Assembly (NCBI RefSeq): GCF_040958095.1
Contig: NC_091220.1
Span: 24,245,667 to 24,309,666 of the forward strand
Reading direction: 5' to 3'
Origin: Procambarus clarkii
Taxonomy: Eukaryota > Arthropoda > Malacostraca > Decapoda > Cambaridae
DNA: 64,000 nt
Shown: positions 1 to 64,000 of the stretch, piece by piece
How positions within the stretch are numbered: position 1 is the first letter of the stretch
Layout of the letters: each line of letters begins with the position of its first letter
The notes under the pieces: model-generated
The model's input: the letters and a program-made list of their open reading frames with translations, nothing else
What the model was told of the DNA's origin: nothing
Database searches by the model: none
Program-made: the position numbers and the translations under genes

Positions 1-387
1 TTGGAAAACAATAATAAATTTTGTATACAACAGTTACATGAACATTATCAATGGCAACTAAAAAACTCTCAAGAAATTTATAAAAACAACATTGAAGAAA
101 TTTACAGAAAAACAGAGGAAAGTAAAAATGAATTATGGAAAAGGGTTAACCTTTCAACTATTGACACTATACATGAACAAGAATTAATGTTAAATTACCA
201 ACTTGAATTAATAGAAAAAATCATATCCGAAATAAAAACGTATAGAATGAATGATGATGATGATGATGAATTAACACAAGATGACCAACGATCATTGAGT
301 CCCAGGATACAAACCAATCGCTCTTTGACCATTCCAATGTCAGCTGAACACCATATTGTTGCTTCTCCAGCCGAGATTCTGCCTTAG
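1..387 (+). CDS. Unknown protein, 5' end outside window
   Basis: The frame is open from the first base to a TAG at 385-387, giving 128 residues, and the first codon is TTG, so the true start probably lies to the left. The N-terminal two thirds is charged and likely helical, with many Glu, Lys and Gln and a regular pattern that could form a coiled coil. A run of five Asp residues follows near residues 85-89, then a Ser/Pro-rich tail. I recognise no domain. The AT-rich codon use matches the viral genes to its right. It converges on the phosphatase-like gene, with about 80 bases between the two stops. Confidence 0.45.
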   Translation: MENNNKFCIQQLHEHYQWQLKNSQEIYKNNIEEIYRKTEESKNELWKRVNLSTIDTIHEQELMLNYQLELIEKIISEIKTYRMNDDDDDELTQDDQRSLSPRIQTNRSLTIPMSAEHHIVASPAEILP

Positions 388-469
388 AAGCTTTCAGGCA
401 TAATCCCACGAGTACCTACTTAATCAAACTTATACAAATATAAAATAGATATTAATAGTACTACCATCA

Positions 470-1639
470 TTAAGTTGAAATTTGTATCCATATAAGGGGA
501 CGGCATTGTCTACTTCTGATCATATTACTATTTTCTACCTTGTTTCTATTTATCAATGATAACTGATCGTTTTCAAGCATAATAATATAGTAGTCACTGT
601 TTATACTTCTTTTGTTTTGTATAGTCGGAGTTGCTACTATCCCAAAGATTTCTCTTTCACAGAAACATATTAAGGATAAGAGAGCTGTGTCCCCATATGA
701 TGGGTACTGGTCAAATTTTCCTGGTGTGGATGAATCTGTTCCATTATTATGATTACAATTATTATTGGTTTTGCCGTTTAAGCCTTTAGAACGAATGAAC
801 ATATCAATATCATTTATTTGATGAGGGGGTATATTGAAAGCCCCAAATTCTTTCACCACGTCATATATGGTATAAGGTTTGATAGATATCAGTCGAATGT
901 ATTGCTGTTTGACTATTCCATCATCATAATTTGTCTTATAACTCTTTCTTTTCCTTCCCAAAGCATTATAAACAGCCCAGTTATCTATCAGTATGGCTCT
1001 CATATCTGAATATTTAGGGTATTTATTGACAATATATTTATATGACTTACTAACACCATATTTATTTTTAGATAAAACACAGTCATAATACGTTAAAATA
1101 TGTGTAAAATATTGACACATGTTCAATAAAGTTAAAACATTTTGAATATATGATCGTTTTCCTGCTGTCCATAAAATAAGAATATTGTGTTTGTTGGTGG
1201 CTTTCATATAATCTAACATCTCATATAAAAATGGCCGTGTATATACTGAGGGAAAACTATCTGACAAATTCAGTTGTAAATGTTGTTGTTCATCATATAT
1301 GGCTAATGTATTATCGAAATAAAAAACAAGAAGAGCTGGTGCTCTTTTTTCCTCGTTAAGATATCGTACATATTTATAAAAAAACATATCTTGAGTAAAA
1401 TCTTCAGTATCTAACATTTGTTTACTGTTAAAATAATTATTGATATTATCATTATTATTATTGTCATCATTGTTTATTGGTGACAATATATCAGTAGTAA
1501 TTGTAGATGTTGCAGTGGATGTAGTTGTTGTTGTTGTTGTTGACGTAGTGTCACTAGTTGTAATAATTGCATTAGTATCACTAGTTATATCAGAAGGAAA
1601 ATATGATAAAAGTGGCTTTGTAGTCATATTCCACGACAT
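470..1639 (-). CDS. NIF/FCP1-type CTD phosphatase-like protein, nucleophile missing
   Basis: This intact 389-residue frame resembles the HAD-superfamily NIF/FCP1 phosphatases, which act on the RNA polymerase II C-terminal domain in eukaryotes; related genes occur in iridoviruses. The N-terminal 75 residues are low-complexity Thr, Ser and Asn runs. The HAD core runs from about residue 100 to 225. In the DxDxT motif the second Asp (109) and the Thr (111) are present, but the first Asp, the nucleophile, is Tyr107. The motif II Thr lies in LWTAG (Thr157), a Lys sits near 197 and the late acidic motif is at IDN (Asp218). The protein is therefore probably catalytically dead, either by decay (GAT to TAT is one base) or as a binding pseudophosphatase. 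The family call is fairly secure; the substrate is unknown. Confidence 0.65.
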   Translation of the reverse strand: MSWNMTTKPLLSYFPSDITSDTNAIITTSDTTSTTTTTTTSTATSTITTDILSPINNDDNNNNDNINNYFNSKQMLDTEDFTQDMFFYKYVRYLNEEKRAPALLVFYFDNTLAIYDEQQHLQLNLSDSFPSVYTRPFLYEMLDYMKATNKHNILILWTAGKRSYIQNVLTLLNMCQYFTHILTYYDCVLSKNKYGVSKSYKYIVNKYPKYSDMRAILIDNWAVYNALGRKRKSYKTNYDDGIVKQQYIRLISIKPYTIYDVVKEFGAFNIPPHQINDIDMFIRSKGLNGKTNNNCNHNNGTDSSTPGKFDQYPSYGDTALLSLICFCEREIFGIVATPTIQNKRSINSDYYIIMLENDQLSLINRNKVENSNMIRSRQCRPLIWIQIST

Positions 1640-1688
1640 TGTTTTCTTATTTTTTAAAAATTAATTAAATTGTTATTAAATTGTTATT

Positions 1689-2909
1689 TTATTGGTCTTT
1701 GAAGGTAACAATTGGTAACATGGGATGCCCGAATAATGTGGAAGGAACATGTTTTATTACTTCTTCAATGAAATGTTTGTTAGAGTGTCGCATTTTCTCA
1801 GTGGGAAGTATATTTTTATCAAGTAAACATTTTAAATGAATCATGGCATGAACAATAATAACACAGACGTTAAGAACTGACATTCCCATTCCATTTAGAC
1901 TAGTGTTGAACATTTCTCCATTAGACATATTTACAAATGTATTATATAAAATACGATGGGAACCTAACACCTTATATCGTTTATCAGCTCCAGGCATAAC
2001 CAAACTATAAGCATCAAGGCCACTTACAAGAGACCGATCATTATCCTTGTTTATATAATTTTTATCATCATCTGTTTTTGTTTTATATATGTTTATTAAT
2101 TCATTTATTGAATAAAAAATATACACATTGTTAGTAGTATTGTCCAAATAAAGAGTAATATACTCACAATCTTGAGGATAGAGGAATTTACCATTTTGAT
2201 CTCTATCACCTTCTAATGCCAAATTCAAAATTTCCTTAATTACTTCTAATACATTTTCCTTATAGTCGATAAAATGATAATTTAGTGGAGGTGATCTTAA
2301 ATTTTTTTGAATTTCAAACCAACCCTCAAACAAATATTGATCAGCAGCTCCAAACAAATTTTCAATTGTTCTAGACATAAGTTGCTGAGCCACATGTCCC
2401 ATAAATCTAATCCAGTTATGATAAACTTTATTTATAATAAATTGAGCACTTTCATGTGTATAAATTAAAGCTGTTATTGGTTCAGCTTTAATGATGTTAC
2501 TCTTACCTAAACACTCCTCAATATACTGTAAACGTCTTTCAACTCTAGCTATTCGCGTTCTTTCCTCTAAATCATAATCATCAATATAAACATCCCTATT
2601 AAAGTGATTTTTCTCGTTTTTAATGTGACCAACTCGGTTTACACGATATGCGCCACTAGAGGGTAAGAGTCCACCTGCGGTTTTGACAAATGGTATGCGG
2701 TATCGTCGTTGTTGTTGTTGTTGTTATTGTTGAGATTTTCTTCGATTTTGTTCACTTTTTCTTTCACTAGTTTTTCTTGGTGTTGGTGTTGGTGTTGGTT
2801 TAGATTCTGTTGCTGTTGTTGCAGCTGTTTTGTTTTTTCTAATTTTATTATTAGATTCTTCATTTTCACTGGGACTGTAAATTCCTCCTTTTGATGGGAA
2901 ATAGGCCAT
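1689..2909 (-). pseudogene. Unknown protein gene interrupted by one in-frame stop
   Basis: A single frame runs from an ATG at 2909 to the stop at 1689, about 406 codons, broken only by a TAA at 2724-2726. That stop lies inside a run of CAA glutamine codons, so a CAA to TAA change explains it. No frameshift is needed: the frame stays open from 2723 through 2403 into the long downstream part. The N-terminus is Lys, Thr and Pro rich, the middle is basic and the C-terminal 230 residues look globular. I see no known domain. A 117-residue frame overlaps it at 2639-2992 on the same strand and is probably a shadow of the low-complexity stretch. Confidence 0.55.
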
Positions 2910-3359
2910 TGAGACAAAATTTTCAATTTTTTCTTTTTCCTCTTTCTCTTTTTTTTAAAGAGGTTTTTATTATTATTATTATTATTATTCATTTTTAACT
3001 ATAAAGAAAACCTTAAGAGTGAAAATAATATCTAGGAATAAATTAAAATTCAAAATTAGTTAAAAGTGATGAGGGTTTTATATCAGGTCTTTTGGTTTTT
3101 TTTTTTTTTTTATTAGTGATAAAATATTTTACAAGTTTATATGAGCCTGTTTCCAACACAAGATATAAATATTATTTTTAAAATTATTTCAGAACTACAA
3201 CAGAAAGGTGTTCACCTGCTGAAACCTCATGCGTGTACTGAGGTAAGTACAATTCAACCCTTCCTCTTTCTCCTAGCATCAGGTCAGCACAGGTGGTGTA
3301 AGAGCAGCATGATTGTCAAGGAGGTGACAGTCTTTACTGAGCCTCCATTCTCCACCTCG

Positions 3360-3890
3360 AGAGTGCTGGTCTTTGCCTCGGGAGTGCTGGTCTTTACTGC
3401 GCCTCCATTCTCCGCCTCGGGAGTGCTGGTCTTTGCTGCGCCTCCATTCTCTGCCTCGGGAGTGCTGGTCTTTACTGCGCCTCCATTCTCTGCCTCGGGA
3501 GTGCTGGTCTTTACTGCGCCTCCATTCTCTGCCTCGGGAGTGCTGGTCTTTACTGCGCCTCCATTCTCTGCCTCGGGAGTGCTGGTCTTTACTGCGCCTC
3601 CATTCTCTGCCTCGGGAGTGCTGGTCTTTGCTGCGTCTGCTGCGCTGTCGCTCTATGCCTCGGGAGTGTTGGTCTTTACTGCGCCTGCTGCGCTGTCGCT
3701 CTGTGCCTCGGGAGTGTTGTTGCTCTGTGCCTCGGGAGTGTTGGTCTTTGCTGCGCCTGCTGCTCTGTCGCTCTGTGCCTCGGGAGTGTTGGTCTTTGCT
3801 ACGCCGATGTTCTGTGCCTCGGGAGTGCTGGTCTTTGTTGCGCCTACTGCACCTGCACCGGCGCTCTGTGCCTCGGGAGTGTTGGTCCTT
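3360..3890. repeat. GC-rich minisatellite, 39-bp unit
   Basis: About six near-identical 39-bp units lie around 3378-3620, followed by shorter degenerate variants to about 3890. The array is strikingly GC-rich inside an AT-rich block. Because 39 is a multiple of three, both strands stay open: the minus strand (3279-3974) would encode an Arg/Ser/Asp-rich repeat of 13 residues and the plus strand (3141-3911) a hydrophobic one. The minus-strand product is SR-like in composition, but its start is flanked by a poly-A tract and it has no non-repeat domain, so I do not call a gene. Unequal copy lengths of about 18-42 bases at the right end fit replication slippage. Confidence 0.7.
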
Positions 3891-3974
3891 GTTGTCCCCC
3901 TCGAATTGTAATCTCATATCAAATCGTACCACATTTACCTTATAAGATGACAAAAAAAAAAAAAAAATGAACAT

Positions 3975-4296
3975 AATTCATTATATTGTATTCACAACAT
4001 AGTTTTACATAACATATTTGATAAAATATAATAACTTGAATAGTCATCCTTTGACTGAAGAAGACAAATCACAATCTTATGACAAATCACAATCTTATGA
4101 AAATTTGTAATGAGGAGTCTCAGATGATGATATAGAGTTATTTTTTTTTTTTTTTTTTACCTCATCCATGACTAGAGGTTCCTGTTCCCCCATTTGTAGA
4201 AAAGTTTCTGTTCCAGCACTGAAACTCTGAGTGTCCATAAAGATTAATGATATCTGTTGAAATGAAAAACTTTATGTTTTAATAATACTTTTTACA

Positions 4297-4353
<57 letters not shown>

Positions 4354-4552
4354 TATATATACGAGCTCCAAGCGAGGTCTCTTCCCTTCACAGTGGAGAA
4401 CTAATATAAGGAATATAAGGTTGAGGGTTGTCTTATATATCATACATGGCCATGTAGCCAATAATTTTCAATTTTATCATTTTCTTCTATCTGACTTTGG
4501 GGAAGTTCAAGTTATTGTGGATGAGGAAAAAGAGAGAGAATGAGAGAGAGAG

Positions 4553-4621
<69 letters not shown>

Positions 4622-4649
4622 CTTTATACACCTGCAGTGACAATGATAT
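3975..4649. repeat. Non-coding stretch with (TA)n and (AG)n microsatellites
   Basis: I see no gene here. A (TA)n tract lies at about 4303-4350 and an (AG)n tract at about 4540-4620, the latter adjoining the 3' end of the Bcl-2-like gene. A short direct repeat (gacaaatcacaatcttat) occurs twice near 4061-4097. The frames that cross the AG tract encode Ser-Leu repeats and are artefacts. Confidence 0.7.
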
Positions 4650-5195
4650 CTAAACCAGCAACGTATCACCTTCTTCTGCTGGAAATTCTTCACATATTTT
4701 TATCCATCCACCAGCTCTCCTGACAAATGGTGCAACTACTTCACTGGCATATTTGCTCATAAATGTTGCTATTTTTTCGCTCAAGTCCTCCATATTTTTG
4801 TCTTTGCAATACAAAGCCATCTGTCCACCAAAAGCATATAGTGCAATTATCCTGCCCCAATTCATAGCCATCTTTTCACCTTCAAATAGTTCATTGAAAA
4901 CTCCAACAAATGTCACATATCCAGTGTCATGAGTAATGTCCAATTTTTTAAATATTCCCTTAAATTGTTTTTCGTGACTGTGCACCATCGTCTTGATACA
5001 TCTGAGGAGTGTTTCTTCAACTTTATCATTAGTTGTCGCCTTTGTCTTCTCCATCAGTGAAAACACAATATACTTGGCTAAACTCTCCGCCTTATTCTCC
5101 ACGCTCTCTCCTTTCAGTGAAACTTCGGCAATATTAGCTTCATTCTGGTTACATCTTTCTACATTAGGCTCCTGTGTGTGATTACCTCTAATCAT
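4650..5195 (-). CDS. Bcl-2 family protein, Mcl-1-like
   Basis: This intact frame of 181 residues from the ATG at 5195 looks like a multidomain Bcl-2 family protein, which controls apoptosis at mitochondria. The BH1 signature NWGR is at residues 112-115 followed by a typical aromatic and Gly-rich helix, and the BH2 signature GGW is at 162-164. Residues 61-86 resemble the BH3-bearing helix of Mcl-1, but the usual Gly-Asp pair of BH3 is absent. No C-terminal membrane anchor is seen: the frame ends at a TAG just before an (AG)n tract, so the anchor may have been lost. The gene has no intron through the BH2 region, where animal homologues normally have one, which fits a virus-borne or retrocopied gene. 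An in-frame TTG at 5201 is a less likely start. Confidence 0.75.
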   Translation of the reverse strand: MIRGNHTQEPNVERCNQNEANIAEVSLKGESVENKAESLAKYIVFSLMEKTKATTNDKVEETLLRCIKTMVHSHEKQFKGIFKKLDITHDTGYVTFVGVFNELFEGEKMAMNWGRIIALYAFGGQMALYCKDKNMEDLSEKIATFMSKYASEVVAPFVRRAGGWIKICEEFPAEEGDTLLV

Positions 5196-5591
5196 GGACA
5201 ATGATAGTTGTCGTCACCCTGCATCAAAATCATATACAATAAGTTAGGATATAGCTTCTCTCTCTATATATATATAATACATTTAACCCCCCCCCCAAAA
5301 AAAAAGTGTCAAATTTTTTCCATAAATTACAACATAAACAAATAATGATTACCCGAAAAATGGTGTACCTGTCTATGTTTAGAAGTGACTGGCACTATAT
5401 TATTGACTTCCATCCAGTCAGCTGCTTCCAGCTGCCAATACTATTTGAAGTACCCCACCCCATTCCCTTTCTTCCTCCCAAAAATGTATCATGTATAACA
5501 TAGGCGATTTTTTTTTTGTTTTTTTTTTTGGCTGGAACCAAGTACATTATCAAATAAAATTTTAGTATATTATAAAAAAAATGATACAATT
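5196..5591. other. Intergenic stretch, no gene seen
   Basis: Short homopolymers (C9 with A9 near 5288-5306, T runs near 5510-5530) and a short TA tract near 5265 are present. I see no gene. It holds the space between the Bcl-2-like gene and the divergently transcribed family member A, so promoters for both may lie here; the last 40 bases before 5592 are nearly pure A/T. Confidence 0.5.
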
Positions 5592-6995
5592 ATGTCAAAT
5601 CAAAATCCAGTTTTAAGTGATACAGAAGAGATGGAGGAAAATGATTCGGATACTTCAATGGAACTGGAAGAATTGAATAACCCCTCAACTTCAACTTCTA
5701 CTCCAAAGACAAAAAAATCAAAGCTAAATCGAACCAGCACGACACAGGATGATGATGATTCGGATACTTCAGTGGAACTGGAAGACTTGAATAACCCCTC
5801 AACTTCAACTTCTACTCCAAAGACAAAAAAATCAAAGCTAAATCGAACAACTCCCAAAAAATCAAAGCTAAATCGAACAACTCCCAAAAAATCAAAGCTA
5901 AATCGAACAACTCCCAAAAAATCAAAGCTAAATCGAACAACTCCCAAAAAATCAAAGTCAAACCGAACCAACACCCGTCAACGAACACGGGGAACCTCAC
6001 CAGGCCCAGACACTAGAAGGAGATCATCTTCGGATATTGGATATAACAAACGTATATTATTTCCATTTAAATATTCTATCACGATGAATGATGTGGTAAA
6101 AGAGTGTAAATATAAGGTAATAGTATCTGAAAATATAAATCACATTACATTTAACAAGAAATTCTTCACATTTGTAAATTGTAAAACTTTACCATTAAGA
6201 TTGTTAATTCACCAGTATATTACATTATCAATGTATATTATTATAAATACCAATTATGAACCCAGATCCCGTGGTTCATGTTATCAAGCTGATGGCTCCT
6301 ATCATTTTCCCACGTCGTTTTGTGGAGATTTGCTCAATATCCGAAAAATATATGACATTGTTGGCCTGGGAGGAATCGGTAGAAATCTTAAATGGAAAAT
6401 AAATCCAGCTCATGTTTCAGATAATGGTATTCTTTCAAATTATTGTGAACAATATATTGACAAAATTAATTAATCAGCTTCTAGAAACAGTGAAAATAAA
6501 AATATATTCATTTATATAAAATTACTAACTAATTTAAGGACATTTTTAACTGTACAAAAAGATAATGAGTGGCAAAATGCTCTTAGAAATAATCTTATTG
6601 ATGAAATTGGAAAATTAAGTAAAATAATGAAAGCAACATGTAAAAATATTTATAAAGTAGTTTTTTGTGTTGAAAAATCTCCAATATATACACCAGAAAA
6701 TTTTGCCAAATATTTAGATGAAGTAAGAAATATGAAACACTTAAATTGTAATGTTAGTAAAATGTCTAAGGAAGAAGCGATAGAACTTCATTTTTCCCTA
6801 TTACAAAAATTTAATGATATTATAAAAACTGATACTCATATGTATGAAATTCAATATTATCTGGCATATATACCACCAAATCATTGGAAGGAGTCTCAAA
6901 ATGAAAGTAATAAAGTTAAGGGAGAACAAGTTTTTTATAACAATTTAAACAAGTTAAACTTTAATCCATATACATGCAAAATATCTATTATGTAA
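5592..6995 (+). pseudogene. Family member A of an unknown three-gene family (one in-frame stop)
   Basis: A single frame runs from 5592 to the stop at 6993-6995 and is broken only by a TAA at 6471-6473; no frameshift is needed. The N-terminal 135 residues are low-complexity: an acidic and Ser/Thr block repeated twice, then five copies of a TPKKSKLNR-type basic unit that resembles a nuclear localisation or DNA-binding tail. The C-terminal 330 residues match, block by block, the intact gene at 61481-62800: an IPLRLLIHxY-like block (residues 195-206), an IYxIxGLG-like block, the LTNL block just after the stop, an EIGKL block and an ExxELHF block. The function is unknown. The family is not one I recognise. 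Confidence 0.7.
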
Positions 6996-7139
6996 ATCCC
7001 GTTTTCATTTAATCAATTTCATCACATCCACCTATAATTGTTGGGATATAAGTAAAGGTAGTAGATATTGGAAAATTAGTTTACATATTATTTTGATTAT
7101 GGGGTGCTTTTTTTATTGTAATAAAAAATAATAAGCATA

Positions 7140-8627
7140 ATGACTACATCACTGAAATATATATACCAAATTAATAATAATTCTTCAGAAAATAATTTGT
7201 TAACGTTGACATTCAACCAAAATAATACTTATATTGATGATTTATATCCAGGTTTATTGGAATCATCTTGTAGGTTAGCTCTCAATCGATTAATTTATAT
7301 AATGTACTCAATAACAAAAAATATAGATGAGGTTAGTATTAGTAATCATCAAGTTCAATTTTGGAGTGAGCACAATTCTGAAATTTTCATCCAACAAATA
7401 TATTATATCGCTGGTTTAACTACTAAACCAGCCTCAAATTTAATTAGTTATAATACAATTAAATATGATCCAGAAATGTTTATTAAAATATTAAAACAAA
7501 AGGCGCCTCAATCTTACAAATTACTACAACGTTTTGAATTGAAATTAATTTACTTTTCTCTTCTTACAAATTTATGGCATACTCTTCTCTTGCAAAAAAT
7601 ACAAGACATTAATATAATAAAGAACAGTATTATACATCATCTTATAAATAATTGTTTTTATAATTAGGACCAACCAATAATTGAATCTGGAATACTTGAC
7701 ATATACACACCTTTTTACAGTCCTATGCATATCAGTAAATTAATTAACAGAGTCATTGAAGCTTACCATAAAAATACAAATAATATACATATTATAGAAA
7801 CTAAAGATCTTACTCATTTACATTATGAACTTGTGATATCTTTACATAAAAAAACAGATATTGTATCTAATAAAATAATGGCAATGGTAGCTTACTTACC
7901 TAATAAATATAAAAATAATCATAACCTAATAAGATCTTTTCCCTATAAATTAATCAAAGATAATCCGTCAGATATATTAAAGAATATTTTAACTAATTAT
8001 AAATATTTCTATACAAAAAATAGAGAAATAATGTTGGCTTAAAACAATAAAATTTTGAACAAAAAAAGTAGAAGTAGAAGCAAAAGTAGTAAAAGTAGTA
8101 GAAGTAAAAGTAGTAAAAATAAAAGTAGTAGAAGTAAAAGTAGTAAAAATAAAAGTAGTAGAAGTAAAAGTAGTAAAAATAAAAGTAGAAGTAGGAGTAG
8201 AATTAGAAGTAAAAGAAGTAAAAGTAGAAGTAGAAGTGGAAGTAGAAGTAAAAATATAAATAGAAATAAAAGTAGAAGCAAAAAAAGTAGTATAGCAGGC
8301 AATAAAAATCGTGGAAATATAAATATGAAAAAAATACGTCAAAATAGTACTAGTACTAGTACTAGTAGTAGTAGTAGTGGTAGTAGTGGTAGTAGCAATA
8401 GAAATAATAGTCCAACAAATTCGAGTTTAAGGTCAAATCAACCTAAAAAGAACAAAAAATATTAAATTTTAAATAATAGAGTGAGTAAAACAAACCAAAG
8501 CAGAAGCCCTCTAAAAACTATTTATTTTATTCCCAAAAATAAAAAAAATACTAAAAAAGGATTGAAAAGTATATTAAAAAGTAGAAGATGGGATAACAAC
8601 ATTAATTATTTGGAATACAAAAATTAA
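7140..8627 (+). pseudogene. Family member B with RS-repeat tail (three in-frame stops)
   Basis: One frame spans this region, interrupted by TAG at 7665-7667, TAA at 8040-8042 and TAA at 8463-8465, with no frameshift. The first 300 residues are the third copy of the family seen at 5592-6995 and 61481-62800: an IYYIAGL block, a LTNLW block and a HLHYELVISLH block align in order. After the second stop the same frame continues into about 75 residues of Arg-Ser and Lys-Ser repeats, then a Ser-rich run and a basic tail to 8627. Whether the RS part was originally fused to the family domain or is a separate DNA-packaging-type gene (open at 8055-8465) cannot be decided here. No function is known. Confidence 0.6.
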
Positions 8628-9042
8628 ATATTTTCGTATAATTTTCCATACCACTTATAATAAATAATAATTTGGAATACAAAACATATATATAATAATA
8701 AAGATCTTTTTCAAATTTAAATAATTTTAAAATAATATGTTTCATAACTATAAGATGATGATAAGATTTTTCAGTCATAATTATAGAAGTTTCATTATCA
8801 TGTTTATTTTTATTTTGAATATGTGAAAATACTTCTTCATCACTCGATGCAAGTTGAACAGGAATCCTATTATGTTTAATTAGATACAAAAGAAATCTAA
8901 ATTGATTATGTTCATAAATATTACTTGTTATAATTTGTATTTTTTTTGTATATTCAATCATGTTTTCCAGTTCAATAGTAATATTATAACATAATATTCT
9001 AGTTTGATCAAATAAGTAATAAGTTAACTTTAATTGGTACAT
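8602..9042 (-). CDS. Unknown protein, 146 residues
   Basis: This intact AT-rich frame from an ATG at 9042 encodes a mostly hydrophobic and aromatic protein with many Ile, Tyr and Phe residues. No signal peptide is evident; a hydrophobic stretch at residues 112-131 could be a membrane segment or a buried helix. It overlaps the end of the RS-tail frame on the other strand by about 25 bases. It is divergent from the ubiquitin gene, separated by a long (TA)n array. I recognise no family. Confidence 0.5.
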   Translation of the reverse strand: MYQLKLTYYLFDQTRILCYNITIELENMIEYTKKIQIITSNIYEHNQFRFLLYLIKHNRIPVQLASSDEEVFSHIQNKNKHDNETSIIMTEKSYHHLIVMKHIILKLFKFEKDLYYYIYVLYSKLLFIISGMENYTKIFNFCIPNN

Positions 9043-9139
9043 TTTTAACTATTCTAATTTATTGAGATATCCTTTATAATCATAAGAGTTATGTTCAACA
9101 TTCATATGTTTTATTATTATAAAATTATATATTATTATT

Positions 9140-9326
<187 letters not shown>

Positions 9327-9339
9327 GCAAATTACCAAA

Positions 9340-9573
9340 ATGCAAATATTTGTAAAAACTTTATCTGGAAAATCAATAACAGTAGATGTGGAGTCAAATG
9401 AATCTATTCAAAGTGTAAAAAACAAAATTCAAGATAAAGAAGGTATACCACCAGATCAACAGAGGTTGATATTTTCCGGGAAACAGTTAGATGATCAACA
9501 CACTATAAGTGATTATAATATTCAAAAGGATTCAACCCTCCACTTGGTATTAAGATTATGAGGAGGAGGATAA
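9340..9573 (+). pseudogene. Ubiquitin, stop codon before the terminal glycines
   Basis: The frame encodes ubiquitin from Met1 to Leu73, easily recognised by [11 protein letters not shown], the [11 protein letters not shown] region with Lys48, and [14 protein letters not shown]. Lys6, 11, 27, 29, 33, 48 and 63 and Ile44 are present. The codon for Arg74 is TGA (9559-9561), and the next codons are three glycines and a TAA, so one base change (CGA or AGA to TGA) removes the Gly-Gly tail needed for conjugation. The product as read ends at Leu73 and could not be conjugated. The monomeric arrangement with one extra glycine is typical of viral and ribosomal-type copies. Substitutions relative to animal ubiquitin show this is a diverged copy and not recent host contamination. 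Confidence 0.9.
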
Positions 9574-9631
9574 TCAATCATTAAAATTCCCTCTTATGTT
9601 TTTTATTTTAAAAGGGCCACATACATGGCTT

Positions 9632-11624
9632 TCAATTTTCCTCATAATATTTGAAAATGACATGCCGCCTAATTTTGTAAGTTAAGGAAACCAAACCAGA
9701 TTCTGGAGTCCACGGAAATTGACAGAGATATACTGCTGAAGGTAAATGACAAATTCCATATTTCCTACAATAAGCCCTAATCTCATTTAAAATGGTTTTA
9801 ATTATACAGGAATGTCGACAAAGTACCCTTACATCTGACGAATGAGTATTTAAATGGGTACTCATCTTTATAATCATAGGAGGCGATGGCACAACTAAAG
9901 CTAAGATTATATTAGAATTTGGATAAACATAAACACATACATTATCAATTAGAGGGTGAGTCTTTAGGAGAGATTCGATCTCACCTAAACTTACATATTC
10001 GCCATTCTTTAATCTCTGGAAATTTATTTTACGATCAATTATGCGTAACATTCCTGATTCACAATTAATCTCCCCAATATCACCAGTTTTAAAACTCCAA
10101 ATACCTCTTTTGGATAAGAAAAAGTCTCCACCGTCATCTCCTTTTCCAGTAATCCTTGAATATTCTCGGGCCACCATAGGACCACTCACTACAACTTCCC
10201 CTCTAGGATGCTGCTTATCTGTCGTTTTAAAATCTCCTTCAATCCAATCAATTAATGATAGTTTTACTCTATAATTAGGATCACCACAATGTAATACATC
10301 ATCACTTTTGTTGCTGCTAGTAATACAAGCCGTAGTTTCTGTGGTACCATACCCTATTATTACTGAACAATTGAATAGCGTTCGAAGCTTTTGGTATGAC
10401 TCTTGAAATTAAATCACCTCCAATGATAACTGTCATCAATCGATTACCAAAAAAATGCTCACATATTTTCCGTAAAATATATTTATCCCAAACATGAGTA
10501 ATCCATTTCAGTTTAAATTTTTTTTCAAAGGCTATATGATCCCAAATTGAATAATTATTTTTTGTAATTCCATTCATTATATATTTTAACATAGAGGATA
10601 CAAAAAAAACACAAGTAGGTTGAGCTTCAATAAAATCCCCATGACATCCTTCCAAGATCTGCGAACTTTTGTTAGTTAATGTAGAGGGTGAGGAATAGCC
10701 AATTGTAATATTCATAGCAATACAAGATAATTCAATTATTAATTCTGTGACATAAGCCAATGGAAGATATGCTAAGTATAAGTTCCCCAATTGTCGATAA
10801 TCAGCACGAATACAAAATGCTGATACCGCAGAGAAAATATTACCATGAGTTAACTTCACTCCTTTAGGTTCGTCAATAGTACCACAGGTATACATGATAA
10901 ATGCCACATCACTCTCATCAATATATTTAATGTTATCCTTACATATATCCTCATTTTCTTTGCCGGCAAATATTAAACTATAATATGAAATTATGTTAAA
11001 ATTGTCACTCGTTTTATATGGTGAAACTGTTGGTCCTATTTTATTGATATGATCATCTAAGATAATGACATAATCTATTTGAGGACAAGTAGGTAAAATT
11101 TCCTTTTGGAGTTTAGCTAATAATGGTCCACAAGAGGTAATAATAATTCGAATTTCTGTTTACAAAAGAGAATTGATAATTGTTTTGGGGGGCAAGTTTG
11201 TTGGAAGACTGACGACAATTGCCCGTTGTCTAAGGCATCCAAGAGCTGCAATAAGCCATTCTTTCTGGGTTTCAGCATATATGGCAATCGATTGTTGTTG
11301 ATTTACCCTATTATCATTATTATTATTATTATTTTTATTATTAAAGTTAAAATAATAGTTTAAACCAATGCCGAATTTAATTACCAATTCATTGACCTCT
11401 TGATAAGACTGGTATATATATTTTCCTAGATTAATTTTTTCTATACATTTGTTTCCACCAAATCCTTGTCTTTTTTCTAAAAGCAGTCGAGTACCTAGAC
11501 AATCATCTAAACCATAATTGGCAGCAGCAAATTGTAGAATAGAAGGGGCTGTAATTGCTTGAGACTTTATTAAATTATTAACTAGAAAAAATCCATCATA
11601 TCTTCCTCCCTTTTTGAAGCTCAT
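9632..11624 (-). pseudogene. Long-chain acyl-CoA synthetase (ACSL3/4-type), broken
   Basis: Three frame segments (11624-11160, 10907-10317, 10189-9632) together match an AMP-binding long-chain acyl-CoA synthetase, which activates fatty acids with ATP and CoA. The first holds the DCLGTR and LGKYIYQSYQEV blocks typical of animal ACSL N-termini. The second opens with the P-loop-like YTCGTIDEPKGV (normally YTSGTTGxPKG), so two glycines are changed. The third holds the late RGEVVVSG and GDIGEI regions and the C-terminal domain. The first two are in one frame, separated by a TAA at 11160-11162, and the sequence between them still reads as ACSL; a frameshift lies near 10370. There is no intron over 2 kb. 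A (TA)n array lies 33 bases upstream of the start. It is either a gene the virus captured or a processed copy. Confidence 0.75.
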
Positions 11625-11652
11625 ATTTAGAAAAAAAATAGTCTTGGTTTCT

Positions 11653-11902
<250 letters not shown>

Positions 11903-12029
11903 GATGAGAAAGGACTTCTCATCCTTTCCCTCCTTATCCTCGTCCTCTTTTCCTTCTTATTACTAATCACTTTCCACATTGATATTAAATTTAATTCTAT
12001 CAAATGGAACTAGGTCATTAATATTTTTT

Positions 12030-12320
12030 TGCTAACAGCTTACATTCCACCTCATTATTGCCATCCTGAAGCTCAAAATCTGATCATTGTAGTAATAACC
12101 AGTGGCTGCATCCTCAATTTCCTCTTTAGAGAGAGCTAAGTCATATGACATTCTACAAGACTAGGGTCAGCCTTTTGTAGTTCCCTCAAGGTGGTACCCA
12201 TGTCTTGGGCAGATGTGGCAGGAGGTAATGGTAGACTCTCCACTGTGTCCTCGGCCTCGTCATCGAGTCGGGCCATGAACGTATCCACAAGGTCCACTTG
12301 GTCACCAAGCAGCTTTAAGA
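12030..12320 (-). other. GC-richer insertion with a short open segment of unknown origin
   Basis: Base composition rises sharply here compared with the viral genes on both sides. On the minus strand 12320-12136 is open for about 60 residues of an acidic, leucine-rich sequence that ends at a TGA-free stop at 12136-12138; its upstream edge merges into the (AG)n tract. It looks like a fragment of a host exon or of a transposon gag-like protein, but I recognise no family. No start codon can be assigned outside the microsatellite. Confidence 0.35.
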
Positions 12321-12324
12321 TTTT

Positions 12325-12375
12325 AGAGAGAGAGAGAGAGAGTGAATGAGAAAGAGAGAGAGAGAGAGAGAGAGA

Positions 12376-12447
<72 letters not shown>
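12325..12447. repeat. (AG)n microsatellite
   Basis: A run of GA dinucleotides with a few interruptions. Minus-strand Ser-Leu frames across it are artefacts. Confidence 0.9.
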
Positions 12448-12449
<2 letters not shown>

Positions 12450-12469
12450 GACTCAAATAGAAAACGGGA

Positions 12470-12625
12470 TTCAATGAGATGATGACAGTTTCCTGTCAGG
12501 CTATATACAAGACAGAGCCCCTCCACACATTCTTCACAGTTGCTCTCCACACGCGACCAGGTCAGTGTTCTCATTTCCTTACCATAACAGATTTTTTTTT
12601 TTTTATATATTATACCAGAGTGTTT
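12470..12625 (-). pseudogene. Diverged duplicate fragment of the adjacent 552-aa gene
   Basis: This segment resembles 13075-13230 at the DNA level, including a near-identical stretch ending in caggtcagtgttctcatttc (about 12559-12578 and 13157-13176). In translation it matches the part of the neighbouring gene around its CESSVDRLCL motif. It is too short and too diverged to be functional. The (AG)n tract at 12325-12447 abuts it. Confidence 0.65.
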
Positions 12626-12753
12626 TTTTTTTTTTACCGTGAAACTGTGGGTATGGGTTGTTAATGTCATCCCAATATTTTTGTGCTTGTGAATTATTTT
12701 TTAAATTTGTGTTTTAATCTTTTAATAGTGACGAAAATATATCTTCGTTTCCC

Positions 12754-14412
12754 TTAAAAAAGTCGCTTAATGATAATGTGACTGTACTGTGGTAATTCTC
12801 CAAATTCGGAACTATTTAATATATCCACCGTAATGAGATGAGGTGGAATATTTTGTATATAATCATAAAAACATACAAATATATGGAAAAAAGGAGATAC
12901 TAGATTTATACAGTTTAGTGTTTTATTTTCTTTGCTCATGGTATTGCCTAACTTTATATTTCTGCGGGATAAGCTATTTTTATATACAATTAGGAGGAAA
13001 ATTATATAATAGTCTAAAGCTTGTCCTCGTATGTCATAAACTGTCCAATATAAAGCATCCATAAACTTTTCATCATTCAGATATTTCTCGCTCTGTGAGG
13101 CAATGAGACAGAGCCGATCCACACTTGATTCACAGTTGATCTCCATCCACGCGATCAGGTCAGTGTTCTCATTTCCTTGCCATAAAGGATTTTTATTTTG
13201 ATATTCTAATAGACTGTGATATATATCACTATGGTTCTCAGATAAATATGCAAGTGATGGTTTTATGAATGGTGAATTAATTTTATAGCAAGAATATATT
13301 AGGCGATATAAAATAGGAATATATAAATATTTTTTAAAAGTATTCAATAGTTTTAAATCATGGAGATAAACCATGTGATATAGTGCGCCATGAATTGCTG
13401 ATTCCATTGACTCGTTTGGCAATATATCTGTAAAGAGAGAATGAAATATTTCACCAATTACATGAATCATAATGCGGAAAGTAATATTTTCATTAAAATA
13501 GATTGGGATGGTTTTAGATTTTTGAGCAACATTTATAAATTCTTTAACTGCCCATATATTTGTATCATTTACATCGCCCAGTTTATTTAGAAAAAATACG
13601 GAATATTCACGAAGTTTGTCAGATATAAATTTAAGAGAATTTTCTGACCACTTTTCAATTTTATTTAATAAATTATTTTCATGAAGTATTTTTTGGAATT
13701 CAGGAGACATTTTGAATTTTCCACTTTTTATCTTACCAGAAATATTTCTTTTTCTGTGTGAAGAAATAAATATACTTTGTAATTTGGGAATCAAGAGTTT
13801 AAATATACATGATATTGATAGCAATTCATGGCTTAATTTTTCTCCATTATCGTCTAATTCCCATATATTTTCAGTTTCCAGTGTATTGAGAGCGGAAAAT
13901 ATAAGATCTGGAATGTTAGTCATCACACCATGTCTAGGAAGAAAAATGTTAGTATCACCTATATAAAACGTCATGTTAACTTCCCTGACTAATTCTGGTG
14001 GAAGGATACTTTCAATGGGGATCACTCGACTTATGATTTGAATAAACCAATTAGTTAATCTACGGGGATCTAGAATAAGATTATTTTCTGTTGTAAATAT
14101 ATCTAGAAGAACCACTGGAAGACATCCCACAATACGTGTATCTTCTTCCTTTTGTTGGTGCTCCGTAAAAGTTGATTCCAAAGAAGTTAATGAATTTAAT
14201 TTTAGTTTGAATAGGTCACTATTGTATTTACGATTGGCCCAAGTTATAATTACATCCCCTCCAGGAGTGTTGAGTGTTTCTTTAATTGAAAGTGTACATG
14301 TTTTTTTATGGACATCATCTTCGTCTTTATACTGAAATACGATTTGTGAACTAGGTGGAGAGGCTACAAAAACATTTGATGGTTTTTTATGCCAGTTAAA
14401 ATTCATATCCAT
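12754..14412 (-). CDS. Unknown protein, 552 residues
   Basis: This long intact frame is well supported as a gene by its length in AT-rich DNA. I choose the ATG at 14412 because the further upstream ATGs up to 14523 overlap the start of the divergent membrane-protein gene at 14441 and the extra residues look like translated promoter. The protein has mixed globular composition without signal peptide or clear membrane segment. Short features are a His-Gln-Gln-Lys charged stretch near residue 110 and a Cys-containing motif NCESSVDRLCLIAS near residue 425. I recognise no family. It sits 28 bases from the divergent gene, so the two probably share a promoter region. Part of it is duplicated at 12470-12625. 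Confidence 0.7.
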   Translation of the reverse strand: MDMNFNWHKKPSNVFVASPPSSQIVFQYKDEDDVHKKTCTLSIKETLNTPGGDVIITWANRKYNSDLFKLKLNSLTSLESTFTEHQQKEEDTRIVGCLPVVLLDIFTTENNLILDPRRLTNWFIQIISRVIPIESILPPELVREVNMTFYIGDTNIFLPRHGVMTNIPDLIFSALNTLETENIWELDDNGEKLSHELLSISCIFKLLIPKLQSIFISSHRKRNISGKIKSGKFKMSPEFQKILHENNLLNKIEKWSENSLKFISDKLREYSVFFLNKLGDVNDTNIWAVKEFINVAQKSKTIPIYFNENITFRIMIHVIGEIFHSLFTDILPNESMESAIHGALYHMVYLHDLKLLNTFKKYLYIPILYRLIYSCYKINSPFIKPSLAYLSENHSDIYHSLLEYQNKNPLWQGNENTDLIAWMEINCESSVDRLCLIASQSEKYLNDEKFMDALYWTVYDIRGQALDYYIIFLLIVYKNSLSRRNIKLGNTMSKENKTLNCINLVSPFFHIFVCFYDYIQNIPPHLITVDILNSSEFGELPQYSHIIIKRLF

Positions 14413-14440
14413 TTTTTTATGTAAAAAAAAACTTAAAATT

Positions 14441-16275
14441 ATGTTTAAAAAAATGTTAACATTCATAATAATTTTAATAGCATCAGGGAGTGTGGATAGT
14501 AATGAACTTGAAGTTATTATCAAACCTGGTGTTGTTTTTGCCCGCCAGTATAAAACACTGTTAATAGATTCACAGGAAAGATTGTTCTATAGCTTCAACT
14601 TTACAATTTATGAAAACATTTTCAATCAATTTTTAACTCTTTTGAATAGTTGTAAGCAAAAATGTCCTTTTGAAACATTTAATGGAATTTATAAACTTAT
14701 TCGAATTATTAATCGACAACAAGAACTTATAAAAAAATATAAATTTTTAAAAAATTCTGATACAATAATATCCAATGATCATTTTGTATGGAAATATCCA
14801 CATAAAGAAATTATTTCTGAACAAATTACTTTTTTCAAGGAAACAATTGAAATGTTAAATTCAATTAACAAAACAGAATTAAATCGTAGAGAATTGTGTG
14901 TATATATCAGTTTTATACATAGTACCATAAATACAATTATATCAGACATTGAACACACAGAAGTAGAATTAGATTTAATGTATTCTACAGGAATACTCTC
15001 AAGATATATTTTCAATCGTTTACCATTTGAAAAGGACTTAATTCAGATTCGAAATCGAAAAAAATTGATCTTTAACGATTCATCAATTGATGATTTAATG
15101 TCAATTTATTATAAACTCTGCTGGGTGTCAGTATATTATACTGATAACAGGTTTATATTAGTAGTTTATTTTCCCATAGTTACCACCAATAATCCACCTA
15201 ATCATGGATTTTTGTATTCAGTAATACCAGTTTATACAAATGTTAACAAAAAATGGAGTGCATCTTTAGAAGTTGAAGATAACAAGTACTTAATGGTATT
15301 ACAAACTGAAAGTGAATATTGGTATATGGTAATGTCAAAGGAAAACTTTGATGTTATTAATAGTACCTTAGTCATCATTAGTTTTTCATATTTTAATTTA
15401 AATTCACACAAATCTCACAATTGTATTAGTGCTGCTTTTAATCAATCTGATGAGGCTATTTTAGAATTATGTAATTATAAATTAACACAAAAATTCAATC
15501 CTATATTTGTACCTATTGTACCTGGAATTTGGATTTATTCTATTAATAATATCTTAAAATTAAACATATTATGTGGTGGTAATATTAGTCATCGCTTATA
15601 TCAACAACATATATTATATCTGGGTGTTAGTTTATTAGAATTGAATAGGGCATGCTATGCCTTTTCAAATTTTTCAGAAACATCATCTGATGGATTAAGA
15701 TTATTTTATAATTATAATACGGTATTTTCACATCTAAATAAGTTACTAATAAATACACATCAATCTACTAATTTCCTGGAAAAAATCATTGAGAACAATA
15801 ATAATCCCAATACACAAATACATTTAATCGATGTGTATTATTTGTCAATAATAAATCAATATTTTATTATTTTATGTATATGCCTTATATCCATATTAAT
15901 TATATATATTATTATAACCATTTGTTTATGTCATTATTGTTATAAACACTATTGTAATGCTACTACTACTATTACTACTACTACTACTACATCTGCAACT
16001 CCAGTTAACACTATGACTTTAACAACTAGTAGTAATACACAACCAGAATCCACCCCATTAATAATGTCATCCTTTTCATTACCCCCTATCCTCCTTTACC
16101 CCCTAATCTTCCCCCCTATCCTCCTCTACCCCCTCTCCCTCCTCCTCCTCCTCCTTCTTCTTTTTCTTCTTCACCTTCTTTTCATCCTCTGCCTTCAGCC
16201 ACTATATATATGAATGAGAATTCTATTTATGATTCACCACGTGAACATTATATGACAATGAAAGGAAATAAATAA
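14441..16275 (+). pseudogene. Type I membrane glycoprotein-like protein, frameshifted cytoplasmic tail
   Basis: The frame opens with a signal peptide (hydrophobic residues 4-18), has about 450 residues of ectodomain with many Asn-x-Ser/Thr sites and paired cysteines, and one strong membrane segment at about residues 470-500 followed by a Cys/His/Tyr-rich stretch. This layout suits a virion surface protein; I see no furin site or fusion peptide that would name it. After about 16083 the annotated frame turns into Leu runs to 16213, while the next frame reads polyproline and then a tail with several tyrosines, including a YxxM motif, to the stop at 16273-16275. A frameshift at a C-run near 16083 is therefore likely. 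The gene is followed two bases later by the next gene start. Confidence 0.6.
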
Positions 16276-16277
16276 AA

Positions 16278-17931
16278 ATGATTACTATTATTTATTTTCT
16301 TATAATAATTTACTTATTTATATGTACAATAATTATAGGAGGTGAGGTGATACAAAGAAAAAGAAAGTTATTTCACTATGGTATAACAAGACAAAAAAAT
16401 ATATCGTCATTAGAATGGTATATTGATCAGGCTGAAAGCGATGATGATGCATTAGATAATAATCCATTATTAATTTTATCAACATATGGACATCATCAGG
16501 ATGACAATCATCATCAAGCCTGTAAAGTGTGGGAAGGTATGAAACTAAATCAGTGTTGCATATTTTTACCTTATCCTTTATATTCTAAAGAAGGTAATGA
16601 AATATTGCCAGCTAGTGCCTCCTGGCAGGATGGATATTGGTTTGAAATATCTCCTACTAATCCCCTAAAAATACCTACAGTTCCAGTATGTTCAACCACA
16701 TTAGGTAAATTAATATGGCAAGATTACAATTTCACATGTGAATGTACAACTCATGGATTATTTAGTGGAAAACATTGTGATCAATCCACGTCCAAACTTA
16801 CTATAGATAATGGATGCAAAAAAGTTGGATCTGAATATTGTAGAGATATCTAAATTTAATCCAGTCAAAGAAGGCATATGTGTAGAATGTTCTATTCCTG
16901 AAACAGTACCGAATATAGAAGGAATGGAACCTTCTTGTATCCATGTTCACCTTAATAATAATTCTTCCTCTCTAGACATAACCACCACCACCACCATCAC
17001 CACCACAACTACTAACGCTTTATATAGAACAAATGTTCCATCTGATACCAAGGCACCTTGCGTGTACGACGCGTTAAATGAAAATAATTACAATGAAATT
17101 AATAAATATGTAGAAGGATATGGTTGCTCATGTGACTATTTCAGTGGTTACGTTGAGGTTTTAATTCCTTCATTAGTTGGCCTGTTTCGTGAAAAAAATT
17201 TGATTAGTAATGACTGTGTGAAAATTGGTCATAACACAATGGACCCTCATCGAGTTGATTTGACTTACTATACACTAGAGAATGGTGGCAAACCTTTACA
17301 AATGCACACTTACTATGAACTCGAACCCCTTTTCCAACCCCTGATGTCTAAAGCCAAATCAACATTAAAAAGTGATGTTGAATTTATTATAGATCAACCG
17401 GCAATAGCAAAGGTAAATGCCTGTGATTGGATGAATCGTCACATTAAAGCTGATCCACACCAAAAACTATGGCGTTTGAGACATGATGAACGAGGAGATG
17501 ACTGGCCTGTTGTTCATAAGACAAAATTGATTAATCATTATAGGCGCCGGCAAGAAACTTATCCCCTATATATATATCGATTAACGGTTAGTCCTGGATA
17601 TGAAGACAAGCATTTTTATGAGACGACTGACGATCGTCGACTATCTAATGCTATTTGGGGCCATGCAATTGTATTCAGCTTTTACTCAGAGAGTATTTGG
17701 CATGAACTTACTACCCTTAATCCCTTGGGAGTAACTGAGGGGTGGTATTTTGGTTTAACTATGCTCACTCAACCAGGTCATATAGTTCGACTAGATACAC
17801 GTGGACAATTTAGGAACACAGGTGAGGTTGTACCTAATGTGGTTCCACCTGATTATCATGATTTAATTGACCCCCGGCAACCTATTGCTCATCCAGGTAT
17901 ATTATATATTACGTATATGGTTAATACTTAA
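16278..17931 (+). pseudogene. Cys-rich membrane protein, weakly PIF-like, one frameshift
   Basis: Two overlapping frames (16278-16853 and 16810-17931) form one protein of about 550 residues if a frameshift lies near 16810-16853, since Cys-rich sequence continues across it. The N-terminus has a membrane anchor at residues 2-22. A Cys-rich part follows with a CxC...GLFSGxxC pattern, then VECSIPE, a Thr run, a GCSCDYFSG motif, and a globular C-terminus with no membrane segment. N-anchored Cys-rich proteins with such CxC motifs recall per os infectivity factors 1 and 2 of baculoviruses and their relatives. The resemblance is motif-level only and I give it low weight; the alternative is an unrelated entry or structural protein. 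Confidence 0.45.
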
Positions 17932-18732
17932 TCTCTCTCTCTCTCGACTGGATTTGACCTTTAACACATTGATCTCCTTAGAGCCACACGCTGTGCATGG
18001 TCCAACACCCTGCCCCACTACCCCTCTTGACTACGATAACTGCGCCGCCAGGGAATCCCAAAAATTCCCCTGTGACTACTATACCCACAGGCCAGAGAAT
18101 ATAAATATATCCCTGTGACTATAGATAGACTCACGTGCCAGGAAACATACCCCTGTGACTACGAATTAATAAAGTACATTGAAGAAATGGAAAGACAATC
18201 AGATGACAAACAGCCAACAATGCCACCTCCCCTTTCTATATATTTTAATGAAGTATTTCGACCTATAAACCAGGAAGAATCTAATAATAGTGATAGTAGC
18301 ATCAGTAGTAGTATCAGTCTAAATGATGTTGATGTTAATAATCTTTTAGAAATCAATAACTTCAGTAGTAAGAGATTTAATAAGATTGTAAATAGCTACC
18401 TCATGTTTGAAGAGGATAATATAATTAAATTATATTTTGTAAATGTAATGAAAATGTTGGTTGATAATAGTAGTAATATTAATAACATTATTTTAAAATA
18501 TTTCATTTATGTTTTAAGTCTTTATTGTATTTCTATGTATTATTTTTACAATATTTATAACATTTTTAGTGTTACATCTTTAAAAGTAGTAACTAGAGAT
18601 GATGTGAATTTTTTTAAAATGTTTCAAAACAAAAATATACAAACATTTAAGTATATTTCTAAGAGTCAAGATAAAATTAACATTCTGATAAATAATCCTA
18701 TTCTGTCCCCTCAACAAAAACATTTACAATAG
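17932..18732 (+). CDS. Unknown membrane protein, possibly the tail of the preceding gene
   Basis: The open segment at 18115-18732 encodes about 205 residues without a good start; its first codon is GTG. It contains a Ser/Asn-rich stretch and one hydrophobic segment at about residues 128-152 that could span a membrane. Upstream, 17933-18118 is open in another frame. Both segments contain a Pro-Cys-Asp-Tyr motif (three times within 140 bases), which suggests a locally repeated region and that the whole is the C-terminal part of the Cys-rich protein after further frameshifts, or a separate gene that lost its start. Confidence 0.4.
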
Positions 18733-18928
18733 TTTATGCCATTTAATGTTTATTGTAAAATTTAGAGGTCAATATATTAGCGACATGTACAACAACATGT
18801 TGTTTACAATATCAACAAAAATAGTTGAAGGGGAAAATGGACTTTATTTTTTTCAAAATTTGGAGTGTGATAAATTTAATATCGAAAGATGGAATCCGGA
18901 TAAACTATTTCAGTTATAATCAGCTTTA

Positions 18929-19132
18929 TTATAAAGATTCCTGCCTTTTCGGAGGAATTTCAGTATTATCTTCATTCTTTCTCTTTTGTGAAATAAATTG
19001 TGGGCGGTGGCTAAATAATGGAACCTGATTACTTTTTACTCTAATTATTTGTGAATTAATATTTTCATTGTTTACTTCTGGGAAATAGACTATACCGTCA
19101 TCATCAAGAAAAAATTCCATTTTCTTTATCAT
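18929..19132 (-). CDS. Small unknown protein, 67 residues
   Basis: An intact short frame with an acidic N-terminus and a basic, Lys/Arg-rich C-terminus. It lies between two genes in an otherwise non-coding stretch (18733-19184). Nothing identifies it, and chance cannot be excluded. Confidence 0.2.
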
Positions 19133-19181
19133 ATTTAAGATCTACAGTGAGTTCATTTTTATGCTTAATTTTAATTATTTT

Positions 19182-19315
<134 letters not shown>

Positions 19316-19416
19316 CCATCTGTTTTAACCCTGTTTATAAATTCTTTAATGTTGGGATGTGTCATTTGATAATAACAATTTCAAACTGTATATATATTAG
19401 AAACATATATAAATAA

Positions 19417-20643
19417 TTATAAAATAGTACCACACATTTTATCCAAATCACTTTGGTCAAAATTACTTTTTCCAAGACATAGAAAGTATGGTGCTAATTC
19501 AATCATACAAGGAGAATACACACTTAAATACTTACGATGATCACCCACAAAATTACTTGGTTTATGCCAATTAAACCGAAATGATATCTTGGCTGTACGA
19601 TAATTACATAGAGTGCAGGATGTTGTTTGTAATTCTATTTTATTAGCCTGAGACATTAAAAAAACAAAACATTTAAATGTATCATTTCTAAATGATGATA
19701 CACTCAGTCCTGCAATTATCACATCGATTCCACAACCTTGACATACATGAACAAATTCAGTTAAATTTTCTGGATAAAACAAATGAGCATCTTCGATAAA
19801 AATAGTATCAAAGTGAAGAATAAAGTCTTTATAATCTAAGTAAGTTCACTCCGGATTTGGATTTCAGTCAGAATTATTGATCGACATTTTATTTGTTTTA
19901 ATTGTACACATGTAGGCAAAATCAAATTGGTTTTATTTTTATTTTCTCTGCAATGTGTTTGAGTAAGTTGCAAAAGTCGAGACGATTTTCCTGAGGCCAT
20001 TAAACCAGTAATAACTGTCAAAGTGCCCTCTCGGTTTTCGTGTTTATTAAACAAACTGACAATAGTTTTGTATTTATCCAAAACCAATGACCCTCTATGG
20101 TGGTGGTCTTTAGAAATATTTTCAGGGGAGTTTTGTATTCCCAAAACCTCTTTATTGATGTTCCATTGAATGAGTAATCCAAATAGGTATATGGAATTCG
20201 ATTATAGGAAATGGGATATTCCTTAATTATTTCATCCATGTGGCTAACATCAAAATCCAACAAAGTCTCATCAAACTTATATATAAGCAATGATTTTCTA
20301 ACATCTTTCAATGTAAGAGAACCTGTCAAAATAGAATTTAGTATTGATTCACTTAGATTACAAAAAGTATAATATGGGCACTGCGAAATTCAGATTCCAA
20401 ATGACCATATTCCTCATCCTCATGCTCCATTGGATCATATATCCAGCTAGGGGATACCGCATTTGCAGTTAGACGAATATCATACTTAATTTGCACATAA
20501 TTGGAACCCATACACAAACTGTAAATCTTAACTTGGGGTATATCCAAAAAAAAATTGTCAACATAATAAATAATTTCTTTTCCTAGTCTGTCTATTAATT
20601 CAATTGGAGATGTAATAAGGGTGGATTTAGTATCATCTGCCAT
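19417..20643 (-). pseudogene. Thymidine kinase with a long N-terminal extension, frameshifted
   Basis: Four frame segments (20643-20353, 20329-20018, 20144-19836, 19782-19417) cover all three frames, so at least three indels or stops break the gene. The last two are a type II thymidine kinase, which phosphorylates thymidine with ATP. The P-loop GLMASGKSS lies near 19980-20012, a DxxxxxEDAHLF-type Walker B region at about 19770-19810, the lasso with CxxC (TSCTLC) near 19620, and the C-terminal arm at 19420-19560. Only one of the usual two zinc CxxC pairs is visible. The first two segments, about 200 codons, lie upstream on the same strand; they have no recognisable domain and could be a fused N-terminal domain or a separate neighbouring gene. 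Confidence 0.7.
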
Positions 20644-20759
20644 GATTATGAGATACCCCGGTACGAGCTCAATTCAGGACAGCTGGAATAATTATAACTT
20701 ATAGTCTTGATAAATACCTTTTATATTATTTATCATATTAAAAAATCTTATGCTAAAAC

Positions 20760-22390
20760 ATGAATAGTTCTTCTAATAATCTAATAAATTTTAAAGTTGT
20801 TGGGAATGATATGATTACTAACCCTTTACAGTTTCCTACCAATTCTACTGATGACATTACAAAATTTTTAAATACTACGTTAATTCTGGGAAATTTACCC
20901 ATTCTCACAGATAATGATACATTAAATTATGTTACCAAAGAAACTCTATAATCTCTTATTAATTCTTTGACACAGCTATTGATTAGTCTTCCTGTTTTCC
21001 CTGCCAGACCAGCTTTAGAATGGACTAAAAATGTAGAGAATGAAGTTATTTTAAATATAATTGACGATTACATTAAAAATTGTCAGCATCTAAATGAAGA
21101 AACTCATTTAAAAGAACCAACAAAGAGGGCTGAAGGAATCAGTAAATTATTTGACGAAAAACTACAAAATCTTACAAATTCTGCACAAATAATCCCACCC
21201 ATAATATATGCACAACCACCTCCACCACCACCAACCCAACTGCCCCTACATACACACTCTTCATTCCATTATTCACCTCATCAACAATTCCCTAGTTCTT
21301 ATTATCAATGTCAGTGTCAATATACCCCCACTTCTCCTTACTGTTATTATCATTCCCATCCTCCTCCAACAAGTGTTGTTACCTCTTCTCCTCCTCCCCC
21401 TCCCCCTTCTCCTCCCCCCCTCCCCCTACCACTGTCACCCCACCCCATACTCATCAAATCCTTATATACCACAATCTCCCCAATACCCAATTACCATTCA
21501 CCTCTCAGTCATCACCACAGCAGCAAACATCCCAATCCTCCCCACCACCACAATCTTCCTAAAATGGCAGATGTATTGAAAAGACAAAAAATTAAACTTC
21601 CATTTATGGCCCATGATATGTATATATATGTTGAATATTCATTACATGAGACAAATGTAAATATCCCTGTAGATGATCAGGAAAGCATATTCTACATATC
21701 TAACAAGGGAGTTGGTATGAGTCTGCAGAACAAGAAAAATGGAAATTATTGTCGAATTGTAAAACTTGCCATATATAATTCGAATGATAAAAAAAATTAT
21801 AGAAAAATGTTCCAACCAGTACTCTTCGCCAGGTTTTATTGCTGGTTATGAGGTGATTGAATGCCTATTGTTTGCTGCTAAAACCATTGCTACTGAACAC
21901 AATGTTTTTTCCATAATTCAACGCCCAGTTTTCATTGTGTGTAATGAAAGATTAATTATTGATATTTTGCATTATATAATAACAAATCTAATGATTAACG
22001 ATGTATGGTGTAATGAATGGAAATGTGTTTCCTAAAGCTAAGATAAAATCAAGATCATATTATGGACATTTACAAATTTATCTGATTGTATGGAAGCCAA
22101 ACGTTTATTTAAAACTGCTATTGTTCATAATTCCCAATTAAAATACTCTCTCTCTCATACGACCAACCTATCCCAGTTAAATTTTTGTAAACTTCAAGAT
22201 ATTTTACCCAGTTACTATAAAAATGTAAGTCGCGAAAAAGAGACATGCCCATATAATTAATCGGCATAGACAACCCATTGTAATAAAGCCTAGAATATAT
22301 GTGAATTTCAATCCTCAGGATGAATTTGAACAAATATTACTACTCAATACAATAATTGTCTTAAGGTTTTTAACAGGTAATAAATAATTA
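20760..22390 (+). pseudogene. Proline-rich unknown gene, stop and frameshifts
   Basis: The segments 20760-20951 and 20967-21851 are in one frame, separated only by a TAA at 20949-20951. A frameshift near 21780-21830 leads to 21766-22035, and recognisable coding composition goes on in shifting frames to about 22390. The middle, about residues 145-265, is a Pro, His, Tyr and Ser-rich linker with polyproline runs. Beyond it a globular part starts. I recognise no family. The number of lesions shows this gene is dead in this copy. Confidence 0.5.
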
Positions 22391-22635
22391 CTTATTATTT
22401 AATTAATTTTATAGTTTTAGTTAAAACTTTTATGTGATTATTTGAATATAAATTTAATGATGATGGATTTGATGGACTTTGCCTAATGATTTATAATATC
22501 GGGCACTATGAAACTGCTTCATATACAATTAATTTAAAAAGAAATAAATAGTCTTGTTATGTTACAGAATCCCCCACTCCTGCCATATGATTGCTTCATT
22601 TTTAGTTGAACGACATCTTTTCTTTTGATTAAAAT

Positions 22636-23510
22636 TTAAACAAGATTTGTTTCTTCATGTAAAATGGCGTTTTTTAAAATGTCATGTTTACTGATTGTCC
22701 AACAAGATATGAGACCTAAATTATAGTTACTTCCAAAAAATATAAAATACAATACTGTTAAACTAAATAGTTGTTGAGAATTTATATTTAATTTAACCAT
22801 AATATGATTATAATTGTTTAATCCAATGTATGATTGTCCATTATATGGTGGGATAACCAACATAACACGATCATCCTCTCGAAGAATTTACATTGCTGAT
22901 ATATCAGAGTCATTACTTATAATTATGTAACGGGAATTTTTATTTAAAATTTTATTAATAAAACGAAATAGAGTTATTTCACCCTCATTTCGTTGATTCA
23001 AAAAGGTAATGATTCAGTTGATAATAGAAATATGATATTAGGATGTTGAATGTCCATTTTTTTTTTTATCATTGCAATTGTACATTTTTCTAAGGATAAT
23101 TTTTCATGGGGAGAAAGAATGGAAAAGGGGTCAGATTTTTGTTGATTGCTACGATTTTTTGTAAAGAGAGACTTTCCATCCATAACAAAGTGTATTATCA
23201 TATTATTACAAGTTCTTCCTTATTATTAGTATTAGTACTTATAATTATTATTATTATTATGATCATCATCATCATCGGTGTTATTGTTACTTAGTAAATT
23301 CATGAGAATATCACAATAGGCACAAATTATATTACATACTTTTTGGGCTGTAGCATTGATATCAATTGTTCCAACTTGTTTCCCTTTTATGGTATGTGCA
23401 TGGAAAAAAACGGAACAATCAATCCCAATATATTTTAAATGGTTAAGACCTGAAGGACAGAATTTCTTTAAATATTGATTTAGCTCTTTGTCATTTTGAA
23501 CAGTTAACAT
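22636..23510 (-). pseudogene. FEN/Rad2/XRN-type 5' nuclease, broken in three pieces
   Basis: Three minus-strand segments (23510-23232, 23201-22998, 22863-22636) match in order a PIN-like 5' nuclease of the kind present in iridoviruses, poxviruses and other large DNA viruses, used in flap removal or recombination. The first holds GIDCSVFFHAHT, with the N-terminal metal-binding Asp, and a long helix. The second holds FVMDGKSLFTK, which corresponds to the FDGxxxxxK block. The third holds a hydrophobic LTVLYFIFFGSNYNLG block in the place of the usual LxGxDY motif, where the Asp has become Asn. Poly-Asp and poly-Asn codons from a microsatellite lie at the end of the first segment. Family assignment is moderate; subfamily is open. 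Confidence 0.55.
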
Positions 23511-23691
23511 TATTTTGGTATTAGTTAAACATTTTTGAAGAAATGAAGACCCATAATATTGTATAAAAAATAAGCTTTTGTAAGTTCTTATATAATAGTT
23601 GATGAAAAATATATAAATTATATTTTAAATTAATGCTTCATTTCCAGAATCATCGGGTGAATGAAATAATAACCACCTCCAGAAGAAACAT

Positions 23692-24126
23692 GTGAAAATG
23701 GACAAATTTAAAAAAAAAAACTTTGTTTTAAAATCGAAAAAATGGGTACAAAAATGTAAACAGTTAGAAAAAAATCGACAAAGAACAGGTAGAAAATTGA
23801 ATGAGAAAGGAAAAGAACGTGGAGGCCCCATTAAAGGACAACAGACGACCCAAGAAGACGTGAAGAAGTCTTCTAAAGAACAAAATCTAGAGCCCTGGAA
23901 AAGTGTATCCAACTTAAGAAGGACAGGAGGCCCCATTGAAGACCGACAGACGGGCCCAAGAAGACGGGAAAAGTGTTCTAAAGAACAAAATTTAGAGCCC
24001 CGGAAAAGTGTAACCAACTTAAAAGGACAGGAGGCCCCATTGAAGACCGACAGACGTCCCAAGAAGGCGGGAAGAAGCGAAAACCGGACGTTTTCTAAAG
24101 AAGAAACAAAATCAAGAGGTAAATGA
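23692..24126 (+). CDS. Lys/Arg-rich protein with an imperfect 105-bp repeat
   Basis: The frame is open for 144 residues of highly basic sequence. A unit of about 35 residues, containing SKEQNLEP and KSV-NL, is repeated at about 23872 and 23977 with a third partial copy near 24092. The minus strand is also open over much of the same DNA because of the repeat. The DNA here is GC-richer than its neighbours. It could be a DNA-binding protein or simply a minisatellite that is open by chance. Confidence 0.35.
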   Translation: MKMDKFKKKNFVLKSKKWVQKCKQLEKNRQRTGRKLNEKGKERGGPIKGQQTTQEDVKKSSKEQNLEPWKSVSNLRRTGGPIEDRQTGPRRREKCSKEQNLEPRKSVTNLKGQEAPLKTDRRPKKAGRSENRTFSKEETKSRGK

Positions 24127-24578
24127 AGAAGCTAAACCAAAATCTGGAAATTTTATAGAAAAAAATTAAATCCCAAAAATATCCAAGTAAAAGAAAAATA
24201 TATTGGGTGTTGTTGTTTACATGATAAAGTTATATCAAGACAATTTGCTATTGTAGACAGAAGAATTAATATCCTGAATGAGAGGTGTGATTTTATAAAT
24301 AAAAGATTGGATATTGTTATGGAAAGGTAATAGACAAAAAAACATTAAGAATCTAAATACGATATTGAATATTATAAATGAGAAATTGTATATTTTGGAA
24401 AGAGAGAAAAAAGAATTAAGATCCTAAATATTATATGGGAATATTAATTTATATGAGAAATTGGATATTTTGAAAGTCATAGAGATTTACATTATTAGAT
24501 GGGTAGTAGTATATAGTATAAAAGAAGTATGTATATGAACCATTAACACAAAGAGGAGCTGAAGAATAAGTAACAAAA
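24127..24578. other. Decayed stretch, no gene seen
   Basis: The sequence is AT-rich with short direct repeats around gaaattggatattttgg-like words (near 24300, 24390, 24460). It may be the remnant of a coiled-coil gene, but no frame is long enough to call. Confidence 0.4.
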
Positions 24579-25438
24579 ATGGTTGAAATATTTGAAATAA
24601 TACCTAATTCTGAAATAGATAATTTTACTTCTATGTTTCTTACACCAGATTTAAAAGATATTTATAAACAAATATTCTTCAATGATCAATTTTGATATGT
24701 GTATTAGAGATATGGTATGGGAGTTATGTGCTTCCCCACTTATTCCAACTTATGTCCAAAAAGAAATTGAAGATTTGTTGTTAACAAAAGCCATTAATGA
24801 AAAATATATAAAAGATTCTGATTTAAAATTTATTCTTCGTATAAAAGACCAAACAATTGAAACGGATAAAAAAGTTTATATTAAGGTTGAGGAATTTACC
24901 CATTTTTTAAGGAATAAAGTCAAAATTCAAATACATTTTGAAATGATAAGTTACCAACGACATCTATGCCAAGAAATTTATCAAAAGATGAGTAACGAAC
25001 TAGATTATTTTTTCTTACACCCCAATATTATTGGTGCATATGAATTAAATAAATTATCACTTGTAGCATCTTTAGCTTACACACTACAGAATCTACATAA
25101 AATGTCTTGGCATGCATCCAGTTTTCAATTTATAAACGACCACAAAAAAGAGATTAAGTATTATCCTCAAATTGTAAATGGTATTAAACAAGAAATGTCT
25201 AATTCTTGGCTTTATATGAGTTTACTTAATGAGATGGTATATATGTAACCATAAATATAATGGTCAAATAAATGTTGTTTCCCTTAGAAATTTAGCCAAG
25301 TTCTCTAAAAAAACACTTGATAATTATACAGAAGAAGAAAAAATAATTATTTTGAAAATAGTTAAGGATATTAAAAAACAAACAATGTCAGAGAGTTCAT
25401 GGTTTTGTTTAGGGTTACTTGATTCATTATGTATGTAG
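24579..25438 (+). pseudogene. Unknown gene with two frameshifts
   Basis: An ATG at 24579 opens a frame to 24694; after a one-base shift in a T-run near 24690 it continues at 24682-25248, and after a second shift near 25230 it continues at 25229-25438. Together about 280 residues of globular, helical composition with a Cys-poor core. No domain is recognised. The two shifts are small, so assembly error is possible. Confidence 0.45.
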
Positions 25439-25515
25439 TTAGTTATATGTTCTATTTTTAGCCCATTTTGTAATTGTATAAATATAACATAATAAAATAT
25501 TTAAAAAAATAGAGA

Positions 25516-26395
25516 ATGTTTATATGTCAAAAAGAAGTTAATTCCTTAAAAGAATGTGCTTTCAGTTATATGCCTTTTTCCTATGAAAGTTGGTCGTGGA
25601 GTATTAATAATTCCTCAGAGAATAATTCAAAATTTGATGAATATTATTACCTTCCACTACATGACAATAAAGGATTTTATCAAATTGTTACCATGTTTCT
25701 CAAATATTGTAGCCAAATATGTAATTCACTCTCTAATGATAAAAACCATAATCATAATGAATATATAGCAGGAAAATGCCGACTACGCCAATTACCAGGA
25801 CTCATGCTCTTTGGTTATGATACTGAGAAAAGAAAGAAAGGAATAGTATCTTTCTCATTTTTCACCAGTGATTTGCCATGCACTTGGGTTATTCCAACTT
25901 CGATTTCTTTTTTTCTGAAATTGTTACCAATCCAGGTTGGATGGCAACTACAATGCTAAAACCTAAATACCACCTGTTTTTAATTTACCCCACCCTATTA
26001 GTATCTTCAGTCTTGCTGACAGTGGTTTAGTAGTAGCTTATCATTGGTCATCTATTCTCTTTTTGCTCTTAGAACCCATATTGGTAATACCTTCTTCTCA
26101 GCTTCAATCTAAAAATCTAAAGGGTAAGTGGGATCCACATCAATTAGTAAATAAAAGTAAAAAATATCTTAATGATAAAGAAGCAAGTTTAAAACTTCTT
26201 GGTTCTCATTATATCATTCAATATTTTCCCAAGTCTCATCCTAATGAAAATACATTTTCTATTGCAGTCTTTCACTCAAAGCATTTACCGATCAACCAAG
26301 AACTACAACACGATTCATTTCAACCCTCAGATTTTATGAAATCCCTCATTTGGGGCATTTCTCTTCTACAACTGAGTCAAGAAAGTCTGAAATAA
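25516..26395 (+). pseudogene. Unknown gene with at least one frameshift
   Basis: The frame 25516-25959 (147 residues) continues after a frameshift near 25915 through 25980-26062 into 26063-26395, ending at 26395. The whole would be about 290 residues, with a hydrophobic block at about 26030-26080. No motif is recognised. It ends three bases before the SKP1 start, tight spacing that fits a compact viral genome. Confidence 0.4.
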
Positions 26396-26398
26396 ATA

Positions 26399-26901
26399 AT
26401 GGCAACAAGTTCTTATTTCTCTCTACCACATCATCCTCCTCCTCCTCCTCCTTATTCAATCATAAAACTGCAAAGTAGTGATGGATATATTTTTGAAGTA
26501 GAATATGATATTATCAGAGTGGTGTTATAAAAACCATTTTAAATGATTTGAGTGATGATACCAATAATGAAGCTATTCCTCTTCCAAATGTAAACACTAT
26601 TATTTAAAAAAAAATAATTGAATGGTGTGGTTACCATCACAATAATATTGATAGTTCTATAATGTCATTTTCAAAATGGGATTTTGATTTTTTTGAACAA
26701 GATACATTGTTGCCAATAATTTTGGCAGCTGATTACTTAAATATTAAAGATCTAACTGACAAAGGAATCAAAATGTTTGCCAATATTATTAAAAAATTGA
26801 CAGTAGAAGAAATCAGAGAAATATTTCATATAACTAACGATTTGACACCTGAAGAATAAGAAGAAATTATTAAAGAAACTAACTGGTGTAAATTTATATA
26901 A
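26399..26901 (+). pseudogene. SKP1 homologue, three lesions
   Basis: SKP1 links F-box proteins to cullin-1 in SCF ubiquitin ligases. The N-terminal segment, after a short Pro/His stretch, reads IKLQSSDGYIFEVEYDI, matching the SKP1 start. A frameshift near 26515 leads to PLPNVNTII, then an in-frame TAA, KKIIEWCGYHH, then LAADYLNIKDL, and at 26662-26859 the SKP1 C-terminal helices with EEIREIFHI. A TAA at 26857-26859 precedes the ending KETNWC, equivalent to the conserved terminal KENQWC. The order and spacing match SKP1 over its full length, so identification is firm. The gene lacks introns. The three lesions mean it is not functional here. Confidence 0.85.
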
Positions 26902-27167
26902 TTATAAGACCAGAAAGGATGTAAAGAATAATTACTGTGGAGTTCGTAAACCGTTGACTTTTTATTAATGGTTAATGAAGGCAGAGGACATGACCTCTTG
27001 GGTGTTAGTAATAATTAGATGCTAGAAATTAGGTTTTGAAGATTTACTTTAAGGAGAAAATACAAGATTTGATAATAGCTGTTGATATGTATTAATTTCC
27101 ATATTAAATGATTGTAGTAAGCAACAAACAGTACACTGATGAGGAAACATTATCATTATAACATCAC
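26902..27167. other. Intergenic, no gene seen
   Basis: AT-rich sequence without a frame above 30 codons that has coding character. It separates the SKP1 gene from a convergent small membrane protein gene. Confidence 0.5.
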
Positions 27168-27434
27168 TTATATAATATTAGTTTGTTGATATGCATACTC
27201 CTTTTTCTTCTTAGAATGATTCTCTAAATATTCATTATATTTTTGAATACACCAATCATATGACATCAAATATACATAATATATTAACATTAACAAAACA
27301 AAAGAAGTTAATGAATAATGTAAGATAATAATAAAATATTCATCATTACTATCATTTATTACATTTTCACTTACTTCTACTGAGAATGTACTCTGTTCCG
27401 TTAACACCAAAGTGGTATTTTCGTAAATTACCAT
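27168..27434 (-). CDS. Small membrane protein, 88 residues
   Basis: The intact frame has a polar N-terminal half with two N-glycosylation-type sites, one strong membrane segment at about residues 33-57 and a Lys/Tyr-rich C-terminal tail. There is no cleavable signal. It resembles small virion membrane proteins of large DNA viruses in layout only. Confidence 0.5.
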   Translation of the reverse strand: MVIYENTTLVLTEQSTFSVEVSENVINDSNDEYFIIILHYSLTSFVLLMLIYYVYLMSYDWCIQKYNEYLENHSKKKKEYAYQQTNII

Positions 27435-27607
27435 TTTTAATTACTTATTTGGAAAGACTAAGGAGACTCAGGGGTAGGTAGGAACTTGTGTTAATCTCCT
27501 TTCCCATAAAACTCCTTTATATAGCTATCAAACAAATATATATCATTATTATTTTTTATTTATTTTAAATATTAACATTTTTACCAACAACTCTTGTGGG
27601 AACTACT

Positions 27608-28143
27608 TTATACATCATTTTCTCCTAAGGTATCAAACAAATATATGTACAAGTAATAAAAACAAAATAATGTTATTAAAATTATAAGAATAAGAAATAT
27701 GGTATACTGAAATATATTTAATTTAGATTTTTTGTTTTCTTTTTCAATATGATGAAAACGGTTCAGGATATAATGATTTTTGTTTGAAGTAAATGTTTTT
27801 GGTGATGAATAGTCACCATTTCGATGCCAATATATTTCAAGAGGAAATGTATTTGACATTCCCCAATTAGGTTCTAAGAGGGACTCATGTACAATATTTG
27901 ATATTGTTAATATAAATCCATTTTTCTTGCCATATTGAATAAATGCTAATGTTAAGGCCGCTACAAAAGCAGATTCCTTTTTAGTAAAAGATTGAATAAA
28001 TTTATGTTTTTCTTAAAAATAGAAAGAAAATGTATTTTAGGAACCAAGTGTAACTTTTTAATATCAAAGTCAATTAAATTATTAATTAAAGGTTGGCCTT
28101 CATCATCAACTAATTCATAAGGTATTTCATCAAGTTCATTCAT
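27608..28143 (-). pseudogene. C-terminally anchored membrane protein, one frameshift
   Basis: The start at 28143 opens 60 codons; after a one-base shift in the A-rich stretch near 28010-28020, coding continues into the frame that ends at 27608. The whole is about 178 residues. A central part with an alternating hydrophobic pattern is followed by a PNWG motif near 27862, a polar stretch and one membrane segment at about 27635-27705 close to the C-terminus. C-anchored proteins of this size occur in viral entry complexes, but I cannot place it in a family. Confidence 0.45.
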
Positions 28144-28167
28144 TTTTTTTTTATTTCTCCAGTTATA

Positions 28168-29227
<1,060 letters not shown>

Positions 29228-29262
29228 ATCATCAGTTTAATATACAATCCCCCTACCATGTA

Positions 29263-32200
29263 TCAATCATGTTTATATATTTTTTGTAATTGTATCAAAT
29301 GTTTTTTGTATTCTTTATATGTTGAATCTAATAATTTCTTTCCTTTTTTCATATATGTTCCATTCTGAAATTCTTCAAGACCTTTTTTAATACTATATTT
29401 AGTTTTATGAGCTGTTTTGTGAAGAGCATGAGGAAAGGCCTCGCCCATTTGGGATCGTTCTATAAATAAATGTTGACCACAATTCTTACTGGGAATTAGA
29501 TAATAGGGGCAAGTGGATATCTGACAAGCATTTGTTAAGATTTTAACATCATATCTGAATATATATATATATCATGGAATGATGTTTTCTCACAATTAAA
29601 CAATCCCATCTGATGGACTTTATCCATTATTTCCTTAGGTGTCATTGGATTCAATATTTCTTGGTGAACTTTCATGTATGACATCACCCAATTTTTTTCC
29701 ACTTTTTTTTTATAAATATCTCTGAGATTCCATTTCTCTATGACTTCTCTAATCATCTCATTTCTAATATTAAAGCGACATTTATCATAGTCCTCAATTT
29801 GCTCAAATTTTTTTAGTCTTTCATGAGAGCTTGGAAACTTCAAAGCATGATACAAACATTTAAAAAAAAAATGTCATTAAACAACTCATTCAATACTAAT
29901 TCGATTTCATACTCTTCAAATTCCTTCATCATCTCTATGACAAATATCCTCAAAGTTTTTAAAGACAAATCTCCTGCATGAGACCATGAATAAAGGGCTG
30001 CAATTTTCTCACCATTTATTTGTATTTCCTTTAAAGGAAAAATATTGGCTGGACAAAGTTTGGTCACATCTAAATGTTTTAAAGCTTTTCGAACTTCATG
30101 TAATGTATAATAATTTTCTATAATATATTCAGATTCTTCAACATTATGTTCCAAACATTTCTGCTTCTCTTTCTTATACTTATCAGAGGTGACAAAAAAA
30201 TGTGAGTAAGGATACTCAAATTTGCCTTTACAAACACATCTGCCCACATATTCTAAAATGAATATTTTCATGATTCTCTTTATTAAAGTCTTCATATACT
30301 GAGGACTCTGTGGGTTATTATCTCTCATCATCATATACATTATGAACATGGGTTTAATTAGCGTTTCACACTTAAGAGATATTCCATCAAATTTTAAAAT
30401 ACTCTCTGTCATTAATGCTTGATTTATATTATTTTCACTTTTCAAAATCTCCCAATATTTTTTCAGTTTCCATCGTTTCATGTATCCATTAACAACAGTA
30501 GCTTGAATACTATTAATTATTCTACATACATACTTGGGTTGGCTTTTAATTGGATACTTCTCAAAGAGTTTTATCAACAAGACAGCTAATGATCCTAGAT
30601 GAGCATTGTGATCCTTAATAATCGGATTCTTCAAAACTGCAAAAGTCATCATTTTAGCAAAAAGGTTAGTTTCCATCAGTGATCTCATAACATGAGCCTC
30701 CTCAGGTGTGAAAATTGGTATAATAGCATTAAAGCGAGTTTCTTGTTTACCATTAATAATTTCAATTTCATTGTATATATGACCAACTTCCCCATATATG
30801 TTAACAAAATCAACAAGGGCTGTCACTCCAATTAAATCAAAGGGGGGTTCAACAATCTGAATAATATTATATGACCAAATATTTAAGACTGTACAGTTTA
30901 AGTTACGAAAAAGTACAGGAATGCCTGTTATGTTCCAAACAGTCGATAACTGGAATTTATTGACTGAATTTAACAGTGTTAGAAATTTTGGTTCTTGTAA
31001 ATCACTGACTGTTGAAGTGAGAGAAATCCTACAACAATTTTCAGGTAAAACTTGTAATGCAAGAATATGGTGTTTTACTTTTTCAAATATTTTCACAAAA
31101 TCATCTATATCCTTTTTAAAGTCATTGTCAGTGTATCCTTTTAGTTGATAGGCCTTCTTTGAATAGTAGTGACTTGATACTGTTATTGAGTTCAAAACTA
31201 CACCAGCTAATTCCATTTCTTTAAGATATTGTCCTTCCTCAATAAGTTTCTTTATTCCATTGATTTTTTCCCTGAGATTAGTTTCAATATTGGTGTAAAC
31301 TCCCTTAAAACGCCCAGTAAAATTACCTCTTACATCTTTTATGTTCATAATCCTTAGAAATAGTTCATCACAAATTTTCTTTTCTATGTTAATAATCTCT
31401 CTCTCTCAAAAAAATTTCTCTTTGTCTTTGTTATAAATTTGAATTATTCGATTCCATTGTGTAATCAGTTGATCCATTATTTTTACATTTAAATCTTGAA
31501 ATTGTAAATGAAGGATATATTCAGTTTTGCTATTTGTAAACATGTATATTTTTTCACCATTATATTGTTTAAGATAAACATACTCATCAAGATGAAATTC
31601 ACTTTCTAATGTTCCACCAGGCAATAAAGAGCCTTCTACAGATAAACGTATTTTTACAGAACTGCAATGACTACTTATATTCTTCATTACATCTTCCATA
31701 TCATCCATTTCAAGTACTTGAAATAAATTTGGTATTGTATTTCCAGTATTAAGTTGTGCTTGTAAAAATAAACTCTGTTTAACTGGATATTCTTTTCCAA
31801 TTCCTAACACAAAAAATTCACACTTTTTTCCAACAGGACATTTCATTTTTTCAAGTTGAGTTTCAGCCTTATCTCTTGATACACTATGGAAGCCATCAGT
31901 AATAAAAAACACTTTAATATCTTTTGATTGACAACTTTCAATTTCCTCTTGAATTTTCTTTAATGCTCCGATTAAATCAGTAGAACTATTTCTAAAATCA
32001 CTTTTTTGAATCTGTGGGCTACATCCCTTTTTCTCAATAACATCACTAAAGGTATACCTAACAGTTTCATTTCCACACTTCTCTAAAATAGGAGCCATAT
32101 ACTTATTCCATTGGTTCATTAATGCTGACCAATAAACACTCATTGAAGTTGAAGTATCAATCATCAGTATATTATATGATAATTGGGTAAAAAGGTCAGG

Positions 32201-32505
32201 GAGAGTAGAAGGTAAATGTAGAATAACATCCATCCTTCCTTCAGCCTGTAAAAAAAATTTCAATGTATTTTCATAAATATTATTAAAATTTTCGGCTACC
32301 TAACCTAAATTAACCCATAAAGACTACTAGGCACGACATATAATAATGAAAGAGAATGATAACTAATACATACAATTTGTGAGGAAAGAAGATGATAAGC
32401 TTCAACCTTTACATTTATGGGAATAGATATTTCAATTCCATCCATTTTTCTGGTGAAAAAGTTGGTGGTAATGAGCTGAGAAGATAACTTAATGAATGTT
32501 ATCAT
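29263..32505 (-). pseudogene. von Willebrand factor A-domain protein with a spliceosomal intron, frameshifted
   Basis: Exon 1 lies in 32505-32374 and joins in phase 0 to the exon that starts at 32245. The VWA domain at about 32170-31680 has the full metal site: DTSTS (DxSxS), a Thr in SSTDL, and ITDG. A frameshift in a GA-run near 31406 leads to the 502-residue frame 31348-29840, then further shifts lead to 29855-29535 and 29448-29263, with a small Cys-rich stretch near 29470-29530. The total is near 1,000 residues. The long C-terminal part has no domain I recognise. The start is uncertain: the frame opens with ATG at 32505 and 32445. An intron is out of character for the surrounding genes, so this may be a host gene or host insertion. 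Confidence 0.55.
32246..32373 (-). other. Predicted spliceosomal intron (GT-AG, 128 bases)
   Basis: On the minus strand the donor reads gtatgt (32373 down) and the acceptor tttttttacag (ending at 32246). Both exon frames meet in phase 0, and the intron itself carries several stops. Confidence 0.6.
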
Positions 32506-32540
32506 GCGTTATCATTGGTATCCATACGCTTCAGTATGAC

Positions 32541-32680
32541 AGTCAGAGCATCCTCAACTGATTGTCATTCAGGAGGTATCCCACATTATAAGTCCGAGCA
32601 TCCTCAACTGATTGTCATTCAGGAGGTATCCCACATTATAGTCAGAGCATCCTCATAAATCGTCCTTCAGAAGGTATGGC
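32541..32680. repeat. Tandem repeat, about 50-bp unit, 2.5 copies
   Basis: The words gagcatcctcaactgattg and ggaggtatcccacattata occur twice at about 50-base spacing, with a third degenerate copy to about 32680. No gene is associated. Confidence 0.8.
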
Positions 32681-33180
32681 TCCACAAGTAATTCTCTTTT
32701 CCACCAATAGACGAAATGTTCTAACGTTACGAGCCTGCAAAATTCCAACGTTTTAAAGTTTAATACTTTTCCCTATTTCACTGTTAAACTGGAGGTAACG
32801 AGGGCTTATCTTGGCCCCAGCCTCTTTGTTCTCCATGTGAATTAGCACAAATGAACAGCCTAAGAGTTACATTCACTAATATATACTGTCAGAATGATAT
32901 GACGTCATTTCCTCTTAAAAGATCATTATGATATATTACAAGTAACATCTTTTACCACTCTTTTCCAGTACTGATTTAATGCGACGTACACACAAGGTGC
33001 CTGGGAGTTACTACCATAGTGTTCGACTGTAGTCATATTTATTTTCCTGATACCCAAATTTTTGGTTGGTGTCGAGAGACGACTCTGTATGATGGTGTAT
33101 TCCAGACGTCTGTTAAGATCGATGTTGAAGGATATGTTGTTGGCTGAAGTAATAAACAGAGAAAATAAATAAATTGTTGA
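32681..33180. other. Host-like non-coding sequence
   Basis: Mixed composition, GC-richer than the viral genes, with no coding frame of note. It lies between the 50-bp tandem repeat and the SINE and is best read as host repeat DNA. Confidence 0.4.
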
Positions 33181-33436
33181 GTCTCCGTGGTGTAGTGGTA
33201 AGACACTCGCCTGGCGTTCCGCGAGCGCTATGTCATGGGTTCGTATCCTGGCCGGGGAGGATTTACTGGGCGCAATTCCTTAACTGTAGCCTCTGTTTAA
33301 CGCAACAGTAAAATGTGTACTTGGATGAAAAAACGATTCTTCGCGGCGGGGATCGTATTCCAGGGACGTGCCCTAGTGGCTGTACAAGAATGTAACAACT
33401 CTTGTATATATCCCCCCCCCCCAAAAAAAAAAAAAA
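33181..33436 (+). mobile_element. tRNA-derived SINE
   Basis: The head looks like a tRNA gene: an A box (tggtgtagtgg) at 33188-33198 and a B box (ggttcgtatcc) at 33238-33248, 39 bases between them. A non-tRNA body follows, and the element ends in a poly-C and poly-A tract at about 33408-33436. The acceptor stem pairs only partly and the body continues, so it is not a tRNA gene. The body resembles interspersed repeats I associate with decapod crustaceans, which is from memory and not checked. Confidence 0.7.
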
Positions 33437-33781
33437 TCCCCATAATCCTTCTCCTTATACAAATGTTGGATTCTCTACTGTCTGCTCCCATCTGTTGACA
33501 TCATAGTATTTTGGGGTTACCAGGAGTAGGGGGAGAGGTTCAACAATCTCATCTCATCCTGATATTTGGCATAGGTACATGACTACTTTCCTTCATTTTG
33601 TTCTATTATTAGATTTTTTGTATCATAACTTTTATAGAAATTTGAATTGGATTCAAGTTTATTAAAAATAATATGATAATTTTACCATCATTAAAAACAA
33701 AAAAGAGAGGAGGATAATTGATATTTTTGAAGGAAGGAAAGAAGAGAACGAACTGTAGTAGTATATAATGGTCTATTGGGA
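33437..33781. other. Intergenic, no gene seen
   Basis: Mostly AT-rich, with T-rich and GA-rich words. No frame of note. Confidence 0.4.
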
Positions 33782-35209
33782 TTATATGAAAATGGTGGTT
33801 CCTTCTCCAGTTTCTCCTTTTTTTCCCTCCACCTCTTCTACCATATCCATATCTTCAGACCCCTCTACCTTAATGTTCAATGTTATATTTTTAAATATAA
33901 TGTTCCTTGTCTCAATTTTAAATTCCACTTCATTGTTACCTTCTTGAAGTTCAAGTTTCATTACCACAAATGGCGGTAATGAATCTTCTTCCATTGGGAA
34001 ATCATATTTTGAAAATCCCTGTATAAATAAATCTTGACTGGCTGCATGGGTACATGATATCCAGAGTCTATTCATGTAAATTGGTTTGGATTCATTTGTG
34101 ATCTTACTCGTATTGATTCTATATGATTATTTAACTGGACATCTCGTATTTCACTGAAATCAGTAACGTCAACACTATCTGAAATATTCCATGGAAATAT
34201 TAAAACAATTGGGTTTTTGGAATAATATCCTTTATCATATAAACAATTTTGCAATATTTTATTTATGTGAAAAGATTCACTATTATGCCAATATTTGTGA
34301 GCATTATTATAATTAATAAGAAAGGTATTAAAAGGTTTTACTATGGTATTTTCAATTTCAAATTTATTCTTAAGATTATATGATAATGGTAATGTAGGAA
34401 CAATGAAAAAACCTGTTTTTATTCTTATATCTTCCTCAATAAAAGGGAAGAATAGTGATTCTAAAATTGATTTCCTGTTGTATTGTTTCCCTGTTTGAGT
34501 CATAGAGAATTGTACCAGTTCCTGAGGCACAGAATTTTCTATTTGACTAATTGAAGAAGATTGTAATAGGCCTTGAAGAATTTCTTTGCCTTCCTCCTTC
34601 ACTTCCCTCTTCCATCTGCATCTGCATCTGTTCCTTTGCCACCACCTCCTCCTCCTCCTTCACTTCCTCTTCCATCTGCATCTGTTCCTTCACCTCCTCC
34701 TCCTCCTCCTCCTCCTTCACTTCCTCTTCCATCTGCATCTGTTCCTTCACCTCCTCCTCCTCCTCCTTCACTTCCTCTTCCATCTGCATCTGCATCTGTT
34801 CCTTTGCCGCCACCTCCTCCTCCTCTTCCTTCACTTCCTCTACCACCTGCATCTGTTCCTTTGCCGCCACCTCCTCCTCCTCCTCCCCCTTCACTTCCTC
34901 TTCCATCTGCATCTGCATCTGTTCCTTTGCCACCACCTCCTCCTCCTCCTCCTCCTCCTTCACTTCCTCTTCCATCTGCATCTGTTCCTTTGTCGCCACC
35001 TCCTCCTCCTCCTTCACTTCCTCTTCCACCTGCATCTGTTCCTTTGCCGCCACCTCCTCCTCCTCCTCCTTCACTTCCTCTTCCACCTGCATCTGTTCCT
35101 TTGTCGCCTCCTCCTCCTCCTTCACTTCCTCTTCCATCTGCATCTGCATCTGTTCCTTTGCCACCACCTCCTCCTCCTCCTTCACTTCCTCTTCCATCTG
35201 CATCTGCAT
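33782..35209 (-). pseudogene. Acidic Glu/Gln/Met repeat protein with unknown C-terminal domain, frameshifted
   Basis: The N-terminal part (35209-34547) is an array of about 36-66-base imperfect units encoding EEEVKEEEE and KEQMQM blocks. Similar repeat DNA continues upstream to about 35550 in other frames. After a shift near 34570 the frame 34602-34072 encodes about 170 residues of globular sequence, and after another near 34075 the frame 34075-33782 gives the C-terminus. The globular part has no recognised domain. The repeat length is likely variable. Confidence 0.45.
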
Positions 35210-35560
35210 CTGTTCTTTGCCACCACCTCCTCCTCCTCCTTCACTTCCTCTTCCATCTGCATCTGTTCCTTCACCTCCTCCTCCTTCACTTCCTCTTCCA
35301 CCTGCATCTGTTCCTTTGTCGCCACCTCCTCCTCCTTCACTTCCTCTTCCATCTGCATCTAAGTTTCCTTCACCTCCTCCTCCTTCACTTCCTCTACACC
35401 TGCATCTGTTCTTTCACCTCCTCCTCCTCCTCCTCTTCCTTCACTTCCTCTACCACCTGCATCTGTTCTTTCACCTCCTCCTTCACTGCCACTTACACTT
35501 CCACCTGCTGTATCTATTCCTTTGTCTCTTCCTCTTTCTCCTCTTTTTACATAAATAAAT
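34600..35560. repeat. CTCCTC/CATCTG-type minisatellite coding acidic repeats
   Basis: Runs of (CTC)n alternate with catctgcatctgttcc-type words over almost 1 kb. All plus-strand frames give Pro/Ser, Leu/His or Ser/Cys repeats and are shadows; only the minus strand gives a soluble acidic product. Confidence 0.8.
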
Positions 35561-35695
35561 AATTATTATAACTGTTATAAAGAATAATATTATTATTAAA
35601 AATACAGTCATTGCTTATTGTTTTTTATTTAGGATAATTCAAAACAAAAAAAAACTTTTTCCAAAATACTCCACCTCATATCTAAATTAACGAAA

Positions 35696-35935
35696 TAAAA
35701 TTGTTCTGCTCAGCTGAGTTGACCGCACATTGGATCGAAATCCTGGGTGCCCGCGAGAAACATTAGGTAGAGTTTCTTTCACCCTGATGCCCCTGATTCC
35801 TAGTAGTAATTAGGTACCTAGGAGTTAATCAGCTGTCACTGGCGGCTTGGTCTAACTAGGATCCGGTCACGGGAACACTAAATAACCCCAAATCATCTCA
35901 ATATAACCTCAAGATATTCCCGTTACCAGGGTCAT
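35696..35935. mobile_element. Host interspersed repeat fragment
   Basis: A GC-richer segment with words such as gtacctaggagttaatcagctgt and ggcggcttggtctaac, resembling short repeats I associate with decapod genomes. It has no coding frame, and it lies between the acidic-repeat gene and the sulfhydryl oxidase gene. Confidence 0.45.
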
Positions 35936-35985
35936 GTACAAATTATCATTAAAACATTAATATTGTTTTTAGAGAAATACAAAAA

Positions 35986-36936
35986 ATGGAAAAGCAGCAG
36001 CAACAGCAGTGTCTTTTCAATTATAAACTGTTTTTTGATAATAAAAGGAACGTAAAATTTCCAGCCATTTTATGTTTACCAACATTTATATTATATACGT
36101 TTTCAATAATCTTAGATTATTACATTCAAGCTCTAAACCCTTCTTATCAAACCAACTCATCAACTATTCAGTCCGCCAATAATATCTTAATTTCATCCTT
36201 TTTATATACACTTCAAACAGTCGTCAATATGGTGGTTTATGTAGATGATGAAGATGGTGATGATGACAGAGATAATAATGGTATCCAACTAAAAAGTCCC
36301 AAGGAACTTCATAATATTTTCTTATTCGAGGCCCAGTCTATTATTAACAGTAAAATTAAGAATAATAATAAATATAAAATTAAGCCTTCATTCTTTGCTT
36401 TAGAAACCTATATAATAAATAATATCAGTCGCTTAAAATATTTACAACAACTTTTTCAGACAAACTTTCGCATTAATGGAGTTTCAAATTTGGTAGATCT
36501 TCTGAATAAACTAGAAGCTGATGGGGCAGTACCTCTTGTTGAAGGCGAATTATCTTTCATTTCAACAGCCACATCTAAATTTCCACCCGGTTCATTGCAT
36601 TATACGACAGCTACCACAAAAACATATCCTTTGCCTCAGCGTATGGGTACAAAATTTTGGGGCCCATTTTATTGGCGAATATTCCACACACTGGCCAAAT
36701 ATAGCCAGAAAGATGATCGGTTTAGAAAAGATTCCAACATAGCATATGTTATAAATAGCTATCCTAGCCTGTTGCCCATTATTGTTCCATGTCTACAATG
36801 TCGACAACATTATTACATTAATATTCGTCCCAGTAAGCTGTCTGATAATTTATGTCAGTTGGAAAATTCAACTCCCAGCGATATATATTCTCATATTCAT
36901 AACAGTGTTACAGAGAATTTAATTCCCCTAAAATAA
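35986..36936 (+). CDS. Erv/ALR-family sulfhydryl oxidase
   Basis: This intact 316-residue protein carries an Erv/ALR domain in its C-terminal third. It would make disulfides in cytoplasmic virion proteins, using FAD and oxygen. The FAD-binding WGPFYW motif starts at Trp225, a HTLAKY helix follows, and the catalytic CxxC is Cys269-Leu-Gln-Cys272 in a PCLQC setting. The terminal IHNSV block corresponds to the conserved HNxVN motif, but the usual following Cys pair is absent. The first 210 residues are an extension with no recognised domain, including a short acidic Asp-rich stretch near residues 86-98. It overlaps the convergent caspase-like gene by 29 bases, typical of compact viral genomes. 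Confidence 0.8.
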   Translation: MEKQQQQQCLFNYKLFFDNKRNVKFPAILCLPTFILYTFSIILDYYIQALNPSYQTNSSTIQSANNILISSFLYTLQTVVNMVVYVDDEDGDDDRDNNGIQLKSPKELHNIFLFEAQSIINSKIKNNNKYKIKPSFFALETYIINNISRLKYLQQLFQTNFRINGVSNLVDLLNKLEADGAVPLVEGELSFISTATSKFPPGSLHYTTATTKTYPLPQRMGTKFWGPFYWRIFHTLAKYSQKDDRFRKDSNIAYVINSYPSLLPIIVPCLQCRQHYYINIRPSKLSDNLCQLENSTPSDIYSHIHNSVTENLIPLK

Positions 36937-37540
36937 TTGATACAATAGATCTTAGGTCAGCATTCATTAGGAGTATTTTGTCTAAACAAGATGTGGTTGA
37001 TGTCTCTGTTCTAACATACATTACATTAGTGTTAGCTTTTGTATAAAAAGATACAAAGGAAGAGGATTCTGAGGAGTCTTTTTTGCTGCTACTGTTGTCA
37101 GTAACCACAATAAATATATATGTTTTTTGAAGACTGGGCCGGTTAATTTCATTTTCAAATTGTTCGACTAGCCGCCTGATATTTAGAGGTGAACTATTAT
37201 AATGAGGTACATTTAGTAACTCTTCGTCTTCATTGTATCCATTTGCATTACCACACGTCACATAAATAACAAGAAAGGAATTGGTACATATTGGTAGTTT
37301 GGGTGGAAGTATCTCTAACATCTCTAATAGATCATCATAAGTGCCATTATTCTCATTACTTTTTGATGGTAAATAGAGAAGCTGATAATTAAGACTTTTT
37401 AAAATAGTTTCAATATTCTTCATTATTGTCAGTTTTCTATGTTTAAATATACTATCAACAACAACACCAGCATAACAACCATCTGGAGGAGGTTGATATA
37501 GTGATGTAATCTGTCCTATGTCTATTTTGTTCTTCAACAT
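36908..37540 (-). CDS. Caspase-like protein without catalytic His and Cys
   Basis: The intact 210-residue frame follows the caspase fold in order. Residues 20-55 match the first strand and helix, with the LNYQLLYL block like the caspase LGFxV segment. Residues 86-98 (TNSFLVIYVTCG) match the strand ending in the SHG that carries the catalytic His, here replaced. RPSLQKTYIFIVVTDN (about 134-149) matches CPSLxxKPKIFFIQACRG, but the catalytic Cys motif QACRG is replaced by VVTDN. SFVSFYTKANTNVMYVR (about 164-180) matches the small-subunit block LxAYSTxPGxxSxR. It should therefore be inactive and could act as a decoy that binds host caspases. This rests on pattern matching; the alternative is an unrelated Rossmann-like fold. 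Confidence 0.55.
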   Translation of the reverse strand: MLKNKIDIGQITSLYQPPPDGCYAGVVVDSIFKHRKLTIMKNIETILKSLNYQLLYLPSKSNENNGTYDDLLEMLEILPPKLPICTNSFLVIYVTCGNANGYNEDEELLNVPHYNSSPLNIRRLVEQFENEINRPSLQKTYIFIVVTDNSSSKKDSSESSSFVSFYTKANTNVMYVRTETSTTSCLDKILLMNADLRSIVSIILGELNSL

Positions 37541-37879
37541 GTTGAACTAAATTATAGTGAATGAAATGGTAAGCTATATATATTAGGAAAAAAAAAAAAA
37601 AGTTATATATTTTTGTTTATTATATTATGGTGGTTATAGTTATAAATTTATACATATAGTTTATACAATTTTTTAATATTCTATTTTAAGTTTCTAAGGG
37701 AATTATGATGGTGATCAAAATGGAACAAGGATATGAGATATATAGTACTTCTTTTTCTTCTTTTCCATCATCATCTGTTCTATTACCACATTTTTTTTTT
37801 TTTGGGGGGGGGGGTGGATAAAGTTGGAGTTGGTGGTGGTTGTTGTGGTGGTGGTGGTGGTGGCAGTAAATTTAAGTAC
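37541..37879. other. Intergenic with simple repeats, no gene seen
   Basis: Contains a poly-A tract near 37590, T and G runs near 37790-37815 and (GGT)n words to 37865. No gene is seen. Confidence 0.5.
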
Positions 37880-38503
37880 CTAAGGAAATGATGGTGATGG
37901 TGAAGATGGAGGGGTGTTAAAAACAACTTTTTCTGAGGAACATAATGGATCTTGGATAAGGTTAGCGTCTGTTTTTGCTGTGGATGTTGATGGAGATGGA
38001 GATATAAATGCTTGCGATGATTCTTCTACTGATAACTCTGAAGCTGAAATTTCTTTTCCTTTTCCTTCATCAGGTTCCATTACCACAACTTCGGGAATGG
38101 GTATATTTGGAATTGATGGTGGCAATGTTTTTTTATAAAACTTAATCAAAATACTTTCGCATTTGTCCATTTTTTTATCTTCATGCCCTGCAATGATGCG
38201 GTATTTACTTTCTTCTCTTTGACTTTCTTTAAATACATGAAAAGTTTCATCCACTTTTTGGATAATTTCTTCCTTGGTTTTCAGTTTCCTATTACCTGAA
38301 TTGTATGTAATTAAATATTTTTCGTCTTCCTGTTCTTCATTAATAATCATTAAATTACGATATAGAGCATTAGGAGATTGTGATTTCCTTTTGCGTGATT
38401 GTTTCTTGTTAGTTAATTCAACCACTTCAGGTTGATTAGCAATTGTTGCCATGTCCATAACTGATGCTGAAGTTTTAGTTTGAGTGGGATTCTTCCTAAC
38501 CAT
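37880..38503 (-). CDS. Unknown protein, 207 residues
   Basis: The intact frame has a basic KKQSRKRKSQ stretch near residues 33-42 that looks like a nuclear localisation signal, a charged central part, and a Ser/Pro-rich acidic C-terminus. No domain is recognised. It is divergent from the RNA polymerase gene that starts at 38615, with 111 bases between them. Confidence 0.5.
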   Translation of the reverse strand: MVRKNPTQTKTSASVMDMATIANQPEVVELTNKKQSRKRKSQSPNALYRNLMIINEEQEDEKYLITYNSGNRKLKTKEEIIQKVDETFHVFKESQREESKYRIIAGHEDKKMDKCESILIKFYKKTLPPSIPNIPIPEVVVMEPDEGKGKEISASELSVEESSQAFISPSPSTSTAKTDANLIQDPLCSSEKVVFNTPPSSPSPSFP

Positions 38504-38614
38504 TGTAAGGTTTGGGAGTCAGAGAATAAATAATATCAGAAGGAAGGGTACTGTACTTTATATAGGAACGCGATGTAATATTTTTTTCATAAATACTAAC
38601 ACTCTTTCACTATA

Positions 38615-40563
38615 ATGACCTCTTACAAATGGTTAATGCCTATTAGGGGATATAAAAATACATCATTAAATATCGAAAAAGCTTTCATGGGTAAAAAAGT
38701 TTCCCAATTGGGACAAAAACAACAATCATATTATGCAATAAATCCTTTAAAAATTTCATTAGAAACTTATGATGACATTGTATTAAATATTTGCAACATT
38801 AAATCTAAATCTACTAATTTTGAAAGCAACATGAAAGGAAAACAAAATATTGGAAATGAAAATATATCGTATAAGTATATACGAATATCTAAATTAACAA
38901 ACCAACTGGTTAAGACAGATCTAAAATATTTCATAGCATTTAGTCAGTCAATCTGTCCTAGTTGTTACTTTGTAAATTGTGTAATTTGTATTGATCGAAA
39001 TAAATTTAAACGTTACATGAGTAATTATAAAGTTTTAACTAGAAACTTAAATGATAGTTATCCTCGTTTTATAAAGTGCTCTCAATGTCATTTAATTTTC
39101 AAACCCCATGAAAAATTATTATCAAGTGTATTCCCAAATGCAAATTCAGTCCAGGGTCTTTCTAATGCTATTTTTCGTTATCTTAAAGTGAGAAACCGTA
39201 TTTTTCGTCCAACAACAGGTGGATGGCAATGTAAAGCGTGCCAAACAAAATATGAACATTCATATGCTGAATTTAGAATTTACCTTAATCATATTTGGCA
39301 AGGAAATAGTTCATCAAAAGCAGATAATAATAACACTCATGATAAATTCCTCTTTAGAAACCCAAGAATATTATTTGAGCGACTTACAACCCAATCACAA
39401 TTTGAATTAAGAAATGATCCTAATGAACTTAATTATAGTGTGCATATAAAGTTATCGAATGGAATTCACCGGTTAATTCCACCTTTAGCCTTCCTTATGA
39501 ATCATCAACGATCATTGCCGTTTTACAAAAACTTATTTCCGATCCTAGTGTAAATATGAGTAAAGTTAAAACGAGTTATGGATCAGTGTTGAGTCGAATG
39601 AAAAGTGGTAAATTTTCTTCTATACGTCAACATGGACACAATAAACGATACATTGGTTCAGCCCGCGTCATTATTACCCCCTGTAATGAACTTGAACCAG
39701 ATGAATGTATTCTTCCTATTAGTGTATGGAGACGACTAGATTGTCCTAATTATGTTCTTGCCCACCGTTATCCTACACTTGATGATAGAAATTTTACCTT
39801 ACATCGGGTGAAAGCTTTTTGGATCTATCCAGTCATGGCTATCCCCACTAGCATTGTGCATGGTAATCATGCCGACTTCGATGGTGATGCCATGCAAGTT
39901 ATTCCAGTAAGTCATAATGTGGCTTCTGAAGCTGAAGCCGTTATTCTTTTCCATCCTCGTACAAATTTTGTCTTACCAGGTAGTCTACGTTTAGCTTTTG
40001 ATCATGATGAAATTTTAATGTTATATTACCTATATGGTCTTAATAGAAATGAAATTCATGGAGCTCTGTATCGTTTAGCTATAACTGAATCTTCCTCGAG
40101 AGCATATGATATATTCATTCATCTTAGAAAGATTTGTCATAAAATAACTAAAACTCAAAAAGTTTTTTCGATATCTTATAATGATTTACTACAGTTTATT
40201 CGTCAACCTACACCATCCTATGTTGATTTTGTTGAAAAAATATTTCCTAGTGTAAGTAATAATAATACTATAAAATGTATGATTCAGTCTGAATCATCTC
40301 ATTTTTCAATCGATCATTTATGGCAGATTGTCGGCAAAATAAATGAACGAGCTCATCAAAGTTTTCTTGAAGGAATGAACCGTCAAAGCTTTATTAAAAT
40401 GGCCCAACTGTCACGTGATGCATCTAATAAAGACATAGCTCTATATGGATATGCTTATATAAAACTATTGTATTGTACTTGTTTACTTATTTGTGGTTAT
40501 GACGGTAGAATTTATACACCACGTGGAATTCTCGCTGCTGACTGTCTGGAAGATATTTTATAA
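38615..40563 (+). pseudogene. RNA polymerase largest subunit, N-terminal and catalytic part (RPB1/A'-like)
   Basis: Two frames (38615-39553 and 39556-40563) join by a one-base shift near 39540. The first part has the clamp region with CxxC pairs (CPSC near 38956, CSQC near 39079, CKAC near 39231). The second has the KRYIGSARVII block, equivalent to the conserved GKRV..SARTVI segment, and the catalytic HADFDGDAM motif at 39868-39894, whose three Asp codons start at 39874, 39880 and 39886 and hold the active-site magnesium. The HxxxPS-like and aEA..L blocks follow. The gene stops at 40563, well short of a full RPB1, in a pore-region-like segment. The frameshift in this universal gene could be decay or an assembly error. 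The missing C-terminus is probably the gene at 28312-29227. Confidence 0.85.
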
Positions 40564-40594
40564 TTTAGTTTAATTTTAGTGGAAGAAAAGAAAA

Positions 40595-40930
<336 letters not shown>

Positions 40931-41371
40931 GAAATTATTTAGGATGTGGTGCTAGTTTATAAATTGACTTCATACACAGTTTAAACTGTAGATATGATAA
41001 ATAAAACCCAGTAGGCTCAGAAATCTATATTGGTTGATTAAATGGGTAAAAGGGAAAGGAGTCAACTCCCAAACTAATGAAAAACATTTGCTTTCTCACT
41101 AGCAACAACGAACAATGAGACATAATGTCATATAAATTAAGACCCCCCCCCCCCCCACCACTTCTCTCCACCGGGAGAGTAGCACCCTGAGCCCTCGTCA
41201 GACCTTCAGTCTGTGGCTCCAGTGTGCCTCATCCACATCGTGCTCAACCTGCTCCCAGCCACACACACCCACCGCTCCACAACACATTCAGTATCCATCT
41301 ATCTTTTGACCAATCAATAAGCAACATACTGGTCGTCCTACTTCTGGAGGATTCACAGTAAGATTAAAGTT

Positions 41372-41417
<46 letters not shown>

Positions 41418-42058
41418 CCTTTTGTCATATATTTGATTATTAAAGGTTTAAAACACTTTAGTGCACAAAAAAGTGAATGTCACCAAAGCATTTGCTATCC
41501 CACCACGAAGTAAATAAAGACGAAGATGACTCGCCGTAACACCCAAAATGTTCATACTCTTTCGTTTGTTACCAACCTCACAGTCATCCTACAGCGCTTA
41601 TTTTGATATGACGGAACTCACAATAAAATTCCCCACCCAGACATATGCCTATCAATGTCTAATTAATGTTCCACACGAGTGTAGGAACTGGGCGAAGCGT
41701 TAGCCGTGATTTCAGCAGCGACAACACTGTTGTGATTGTACCCATGAGCATATTTTTTTTTTTAATTTGCTCATGTTTTTCAAGTTAACCGTTTTTTTTT
41801 TTTTGGTTTGTATAGTGTTCGGAATAAAATTCTCTACATAGACATATGGATATAAATGTAGAATCATGATCGCGGCCAACACAAGAGTGTGTGGAGTGCG
41901 CGATTACCCACGTTGTGTCACCAATTCAATAGTCTCTCCTTCAAATTACAATACATTACCGTTTTCTCAAATAGGCACTGTAGTGCCTATTAGAGAAAAC
42001 AAGAAATTTAATGGCAAACATATTCATACAAACCCCTAGTCGATGGAGTAGTATATAC
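40931..42058. other. Host-like non-coding sequence with simple repeats
   Basis: No gene is seen. It includes a C-run near 41144-41157, an (ATT)n tract at about 41377-41417, poly-T tracts, and GC-richer segments such as 41160-41300. Two segments near 41615-41720 and 41820-41930 resemble each other (aataaaattc, acatatg, cacgagtg-type words), suggesting a diverged direct repeat or solo element. A palindrome is listed separately. The break in coding density marks host DNA or accumulated insertions beside the retrotransposon. Confidence 0.5.
41961..42000. repeat. Near-perfect 40-base palindrome
   Basis: Arms of 19 bases (41961-41979 and 41982-42000) around a 2-base centre pair with a single mismatch. 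It ends 58 bases before the retrotransposon. Confidence 0.9.
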
Positions 42059-44041
42059 TGTTATGATCTCAGCCTGCAGGAGAAACGAGTCTCCCTTCTT
42101 GAGAGTTATTCAGCAAGCCTGACCTAACTAGAAGGTCTAGCAAATATTGAGGTGATAACCCATATGAAAAATGGCTGGTTGGATATGTAAAACAATTTAA
42201 GATTATGGGCAGTAAGTAAGGAAATAGATAAATGACTGGCTAGGAGATGTGGACACTTTGCTGGAGGCGTGAGGCTCGCTTCCGGAGGACCTTGACCTCA
42301 CTTGAGTGCCAGACATCGCAGGGGGAAGCCGCGCTCCGTTTGAGCTCCCGCCAGAAGGGAACCCCTAGTGATATATCTCGCAGAGAAGAGAAGTGTGCGG
42401 ACGTACCAGCTGTGGAATCGAGCTGGGAACGTTGTGGTCTCAAGTCCTGGTCGACGAGCAGATATTAAATCGCCCAGAAGCATTATTGTGGGCTGTGTGG
42501 AGCGCCCTGACCAGACGCCGTCAGAGGGAAAGCGCCCTCGACCAATTAATCTGTGGTAAGCACGATAAACGCCAGTTCATAGTGATTACTTGTAGTTTGG
42601 TCGTGTGCCCAGCGACAGTAGCAATGTTTATGTATAAGTTAGACATGTTTTAATAAGGCAGAAAGCCTGAAATAGGAGAGTGAAGAGGGAGGAACACGGA
42701 GCGACGTCCGCCCCCTCTGAGCGCTGGCGGAAGACTGAGGGAGCCGGGCTCTTGACGGAGGAAGACCCTCCCAGTGAGTGAGGACCGACACCAGGCGAGG
42801 TGGAGTATGGACCCGCCCAAAACGGGGGAGTCCACTCTCACTGTATGTAGAGAACAGATAGAGGTTTGAGGCAAGCATAGTGTGTGGTTATTTTTGTTTA
42901 TGTGTTAAAGGGGAACATTTTATTGGAGTGTCGATGGGTTGCAGGTTTGTTCTTTGGGGAAGAAGTTGCTGAGAACTTCGAAGCCAGCAGAGGAAGTAGC
43001 TGATGAGACTCCAAGGTAGTGAAGCAGAGGACCTCGAGCTGTGAGGAGAAGCAGCAGTGAAGAGGAGTGTCACGTGCTTCTGTAGAGGTGGTGTAGCAGC
43101 CAAGAGAGCTGTGGAAGAACCTAACAGAAGGGTGAAGCACCGTAGTTGCACAAGGAAACTTCATGATAGCAGCCTGGAGGAGCTGCAGAGGATCCTGGTA
43201 GTGAAGCCCGGCAGAACCTAAGGATATTAGGGTTGTGAACTTCCAGAGGTGGAAGGGGAAGTTCTGGTGGATTACTTATAGGGAGTTGATAGTGTTTGGT
43301 TGTCAGTAGCGTGCAAGACGCAGTGAGAGGTGAGTGACTGTTGGCATCCTTATGTCAAGGAGTTTCTTATATTGAAGTATCAATGAACATTTATACTGGT
43401 ATATGTTATTGCATTCAAATGCTGGTTTTCTATATATATATGTTATCTTGCTGATGGTGCAACAGTGTGTGGGCTTGACCAACTTGAGGAGGTTAATAGT
43501 ACCAGGTGGTGAACCAGGAGTTGGGATACCACTTGATAAGCTGATAATAGAGTTCTGATGGTATTGGAGTGCAACCTGATTTGGATATTATAGAGTATAG
43601 GATTCATTATTATTAGATGTGTGTATGTATCGTGTATGTGCTTTGTTCAGTAAATGTGTTCACAATTTGCTGGTGTTTGCCCTTGTCCTAGTGAGGCTTC
43701 CCAGGAGGTAGTAAAGAAGGAGAGAGAGAGAGGAAGAACCATGAACCACTGCTGTGGACAGGGTAGGAGGTAATACTGGTAAGTCATAGGGGGATTGAGG
43801 AGATCATATCTCATAAGGAGAGAGTGGGGAGTCACAGCGGCTCGAGTGGGTGTGTGCACGTGACAACGAGGCTAAGTGTTGGAGCCGCATCCCCTGAACG
43901 TGTGACGTTGAGCCCCTCTCCAAGAGCCAGAAGCGCCAAGGGTGATCTCCTAGTATAAGCACTCTGCCGAGTTGTGGGTTGGGTTGTCCATAGAGAAGGA
44001 TCAACGACGACAACACCAACCAACCCACAGTCTATATAATA
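42059..44041 (+). repeat. 5' LTR
   Basis: It starts tgttatgatc and ends ctatataata. Comparison with the 3' LTR shows substitutions at 42880/50044, 43491/50655 and 43710/50873 and a one-base deletion near 50825. Short frames within the LTR are not genes. Confidence 0.95.
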
Positions 44042-44044
44042 AAT

Positions 44045-44062
44045 TGGGGGCCTGTCCGGGAT
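44045..44062 (+). promoter_or_regulatory. Primer binding site, tRNA-Pro-like
   Basis: tgggggcctgtccgggat lies three bases after the LTR end and differs from the classic tRNA-Pro primer site by a two-base swap. It would prime minus-strand synthesis. Confidence 0.7.
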
Positions 44063-44180
44063 AGTGAACTGACACACCCACACCCTGTCCAAGAGTGGAT
44101 TTGTACACCCTTGCTGAAATAGATAAACTGTGTGATCGCAGGTGTATACTCTCTCTCTTGGGAAGACTCACAGGACAAAG

Positions 44181-45417
44181 ATGGATAAGGTGCAAGCGTT
44201 TGTGGAGTCAGGCAAGCCTGAGGATTTAGAAGGTTGCACGAGGGATCAATTGAAACAAATAGCAGAAAAATGTGGCATCAGGTTGAAAGCATCTAAAGTA
44301 GCTGGGATGAAGGATGAGATCCTGAGGCAGTTGAGAGCCAGAAGTGAAGCGGCAGAACAAGGAGCCCAGGAAGGAGCTGAAAGTAGAAAGGAGGGTGATG
44401 GGCAGGATGAAGTGAGATCCAGGGATCGAGTAGGAGCAGCAAGAGTAGCCGCAGTAGCAGGAGTAGCCGAAATAGGAGCTTGGAGAGATTCCAGTTAGAG
44501 CTCCAGATGCAGCAACAACGAGAGGACAAGGAGAGACAGTTCCAGCTGGAAAAGATGAAATTAGAACTCCAGATGAAAAATGAAGCAGGAAGGAAAAAGA
44601 AAAAACCAGACTGGAAATAGAAAAAGAGAAAGCAAGACTAGAGGTCGAAAAAGAAAAAGCCCAGGTCGAAAAAGAAAAAGCCCAGGTCGAAAAAGAAAAA
44701 GAGAGAACAAAACAAATGCAGATAGAAGCGAATAGAACCTTGGCTGAGCAGAGGATTGAACATGGGTTGCCAGAGAGCACCACCCAGGTATCACACCCAC
44801 CAGAGGTTAGGGTTAGGGAGAAGGACATTCCCTTGTTTGTTCCCGAAGAGGCAGAGAGCTTCTTCGAGCATTTTGAGAAAGTAGCCAGTATCAAGGAGTG
44901 GCCACAGGAGGAATGGGCCCAGCTGGTCCAGTTAAGATTGACCGGTGCAGCCAGGGAGGCATACACCCAATTGTCACTGGAAGAGTGCCAGGATTATGCC
45001 ACAGTAAAGAGCAGCATATTGCGCTCGTTTCAGTTAACCCCAGAAGCTTATAGGAAGCGCTTCAGAGAGATGATCAAAGTTGGAGCGTGTACGTTTGCTG
45101 AGACAGCAAGGGATCTGGAAAGACGATTCCAGAAGTGGATTGAGGCTGCTGGAGTTGGATCTTATGCTGACCTGAAGCAACTGATGGTCATGGAGAAGTT
45201 CTTGGAGATGATGCATCCCGAAACAAAGTTCAAGATCCAAGAAGCAGGGATAAAGGAGGTGAAAGATGCCGCAGATAGGGCGGATATGATTACTGAAGCG
45301 TACAAGAGCTTAAGGGAGAACAGAGTGAGAAGCGAGGCGAGACGCAGCAATAGCAGACTCAGTGGAGTCTGGGGAGGAAGAAGTTTTGGGGGGACAGACA
45401 AGCAGACCAGCTAGTTT
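44181..45417 (+). pseudogene. Retrotransposon gag with SCAN-like capsid domain, frameshifted
   Basis: The ATG at 44181 opens a 105-codon frame whose N-terminus resembles a SAP-like helix pair. Shifts near 44470 and 44600 lead through a Lys/Glu-rich coiled-coil part, with a repeated VEKEKAQ unit, into the frame 44716-45414. Residues coded at about 45030-45300 resemble the SCAN domain: a YRKRFREM block, a leading R-x-L-x-x-x-F helix with a conserved Trp, and an L-x-x-L-M-V-M-E-K-F-L helix. SCAN domains of vertebrate zinc-finger proteins are thought to derive from Gmr1-like gag, which agrees with the pol domain order. The last 50 bases overlap pol in another frame, as expected for gag-pol frameshifting. 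Confidence 0.75.
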
Positions 45418-48400
45418 TAAGCCCCAGGAAGGAAAGTTGCCGAGTCCGCCTGCTGGAGGTAAGCAGGAAAATAAAAGTGTGCAGAGGAGACAAGAGTCCA
45501 ATGAAGCTCCACAGAGTATGAGTAGTACATCTGGCCCGAGGAACTCCAATACGAGTGGGCAGAGTCAGAGCTACTCGGGGGCGTATAGGAGAGATTTCTC
45601 CCAAATGAGATGCTACAAGTGCAACAGATCAGGTCACATGATGCGAGATTGTCGGCAGGGCAAGAGAGTCGTGACCCTGACGACATGTGATCCCCGGAAG
45701 AAGTACATTGATGTACAACAAGACAAACCACAGAAGGTAGATTTGATGAACGAGCGGTATAGGCCGTTCATTAGTAAAGGTTGGGTCGGCATAGAAGGTC
45801 AACCCGAGGTGGAGGTTAGTATCCTCAGGGATACTGGAGCCAATCAGAGCTTGATTCTGAGAGGCCTAATAAGAAATGATCGACTGTTAGCTGGCAGTAG
45901 GAGGATAAAGGTTCATGGGTTGTTGTCTAAGAGTGACATGCCCGTATGTGCTGTCCGGTTGAAGTCAGATTATTTGTCGGCGGAGGTGATGTTGGGAGTG
46001 TGCCCCAACATACCTGTTCCAGGAGTCCAAGTGATCCTGGGGAACGACTTGTGTGGGTCCAAGGTGCTGCCAGAGCTGATAGTAAGAGCTGTGCCGGAGG
46101 TGAACCAGAAGGACCGCGGTACAAGTGGAACGCCGGACAAGACAGATCTAGCCAGCATCCTTGAAGATGAGGCAGAGGACAGTCAAGTCATCGTATACCC
46201 GGCCTGTGTAGTGACAGAGTCGGACGTAGCCGCCGAGGAAGACATTGGAGATGATATGGCAGTGTCGACTCCACCAAGGGAGGAGGTCAACATGGACATG
46301 TCTGGGCTGTTCGACGAAGATCGAGCTCAGAAGAATGAGGATTCGAGGAGACAGGAAGTGAAAATGACCCTACCTGAAAAGTTCAGCGTGAACCGAGCGG
46401 ACCTGATTAGGGCTCAGAAAGAGGAGTTTATAGATCTAGTCAGGGAGGCAAAAGGGGGAAATTCATGTCCGGAGTCCCCCGTGTATTACTACTTGGACGA
46501 TGATGTACTAATGAGGAAATGGCGACCGGACAAAGCCGGCGCAGATAAGGTATGGTTGGAGAAGCACCAAGTGTTAGTGCCGAAGGAGTTTAGGGCGGCT
46601 GTGTTAGAACTAGCCCACTCCGTAGATATGGCAGGGCACTTGGGGGTGAAGAAGACCTTAAATAAGGTGCAGGAGCACTTCTACTGGCCGAACGTATGGA
46701 AGGAGGTAAAGAAATATTGTAGGACATGTTTGGCGTGCCAACGTGCAGGTAAGCCGGCTCCGGCTATACCAAAGGCACCCTTAAAGCCCATACCGGCATT
46801 TGGCGAGCCTTTTGAGAGAGTCTTGATAGACTGTGTAGGTCCGTTGCCGAGGACCAGAAAAGGCCATGAGTACTTACTGACCATAATGTGCACGGCCACC
46901 CGTTTCCCTGAAGCAATCCCTCTGAGAAGAGTGACGTCGAGAGCCGTTCTGGATAGACTACAGAACTACATTGCGTGGGTAGGAATGCCCAAGGTTATCC
47001 AGACGGACCAGGGGAGTGTCTTCCAGTCGAAGTTGTTTAGGGAAACTGTGAAAGGATGGAGAGTAGAGCAAGTGCGCTCGTCACCGTATCACCCTCAGTC
47101 GCAGGGAGCATTGGAGCGTTTCCATGGAACGCTAAAGAGCTTGTTGAGGATATACTGCGCTGAGGAAGGGAGTAGTTGGGACGAGGCATTACCATCCGTG
47201 TTGTTCGCCATCAGGGATGCGGTAGTAGAATCACTCGGATTCACCCCATTTCAACTGGTGTACGGACACTCCGTGAGGAGCCCAGTGGGCGCGCTGAAGG
47301 AGCAGCTCACCGTGGATAGGCCTAAGGTGGATGTGGGAAAATATGTGAAGACCTTTAGAGAGCGACTCTCTAGGGCCAGAGATTTGGCCAAGGAAAATTT
47401 GAGGACATCCCAGGCAGAGATGGTAAGGTACCACGACAGGAAGGCGAAGGGCAGGAAATTTCAGAGAGGAGATCAGGTGTTAGTCTTGCTACCGGTAAAA
47501 GGAAGTATATACGAGTCGAGATTTTGTGGACCATATACCATCCAGAAGGCATTAGGGGATGTGAATTATGTAATCCACATGCCAGATCGTCCGAGGAAGT
47601 CACAGGTTTGCCACGTGAACATGATAAAGAGGTACTATGACAGAGATAAGCCTCTAGGCGATGAAGAACCGATGGAAACCCCATTGCAGGCGACGGTGCT
47701 GTGTGGAGGAGACGGCAAAGGAATAGAAGAGGAGAACTGTAAGTTAGAGAGGGCCGATGGCGCGAAGATATCAAATACAGAAAGCCTGGCCAAGATAGGT
47801 GAGCGTCTGGGTCATTTGGAGGGTGACCAACGCCAGGAGCTAGTGGAGATCCTACGGAGGAATAAGTCGTTATTCACGGACGTGCCTAGAAGACACCGCG
47901 GAACGGTGCACGAAGTGAATGTGGGGAGTGCTGAGCCCATCAAGCAGCACCCTTACAGAGTTAACCCGGAGAAAGCAGCGGCAATGAGAGCAGAAGTAAA
48001 GTATCTGCTAGATAACGACTTGGCAGAGGTTAGCGACAGTGACTGGAGTTCGCCGTGCCTCCTCGTGAAGAAGAGTGACGGCACGTACCGGTTCTGTACC
48101 GATTATAGGAAAGTGAATGCACTCACGGTCGCTGACTCGTTTCCGATACCGCGCATTGACGATTGCATAGATCGGATTGGGAGTGCACGGTATGTCTCGA
48201 AGATAGACCTGTTGAAGGGATACTACCAGATTCCCCTGTCTGAGGAGGCCAAGAGGATCTCAGCGTTCGTGACTCCCGACGGCTTGTACCAATATAAAGT
48301 GGTGCCGTTCGGAATGAAGAATAGTGGTAGTTGTTTTCAACGAGTAATGAATCAGGTATTACAAGGCGCGACCGGATGTGCAGTGTACATCGATGATATT

Positions 48401-49186
48401 GTGGTGTTCGCTGATTCCTGGAAGGATCACGTGGATCGACTTTTAGATTTGTTCGATCGTTTGGAGAAGGCCAACATGACGATCAACTTGGCAAAAAGCG
48501 AGTTCGGGAGAGCCCGCCTGGAGTACCTTGGATATATAGTAGGGCAAGGCGAGGTTGCTCCGGTAAGAACAAAGGTGGAGGCCATTGACAACTTCCCGGT
48601 GCCCAGGAGTAAGAAAGAATTGTTGAGATACCTCGGTATGATTGGATATTACCGGAAGTTCTGTGAAAATTTCTCCACCATAGCCGCTCCTATGACGAGT
48701 TTGCTATCAAAGAGCAAGAAGTGGGAGTGGAATGGAACAGCACAAGAAGCGTTCGAGAAGACCAAAAGACTGTTGACTGAGGCACCTGTACTAGTGTCGC
48801 CAGATTTTAAAGCGCCGTTTGCGTTATTTGTAGATGCCAGTGATATAGGGGCCGGAGCTGTACTGACGCAGCGGAATGATGGAATTTACCGCCCCGTGTC
48901 CTTCTTCTCGAAGAAGTTCGTTAAGCACCAGAGGTCGTACAGTACAGTCGAGAAAGAGACTTTGGCCCTGGTGATGGCATTGAAACATTTTGAAGTGTAT
49001 GTGAGTGGGGGAGGACACCCAGTAACGGTGTATACAGACCATAATCCCCTAGTTTTCCTGAAGAAAATGAAGCATGCAAACCAGAGATTAACCAGATGGT
49101 TTTTATCGCTCCAAGAGTATGACCTGGTGATAACGCACATAAGAGGGCGAGACAATGTAGTGGCTGATGCGTTATCTCGAGCCTAG
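45362..49186 (+). CDS. Retrotransposon pol polyprotein (PR-IN-RT-RH)
   Basis: This intact frame of 1,274 residues holds, in order: a CCHC zinc knuckle at 45611-45652; an aspartic protease with DTGA at about 45830; an integrase HHCC zinc domain (His at 46637, CxxC at 46725-46742) and DD35E core (Asp 46829, Asp 47006, Glu 47114); a reverse transcriptase with the YIDD motif at 48386-48397; and RNase H from the DAS at about 48833 to VVADALSRA at the end. It overlaps gag by about 50 bases in the +1 frame relative to gag. All catalytic residues are present, so the element may still be active apart from the gag lesions. Confidence 0.95.
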   Translation: MESGEEEVLGGQTSRPASFKPQEGKLPSPPAGGKQENKSVQRRQESNEAPQSMSSTSGPRNSNTSGQSQSYSGAYRRDFSQMRCYKCNRSGHMMRDCRQGKRVVTLTTCDPRKKYIDVQQDKPQKVDLMNERYRPFISKGWVGIEGQPEVEVSILRDTGANQSLILRGLIRNDRLLAGSRRIKVHGLLSKSDMPVCAVRLKSDYLSAEVMLGVCPNIPVPGVQVILGNDLCGSKVLPELIVRAVPEVNQKDRGTSGTPDKTDLASILEDEAEDSQVIVYPACVVTESDVAAEEDIGDDMAVSTPPREEVNMDMSGLFDEDRAQKNEDSRRQEVKMTLPEKFSVNRADLIRAQKEEFIDLVREAKGGNSCPESPVYYYLDDDVLMRKWRPDKAGADKVWLEKHQVLVPKEFRAAVLELAHSVDMAGHLGVKKTLNKVQEHFYWPNVWKEVKKYCRTCLACQRAGKPAPAIPKAPLKPIPAFGEPFERVLIDCVGPLPRTRKGHEYLLTIMCTATRFPEAIPLRRVTSRAVLDRLQNYIAWVGMPKVIQTDQGSVFQSKLFRETVKGWRVEQVRSSPYHPQSQGALERFHGTLKSLLRIYCAEEGSSWDEALPSVLFAIRDAVVESLGFTPFQLVYGHSVRSPVGALKEQLTVDRPKVDVGKYVKTFRERLSRARDLAKENLRTSQAEMVRYHDRKAKGRKFQRGDQVLVLLPVKGSIYESRFCGPYTIQKALGDVNYVIHMPDRPRKSQVCHVNMIKRYYDRDKPLGDEEPMETPLQATVLCGGDGKGIEEENCKLERADGAKISNTESLAKIGERLGHLEGDQRQELVEILRRNKSLFTDVPRRHRGTVHEVNVGSAEPIKQHPYRVNPEKAAAMRAEVKYLLDNDLAEVSDSDWSSPCLLVKKSDGTYRFCTDYRKVNALTVADSFPIPRIDDCIDRIGSARYVSKIDLLKGYYQIPLSEEAKRISAFVTPDGLYQYKVVPFGMKNSGSCFQRVMNQVLQGATGCAVYIDDIVVFADSWKDHVDRLLDLFDRLEKANMTINLAKSEFGRARLEYLGYIVGQGEVAPVRTKVEAIDNFPVPRSKKELLRYLGMIGYYRKFCENFSTIAAPMTSLLSKSKKWEWNGTAQEAFEKTKRLLTEAPVLVSPDFKAPFALFVDASDIGAGAVLTQRNDGIYRPVSFFSKKFVKHQRSYSTVEKETLALVMALKHFEVYVSGGGHPVTVYTDHNPLVFLKKMKHANQRLTRWFLSLQEYDLVITHIRGRDNVVADALSRA

Positions 49187-49209
49187 CCACTAGAATAACT
49201 CTCAAAAAT

Positions 49210-49222
49210 AAGGGGAGGGGAG
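49210..49222 (+). promoter_or_regulatory. Polypurine tract
   Basis: aaggggaggggag directly precedes the 3' LTR and would prime plus-strand synthesis. Confidence 0.85.
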
Positions 49223-51204
49223 TGTTATGATCTCAGCCTGCAGGAGAAACGAGTCTCCCTTCTTGAGAGTTATTCAGCAAGCCTGACCTAACTAGAAGGT
49301 CTAGCAAATATTGAGGTGATAACCCATATGAAAAATGGCTGGTTGGATATGTAAAACAATTTAAGATTATGGGCAGTAAGTAAGGAAATAGATAAATGAC
49401 TGGCTAGGAGATGTGGACACTTTGCTGGAGGCGTGAGGCTCGCTTCCGGAGGACCTTGACCTCACTTGAGTGCCAGACATCGCAGGGGGAAGCCGCGCTC
49501 CGTTTGAGCTCCCGCCAGAAGGGAACCCCTAGTGATATATCTCGCAGAGAAGAGAAGTGTGCGGACGTACCAGCTGTGGAATCGAGCTGGGAACGTTGTG
49601 GTCTCAAGTCCTGGTCGACGAGCAGATATTAAATCGCCCAGAAGCATTATTGTGGGCTGTGTGGAGCGCCCTGACCAGACGCCGTCAGAGGGAAAGCGCC
49701 CTCGACCAATTAATCTGTGGTAAGCACGATAAACGCCAGTTCATAGTGATTACTTGTAGTTTGGTCGTGTGCCCAGCGACAGTAGCAATGTTTATGTATA
49801 AGTTAGACATGTTTTAATAAGGCAGAAAGCCTGAAATAGGAGAGTGAAGAGGGAGGAACACGGAGCGACGTCCGCCCCCTCTGAGCGCTGGCGGAAGACT
49901 GAGGGAGCCGGGCTCTTGACGGAGGAAGACCCTCCCAGTGAGTGAGGACCGACACCAGGCGAGGTGGAGTATGGACCCGCCCAAAACGGGGGAGTCCACT
50001 CTCACTGTATGTAGAGAACAGATAGAGGTTTGAGGCAAGCATATTGTGTGGTTATTTTTGTTTATGTGTTAAAGGGGAACATTTTATTGGAGTGTCGATG
50101 GGTTGCAGGTTTGTTCTTTGGGGAAGAAGTTGCTGAGAACTTCGAAGCCAGCAGAGGAAGTAGCTGATGAGACTCCAAGGTAGTGAAGCAGAGGACCTCG
50201 AGCTGTGAGGAGAAGCAGCAGTGAAGAGGAGTGTCACGTGCTTCTGTAGAGGTGGTGTAGCAGCCAAGAGAGCTGTGGAAGAACCTAACAGAAGGGTGAA
50301 GCACCGTAGTTGCACAAGGAAACTTCATGATAGCAGCCTGGAGGAGCTGCAGAGGATCCTGGTAGTGAAGCCCGGCAGAACCTAAGGATATTAGGGTTGT
50401 GAACTTCCAGAGGTGGAAGGGGAAGTTCTGGTGGATTACTTATAGGGAGTTGATAGTGTTTGGTTGTCAGTAGCGTGCAAGACGCAGTGAGAGGTGAGTG
50501 ACTGTTGGCATCCTTATGTCAAGGAGTTTCTTATATTGAAGTATCAATGAACATTTATACTGGTATATGTTATTGCATTCAAATGCTGGTTTTCTATATA
50601 TATATGTTATCTTGCTGATGGTGCAACAGTGTGTGGGCTTGACCAACTTGAGGACGTTAATAGTACCAGGTGGTGAACCAGGAGTTGGGATACCACTTGA
50701 TAAGCTGATAATAGAGTTCTGATGGTATTGGAGTGCAACCTGATTTGGATATTATAGAGTATAGGATTCATTATTATTAGATGTGTGTATGTATCGTGTA
50801 TGTGCTTTGTTCAGTAAATGTGTTACAATTTGCTGGTGTTTGCCCTTGTCCTAGTGAGGCTTCCCAGGAGGTGGTAAAGAAGGAGAGAGAGAGAGGAAGA
50901 ACCATGAACCACTGCTGTGGACAGGGTAGGAGGTAATACTGGTAAGTCATAGGGGGATTGAGGAGATCATATCTCATAAGGAGAGAGTGGGGAGTCACAG
51001 CGGCTCGAGTGGGTGTGTGCACGTGACAACGAGGCTAAGTGTTGGAGCCGCATCCCCTGAACGTGTGACGTTGAGCCCCTCTCCAAGAGCCAGAAGCGCC
51101 AAGGGTGATCTCCTAGTATAAGCACTCTGCCGAGTTGTGGGTTGGGTTGTCCATAGAGAAGGATCAACGACGACAACACCAACCAACCCACAGTCTATAT
51201 AATA
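49223..51204 (+). repeat. 3' LTR
   Basis: Near-identical to the 5' LTR, offset 7,164 bases, with the differences listed there. Confidence 0.95.
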
Positions 51205-51517
51205 ATACCCACTATAACACAGTCCGTAAATGTAAGTCGTGATCCGACAAGCACTTAAATAAATCTTCCCGTAAATCCAAATGAAGTTCTCAGAAAAGTG
51301 TTAATTAATTAAATTTAATTTTCAAATTATTGAACTGTCCTTTTTTTTTTTTTTTGCCTCATTTTTCTCTGAAATGATATACTTTCATTATGAAATAGTC
51401 AATTTTTCTAATAAATTATGGTAATTTCCTTTTTTTTTTTTTTTTACAGTTAAAGATGGTGTGGTGTTCATTATGCAGAAATTAAATAACTCTTAACTGT
51501 CCCATTTGGCATTAATA
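51205..51517. other. AT-rich intergenic stretch, return to viral sequence
   Basis: After the retrotransposon the sequence is AT-rich again, with poly-T tracts near 51340 and 51430. No gene is seen. Confidence 0.5.
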
Positions 51518-51910
51518 ATGGATTTGCAGAAGAAGAAGAAAAAAACAAAAACAAAAAAAAAAAAGTTGAAAAAGAAAGATCATGATAAACAAACAACTGC
51601 TAATATTGATCTAGAAATTTTATTTATAGAAAACGATAAAGAATTAGATTATAAAGAATTAGATGTTTTTTACCAAATAACACTCTGTTCAAATACATTT
51701 TTAATCCATATTATTTTTCCCAATCTCTCTCCCGAGAAAAATAAATGGGTTAAGGATTATTTAATGACTGACAATAAATCAATATCATTCATTAGAATAA
51801 CAGATATAATTCATCAACATTCAAAGTCATTAAATAGTGACAACCTAAAAATGTTGACTGTACTATTTGAAAGTGTTATCATCAAGTCAAGTAATGATGA
51901 AATTGATTAA
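51518..51910 (+). CDS. Unknown protein, 130 residues, Lys-rich N-terminus
   Basis: I choose the ATG at 51518 over the in-frame TTG at 51506. The first 22 residues are almost all Lys, Thr and Gln and look like a nucleic-acid-binding or localisation tail; the rest is a small globular alpha/beta-type domain with a NLSPEKNKW loop. It lies upstream of and parallel to the DNA polymerase gene. No family is recognised. Confidence 0.5.
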   Translation: MDLQKKKKKTKTKKKKLKKKDHDKQTTANIDLEILFIENDKELDYKELDVFYQITLCSNTFLIHIIFPNLSPEKNKWVKDYLMTDNKSISFIRITDIIHQHSKSLNSDNLKMLTVLFESVIIKSSNDEID

Positions 51911-52067
51911 ACAAATGTAAAATGTTTCACTATATAAAAAACTAATTGTGTTATATTTATATGGCAGAAGAATATTATAGTATTATAATACAAGAACAAA
52001 AAAAATAAAAAAATATATGACAGTATATTTATCCTTCTTCTACCTTTCTCTTCTTGTAAACTTAAAT

Positions 52068-55000
52068 ATGAAACCCAAACTAGTTGAATTATCCATGCTA
52101 GATTATGTGTGGATATATTCATGGAATGTTGAAGAACAAGAATTTTATGGGATTCCAGTGCCTCAAAGTCAAATTCAAGATAGTGGTTTAAATCGTGAAA
52201 ATATAGTACCACAAGACCCTATACAAGTAATTTTTGATGCATCAAATTTTGATCACTTAGTTGTAGTTACACAACAACGTGAACTATTTGATCGTTCTAT
52301 GATATTTTTGTATAATTGTGGGCTGATAGATTATTATACTCTTGAAGCTGAACATAGTCAGAGTGGTCATTTGATTATGGGCGAAGCCTCATTGGAAGAT
52401 TTGCAATTGGAAAAATATCGAGGTTACGCCGCTCGCGTTTTTTGTAAAGGTTATCGTAGGTGTATGGATCTCTTTAACTTTCTAAAATATAACTATCATC
52501 CATTTGGTATTAATGCTATGGGTAAATATTTTAATTCATACCAATGTTATTTTGACTGTGAACGACGACACAATCCAAAATTTCAATCTAGGGGTTTATT
52601 TAAAGTACATGACAATCAACTTGTTTTTGTGAGTGGGGATATCGACAACTTTTTTCCACCATATCGGATCCTCTCATTTGATATAGAAACTAGTCGGCAT
52701 GATTTAACTGGTGCCATTCCTCTAGGGGATAGTTCAAATGATAGGTTAGTTGCTACTTCTTTTCAGACAGCAACTGTAATGAATGCCCAATATCCAACTG
52801 AATTAAGTGACATAAATACCCTTTTGGTTGTATATTATCCAAATTCTCAAAACAAAAATAGAGAATTTTCCATGATAACTAAACAAGGAATTTCGATCCA
52901 TGTTGAGATATTTTCTTCAGAAAAACAAACTCTTTCTCGATCTTTGGAGTTACTAAGCAAACCTCAACATATTTTTGCTACTGGTTATAACACTGATGGA
53001 TACGACCATCCATTCCTCTTCAAACGAGCACTATTTCATGGTCTTTTACCTGGACATTTATTTTTCCACACTTACACTTTAAGGTCATATTGTGATATGA
53101 GAACCGTACCCCATATGACTCCACCTTGGATTTTAGATGTAGATGTTATGATTTGCCGTAAAAAAAATTTTCCAGTTGGTAAGTTTCTTGAACCACCTTC
53201 TGATAGTTTAGATGCTTGTGCAGAAGCTATACTGGGCCGCAATAAAGTAGATTTTAATATTGTAGCTATAAATAAAATGTATAAAAATTTAGAGGACAAT
53301 GGAGAGGAACCGGATAGTTTTTTTTTTGAAAATTTTCTAGATTATTGTACTGTAGATGTGGATCTGGTCACTCAATTGAATGGGCACCTTAATACTATTA
53401 GAATTACAATGGGTTTATCTCGTATGGGCGACCTTGACCCATACCATTGTCTTGGTGCCAGTTCTACAGCTATTGTGAGACGTTACCTTATAAATTTACT
53501 TAATTCAATTTATACGGCTCCTATTGACGAACATCTCATTAATAAAGTAAACTGTTATTCACAATCTCAATGGGAAATAGGTCGTATTCTTCCACAAAAT
53601 CGATACGCTAGACATTCCATCGAACAAAAGGATCATTTGGATACAGGTAGAAAAAACACTTACAAAGGCGCTGAAGTTCTTGAACCGAAAATTGGAGTAC
53701 ATTTAGCTTCTAATACTCATTCAATATTTGTTTTTGATTTTTGTTCATTATATCCTAGTTTAATTATTGACTATAATTTAAATCGAGGGTTCGTGACTCG
53801 AATTTCACGTTGTCAACTCCCAGAAGTTGATGAAAATTTATTTCATATACTTATTATGGATGAAGATCCTTATTTTGCTTATGTTAGTGTTAAAGTCCAA
53901 GAAGGAAAACCATACACTCAATCACCATTACGTCAGATATGTGAAAAATTAGTAAATGAACGAGGTATTATGAAAAAATTAGGAATGACCACTCAAGCTA
54001 ACGCTCTTAAGATTATGGTAAATTCTATTTATGGGGCAATGGCGGCCATTAAACTACTCGCAGATGAACTGGTCCCATGCATGGTTACTGGTTATGGTCG
54101 GTATCATCTTAATCGGGCTCAACATTTTTATACTAAAGATGAAAATGGAATTGGAGCGACAGTTTTATATGGCGACACTGATTCATTATTTCTGAAGGTA
54201 TCTCGTTCAGCAGGAACTGGAGATGAATTGGCTAATCGTTATAATACTAATCTCAGACAAGATATACCTTCTACATGTTATCTCAAACTAGCTTTCGAAA
54301 ATGCATTTGGTGTTCTAGTGCTAATAAAAAAAAAACATTATATGGCTATACAAGAAAGACAAGTTGGCAATAAATGTAAAATCAGTGGTTATAAAAAACG
54401 TATCAACCTTAGTAATCATCGTGACTTAACAAATTTATTGCAACATGTTCTTATGATTTTACGGGACAATGACCCAGCTCACATTTTTAAGAATATTAGA
54501 AATGAAGTAACACAATGGTTTAATCAAATAATAAATCAAAATGATGATGAGATCAACCACCAGCGGTTTTTGAGTACCATTAAAATTCGACCTCTTCATA
54601 TGTATAAATCAACTAGTTGCATTCATTATTGCTTGGGAACTAAAATTGAGCAACTTCATCCAGGTACAATAACAGCAGAAGGTGGTACTCATATTTCATA
54701 CTATACAATGGTACCATTAGTACCAAGGGCTTTAACTTTACCCAAGAGTGTGTGTCTATGTCCAGCTATTACATATAGACCCCAAATACAAATAATTAAT
54801 CGTTTAATGGGATTAATTTCTGATATAGGCCAAACTGTTAATGCTCTTATTCAGACTGCTGATTCAGAAAATGCGTCTCAATATAGTATAGAAAACTTAA
54901 GCTTGGATTATCAAAAAAATGAAAGATATCAGCTGTATGAAAAACATGTTGCACATGGTTATAGAGTTTGTAATCTGAGTGCCTGTGAGCTTTTGTTAAA

Positions 55001-55111
55001 TATTCCTTGCATTGAAATAACTTCAATATGGCCCTCATTTCATTACGAGTGTTTAGAAAATTCAAAATTTTATATGTCATCTTTGACTAGAAAACATAAA
55101 TGGTGGTATAG

Positions 55112-55203
<92 letters not shown>

Positions 55204-55637
55204 GGAATAAGAAAAAAAAATCTGAATGTAATTTTATTTTACGTACAACTTTTCATTATGATAAGACCAAAAGAAAAATGTGGGTGACTCTAGATTCTGA
55301 TGCTCAATGTCGAAAATTTAGCAATTTAAAAAATATATCACATTTTCTTTCTGGTAATGTAAGCAAACTGACACATTTGGTACCAACGATCTCAATGGTG
55401 AATAGTAGCAATATTAATAATACAGACATTTTATTCACATTAAATTCTAACTGTTTCGAAGAGATGTTAGCCTTTTTTATTTTTGTTTATAGTTTGGAGT
55501 GTGATATGTATGATATAATTATGGAAAATAAACAAAATAAGATAGATAATGATGATGATCGGTGGTTAATTATATTACCATTTGTCGCCATAAGGCGAGA
55601 CACATTGGCAGAAAATTCATATTATACATTTTATTAA
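52068..55637 (+). CDS. Family B DNA polymerase
   Basis: The intact protein of 1,189 residues is a viral replicative DNA polymerase. I choose the ATG at 52068; an in-frame ATG at 52017 would add 17 hydrophobic residues with no role in the family. Exonuclease motif I is FDIETS (Asp205, Glu207). Polymerase motif A is DFCSLYPS (Asp557), motif B holds NSIYG, motif C is YGDTDS (Asp703, Asp705), and a KKKHY motif follows near 54330, like the KKRY motif of the family. Both nuclease and polymerase sites look complete. The C-terminal region contains a Thr and then Asn run coded by (ACT)n and (AAT)n at about 55111-55202, an expansion that probably arose as a microsatellite. It is one of the longest intact frames in the block. 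Confidence 0.92.
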
Positions 55638-55640
55638 AAG

Positions 55641-55644
<4 letters not shown>

Positions 55645-55724
<80 letters not shown>
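55645..55724. repeat. (TA)n microsatellite
   Basis: About 80 bases of TA repeat start seven bases after the DNA polymerase stop and end about 75 bases before the next gene start. Confidence 0.95.
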
Positions 55725-55727
<3 letters not shown>

Positions 55728-55801
55728 TTAAAAGTCAGTCAGTATATAATTAGGATATCAAAAGTTCATAACTCATTATATCATTTTGACTCTTTCATAC
55801 A

Positions 55802-57235
55802 ATGAATACCTCAGGATATTATGGTCAATATTTACCTTCTCCTACCTATCCACCAGCAGCAACAACACAACTACAGCAACAACAAACAATAATTCAGGCA
55901 AAAAATGCAACCTCAATATATCACCAACCAACGACTACAGATGGAATTTATCAATCTCACCCTCCTCCCCCTCAACTTCAAACGGAAGAAAAGTATTATA
56001 GCACCCTCAACTTCATCAACGAAGATGAAGAGGTTATGGAAATTATTGCAGAAATGCTGAACAAAGCTTCAAGTTCGAATTATTATATACTACCCAATGA
56101 GCCACCCAATCTTCACAAAAAATTGATAACCATCGAAAATTTAAGAGAGTTGAATAAAAACAATATTTTAGAGAAATTAACTAAATTTAAAGAACAATAT
56201 GAAAAACTCGGTAGTTCTGTATTTGAAGAAAAAATCAAGGCAAATAACCAAAACAACATGAAATATTATAGAATTAATAATGATTATTTAACTAGCTTAA
56301 CCGTTAAGTTGTTGGAGGTCAAATGTTTTATAGTTTCGGGAGGAACAAAATTTGCCTTAGTACCTAATAAGATTGGAAATATTGAATTCGGTGAAGATAT
56401 TCAGAAAATATTTGAAGAAAATCTAATCCAACCAATAGCTGAGGCATTAAAAATTGATAAACCTTCCCAGGGTAAAATCTGGAGCGCATCAATGTATATA
56501 GATGGTCATAAAGATAAACAATGTTCTTTAAAATGTAATGAAATACTTATACAAAAACAGCCACAATTTCAGAACGAGTGTTTGCGTCAACGTATAAATT
56601 TAGGTGTTCAATTTTGTCCTTTTGTGGCCAACTCTAAAGAAGATGAAGTTTACATGGGTTCGCCGCTAGGAAATATTTACATCAAAAATTCTAAAATATA
56701 TGGGATTGGTCGTAACCGAATCCCTTACTCAAGTGAAACCTTTGTTGAAATTAGAGAATCTCCGTGTCCTGTTAATGCTTTAATTTCATTTGGTTTATCT
56801 GAAATTGGAGTTTTTAATAACAAAATAATTCTGTATCTACGTAATTTAGATTCTGTTTTTTATTCAGATGTCCCAGCTAACAATATCCGAAATCAAGCCT
56901 CTGATGCAATTAAACAAATTCTTTTAACTAATAATAGCATTAGGAAGAAACTAATGCCCAAATATAAAGATATTATTTCTAAAGTAATAGATGAAGTTCA
57001 GGTAGAAGAACCTATATGTAATGGAAGTGTCACAGCTGAAGAACCACCATTCAAACGAATAAAAATTGAGAAAAAAGTTAATGAGGACGATTTTAAAGAG
57101 GCAGAGAAGTGTAATTTAGATGTGGAAAATAGTAAAATAGTAGCTCCTTTAGTTGGAGAATTAAATGAAGAGGAGAATTGTATTAATTATGAAAATCAAG
57201 AGGAAGCAGCATTAAATTTCCTTAATATGTTCTAA
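55802..57235 (+). CDS. Unknown protein, 477 residues
   Basis: The intact frame has a Gln, Pro and Tyr-rich N-terminus of about 65 residues, a charged helical part to about residue 145, a globular core to about residue 385, and an acidic C-terminal tail with a FKRIKIEKKV basic stretch near residue 420. The core has several cysteines but no pattern I can name. Parallel to the DNA polymerase and close behind it. It is likely a viral structural or replication protein, by position only. Confidence 0.6.
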   Translation: MNTSGYYGQYLPSPTYPPAATTQLQQQQTIIQAKNATSIYHQPTTTDGIYQSHPPPPQLQTEEKYYSTLNFINEDEEVMEIIAEMLNKASSSNYYILPNEPPNLHKKLITIENLRELNKNNILEKLTKFKEQYEKLGSSVFEEKIKANNQNNMKYYRINNDYLTSLTVKLLEVKCFIVSGGTKFALVPNKIGNIEFGEDIQKIFEENLIQPIAEALKIDKPSQGKIWSASMYIDGHKDKQCSLKCNEILIQKQPQFQNECLRQRINLGVQFCPFVANSKEDEVYMGSPLGNIYIKNSKIYGIGRNRIPYSSETFVEIRESPCPVNALISFGLSEIGVFNNKIILYLRNLDSVFYSDVPANNIRNQASDAIKQILLTNNSIRKKLMPKYKDIISKVIDEVQVEEPICNGSVTAEEPPFKRIKIEKKVNEDDFKEAEKCNLDVENSKIVAPLVGELNEEENCINYENQEEAALNFLNMF

Positions 57236-57774
57236 TAAGAAATTATACATTAAAAATGATAATGTAAAACTAAAAATTATTAAAAGAAATTAATAGATTT
57301 TTGTATTATTCCAATATGCTATATTTTTTTTTTTAACAAAACTAAATTCTATTTTTTTTTTTTTTTTTAGTAAATCACCGTTTGTAAGGAAATTAGCCTA
57401 AAAAATTTGCGAAAATCTTCTGAAATTGGTAGGTAAATCACATACTGGGAGCAAACAATGATTTGATATTAAAAGATAGTTGAGTGCTTCCGGCACCAAC
57501 ACCATGGAGAGAGGAGATAAAAAAAGATCCTCCGGCTCCTTTTCTTTACAGTGGCACGCTGCCTCCCGGAGAGAGCGGACGTGTGTGTGTGTCTCTCTCT
57601 CACACAGGCTAGTGCTGTTAACGGGGTTTGTGACAGCCTGCTACCCTGGCAGTGTCTTGTGCTCGATTTTCCTAGTGGACCATATAAATATAGTAAATCG
57701 CAGCAAATTTATTTCATTTCTTCTGTGAATTTTGATCGATTCACATATCAACCTTTTCCTGACACTAAAAGAAA
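57236..57774. other. Intergenic, partly GC-richer insertion
   Basis: 57236-57480 is AT-rich with poly-T tracts. From about 57481 to 57700 the composition becomes host-like, with a (TG)n and (TC)n stretch near 57580-57605. No gene is supported there; open frames of 75-82 codons lack coding character. Confidence 0.4.
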
Positions 57775-60383
57775 ATGAATGTGCTAATACTCATATTAAT
57801 AGTTGGATTTACCAAAAGTTGTATGTGGTCCAAAAAGAAAAACACAACTACACCAATTACATCTTCCCACTTAATTGTAACGGATGAAAATGAGAAAACA
57901 TCAACAGCCCCTCTAACATCATGGGAAAATGTTACAGTGACGGAAACATCTACATTTGTCTCACTAATGATAACTTCAGAAAATGAGAGAGCAGCTTACA
58001 ACACAACAACAACTAAAAAGAAAAAGATAACTAAACCTCTTATTAGCAACTCAACAACAGCCAAACCAAGACTGGTAGTAATATCAACAGAAAATGATAC
58101 TGATGAGGAGACAGCATCCACCCCTCAAGAAAGCCCGTCAACTTCAGATGAAGAGATAGGAACTACGCCACCCTTAACAACAACAACAATAACAACCACA
58201 ACAACCAATGTAACTGATGAGGAGACAGCATCTACCCCTCAAGAAAGCGGGCGAGGTGAAGGTCGGGGACGTCCGCTCTGTCCGGCCAACTGTTCTGAAC
58301 CGAGCTCGGACAGCATCTACCCCTCAAGAAAGCCAGGCAACAACATCATCAGAAAATGACTACACCTATGATGATGAAACAGAAACCACTCCTCCTTCGA
58401 CAACAACTATAACCACAACCACAACAAATGAAACCCACGAGGAGACGACAGCATCTACCCCTCAAGAAAGCCAGGCAACAACATCATCAGAAAATGACTA
58501 CACCTATGATGATGAAACAGAAACCACTCCTCCTTCGACAACAACTATAACCACAACCACAACAAATGAAACCCACGAGGAGACGACAGCATCTACCCCT
58601 CAAGAAAGCCAGGCAACAACATCATCAGAAAATGACTACACCTATGATGATGAAACAGAAACCACTCCTCCTTCGACAACAACTATAACCACAACCACAA
58701 CAAATGAAACCCACGAGGAGACGACAGCATCTACCCCTCAAGAAAGCCAGGCAACAACATCATCAGAAAATGACTACACCTATGATGATGAAACAGAAAC
58801 CACTCCTCCTTCGACAACAACCTATAACCACAACCACAACAAATGAAACCCACGAGGAGACGACAGCATCTACCCCTCAAGAAAGCCAGGCAACAACATC
58901 ATCAGAAAATGACTACACCTATGATGATGAAACAGAAACCACTCCTCCTTCGACAACAACCTATAACCACAACCACAACAAATGAAACCCACGAGGAGAC
59001 GACAGCATCTACCCCTCAAGAAAGCCAGGCAACAACATCATCAGAAAATGACTACACCTATGATGATGAAACAGAAACCACTCCTCCTTCGACAACAACT
59101 ATAACCACAACCACAACAAATGAAACCCACGAGGAGACGACAGCATCTACCCCTCAAGAAAGCCAGGCAACAACATCATCAGAAAATGACTACACCTATG
59201 ATGATGAAACAGAAACCACTCCTCCTTCGACAACAACTATAACCACAACCACAACAAATGAACACCCACGAGGAGACGACAGCATCTACCCCTCAAGAAA
59301 GCCAGGCAACAACATCATCAGAAAATGACTACACCTATGATGATGAAACAGAAACCACTCCTCCTTCGACAACAACCTATAACCACAACCACAACAAATG
59401 AACACCCACGAGGAGACGACAGCATCTACCCCTCAAGAAAGCCAGGCAACAACATCATCAGAAAATGACTACACCTATGATGATGAAACAGAAACCACTC
59501 CTCCTTCGACAACAACTATAACCACAACCACAACAAATGACACCCACGAGGAGACGACAGCATCTACCCCTCAAGAAAGCCAGGCAACAACATCATCAGA
59601 AAATGACTACACCTATGATGATGAAACAGAAACCACTCCTCCTTCGACAACAACCTATAACCACAACCACAACAAATGAACACCCACGAGGAGACGACAG
59701 CATCTACCCCTCAAGAAAGCCAGGCAACAACATCATCAGAAAATTACTACACCTATGATGATGAAACAGAAACCACTCCTCCTTCAACAACAACCATAAC
59801 CACAACCACAACCAATGACACCCACGAGGAGACGACAGCATCTACCCCTCAAGAAAGCCAGGCAACAACATCATCAGAAAATGACTACACCTATGATGAT
59901 GAAACAGAAACCACTCCTCCTTCAACAACAACCATAACCACAACAACAACAAATGAAACCCACGAGGAGACGACAGCATCTACCCCTCAAGAAAGACCGG
60001 CCATGGCCACAACACCACCACCATGGGAAAATGATACAGCGACGAAAACATATACAGTTGTCTCAACCGAAGAAATAATAATTATTAAGGCAACCACCCC
60101 ACCAACAACCGAAGAAAGCCAGTCAACTTTAGAAATAACAGAAGAAACTCCCAAAGAAGAAACCACCAACTCAACTATACCAAATGACACACAAGAAACA
60201 ATCAATATCAATTCGACTGTTCTTATTATTATTATTATAATTCCTATTTTTTTGATAAGTTTAGTACTTTTCATTTGGATTTATAATAACTTCTCATCTT
60301 ATACATTAAATGAAGATATAGAATTAAACGACTCTAATCAGGTTAAAACGAAATATGATTTAATAAAAACTAAATTTTTCTAA
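57775..60383 (+). pseudogene. Mucin-like type I membrane protein with 138-bp repeats, frameshifted
   Basis: A signal peptide at residues 1-15, a Thr/Ser/Glu-rich ectodomain, a membrane segment at about 60215-60275 and a short cytoplasmic tail ending at 60383 make a mucin-like surface protein. The repeat region encodes a 46-residue unit with a TTTTITTTTT run and a SENDYTYDDETETT block, suited to O-glycosylation. The copies fall into three frames because some units are 139 or 140 bases long and one early copy has an insertion, so the reading frame is lost at several points. The N-terminal part is open to 58359 and the C-terminal part from 59676. Repeat slippage or misassembly could cause the shifts. 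Confidence 0.65.
58225..60000. repeat. Tandem repeat, 138-bp unit, about 13 copies
   Basis: The word acagcatct recurs at 58310, 58448, 58586, 58724, 58863, 59002, 59140, 59279, 59419, 59557, 59697, 59835 and 59973. Spacing is 138 bases in seven intervals, 139 in three and 140 in two. A GC-rich insertion of about 60 bases (58248-58309) sits between the first partial copy at 58225 and the array. Confidence 0.95.
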
Positions 60384-60482
60384 TCAATTTCTTGCTCAAT
60401 AATTTCTGTCTTAATGCATTTATTGAATAATTAAAAGCAAAATAAATATTTGATCATTTATTATTCCATTTTTTTTTGGGGG

Positions 60483-60514
<32 letters not shown>

Positions 60515-60540
60515 CCCGGTTTGGTATTCTATTTACAGTA
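60384..60540. other. Short intergenic stretch with (CA)n
   Basis: Contains a (CA)n tract at about 60487-60514 preceded by T and G runs. It separates the convergent mucin-like and RPB3 genes. Confidence 0.6.
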
Positions 60541-61212
60541 TTAACATTTAAATTTATCCAATAAGAAGGTTAATTTGTTTTTTAAAGTTTCTAGGCCTAT
60601 TAGCATAATATTTTCAGGCTTTAATGCACCTGAACTTTCAATATTGAAATAAAATTGTTTTCGTTTATTACAATCTTCCAGAAAATAAGAAGAAGTGTTG
60701 TTACAGCAATCAAAATCTATATTAATTGTCGGATTCCATTTGGCGTGGTTTTTGCCAATCCCCTTGATAGCATATGCTTTTAAGCATAATTCTTGTCCAT
60801 TATTAAGTTTAACCAAAGGAATTGGGATTTCTTTGTGAAAAGATGGTATTATATCAGATGTTGTTATGAGGTATTGTTTGTCATCACGACATTTAACATC
60901 CAAAATAAATTCTACTGCACATTTCGTACAAAAGTTAATACATTGACATTTCCATGGAATCTTTAATTTATTAATGAATTCATCTGAAGGTATTGGAATT
61001 AGACCTAGACGATGAATAATGAACTCATCACTTAATATAGTTGTATTTTTTTTAATTTGAACCCAATCAATGGCTATAGTAGGAGTCTCAGCTATAAAAA
61101 TCCGCCGCAATCCATTTACTAGAGCTAAATTTATATTTTCTATTTTAAATTGTATCATGTCAGGTGATAAATCTAAAATTTTAATTGTTATCTGATCTGT
61201 ATTGATAGCCAT
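60541..61212 (-). CDS. RNA polymerase subunit RPB3/RpoD-like
   Basis: The intact 223-residue protein matches the RPB3/RpoD alpha-type subunit that nucleates assembly of multisubunit RNA polymerase. The N-terminal dimerisation part carries a LVNGLRRIFIAETPTIAIDW block and DEFIIHRLGLIPI, both hallmarks of the family. A CQC...CTKC cluster near residues 88-98 fits the zinc or iron-sulfur site of RPB3 relatives. GIGKNHAKWNP near residue 150 matches the conserved AxxGxGKxHAKWxP motif. The C-terminus forms the second dimerisation part. Length is shorter than animal RPB3 (about 275) and similar to the short archaeal form. The reading frame is undamaged. Confidence 0.9.
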   Translation of the reverse strand: MAINTDQITIKILDLSPDMIQFKIENINLALVNGLRRIFIAETPTIAIDWVQIKKNTTILSDEFIIHRLGLIPIPSDEFINKLKIPWKCQCINFCTKCAVEFILDVKCRDDKQYLITTSDIIPSFHKEIPIPLVKLNNGQELCLKAYAIKGIGKNHAKWNPTINIDFDCCNNTSSYFLEDCNKRKQFYFNIESSGALKPENIMLIGLETLKNKLTFLLDKFKC

Positions 61213-61480
61213 GTCTTGAAATAATATTGTTTTGAATAAACCGTTTACTTAATATATAGTATGTAAGGTTACAATATATATTCATTTTAGGAATAAAAAA
61301 AAAACTTAAATTATCATGGAATACCGGAAAACCATACCCAGGTCATACATACAATTATCACTCTTTACCCATCATCAGTCATCCATCCCTCACCCATCTG
61401 CCCCTGGCACTGGCACTGGTACTGGTTCAAGAGCAAGGGTCACTAATTCTCTTCAACTTTGAGGAAATAATAAGTAAAGT
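61213..61480. other. Intergenic, no gene seen
   Basis: Includes a segment at 61310-61460 of mixed composition with (TGG/CTGGCA)-type words, probably host-like. No gene is seen. Confidence 0.4.
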
Positions 61481-62800
61481 TTATTTATCTTTCTTTCTAA
61501 TTTTTCGACATTTTAAAATTACTAAGGGACCTTGGGTATCCCCACTACCATCAACATCAACATTATTATCAGAATCTTCATCATCATCATCACCCATATT
61601 TCTATGGATATCAGTGTCATTAATTTCACAAGTCTCTCTATTGATCTTAGCATATCTGAAATTATACTTAATATTATTAGTATTCATTTTTTGGGAAGAT
61701 GCATTATCATAGTCTAATGCACTGTACAAAATATATTTCTGTAAACCTACTACTGCCTGTTGATGTGTAGCAGCAGTTAGTGAATCAAACACAGTAAGTA
61801 ATTTGAAGTGTAATTTAGTGGCATCTCTAGAATTGATCTCTTTGATATCATGATCACAAATTACAGTGTCCGTCAATTTTCTAACAAATTTGTAAAATAA
61901 TTCACTACTATACATGTTTGCTTTTTCAATAAAATTTACCATGTATAAGCTATTATTATCTATATACTTTTTATTGTTAAATTGAATATGTTTTCTTAAC
62001 TTACCAATTTCATTAATAAGATATTTATAAATTAACTTTTGATCCTTCCGGTCTTGTTTTACCATTAAAAATGTCCATAAATTTGTTAACATTCTAATAT
62101 ATAATATTATGTATTTATATTCTAACGAAAAACCTTCATTTTTAGGTATTTGTTCAATGTATTTAGACAAATATTGTTTTAAAGTTTTCATGTCAAAGAA
62201 ACGAGTATTAAATTTCAGTTTGAATCCTGGAAAGCCCAATCCAGCGATTTGATATATTTTTCTAACTATAAAGTTATTTTTATTGGATTCCGATTGAGGG
62301 AAAATATAAGTACCATTGTTTTGAATACCCCTTGGACGAGAAGAAGAATTGAGATTTCTATGAGAGGGGGCATTTATTCCACCCTTCTGGAGTAGACCAT
62401 AAGAAGATTTATTTCCATTAGATGGACCAGGATCACTGATCTCGTCTACTTCATCTTCAATATTATCTTGTATGACATTTCTATGAATTTCATCATCTTC
62501 TGTTGGACTGTTTCTATCTTCTCTTACTTTGGCTCTTTTGAATCTCCTAATTAATCCATAATTAATTCCCCCTTTTTTTACTGATCCTAATCCCTCTCCT
62601 GTAAATATATTAAGTGAAATATAGTAATGAATTAACAATCTTAGTGGTATTTCTTGTTTTACTGTTAACAGTGGGAAAAACTTTTTATTAAAATTTCCAG
62701 TTGAATATGTTTTTGAAATTCTTATTTGGAAATATTTTTCTTTTCCATTACGATTTTGGAAATTAAAAACAATTAATTGACTCCTAGTTGAACTGGACAT
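61481..62800 (-). CDS. Family member C of the unknown three-gene family, intact
   Basis: This 439-residue frame is undamaged and serves as the reference for the two decayed relatives at 5592-6995 and 7140-8627. It has an N-terminal domain with an IPLRLLIHYYISL block (about residues 51-63), a variable Ser/Pro/Gly-rich insert (75-170), an IYQIAGLG block (about 184-191), a LTNLWTFL block (about 238-245), an EIGKL block, and a TKLHFKLL block (about 328-335), followed by an acidic Asp-rich and basic tail. There is no signal peptide or membrane segment. The blocks recur in the same order in all three members. I do not recognise the family. Confidence 0.75.
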   Translation of the reverse strand: MSSSTRSQLIVFNFQNRNGKEKYFQIRISKTYSTGNFNKKFFPLLTVKQEIPLRLLIHYYISLNIFTGEGLGSVKKGGINYGLIRRFKRAKVREDRNSPTEDDEIHRNVIQDNIEDEVDEISDPGPSNGNKSSYGLLQKGGINAPSHRNLNSSSRPRGIQNNGTYIFPQSESNKNNFIVRKIYQIAGLGFPGFKLKFNTRFFDMKTLKQYLSKYIEQIPKNEGFSLEYKYIILYIRMLTNLWTFLMVKQDRKDQKLIYKYLINEIGKLRKHIQFNNKKYIDNNSLYMVNFIEKANMYSSELFYKFVRKLTDTVICDHDIKEINSRDATKLHFKLLTVFDSLTAATHQQAVVGLQKYILYSALDYDNASSQKMNTNNIKYNFRYAKINRETCEINDTDIHRNMGDDDDEDSDNNVDVDGSGDTQGPLVILKCRKIRKKDK

Positions 62801-62842
62801 TTATTTTATACTATTTATTTTTATATATTTTATAAAAAAAAA

Positions 62843-63061
62843 TTATTTTTTAATAATTTTACATACACTTTCTAAATTTAATAAAGTCGAATCATCCAAA
62901 TTAAAAAAAATTAAATCTTCTGTTTTTATTTGTTTTTTAAAATCATTGAAAAGGTTTTCTAATTTGTTATGTTTGTTATTATTGTTTTCTCCATTTTTTG
63001 GAGATTCTATTTCAATTTGTGGTTTAGGGGACGATTTATTATTTCCAGGTGAAGAAAACAT
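62843..63061 (-). CDS. Small unknown protein, 72 residues
   Basis: A short intact frame, polar and Asn/Lys-rich in the first half and with an amphipathic helix-like second half. It lies between family member C and the helicase gene on the same strand. It may be a real small gene or chance. Confidence 0.3.
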   Translation of the reverse strand: MFSSPGNNKSSPKPQIEIESPKNGENNNNKHNKLENLFNDFKKQIKTEDLIFFNLDDSTLLNLESVCKIIKK

Positions 63062-63149
63062 TATATGTTTTTCAGTATATTTTCATTTCACACACACATA
63101 TAAATATAGAGTATATATCCTGTTTTTTTTTTTTTAATACCTGTTTAAT

Positions 63150-64000
63150 TTAATTTTGAGTTAATCTAGCAAGATTTCTATCATTTATTTCACAATTTTG
63201 TTCACAAATTCCCTCTATGATACTAATAGTTGGTTCATTAATTGGTAAATGGGATTGTGGAATATTTGCCAAACGATTGCTGTTTATTGGTAGCCATGAT
63301 ACCTGGTATACGTTTTCAAAAAAAAGATGAGCATCTGCCAATGAAATATTTTTAAGGGCCTTGGGGAAACTACGCAAAAGAACTGATAGACGATGTAGGG
63401 TAATGAACCCACTATATGGTTTCTCTACCAGATGGCACTCTTCCATTATTTGGGCTACAATTCCACGTTCTGGTGAATATAACTCAGTTGCCTCCATAAT
63501 GTTAATTGGGAGTGTGAGAAAGTTAACAGTCTGGTTCATTGATACAAACCAGGGTGAATTGAGTTTATCATGACAGTTAGCATGAATAAAGAGTGCCATC
63601 ATTCCTTCAGTCAGACGCTTTTTCTTTCGATCATCAGTCATGAGATGAAATTGGGGAAAAATTGAATATTGAAATGACGTAGGCACTTCAGAATCAAACC
63701 GCGCACGGAATGAAATGAAACGAAGTCGTTGCATCAAGGCTGAGTCATATTCGCTGAAAGTTGGGCAATTGTTGCCAAACAAAAAAATAGGTGTTGCTAA
63801 ATTATATGTATCCCCATCCATATAGTTTTGACGAATCCACATTGGGGCATGACCGCTCAATTGCTTTAAAAACAGAGAATTAAGGGTTTTAGTCGTACTC
63901 AGTTCATCCATGTACCACATTCTAACCATTTTTCCACCTCTTCCTAAATCATGGGTCCGTTCTTGGAGACCCTTATGAGCTGTATGTACTGAGAGAATAC
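63150..64000 (-). CDS. D5-type SF3 helicase-primase, C-terminal part, runs off the window
   Basis: The frame is open from the right edge (64000) to the stop at 63150; the N-terminus, including any primase domain and the Walker A motif, lies outside. The visible part shows an SF3 helicase of the D5 family, the replicative helicase of large DNA viruses: a Walker B-like MWYMDELS segment near 63925-63900, then the IFLFGNNCPTFSEYDSALMQRLRFISF block at about 63815-63735, which matches sensor 1 with the polar Asn and the Arg-containing end of the helicase core. The rest is the C-terminal D5 region. The ATG at 63929 is internal, since the frame continues upstream. No lesion is seen. Confidence 0.75.
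   Translation of the reverse strand, partial: ILSVHTAHKGLQERTHDLGRGGKMVRMWYMDELSTTKTLNSLFLKQLSGHAPMWIRQNYMDGDTYNLATPIFLFGNNCPTFSEYDSALMQRLRFISFRARFDSEVPTSFQYSIFPQFHLMTDDRKKKRLTEGMMALFIHANCHDKLNSPWFVSMNQTVNFLTLPINIMEATELYSPERGIVAQIMEECHLVEKPYSGFITLHRLSVLLRSFPKALKNISLADAHLFFENVYQVSWLPINSNRLANIPQSHLPINEPTISIIEGICEQNCEINDRNLARLTQN

What the first reader, a model, noticed from the sequence alone, without database searches (positions are those of the whole stretch)
1..64000. Endogenous large DNA virus in a crustacean-like genome
Seen: DNA polymerase B, D5 helicase, two RNA polymerase subunits, thymidine kinase, sulfhydryl oxidase and FEN-like genes in AT-rich gene-dense DNA, interrupted by a complete LTR element, a SINE and long microsatellites, with many genes broken. 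Inference: an integrated nucleocytoplasmic virus in decay. The gene set does not fit nimaviruses, the usual integrated viruses of decapods, and may come from a Pimascovirales lineage near Mininucleoviridae.
Basis: partly seen in the sequence, partly recalled or inferred. Interest (0 to 1): 0.9.

Follow-up and report, generated by a model that had tools for sequence, protein, structure and literature searches.

The report
Many-copy giant virus in crustacean genome
A stretch of animal chromosome, probably from a crayfish, is part of a large DNA virus that matches no named family and lies in the genome in roughly a hundred or more closely similar copies, so it seems to have spread recently, somewhat like a giant jumping gene.

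Summary
The core observation holds. The window lies inside a 31-Mb contig of a 4.03-Gb assembly and reads as AT-rich large-DNA-virus sequence: intact family-B polymerase, D5-type helicase, RPB1 and thymidine-kinase pieces, RPB3, Erv1. A Gypsy element has interrupted it; the empty site occurs in 5 of 5 other copies sampled. The scale was missed: 140 matches for the D5 piece and 150 listed for RPB3, of which 38 and 29 reach the window's own score. Full-length open D5 frames number 37 of those 140, so 'in decay' is only half right. A LINE-like insertion is shared at 99.6-100% by 5 of 8 other copies sampled: that group descends from one already interrupted ancestor. Neighbouring DNA adds an rve integrase, IAP, F-box, RR2, Fic and a weak PIF-3 match. 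The polymerase matches no named virus; its best hit (72%) is filed under Astathelohania contejeani, a crayfish parasite. Mininucleoviridae is not supported; a deep lineage near Naldaviricetes is my tentative placement.

The parts
473..1660 (-). HAD/NIF-type phosphatase, open frame of 396 aa between stops
   Evidence: PF03031 9e-10; NCBIfam TIGR02251 2.5e-5 and TIGR01684 'viral phosphatase' 8.9e-5, both below cut-off
4653..5213 (-). Bcl-2 family protein, open
   Evidence: PF00452 1.4e-22; PDB Bcl-xL 4e-16
5499..6992 (+). paralogue of the protein at 61484-62800, split by an in-frame stop into two pieces (searched apart)
   Evidence: blastp of pieces, best 1.6e-14; stop
9340..9558 (+). ubiquitin-like protein, open (start worked out by hand from the match)
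   Evidence: PF00240 3.6e-30
9635..11651 (-). acyl-CoA-synthetase-like gene in three pieces (one in-frame stop, one frame change)
   Evidence: PF00501 5.7e-15 and PF13193 3.9e-4, PF00501 5.1e-6 on one of the 29 pieces
14336..16210 (+). membrane glycoprotein with signal peptide and C-terminal transmembrane stretch (by eye); no family match
   Evidence: open frame; no significant Pfam match
16272..17928 (+). cysteine-rich membrane or secreted protein in overlapping pieces; no family match
19420..20673 (-). thymidine-kinase gene broken into pieces in different frames
   Evidence: PF00265 2.7e-10 on 19420-19845, 0.054 on 19839-20201; that the upstream pieces belong to it is by eye
26608..26856 (+). 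Skp1-like protein
   Evidence: PF01466 1.6e-12
29843..32299 (-). two adjacent open frames, same frame, separated by one stop; upstream piece looks vWA-like by eye
   Evidence: Pfam VWA_2 only 0.23
33170..33440 (+). SINE-like tRNA-derived repeat (recalled identification, limits by eye)
   Evidence: sequence read; not found
35986..36933 (+). Erv1/ALR-type sulfhydryl oxidase with 228-aa N-terminal extension, open
   Evidence: PF04777 2e-4; relatives at 99% and 47%
38600..40560 (+). RPB1 in two overlapping pieces in different frames; the first piece assigned by eye
   Evidence: PF00623 9.4e-7; first piece no match
42059..51205 (+). Gypsy-type LTR retrotransposon, absent from five other copies; integrase lies before reverse transcriptase
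52017..55634 (+). family-B DNA polymerase, intact
57769..60380 (+). mucin-like membrane protein with 138-bp tandem repeats, reading frame interrupted
60544..61212 (-). RPB3 of animal RNA polymerase II type, intact; 2.60-2.62 kb from D5 in ten of ten copies compared
61484..62800 (-). 439-aa protein, intact paralogue of 5499-6992
63153..63998 (-). C-terminal part of D5-type primase-helicase; runs on to the right of the window in a 1405-aa open frame

Best explanation
The window is the inner part of one copy of an endogenous large double-stranded DNA virus whose repeating unit is about 100 kb or more, present in roughly a hundred or more copies in a 4.03-Gb animal genome, probably a crayfish. Shown: the same core genes recur in the same spacing on many contigs, a good part of them as long open frames and several dozen identical in the parts searched; one group of copies shares a LINE-like insertion at nearly 100% identity; the Gypsy element in the window came after this copy was formed; a second, inverted copy lies beside it. 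Inferred: the virus entered the germ line, perhaps with its own rve integrase, which sits in long inverted repeats, and then multiplied recently, at least partly as an already endogenous element, so that it now behaves like a giant transposon. Its gene set mixes a D5-type helicase and RNA polymerase subunits (RPB1, and an RPB3 probably taken from an animal) with features reminiscent of arthropod nuclear viruses (PIF-3-like protein, HAD phosphatase, sulfhydryl oxidase with N-terminal extension, IAP) and a set of host-control genes (Bcl-2, IAP, ubiquitin, Skp1, F-box). I place it as a deep, unnamed lineage, tentatively nearest to Naldaviricetes.
For: Window position and genome size. Copy lists: polymerase domain 93 matches of 165 candidates, 80 without a stop in the match, 21 with open frames of 1200 aa or more (a few short rows are probably host polymerase exons); D5 piece 140 matches of 183 candidates, 104 over its full length, 116 without a stop in the match, 38 at the window's own score, 37 in open frames of at least 1390 aa; RPB3 150 of 184 candidates, 132 without a stop, 29 at the window's score; all these tallies are my hand counts and include the window itself. 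D5-RPB3 distance 2603-2617 bp in ten of ten copies compared. D5-gene19 offset 29.29-29.33 kb in four, 28.9-29.9 kb in four more, 33.8 and 36.4 kb in two of ten. Gene18 and gene19 on opposite sides of D5 in eight copies, span 97-136 kb. Shared LINE-like insert in 5 of 8 other copies sampled, 99.65-100%. Gypsy empty site 5 of 5. Eight polymerase copies 98.5-99.7% identical over 2952 nt, mean pN/pS 0.46. Gene18 and integrase on both sides of D5 in opposite strands in C128, outer 3.2 kb 99.97% identical. Second inverted copy on C71: four markers, centres 24.180-24.192 Mb. IAP, rve, Fic, PIF3; RR2, F-box.
Against: Element ends, a target duplication of the element and host junctions were not found; beyond the integrase the copies still share sequence, and at C128 the outward samples on one side match other viral pieces. 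The integrase query was a diverged inner copy, its rve match is below cut-off and only 91 of 18,913 candidates were scored, so its tie to mobility is inference. PIF-3 rests on 38 residues at 0.0014, below cut-off; PIF-1 gave nothing (silent controls); PIF-2 and P74 searches did not complete. Rows are not copies one for one: fragments of one copy give several rows, lists stop near 150, and copies on short contigs may be haplotypic or assembly duplicates. The pN/pS sample is the eight best profile scorers, so biased to intact genes. The five insert-bearing copies were picked for their 29-30 kb D5-gene19 offset; the three picked otherwise lack it at that place. A virus that itself carried the LINE could also explain the sharing.
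Confidence: 0.7

Rival explanations
1. A decaying integrated Pimascovirales virus close to Mininucleoviridae.
For: Polymerase, D5, RPB1 and Erv1 are shared with that family, which is also rich in low-complexity sequence (PMC6960288, Results parts 1 and 2).
Against: Gene18-gene19 span of 97-136 kb in eight copies against 67-74 kb; TK and RR2 present; no NCLDV capsid match (silent controls); polymerase not closer to CmV1 than to others; long open frames in many copies.
Confidence: 0.08
2. A divergent endogenous nimavirus, the kind already known from decapods, or another member of Naldaviricetes in the strict sense.
For: Weak PIF-3 match; nimaviruses are multi-copy and integrated in crustaceans (PMC7016691 and PMC10871703, passages); weak match to the TIGR01684 viral phosphatase model; IAP present.
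Against: No named virus among 15 polymerase profile hits; homologues of the lef-4, -8, -9 RNA polymerase subunits are not found in nimavirids, and no D5 helicase is in the table of naldavirus core genes (PMC10271883 passages); PIF-1 family silent.
Confidence: 0.2
3. The copies arose by repeated infection and integration of one circulating, LINE-carrying virus rather than by spread of an endogenous element.
For: pN/pS of 0.46 among polymerase copies (biased sample) and many identical proteins fit selection in a replicating virus.
Against: A LINE-like element and a SAM-synthetase-like stretch beside it are more easily gained inside a genome; but viruses can pick up host transposons (PMC6401454, search listing only), so this is not excluded.
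Confidence: 0.3
4. Exogenous viral DNA in the sequenced animal assembled as extra contigs.
For: Three of the eight polymerase loci lie on contigs of 37-55 kb.
Against: The window is at 24.2 Mb of a 31-Mb contig and other copies lie inside contigs of 30-65 Mb; the Gypsy insertion is absent from the five other copies sampled.
Confidence: 0.04

Closest known systems
Endogenous nimaviruses of shrimps (Nimav-1_LVa, majaniviruses, pemoniviruses)
   Same: large DNA virus, several integrated copies in crustacean chromosomes, captured host genes, integrases as a theme (PMC7016691 and PMC10871703: listing, abstract start and passages seen)
   Different: no sequence match of the polymerase to a nimavirus; RNA polymerase subunits and D5 here; far more copies here than the 'at least 12' of Nimav-1_LVa; telomere targeting not tested
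Mininucleoviridae (PaV1, CmV1, DhV1)
   Same: crustacean hosts, low-complexity stretches, polymerase B, D5, RPB1, Erv1
   Different: 67-74 kb genomes without TK or RR2; a capsid protein was not found here and a packaging ATPase was not searched by name
Protein P0001, 'DNA polymerase catalytic subunit [Astathelohania contejeani]'
   Same: 72% identical over 98% of the polymerase
   Different: filed as microsporidian; probably host crayfish or viral DNA in that assembly (inference)
Mavericks/Polintons
   Same: DNA element with family-B polymerase, rve integrase and inverted repeats (definition recalled)
   Different: unit several times larger; polymerase matches PF00136 with an exonuclease domain; D5 and RNA polymerase subunits present
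Integrated herpesviruses of fish (AciHV-3 in sturgeon; Teratorn, recalled)
   Same: virus-sized DNA integrated in an animal genome
   Different: no herpesvirus gene beyond the polymerase was recognised here; the AciHV-3 paper was seen in a search listing only

Membership tests
Mininucleoviridae | genome of 67-74 kb | tested here: not met
   gene18 and gene19 lie 97-136 kb apart around D5 in eight copies; caveat: ends not found, and insertions (9.1 kb of Gypsy in C71, others) inflate single copies
Mininucleoviridae | NCLDV major capsid protein | tested here: inconclusive
   PF04451 no match in the genome, but no control genome rang
Mininucleoviridae | no nucleotide-metabolism enzymes except a thymidylate kinase | tested here: not met
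   thymidine kinase pieces; ribonucleotide reductase small subunit 1.2e-61 in L018
Mininucleoviridae | RPB2 and RPB5 subunits, packaging ATPase, G9-A16 and L1-F9 proteins | not tested
   not searched by name; none appeared in the Pfam scans made
Naldaviricetes | pif genes (pif-0, 1, 2, 3, 5) | tested here: inconclusive
   PIF3 0.0014, below cut-off; PIF-1 no match with silent controls; P74 and PIF-2 searches did not complete
Naldaviricetes | p33 sulfhydryl oxidase | tested here: inconclusive
   Evr1_Alr match 2e-4; structure model too poor to compare (pLDDT 34)
Naldaviricetes | family-B DNA polymerase of the class | tested here: inconclusive
   domain present; no naldavirus among profile hits; fold search mixes families
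Nimaviridae | core genes recognisably similar to white spot syndrome virus | tested here: inconclusive
   no nimavirus hit for polymerase or Erv1; other genes not searched
Nucleocytoviricota | polymerase B, D5-type helicase, multi-subunit RNA polymerase | tested here: met
   the D5 match is below the model's cut-off
Nucleocytoviricota | double-jelly-roll capsid protein, packaging ATPase, VLTF3 | tested here: inconclusive
   capsid only (silent controls); the other two not tested
Maverick/Polinton | 15-40 kb element with protein-primed polymerase and terminal inverted repeats (recalled definition) | tested here: not met
   PF00136/PF03104 polymerase and span of 97-136 kb; an integrase and inverted repeats do occur

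The most novel reading that the evidence does not exclude
A previously undescribed order-level lineage of animal large DNA viruses that bridges arthropod nuclear viruses (PIF-type entry genes) and nucleocytoplasmic viruses (D5, RNA polymerase), and that has become a self-propagating giant transposon of about 100 kb or more, with its own integrase and over a hundred recent copies in one crustacean genome.
Probability: 0.3. Interest if true: 0.95.

Novelty: new variant of a known kind. Interest (0 to 1): 0.85.

Why it matters
The best comparable case that I saw, an endogenous nimavirus of shrimp, has at least a dozen copies. Around a hundred or more close copies with many open core genes, one group sharing a retrotransposon insertion, would show that a virus-sized genome can spread inside an animal genome as a transposon does, and would make its mechanism testable. 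The gene mix bears on the link between arthropod nuclear viruses and nucleocytoplasmic viruses. It also warns that databases of crustaceans and their parasites may hold such genes under wrong names.

Tried and rejected
Rejected: a FEN gene (no family match); my impression that L017:3738-5009 is PIF-2 (Pfam shows DUF4518 at 7.5e-31 and 4e-16); my impression that 16272-17928 is a PIF and 14336-16210 baculovirus-F-like (nothing telling in Pfam up to E 10; PDB nothing for 16807-17928); egoviruses as relatives (a memory that did not hold).

Led nowhere: six IMG/VR scans found no relative (the patterns are few, so a miss says little). Fold of Erv1 unusable. The polymerase fold (pLDDT 58) matches replicative family-B polymerases of many groups; families not listed are not excluded. 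D5 piece and phosphatase found no PDB relative. Element ends: followed the inverted stretch 7 kb and sampled beyond; sequence stayed shared, so my first idea that the integrase marks the terminus is unproven. A frame change common in gene19 copies, which I first took for proof of spread inside the genome, was dropped: it lies at a 10-nt run and goes both ways. The weak Orf78 (ac78) matches (0.0081 on L010:4915-6405; 0.029 on one of 29 pieces) were not used.

Papers: PMC6960288 outline and Results parts 1 and 2 of 3; PMC10271883, PMC7016691, PMC10871703, PMC7616845 and PMC12638062 passages; the rest search listings only. I saw no report of this virus in the listings; bioRxiv and most subscription journals are not held.

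Full report
What is in the window. The 64 kb are AT-rich (GC 0.22-0.39 per kb except for the LTR element and a few repeat-rich kilobases) and hold many open frames on both strands. Family matches: family-B DNA polymerase with exonuclease domain, RPB1 domain 2, RPB3 and Erv1/ALR, HAD/NIF phosphatase, Bcl-2, acyl-CoA-synthetase pieces, thymidine kinase pieces, ubiquitin and Skp1, and the C-terminal part of a D5-type helicase (below cut-off).

Interruptions. A Gypsy-type element fills 42059-51205. Its two 1984-nt LTRs differ by three mismatches and one gap, and its domains run zinc knuckle, integrase, reverse transcriptase, RNase H, an order I recall from Gmr1-like elements. In five other copies of this viral region, all that I sampled there, the sequence runs from window position 42058 straight on to 51205 with a four-base overlap. 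So the element landed in this copy, with a 4-bp duplication, after the viral region had been formed.

It is chromosomal and high-copy. The window is C71:24245667-24309666 of a 4,027,284,227-bp assembly in 2308 contigs; C71 is 31.1 Mb. The following tallies are hand counts that include the window. Polymerase domain: 93 matches, 13 with a stop inside the match, 21 in open frames of at least 1200 aa; a few short rows are probably host exons. D5 piece: 140 matches, 104 over the full query, 24 with a stop inside, 38 at the window's own score, 37 in open frames of at least 1390 aa. RPB3: 150 scored of 184 candidates, 18 with a stop inside, 29 at the window's own score. A gene 31 kb left of the window (gene18, L018:8558-9238): 150 scored of 197 candidates. 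A gene 28 kb right of the window (gene19, L019:8448-9206): 152 matches, many of them two pieces of one copy. The lists stop near 150, rows are not copies one for one, and some short contigs may duplicate placed loci; about a hundred copies or more is my reading.

The copies are one kind of element. RPB3 lies 2603-2617 bp from D5 in ten of ten copies that I compared. The D5-gene19 offset is 29,288-29,333 bp in four copies, 28.9-29.9 kb in four more, 33.8 and 36.4 kb in two. In eight copies gene18 and gene19 lie on opposite sides of D5, 97-136 kb apart with insertions included. Eight polymerase copies, those that the search scored best, are 98.5-99.7% identical to the window over 2952 nt; mean pN/pS over 36 pairs is 0.46, one copy has a stop, and the window has two private changes. 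That sample favours intact genes.

Recent spread. Between D5 and gene19 the window's locus holds a SAM-synthetase-like stretch and a LINE-like element (identified by reading). At the same distance from D5 I sampled eight other copies. Five (C9, C1, C124, C27, C34), chosen because their D5-gene19 offset was 29-30 kb, carry this LINE-like sequence at 99.65-100%. The three chosen otherwise do not: C102 and C54 have other viral sequence there, and C71 at 6.9 Mb matched only a repeat. So at least one group of copies descends from a single ancestor that already held the insertion. Spread inside the genome is the simplest reading; a virus carrying the insertion is not excluded. On C71 itself a second copy lies in the opposite orientation: four markers (an 800-bp sample 100% identical to window 17306-18105, a partial D5, RPB3, gene19) have centres of symmetry at 24.180-24.192 Mb.

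Integrase and inverted repeats. L009 holds an rve integrase frame (9.5e-6, below cut-off). Its scored relatives are 87-95% alike, fragments 82-94% (91 of 18,913 candidates). In 19 gene18-integrase pairs that I compared the integrase lies 5.2-7.7 kb from gene18 in 17 and about 12 kb in two (C62, C71). Gene18 lies on the same strand as D5 at 83-99 kb in eleven of fifteen copies compared, and at 47, 68, 131 and 136 kb in four; it lies on the opposite strand, on the other side of D5, at 40-51 kb in five and 25 kb in one of six. I picked these pairs by eye from the lists, so they are examples, not a census. C128 has both arrangements, and the 3.2 kb outside its two integrases are 99.97% identical in inverted order, the next 4 kb 99.1%, the sample after that 97.4%. 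Farther out copies still share sequence, one side of C128 matching other viral pieces, so the ends were not reached. Long inverted repeats with integrase are likely; integrase-driven movement is inference.

Other genes beside the window: two-BIR IAP 2.1e-31, Fic 9.8e-10, PIF-3 0.0014, below cut-off, in a 160-aa protein with thirteen cysteines, ribonucleotide reductase small subunit 1.2e-61, F-box 1.5e-5, a DUF4518 protein in two pieces. With Bcl-2, ubiquitin and Skp1 this looks like a rich set for holding back cell death and steering ubiquitin ligases; the roles follow from the families and were not tested.

What lineage. The polymerase finds one close relative (72%, filed under Astathelohania contejeani, a microsporidian of crayfish) and three unnamed relatives near 30%; a profile of all five finds no named virus among 15 hits, only word-sharing candidates being scored. 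Against PDB the profile scores herpes simplex (112 bits), archaeal (106), alpha (103), delta (100) and ASFV (88) polymerases much alike. The fold model (pLDDT 58) is equally unspecific. Erv1 finds a 99% and a 47% relative, both unnamed. RPB3 is close to RNA polymerase II RPB3 (208 bits for the best chain, 80.5 for the best archaeal one) and so probably a captured animal gene, while RPB1 is far from all. No NCLDV capsid match was found and no PIF-1 match either; in both searches the controls were silent. The mixed gene content and the weak PIF-3 match leave a deep lineage near Naldaviricetes as my tentative placement; no tree was made.

Integrity. Broken in the window: thymidine kinase, RPB1, acyl-CoA-synthetase, one copy of a paralogous pair, and the two-part gene at 29843-32299 if it is one gene. 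Open: polymerase, RPB3, Erv1, Bcl-2, phosphatase, D5. The young Gypsy element's 1274-aa frame is open, which speaks for good base accuracy here, but in gene19 six copies sampled for being split differ by a length change at or next to a 10-nt run, in both directions, so not every frame change need be real.

Host. Crayfish is inferred from the Astathelohania link (PMC7616845 passages name Austropotamobius and Pacifastacus as hosts), a decapod-type SINE that I recall, and genome size.

Noticed in passing
P0001: A protein filed as DNA polymerase of the microsporidian Astathelohania contejeani is 72% identical to this viral polymerase; it is probably host crayfish or viral DNA in that assembly.
   Followed up: partly
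window 45362-49183: The Gypsy-type element has integrase before reverse transcriptase, an order otherwise typical of Copia (Gmr1-like, recalled).
   Followed up: no
L011:1949-5074 and 6832-7491: Two near-identical 598-aa reverse-transcriptase-like frames in opposite orientation and a GIY-YIG-like frame, perhaps Penelope-like elements (by eye).
   Followed up: no
L012:7158-8334: S-adenosylmethionine-synthetase-like stretch in two frames beside the LINE-like insert, perhaps a host retrocopy (by eye).
   Followed up: no
G000:C53:3797862-3809014: Four full-length and one split gene18 copies in a row, most about 2.6 kb apart.
   Followed up: no
window 58309-59995: Twelve copies of a 138-bp unit, 98% alike, inside a threonine-rich membrane protein; the frame is interrupted in the array.
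   Followed up: no
L017:3738-5009: DUF4518 protein, a family I recall from animal C3orf38, in two pieces; possibly a captured host gene.
   Followed up: no
L009:6339-7532 and 7564-9339: Two viral genes in divergent orientation that look paralogous by eye.
   Followed up: no
P0016: A 99% identical Erv1 protein in an unnamed public read assembly suggests the same or a very near species, or its transcripts.
   Followed up: no
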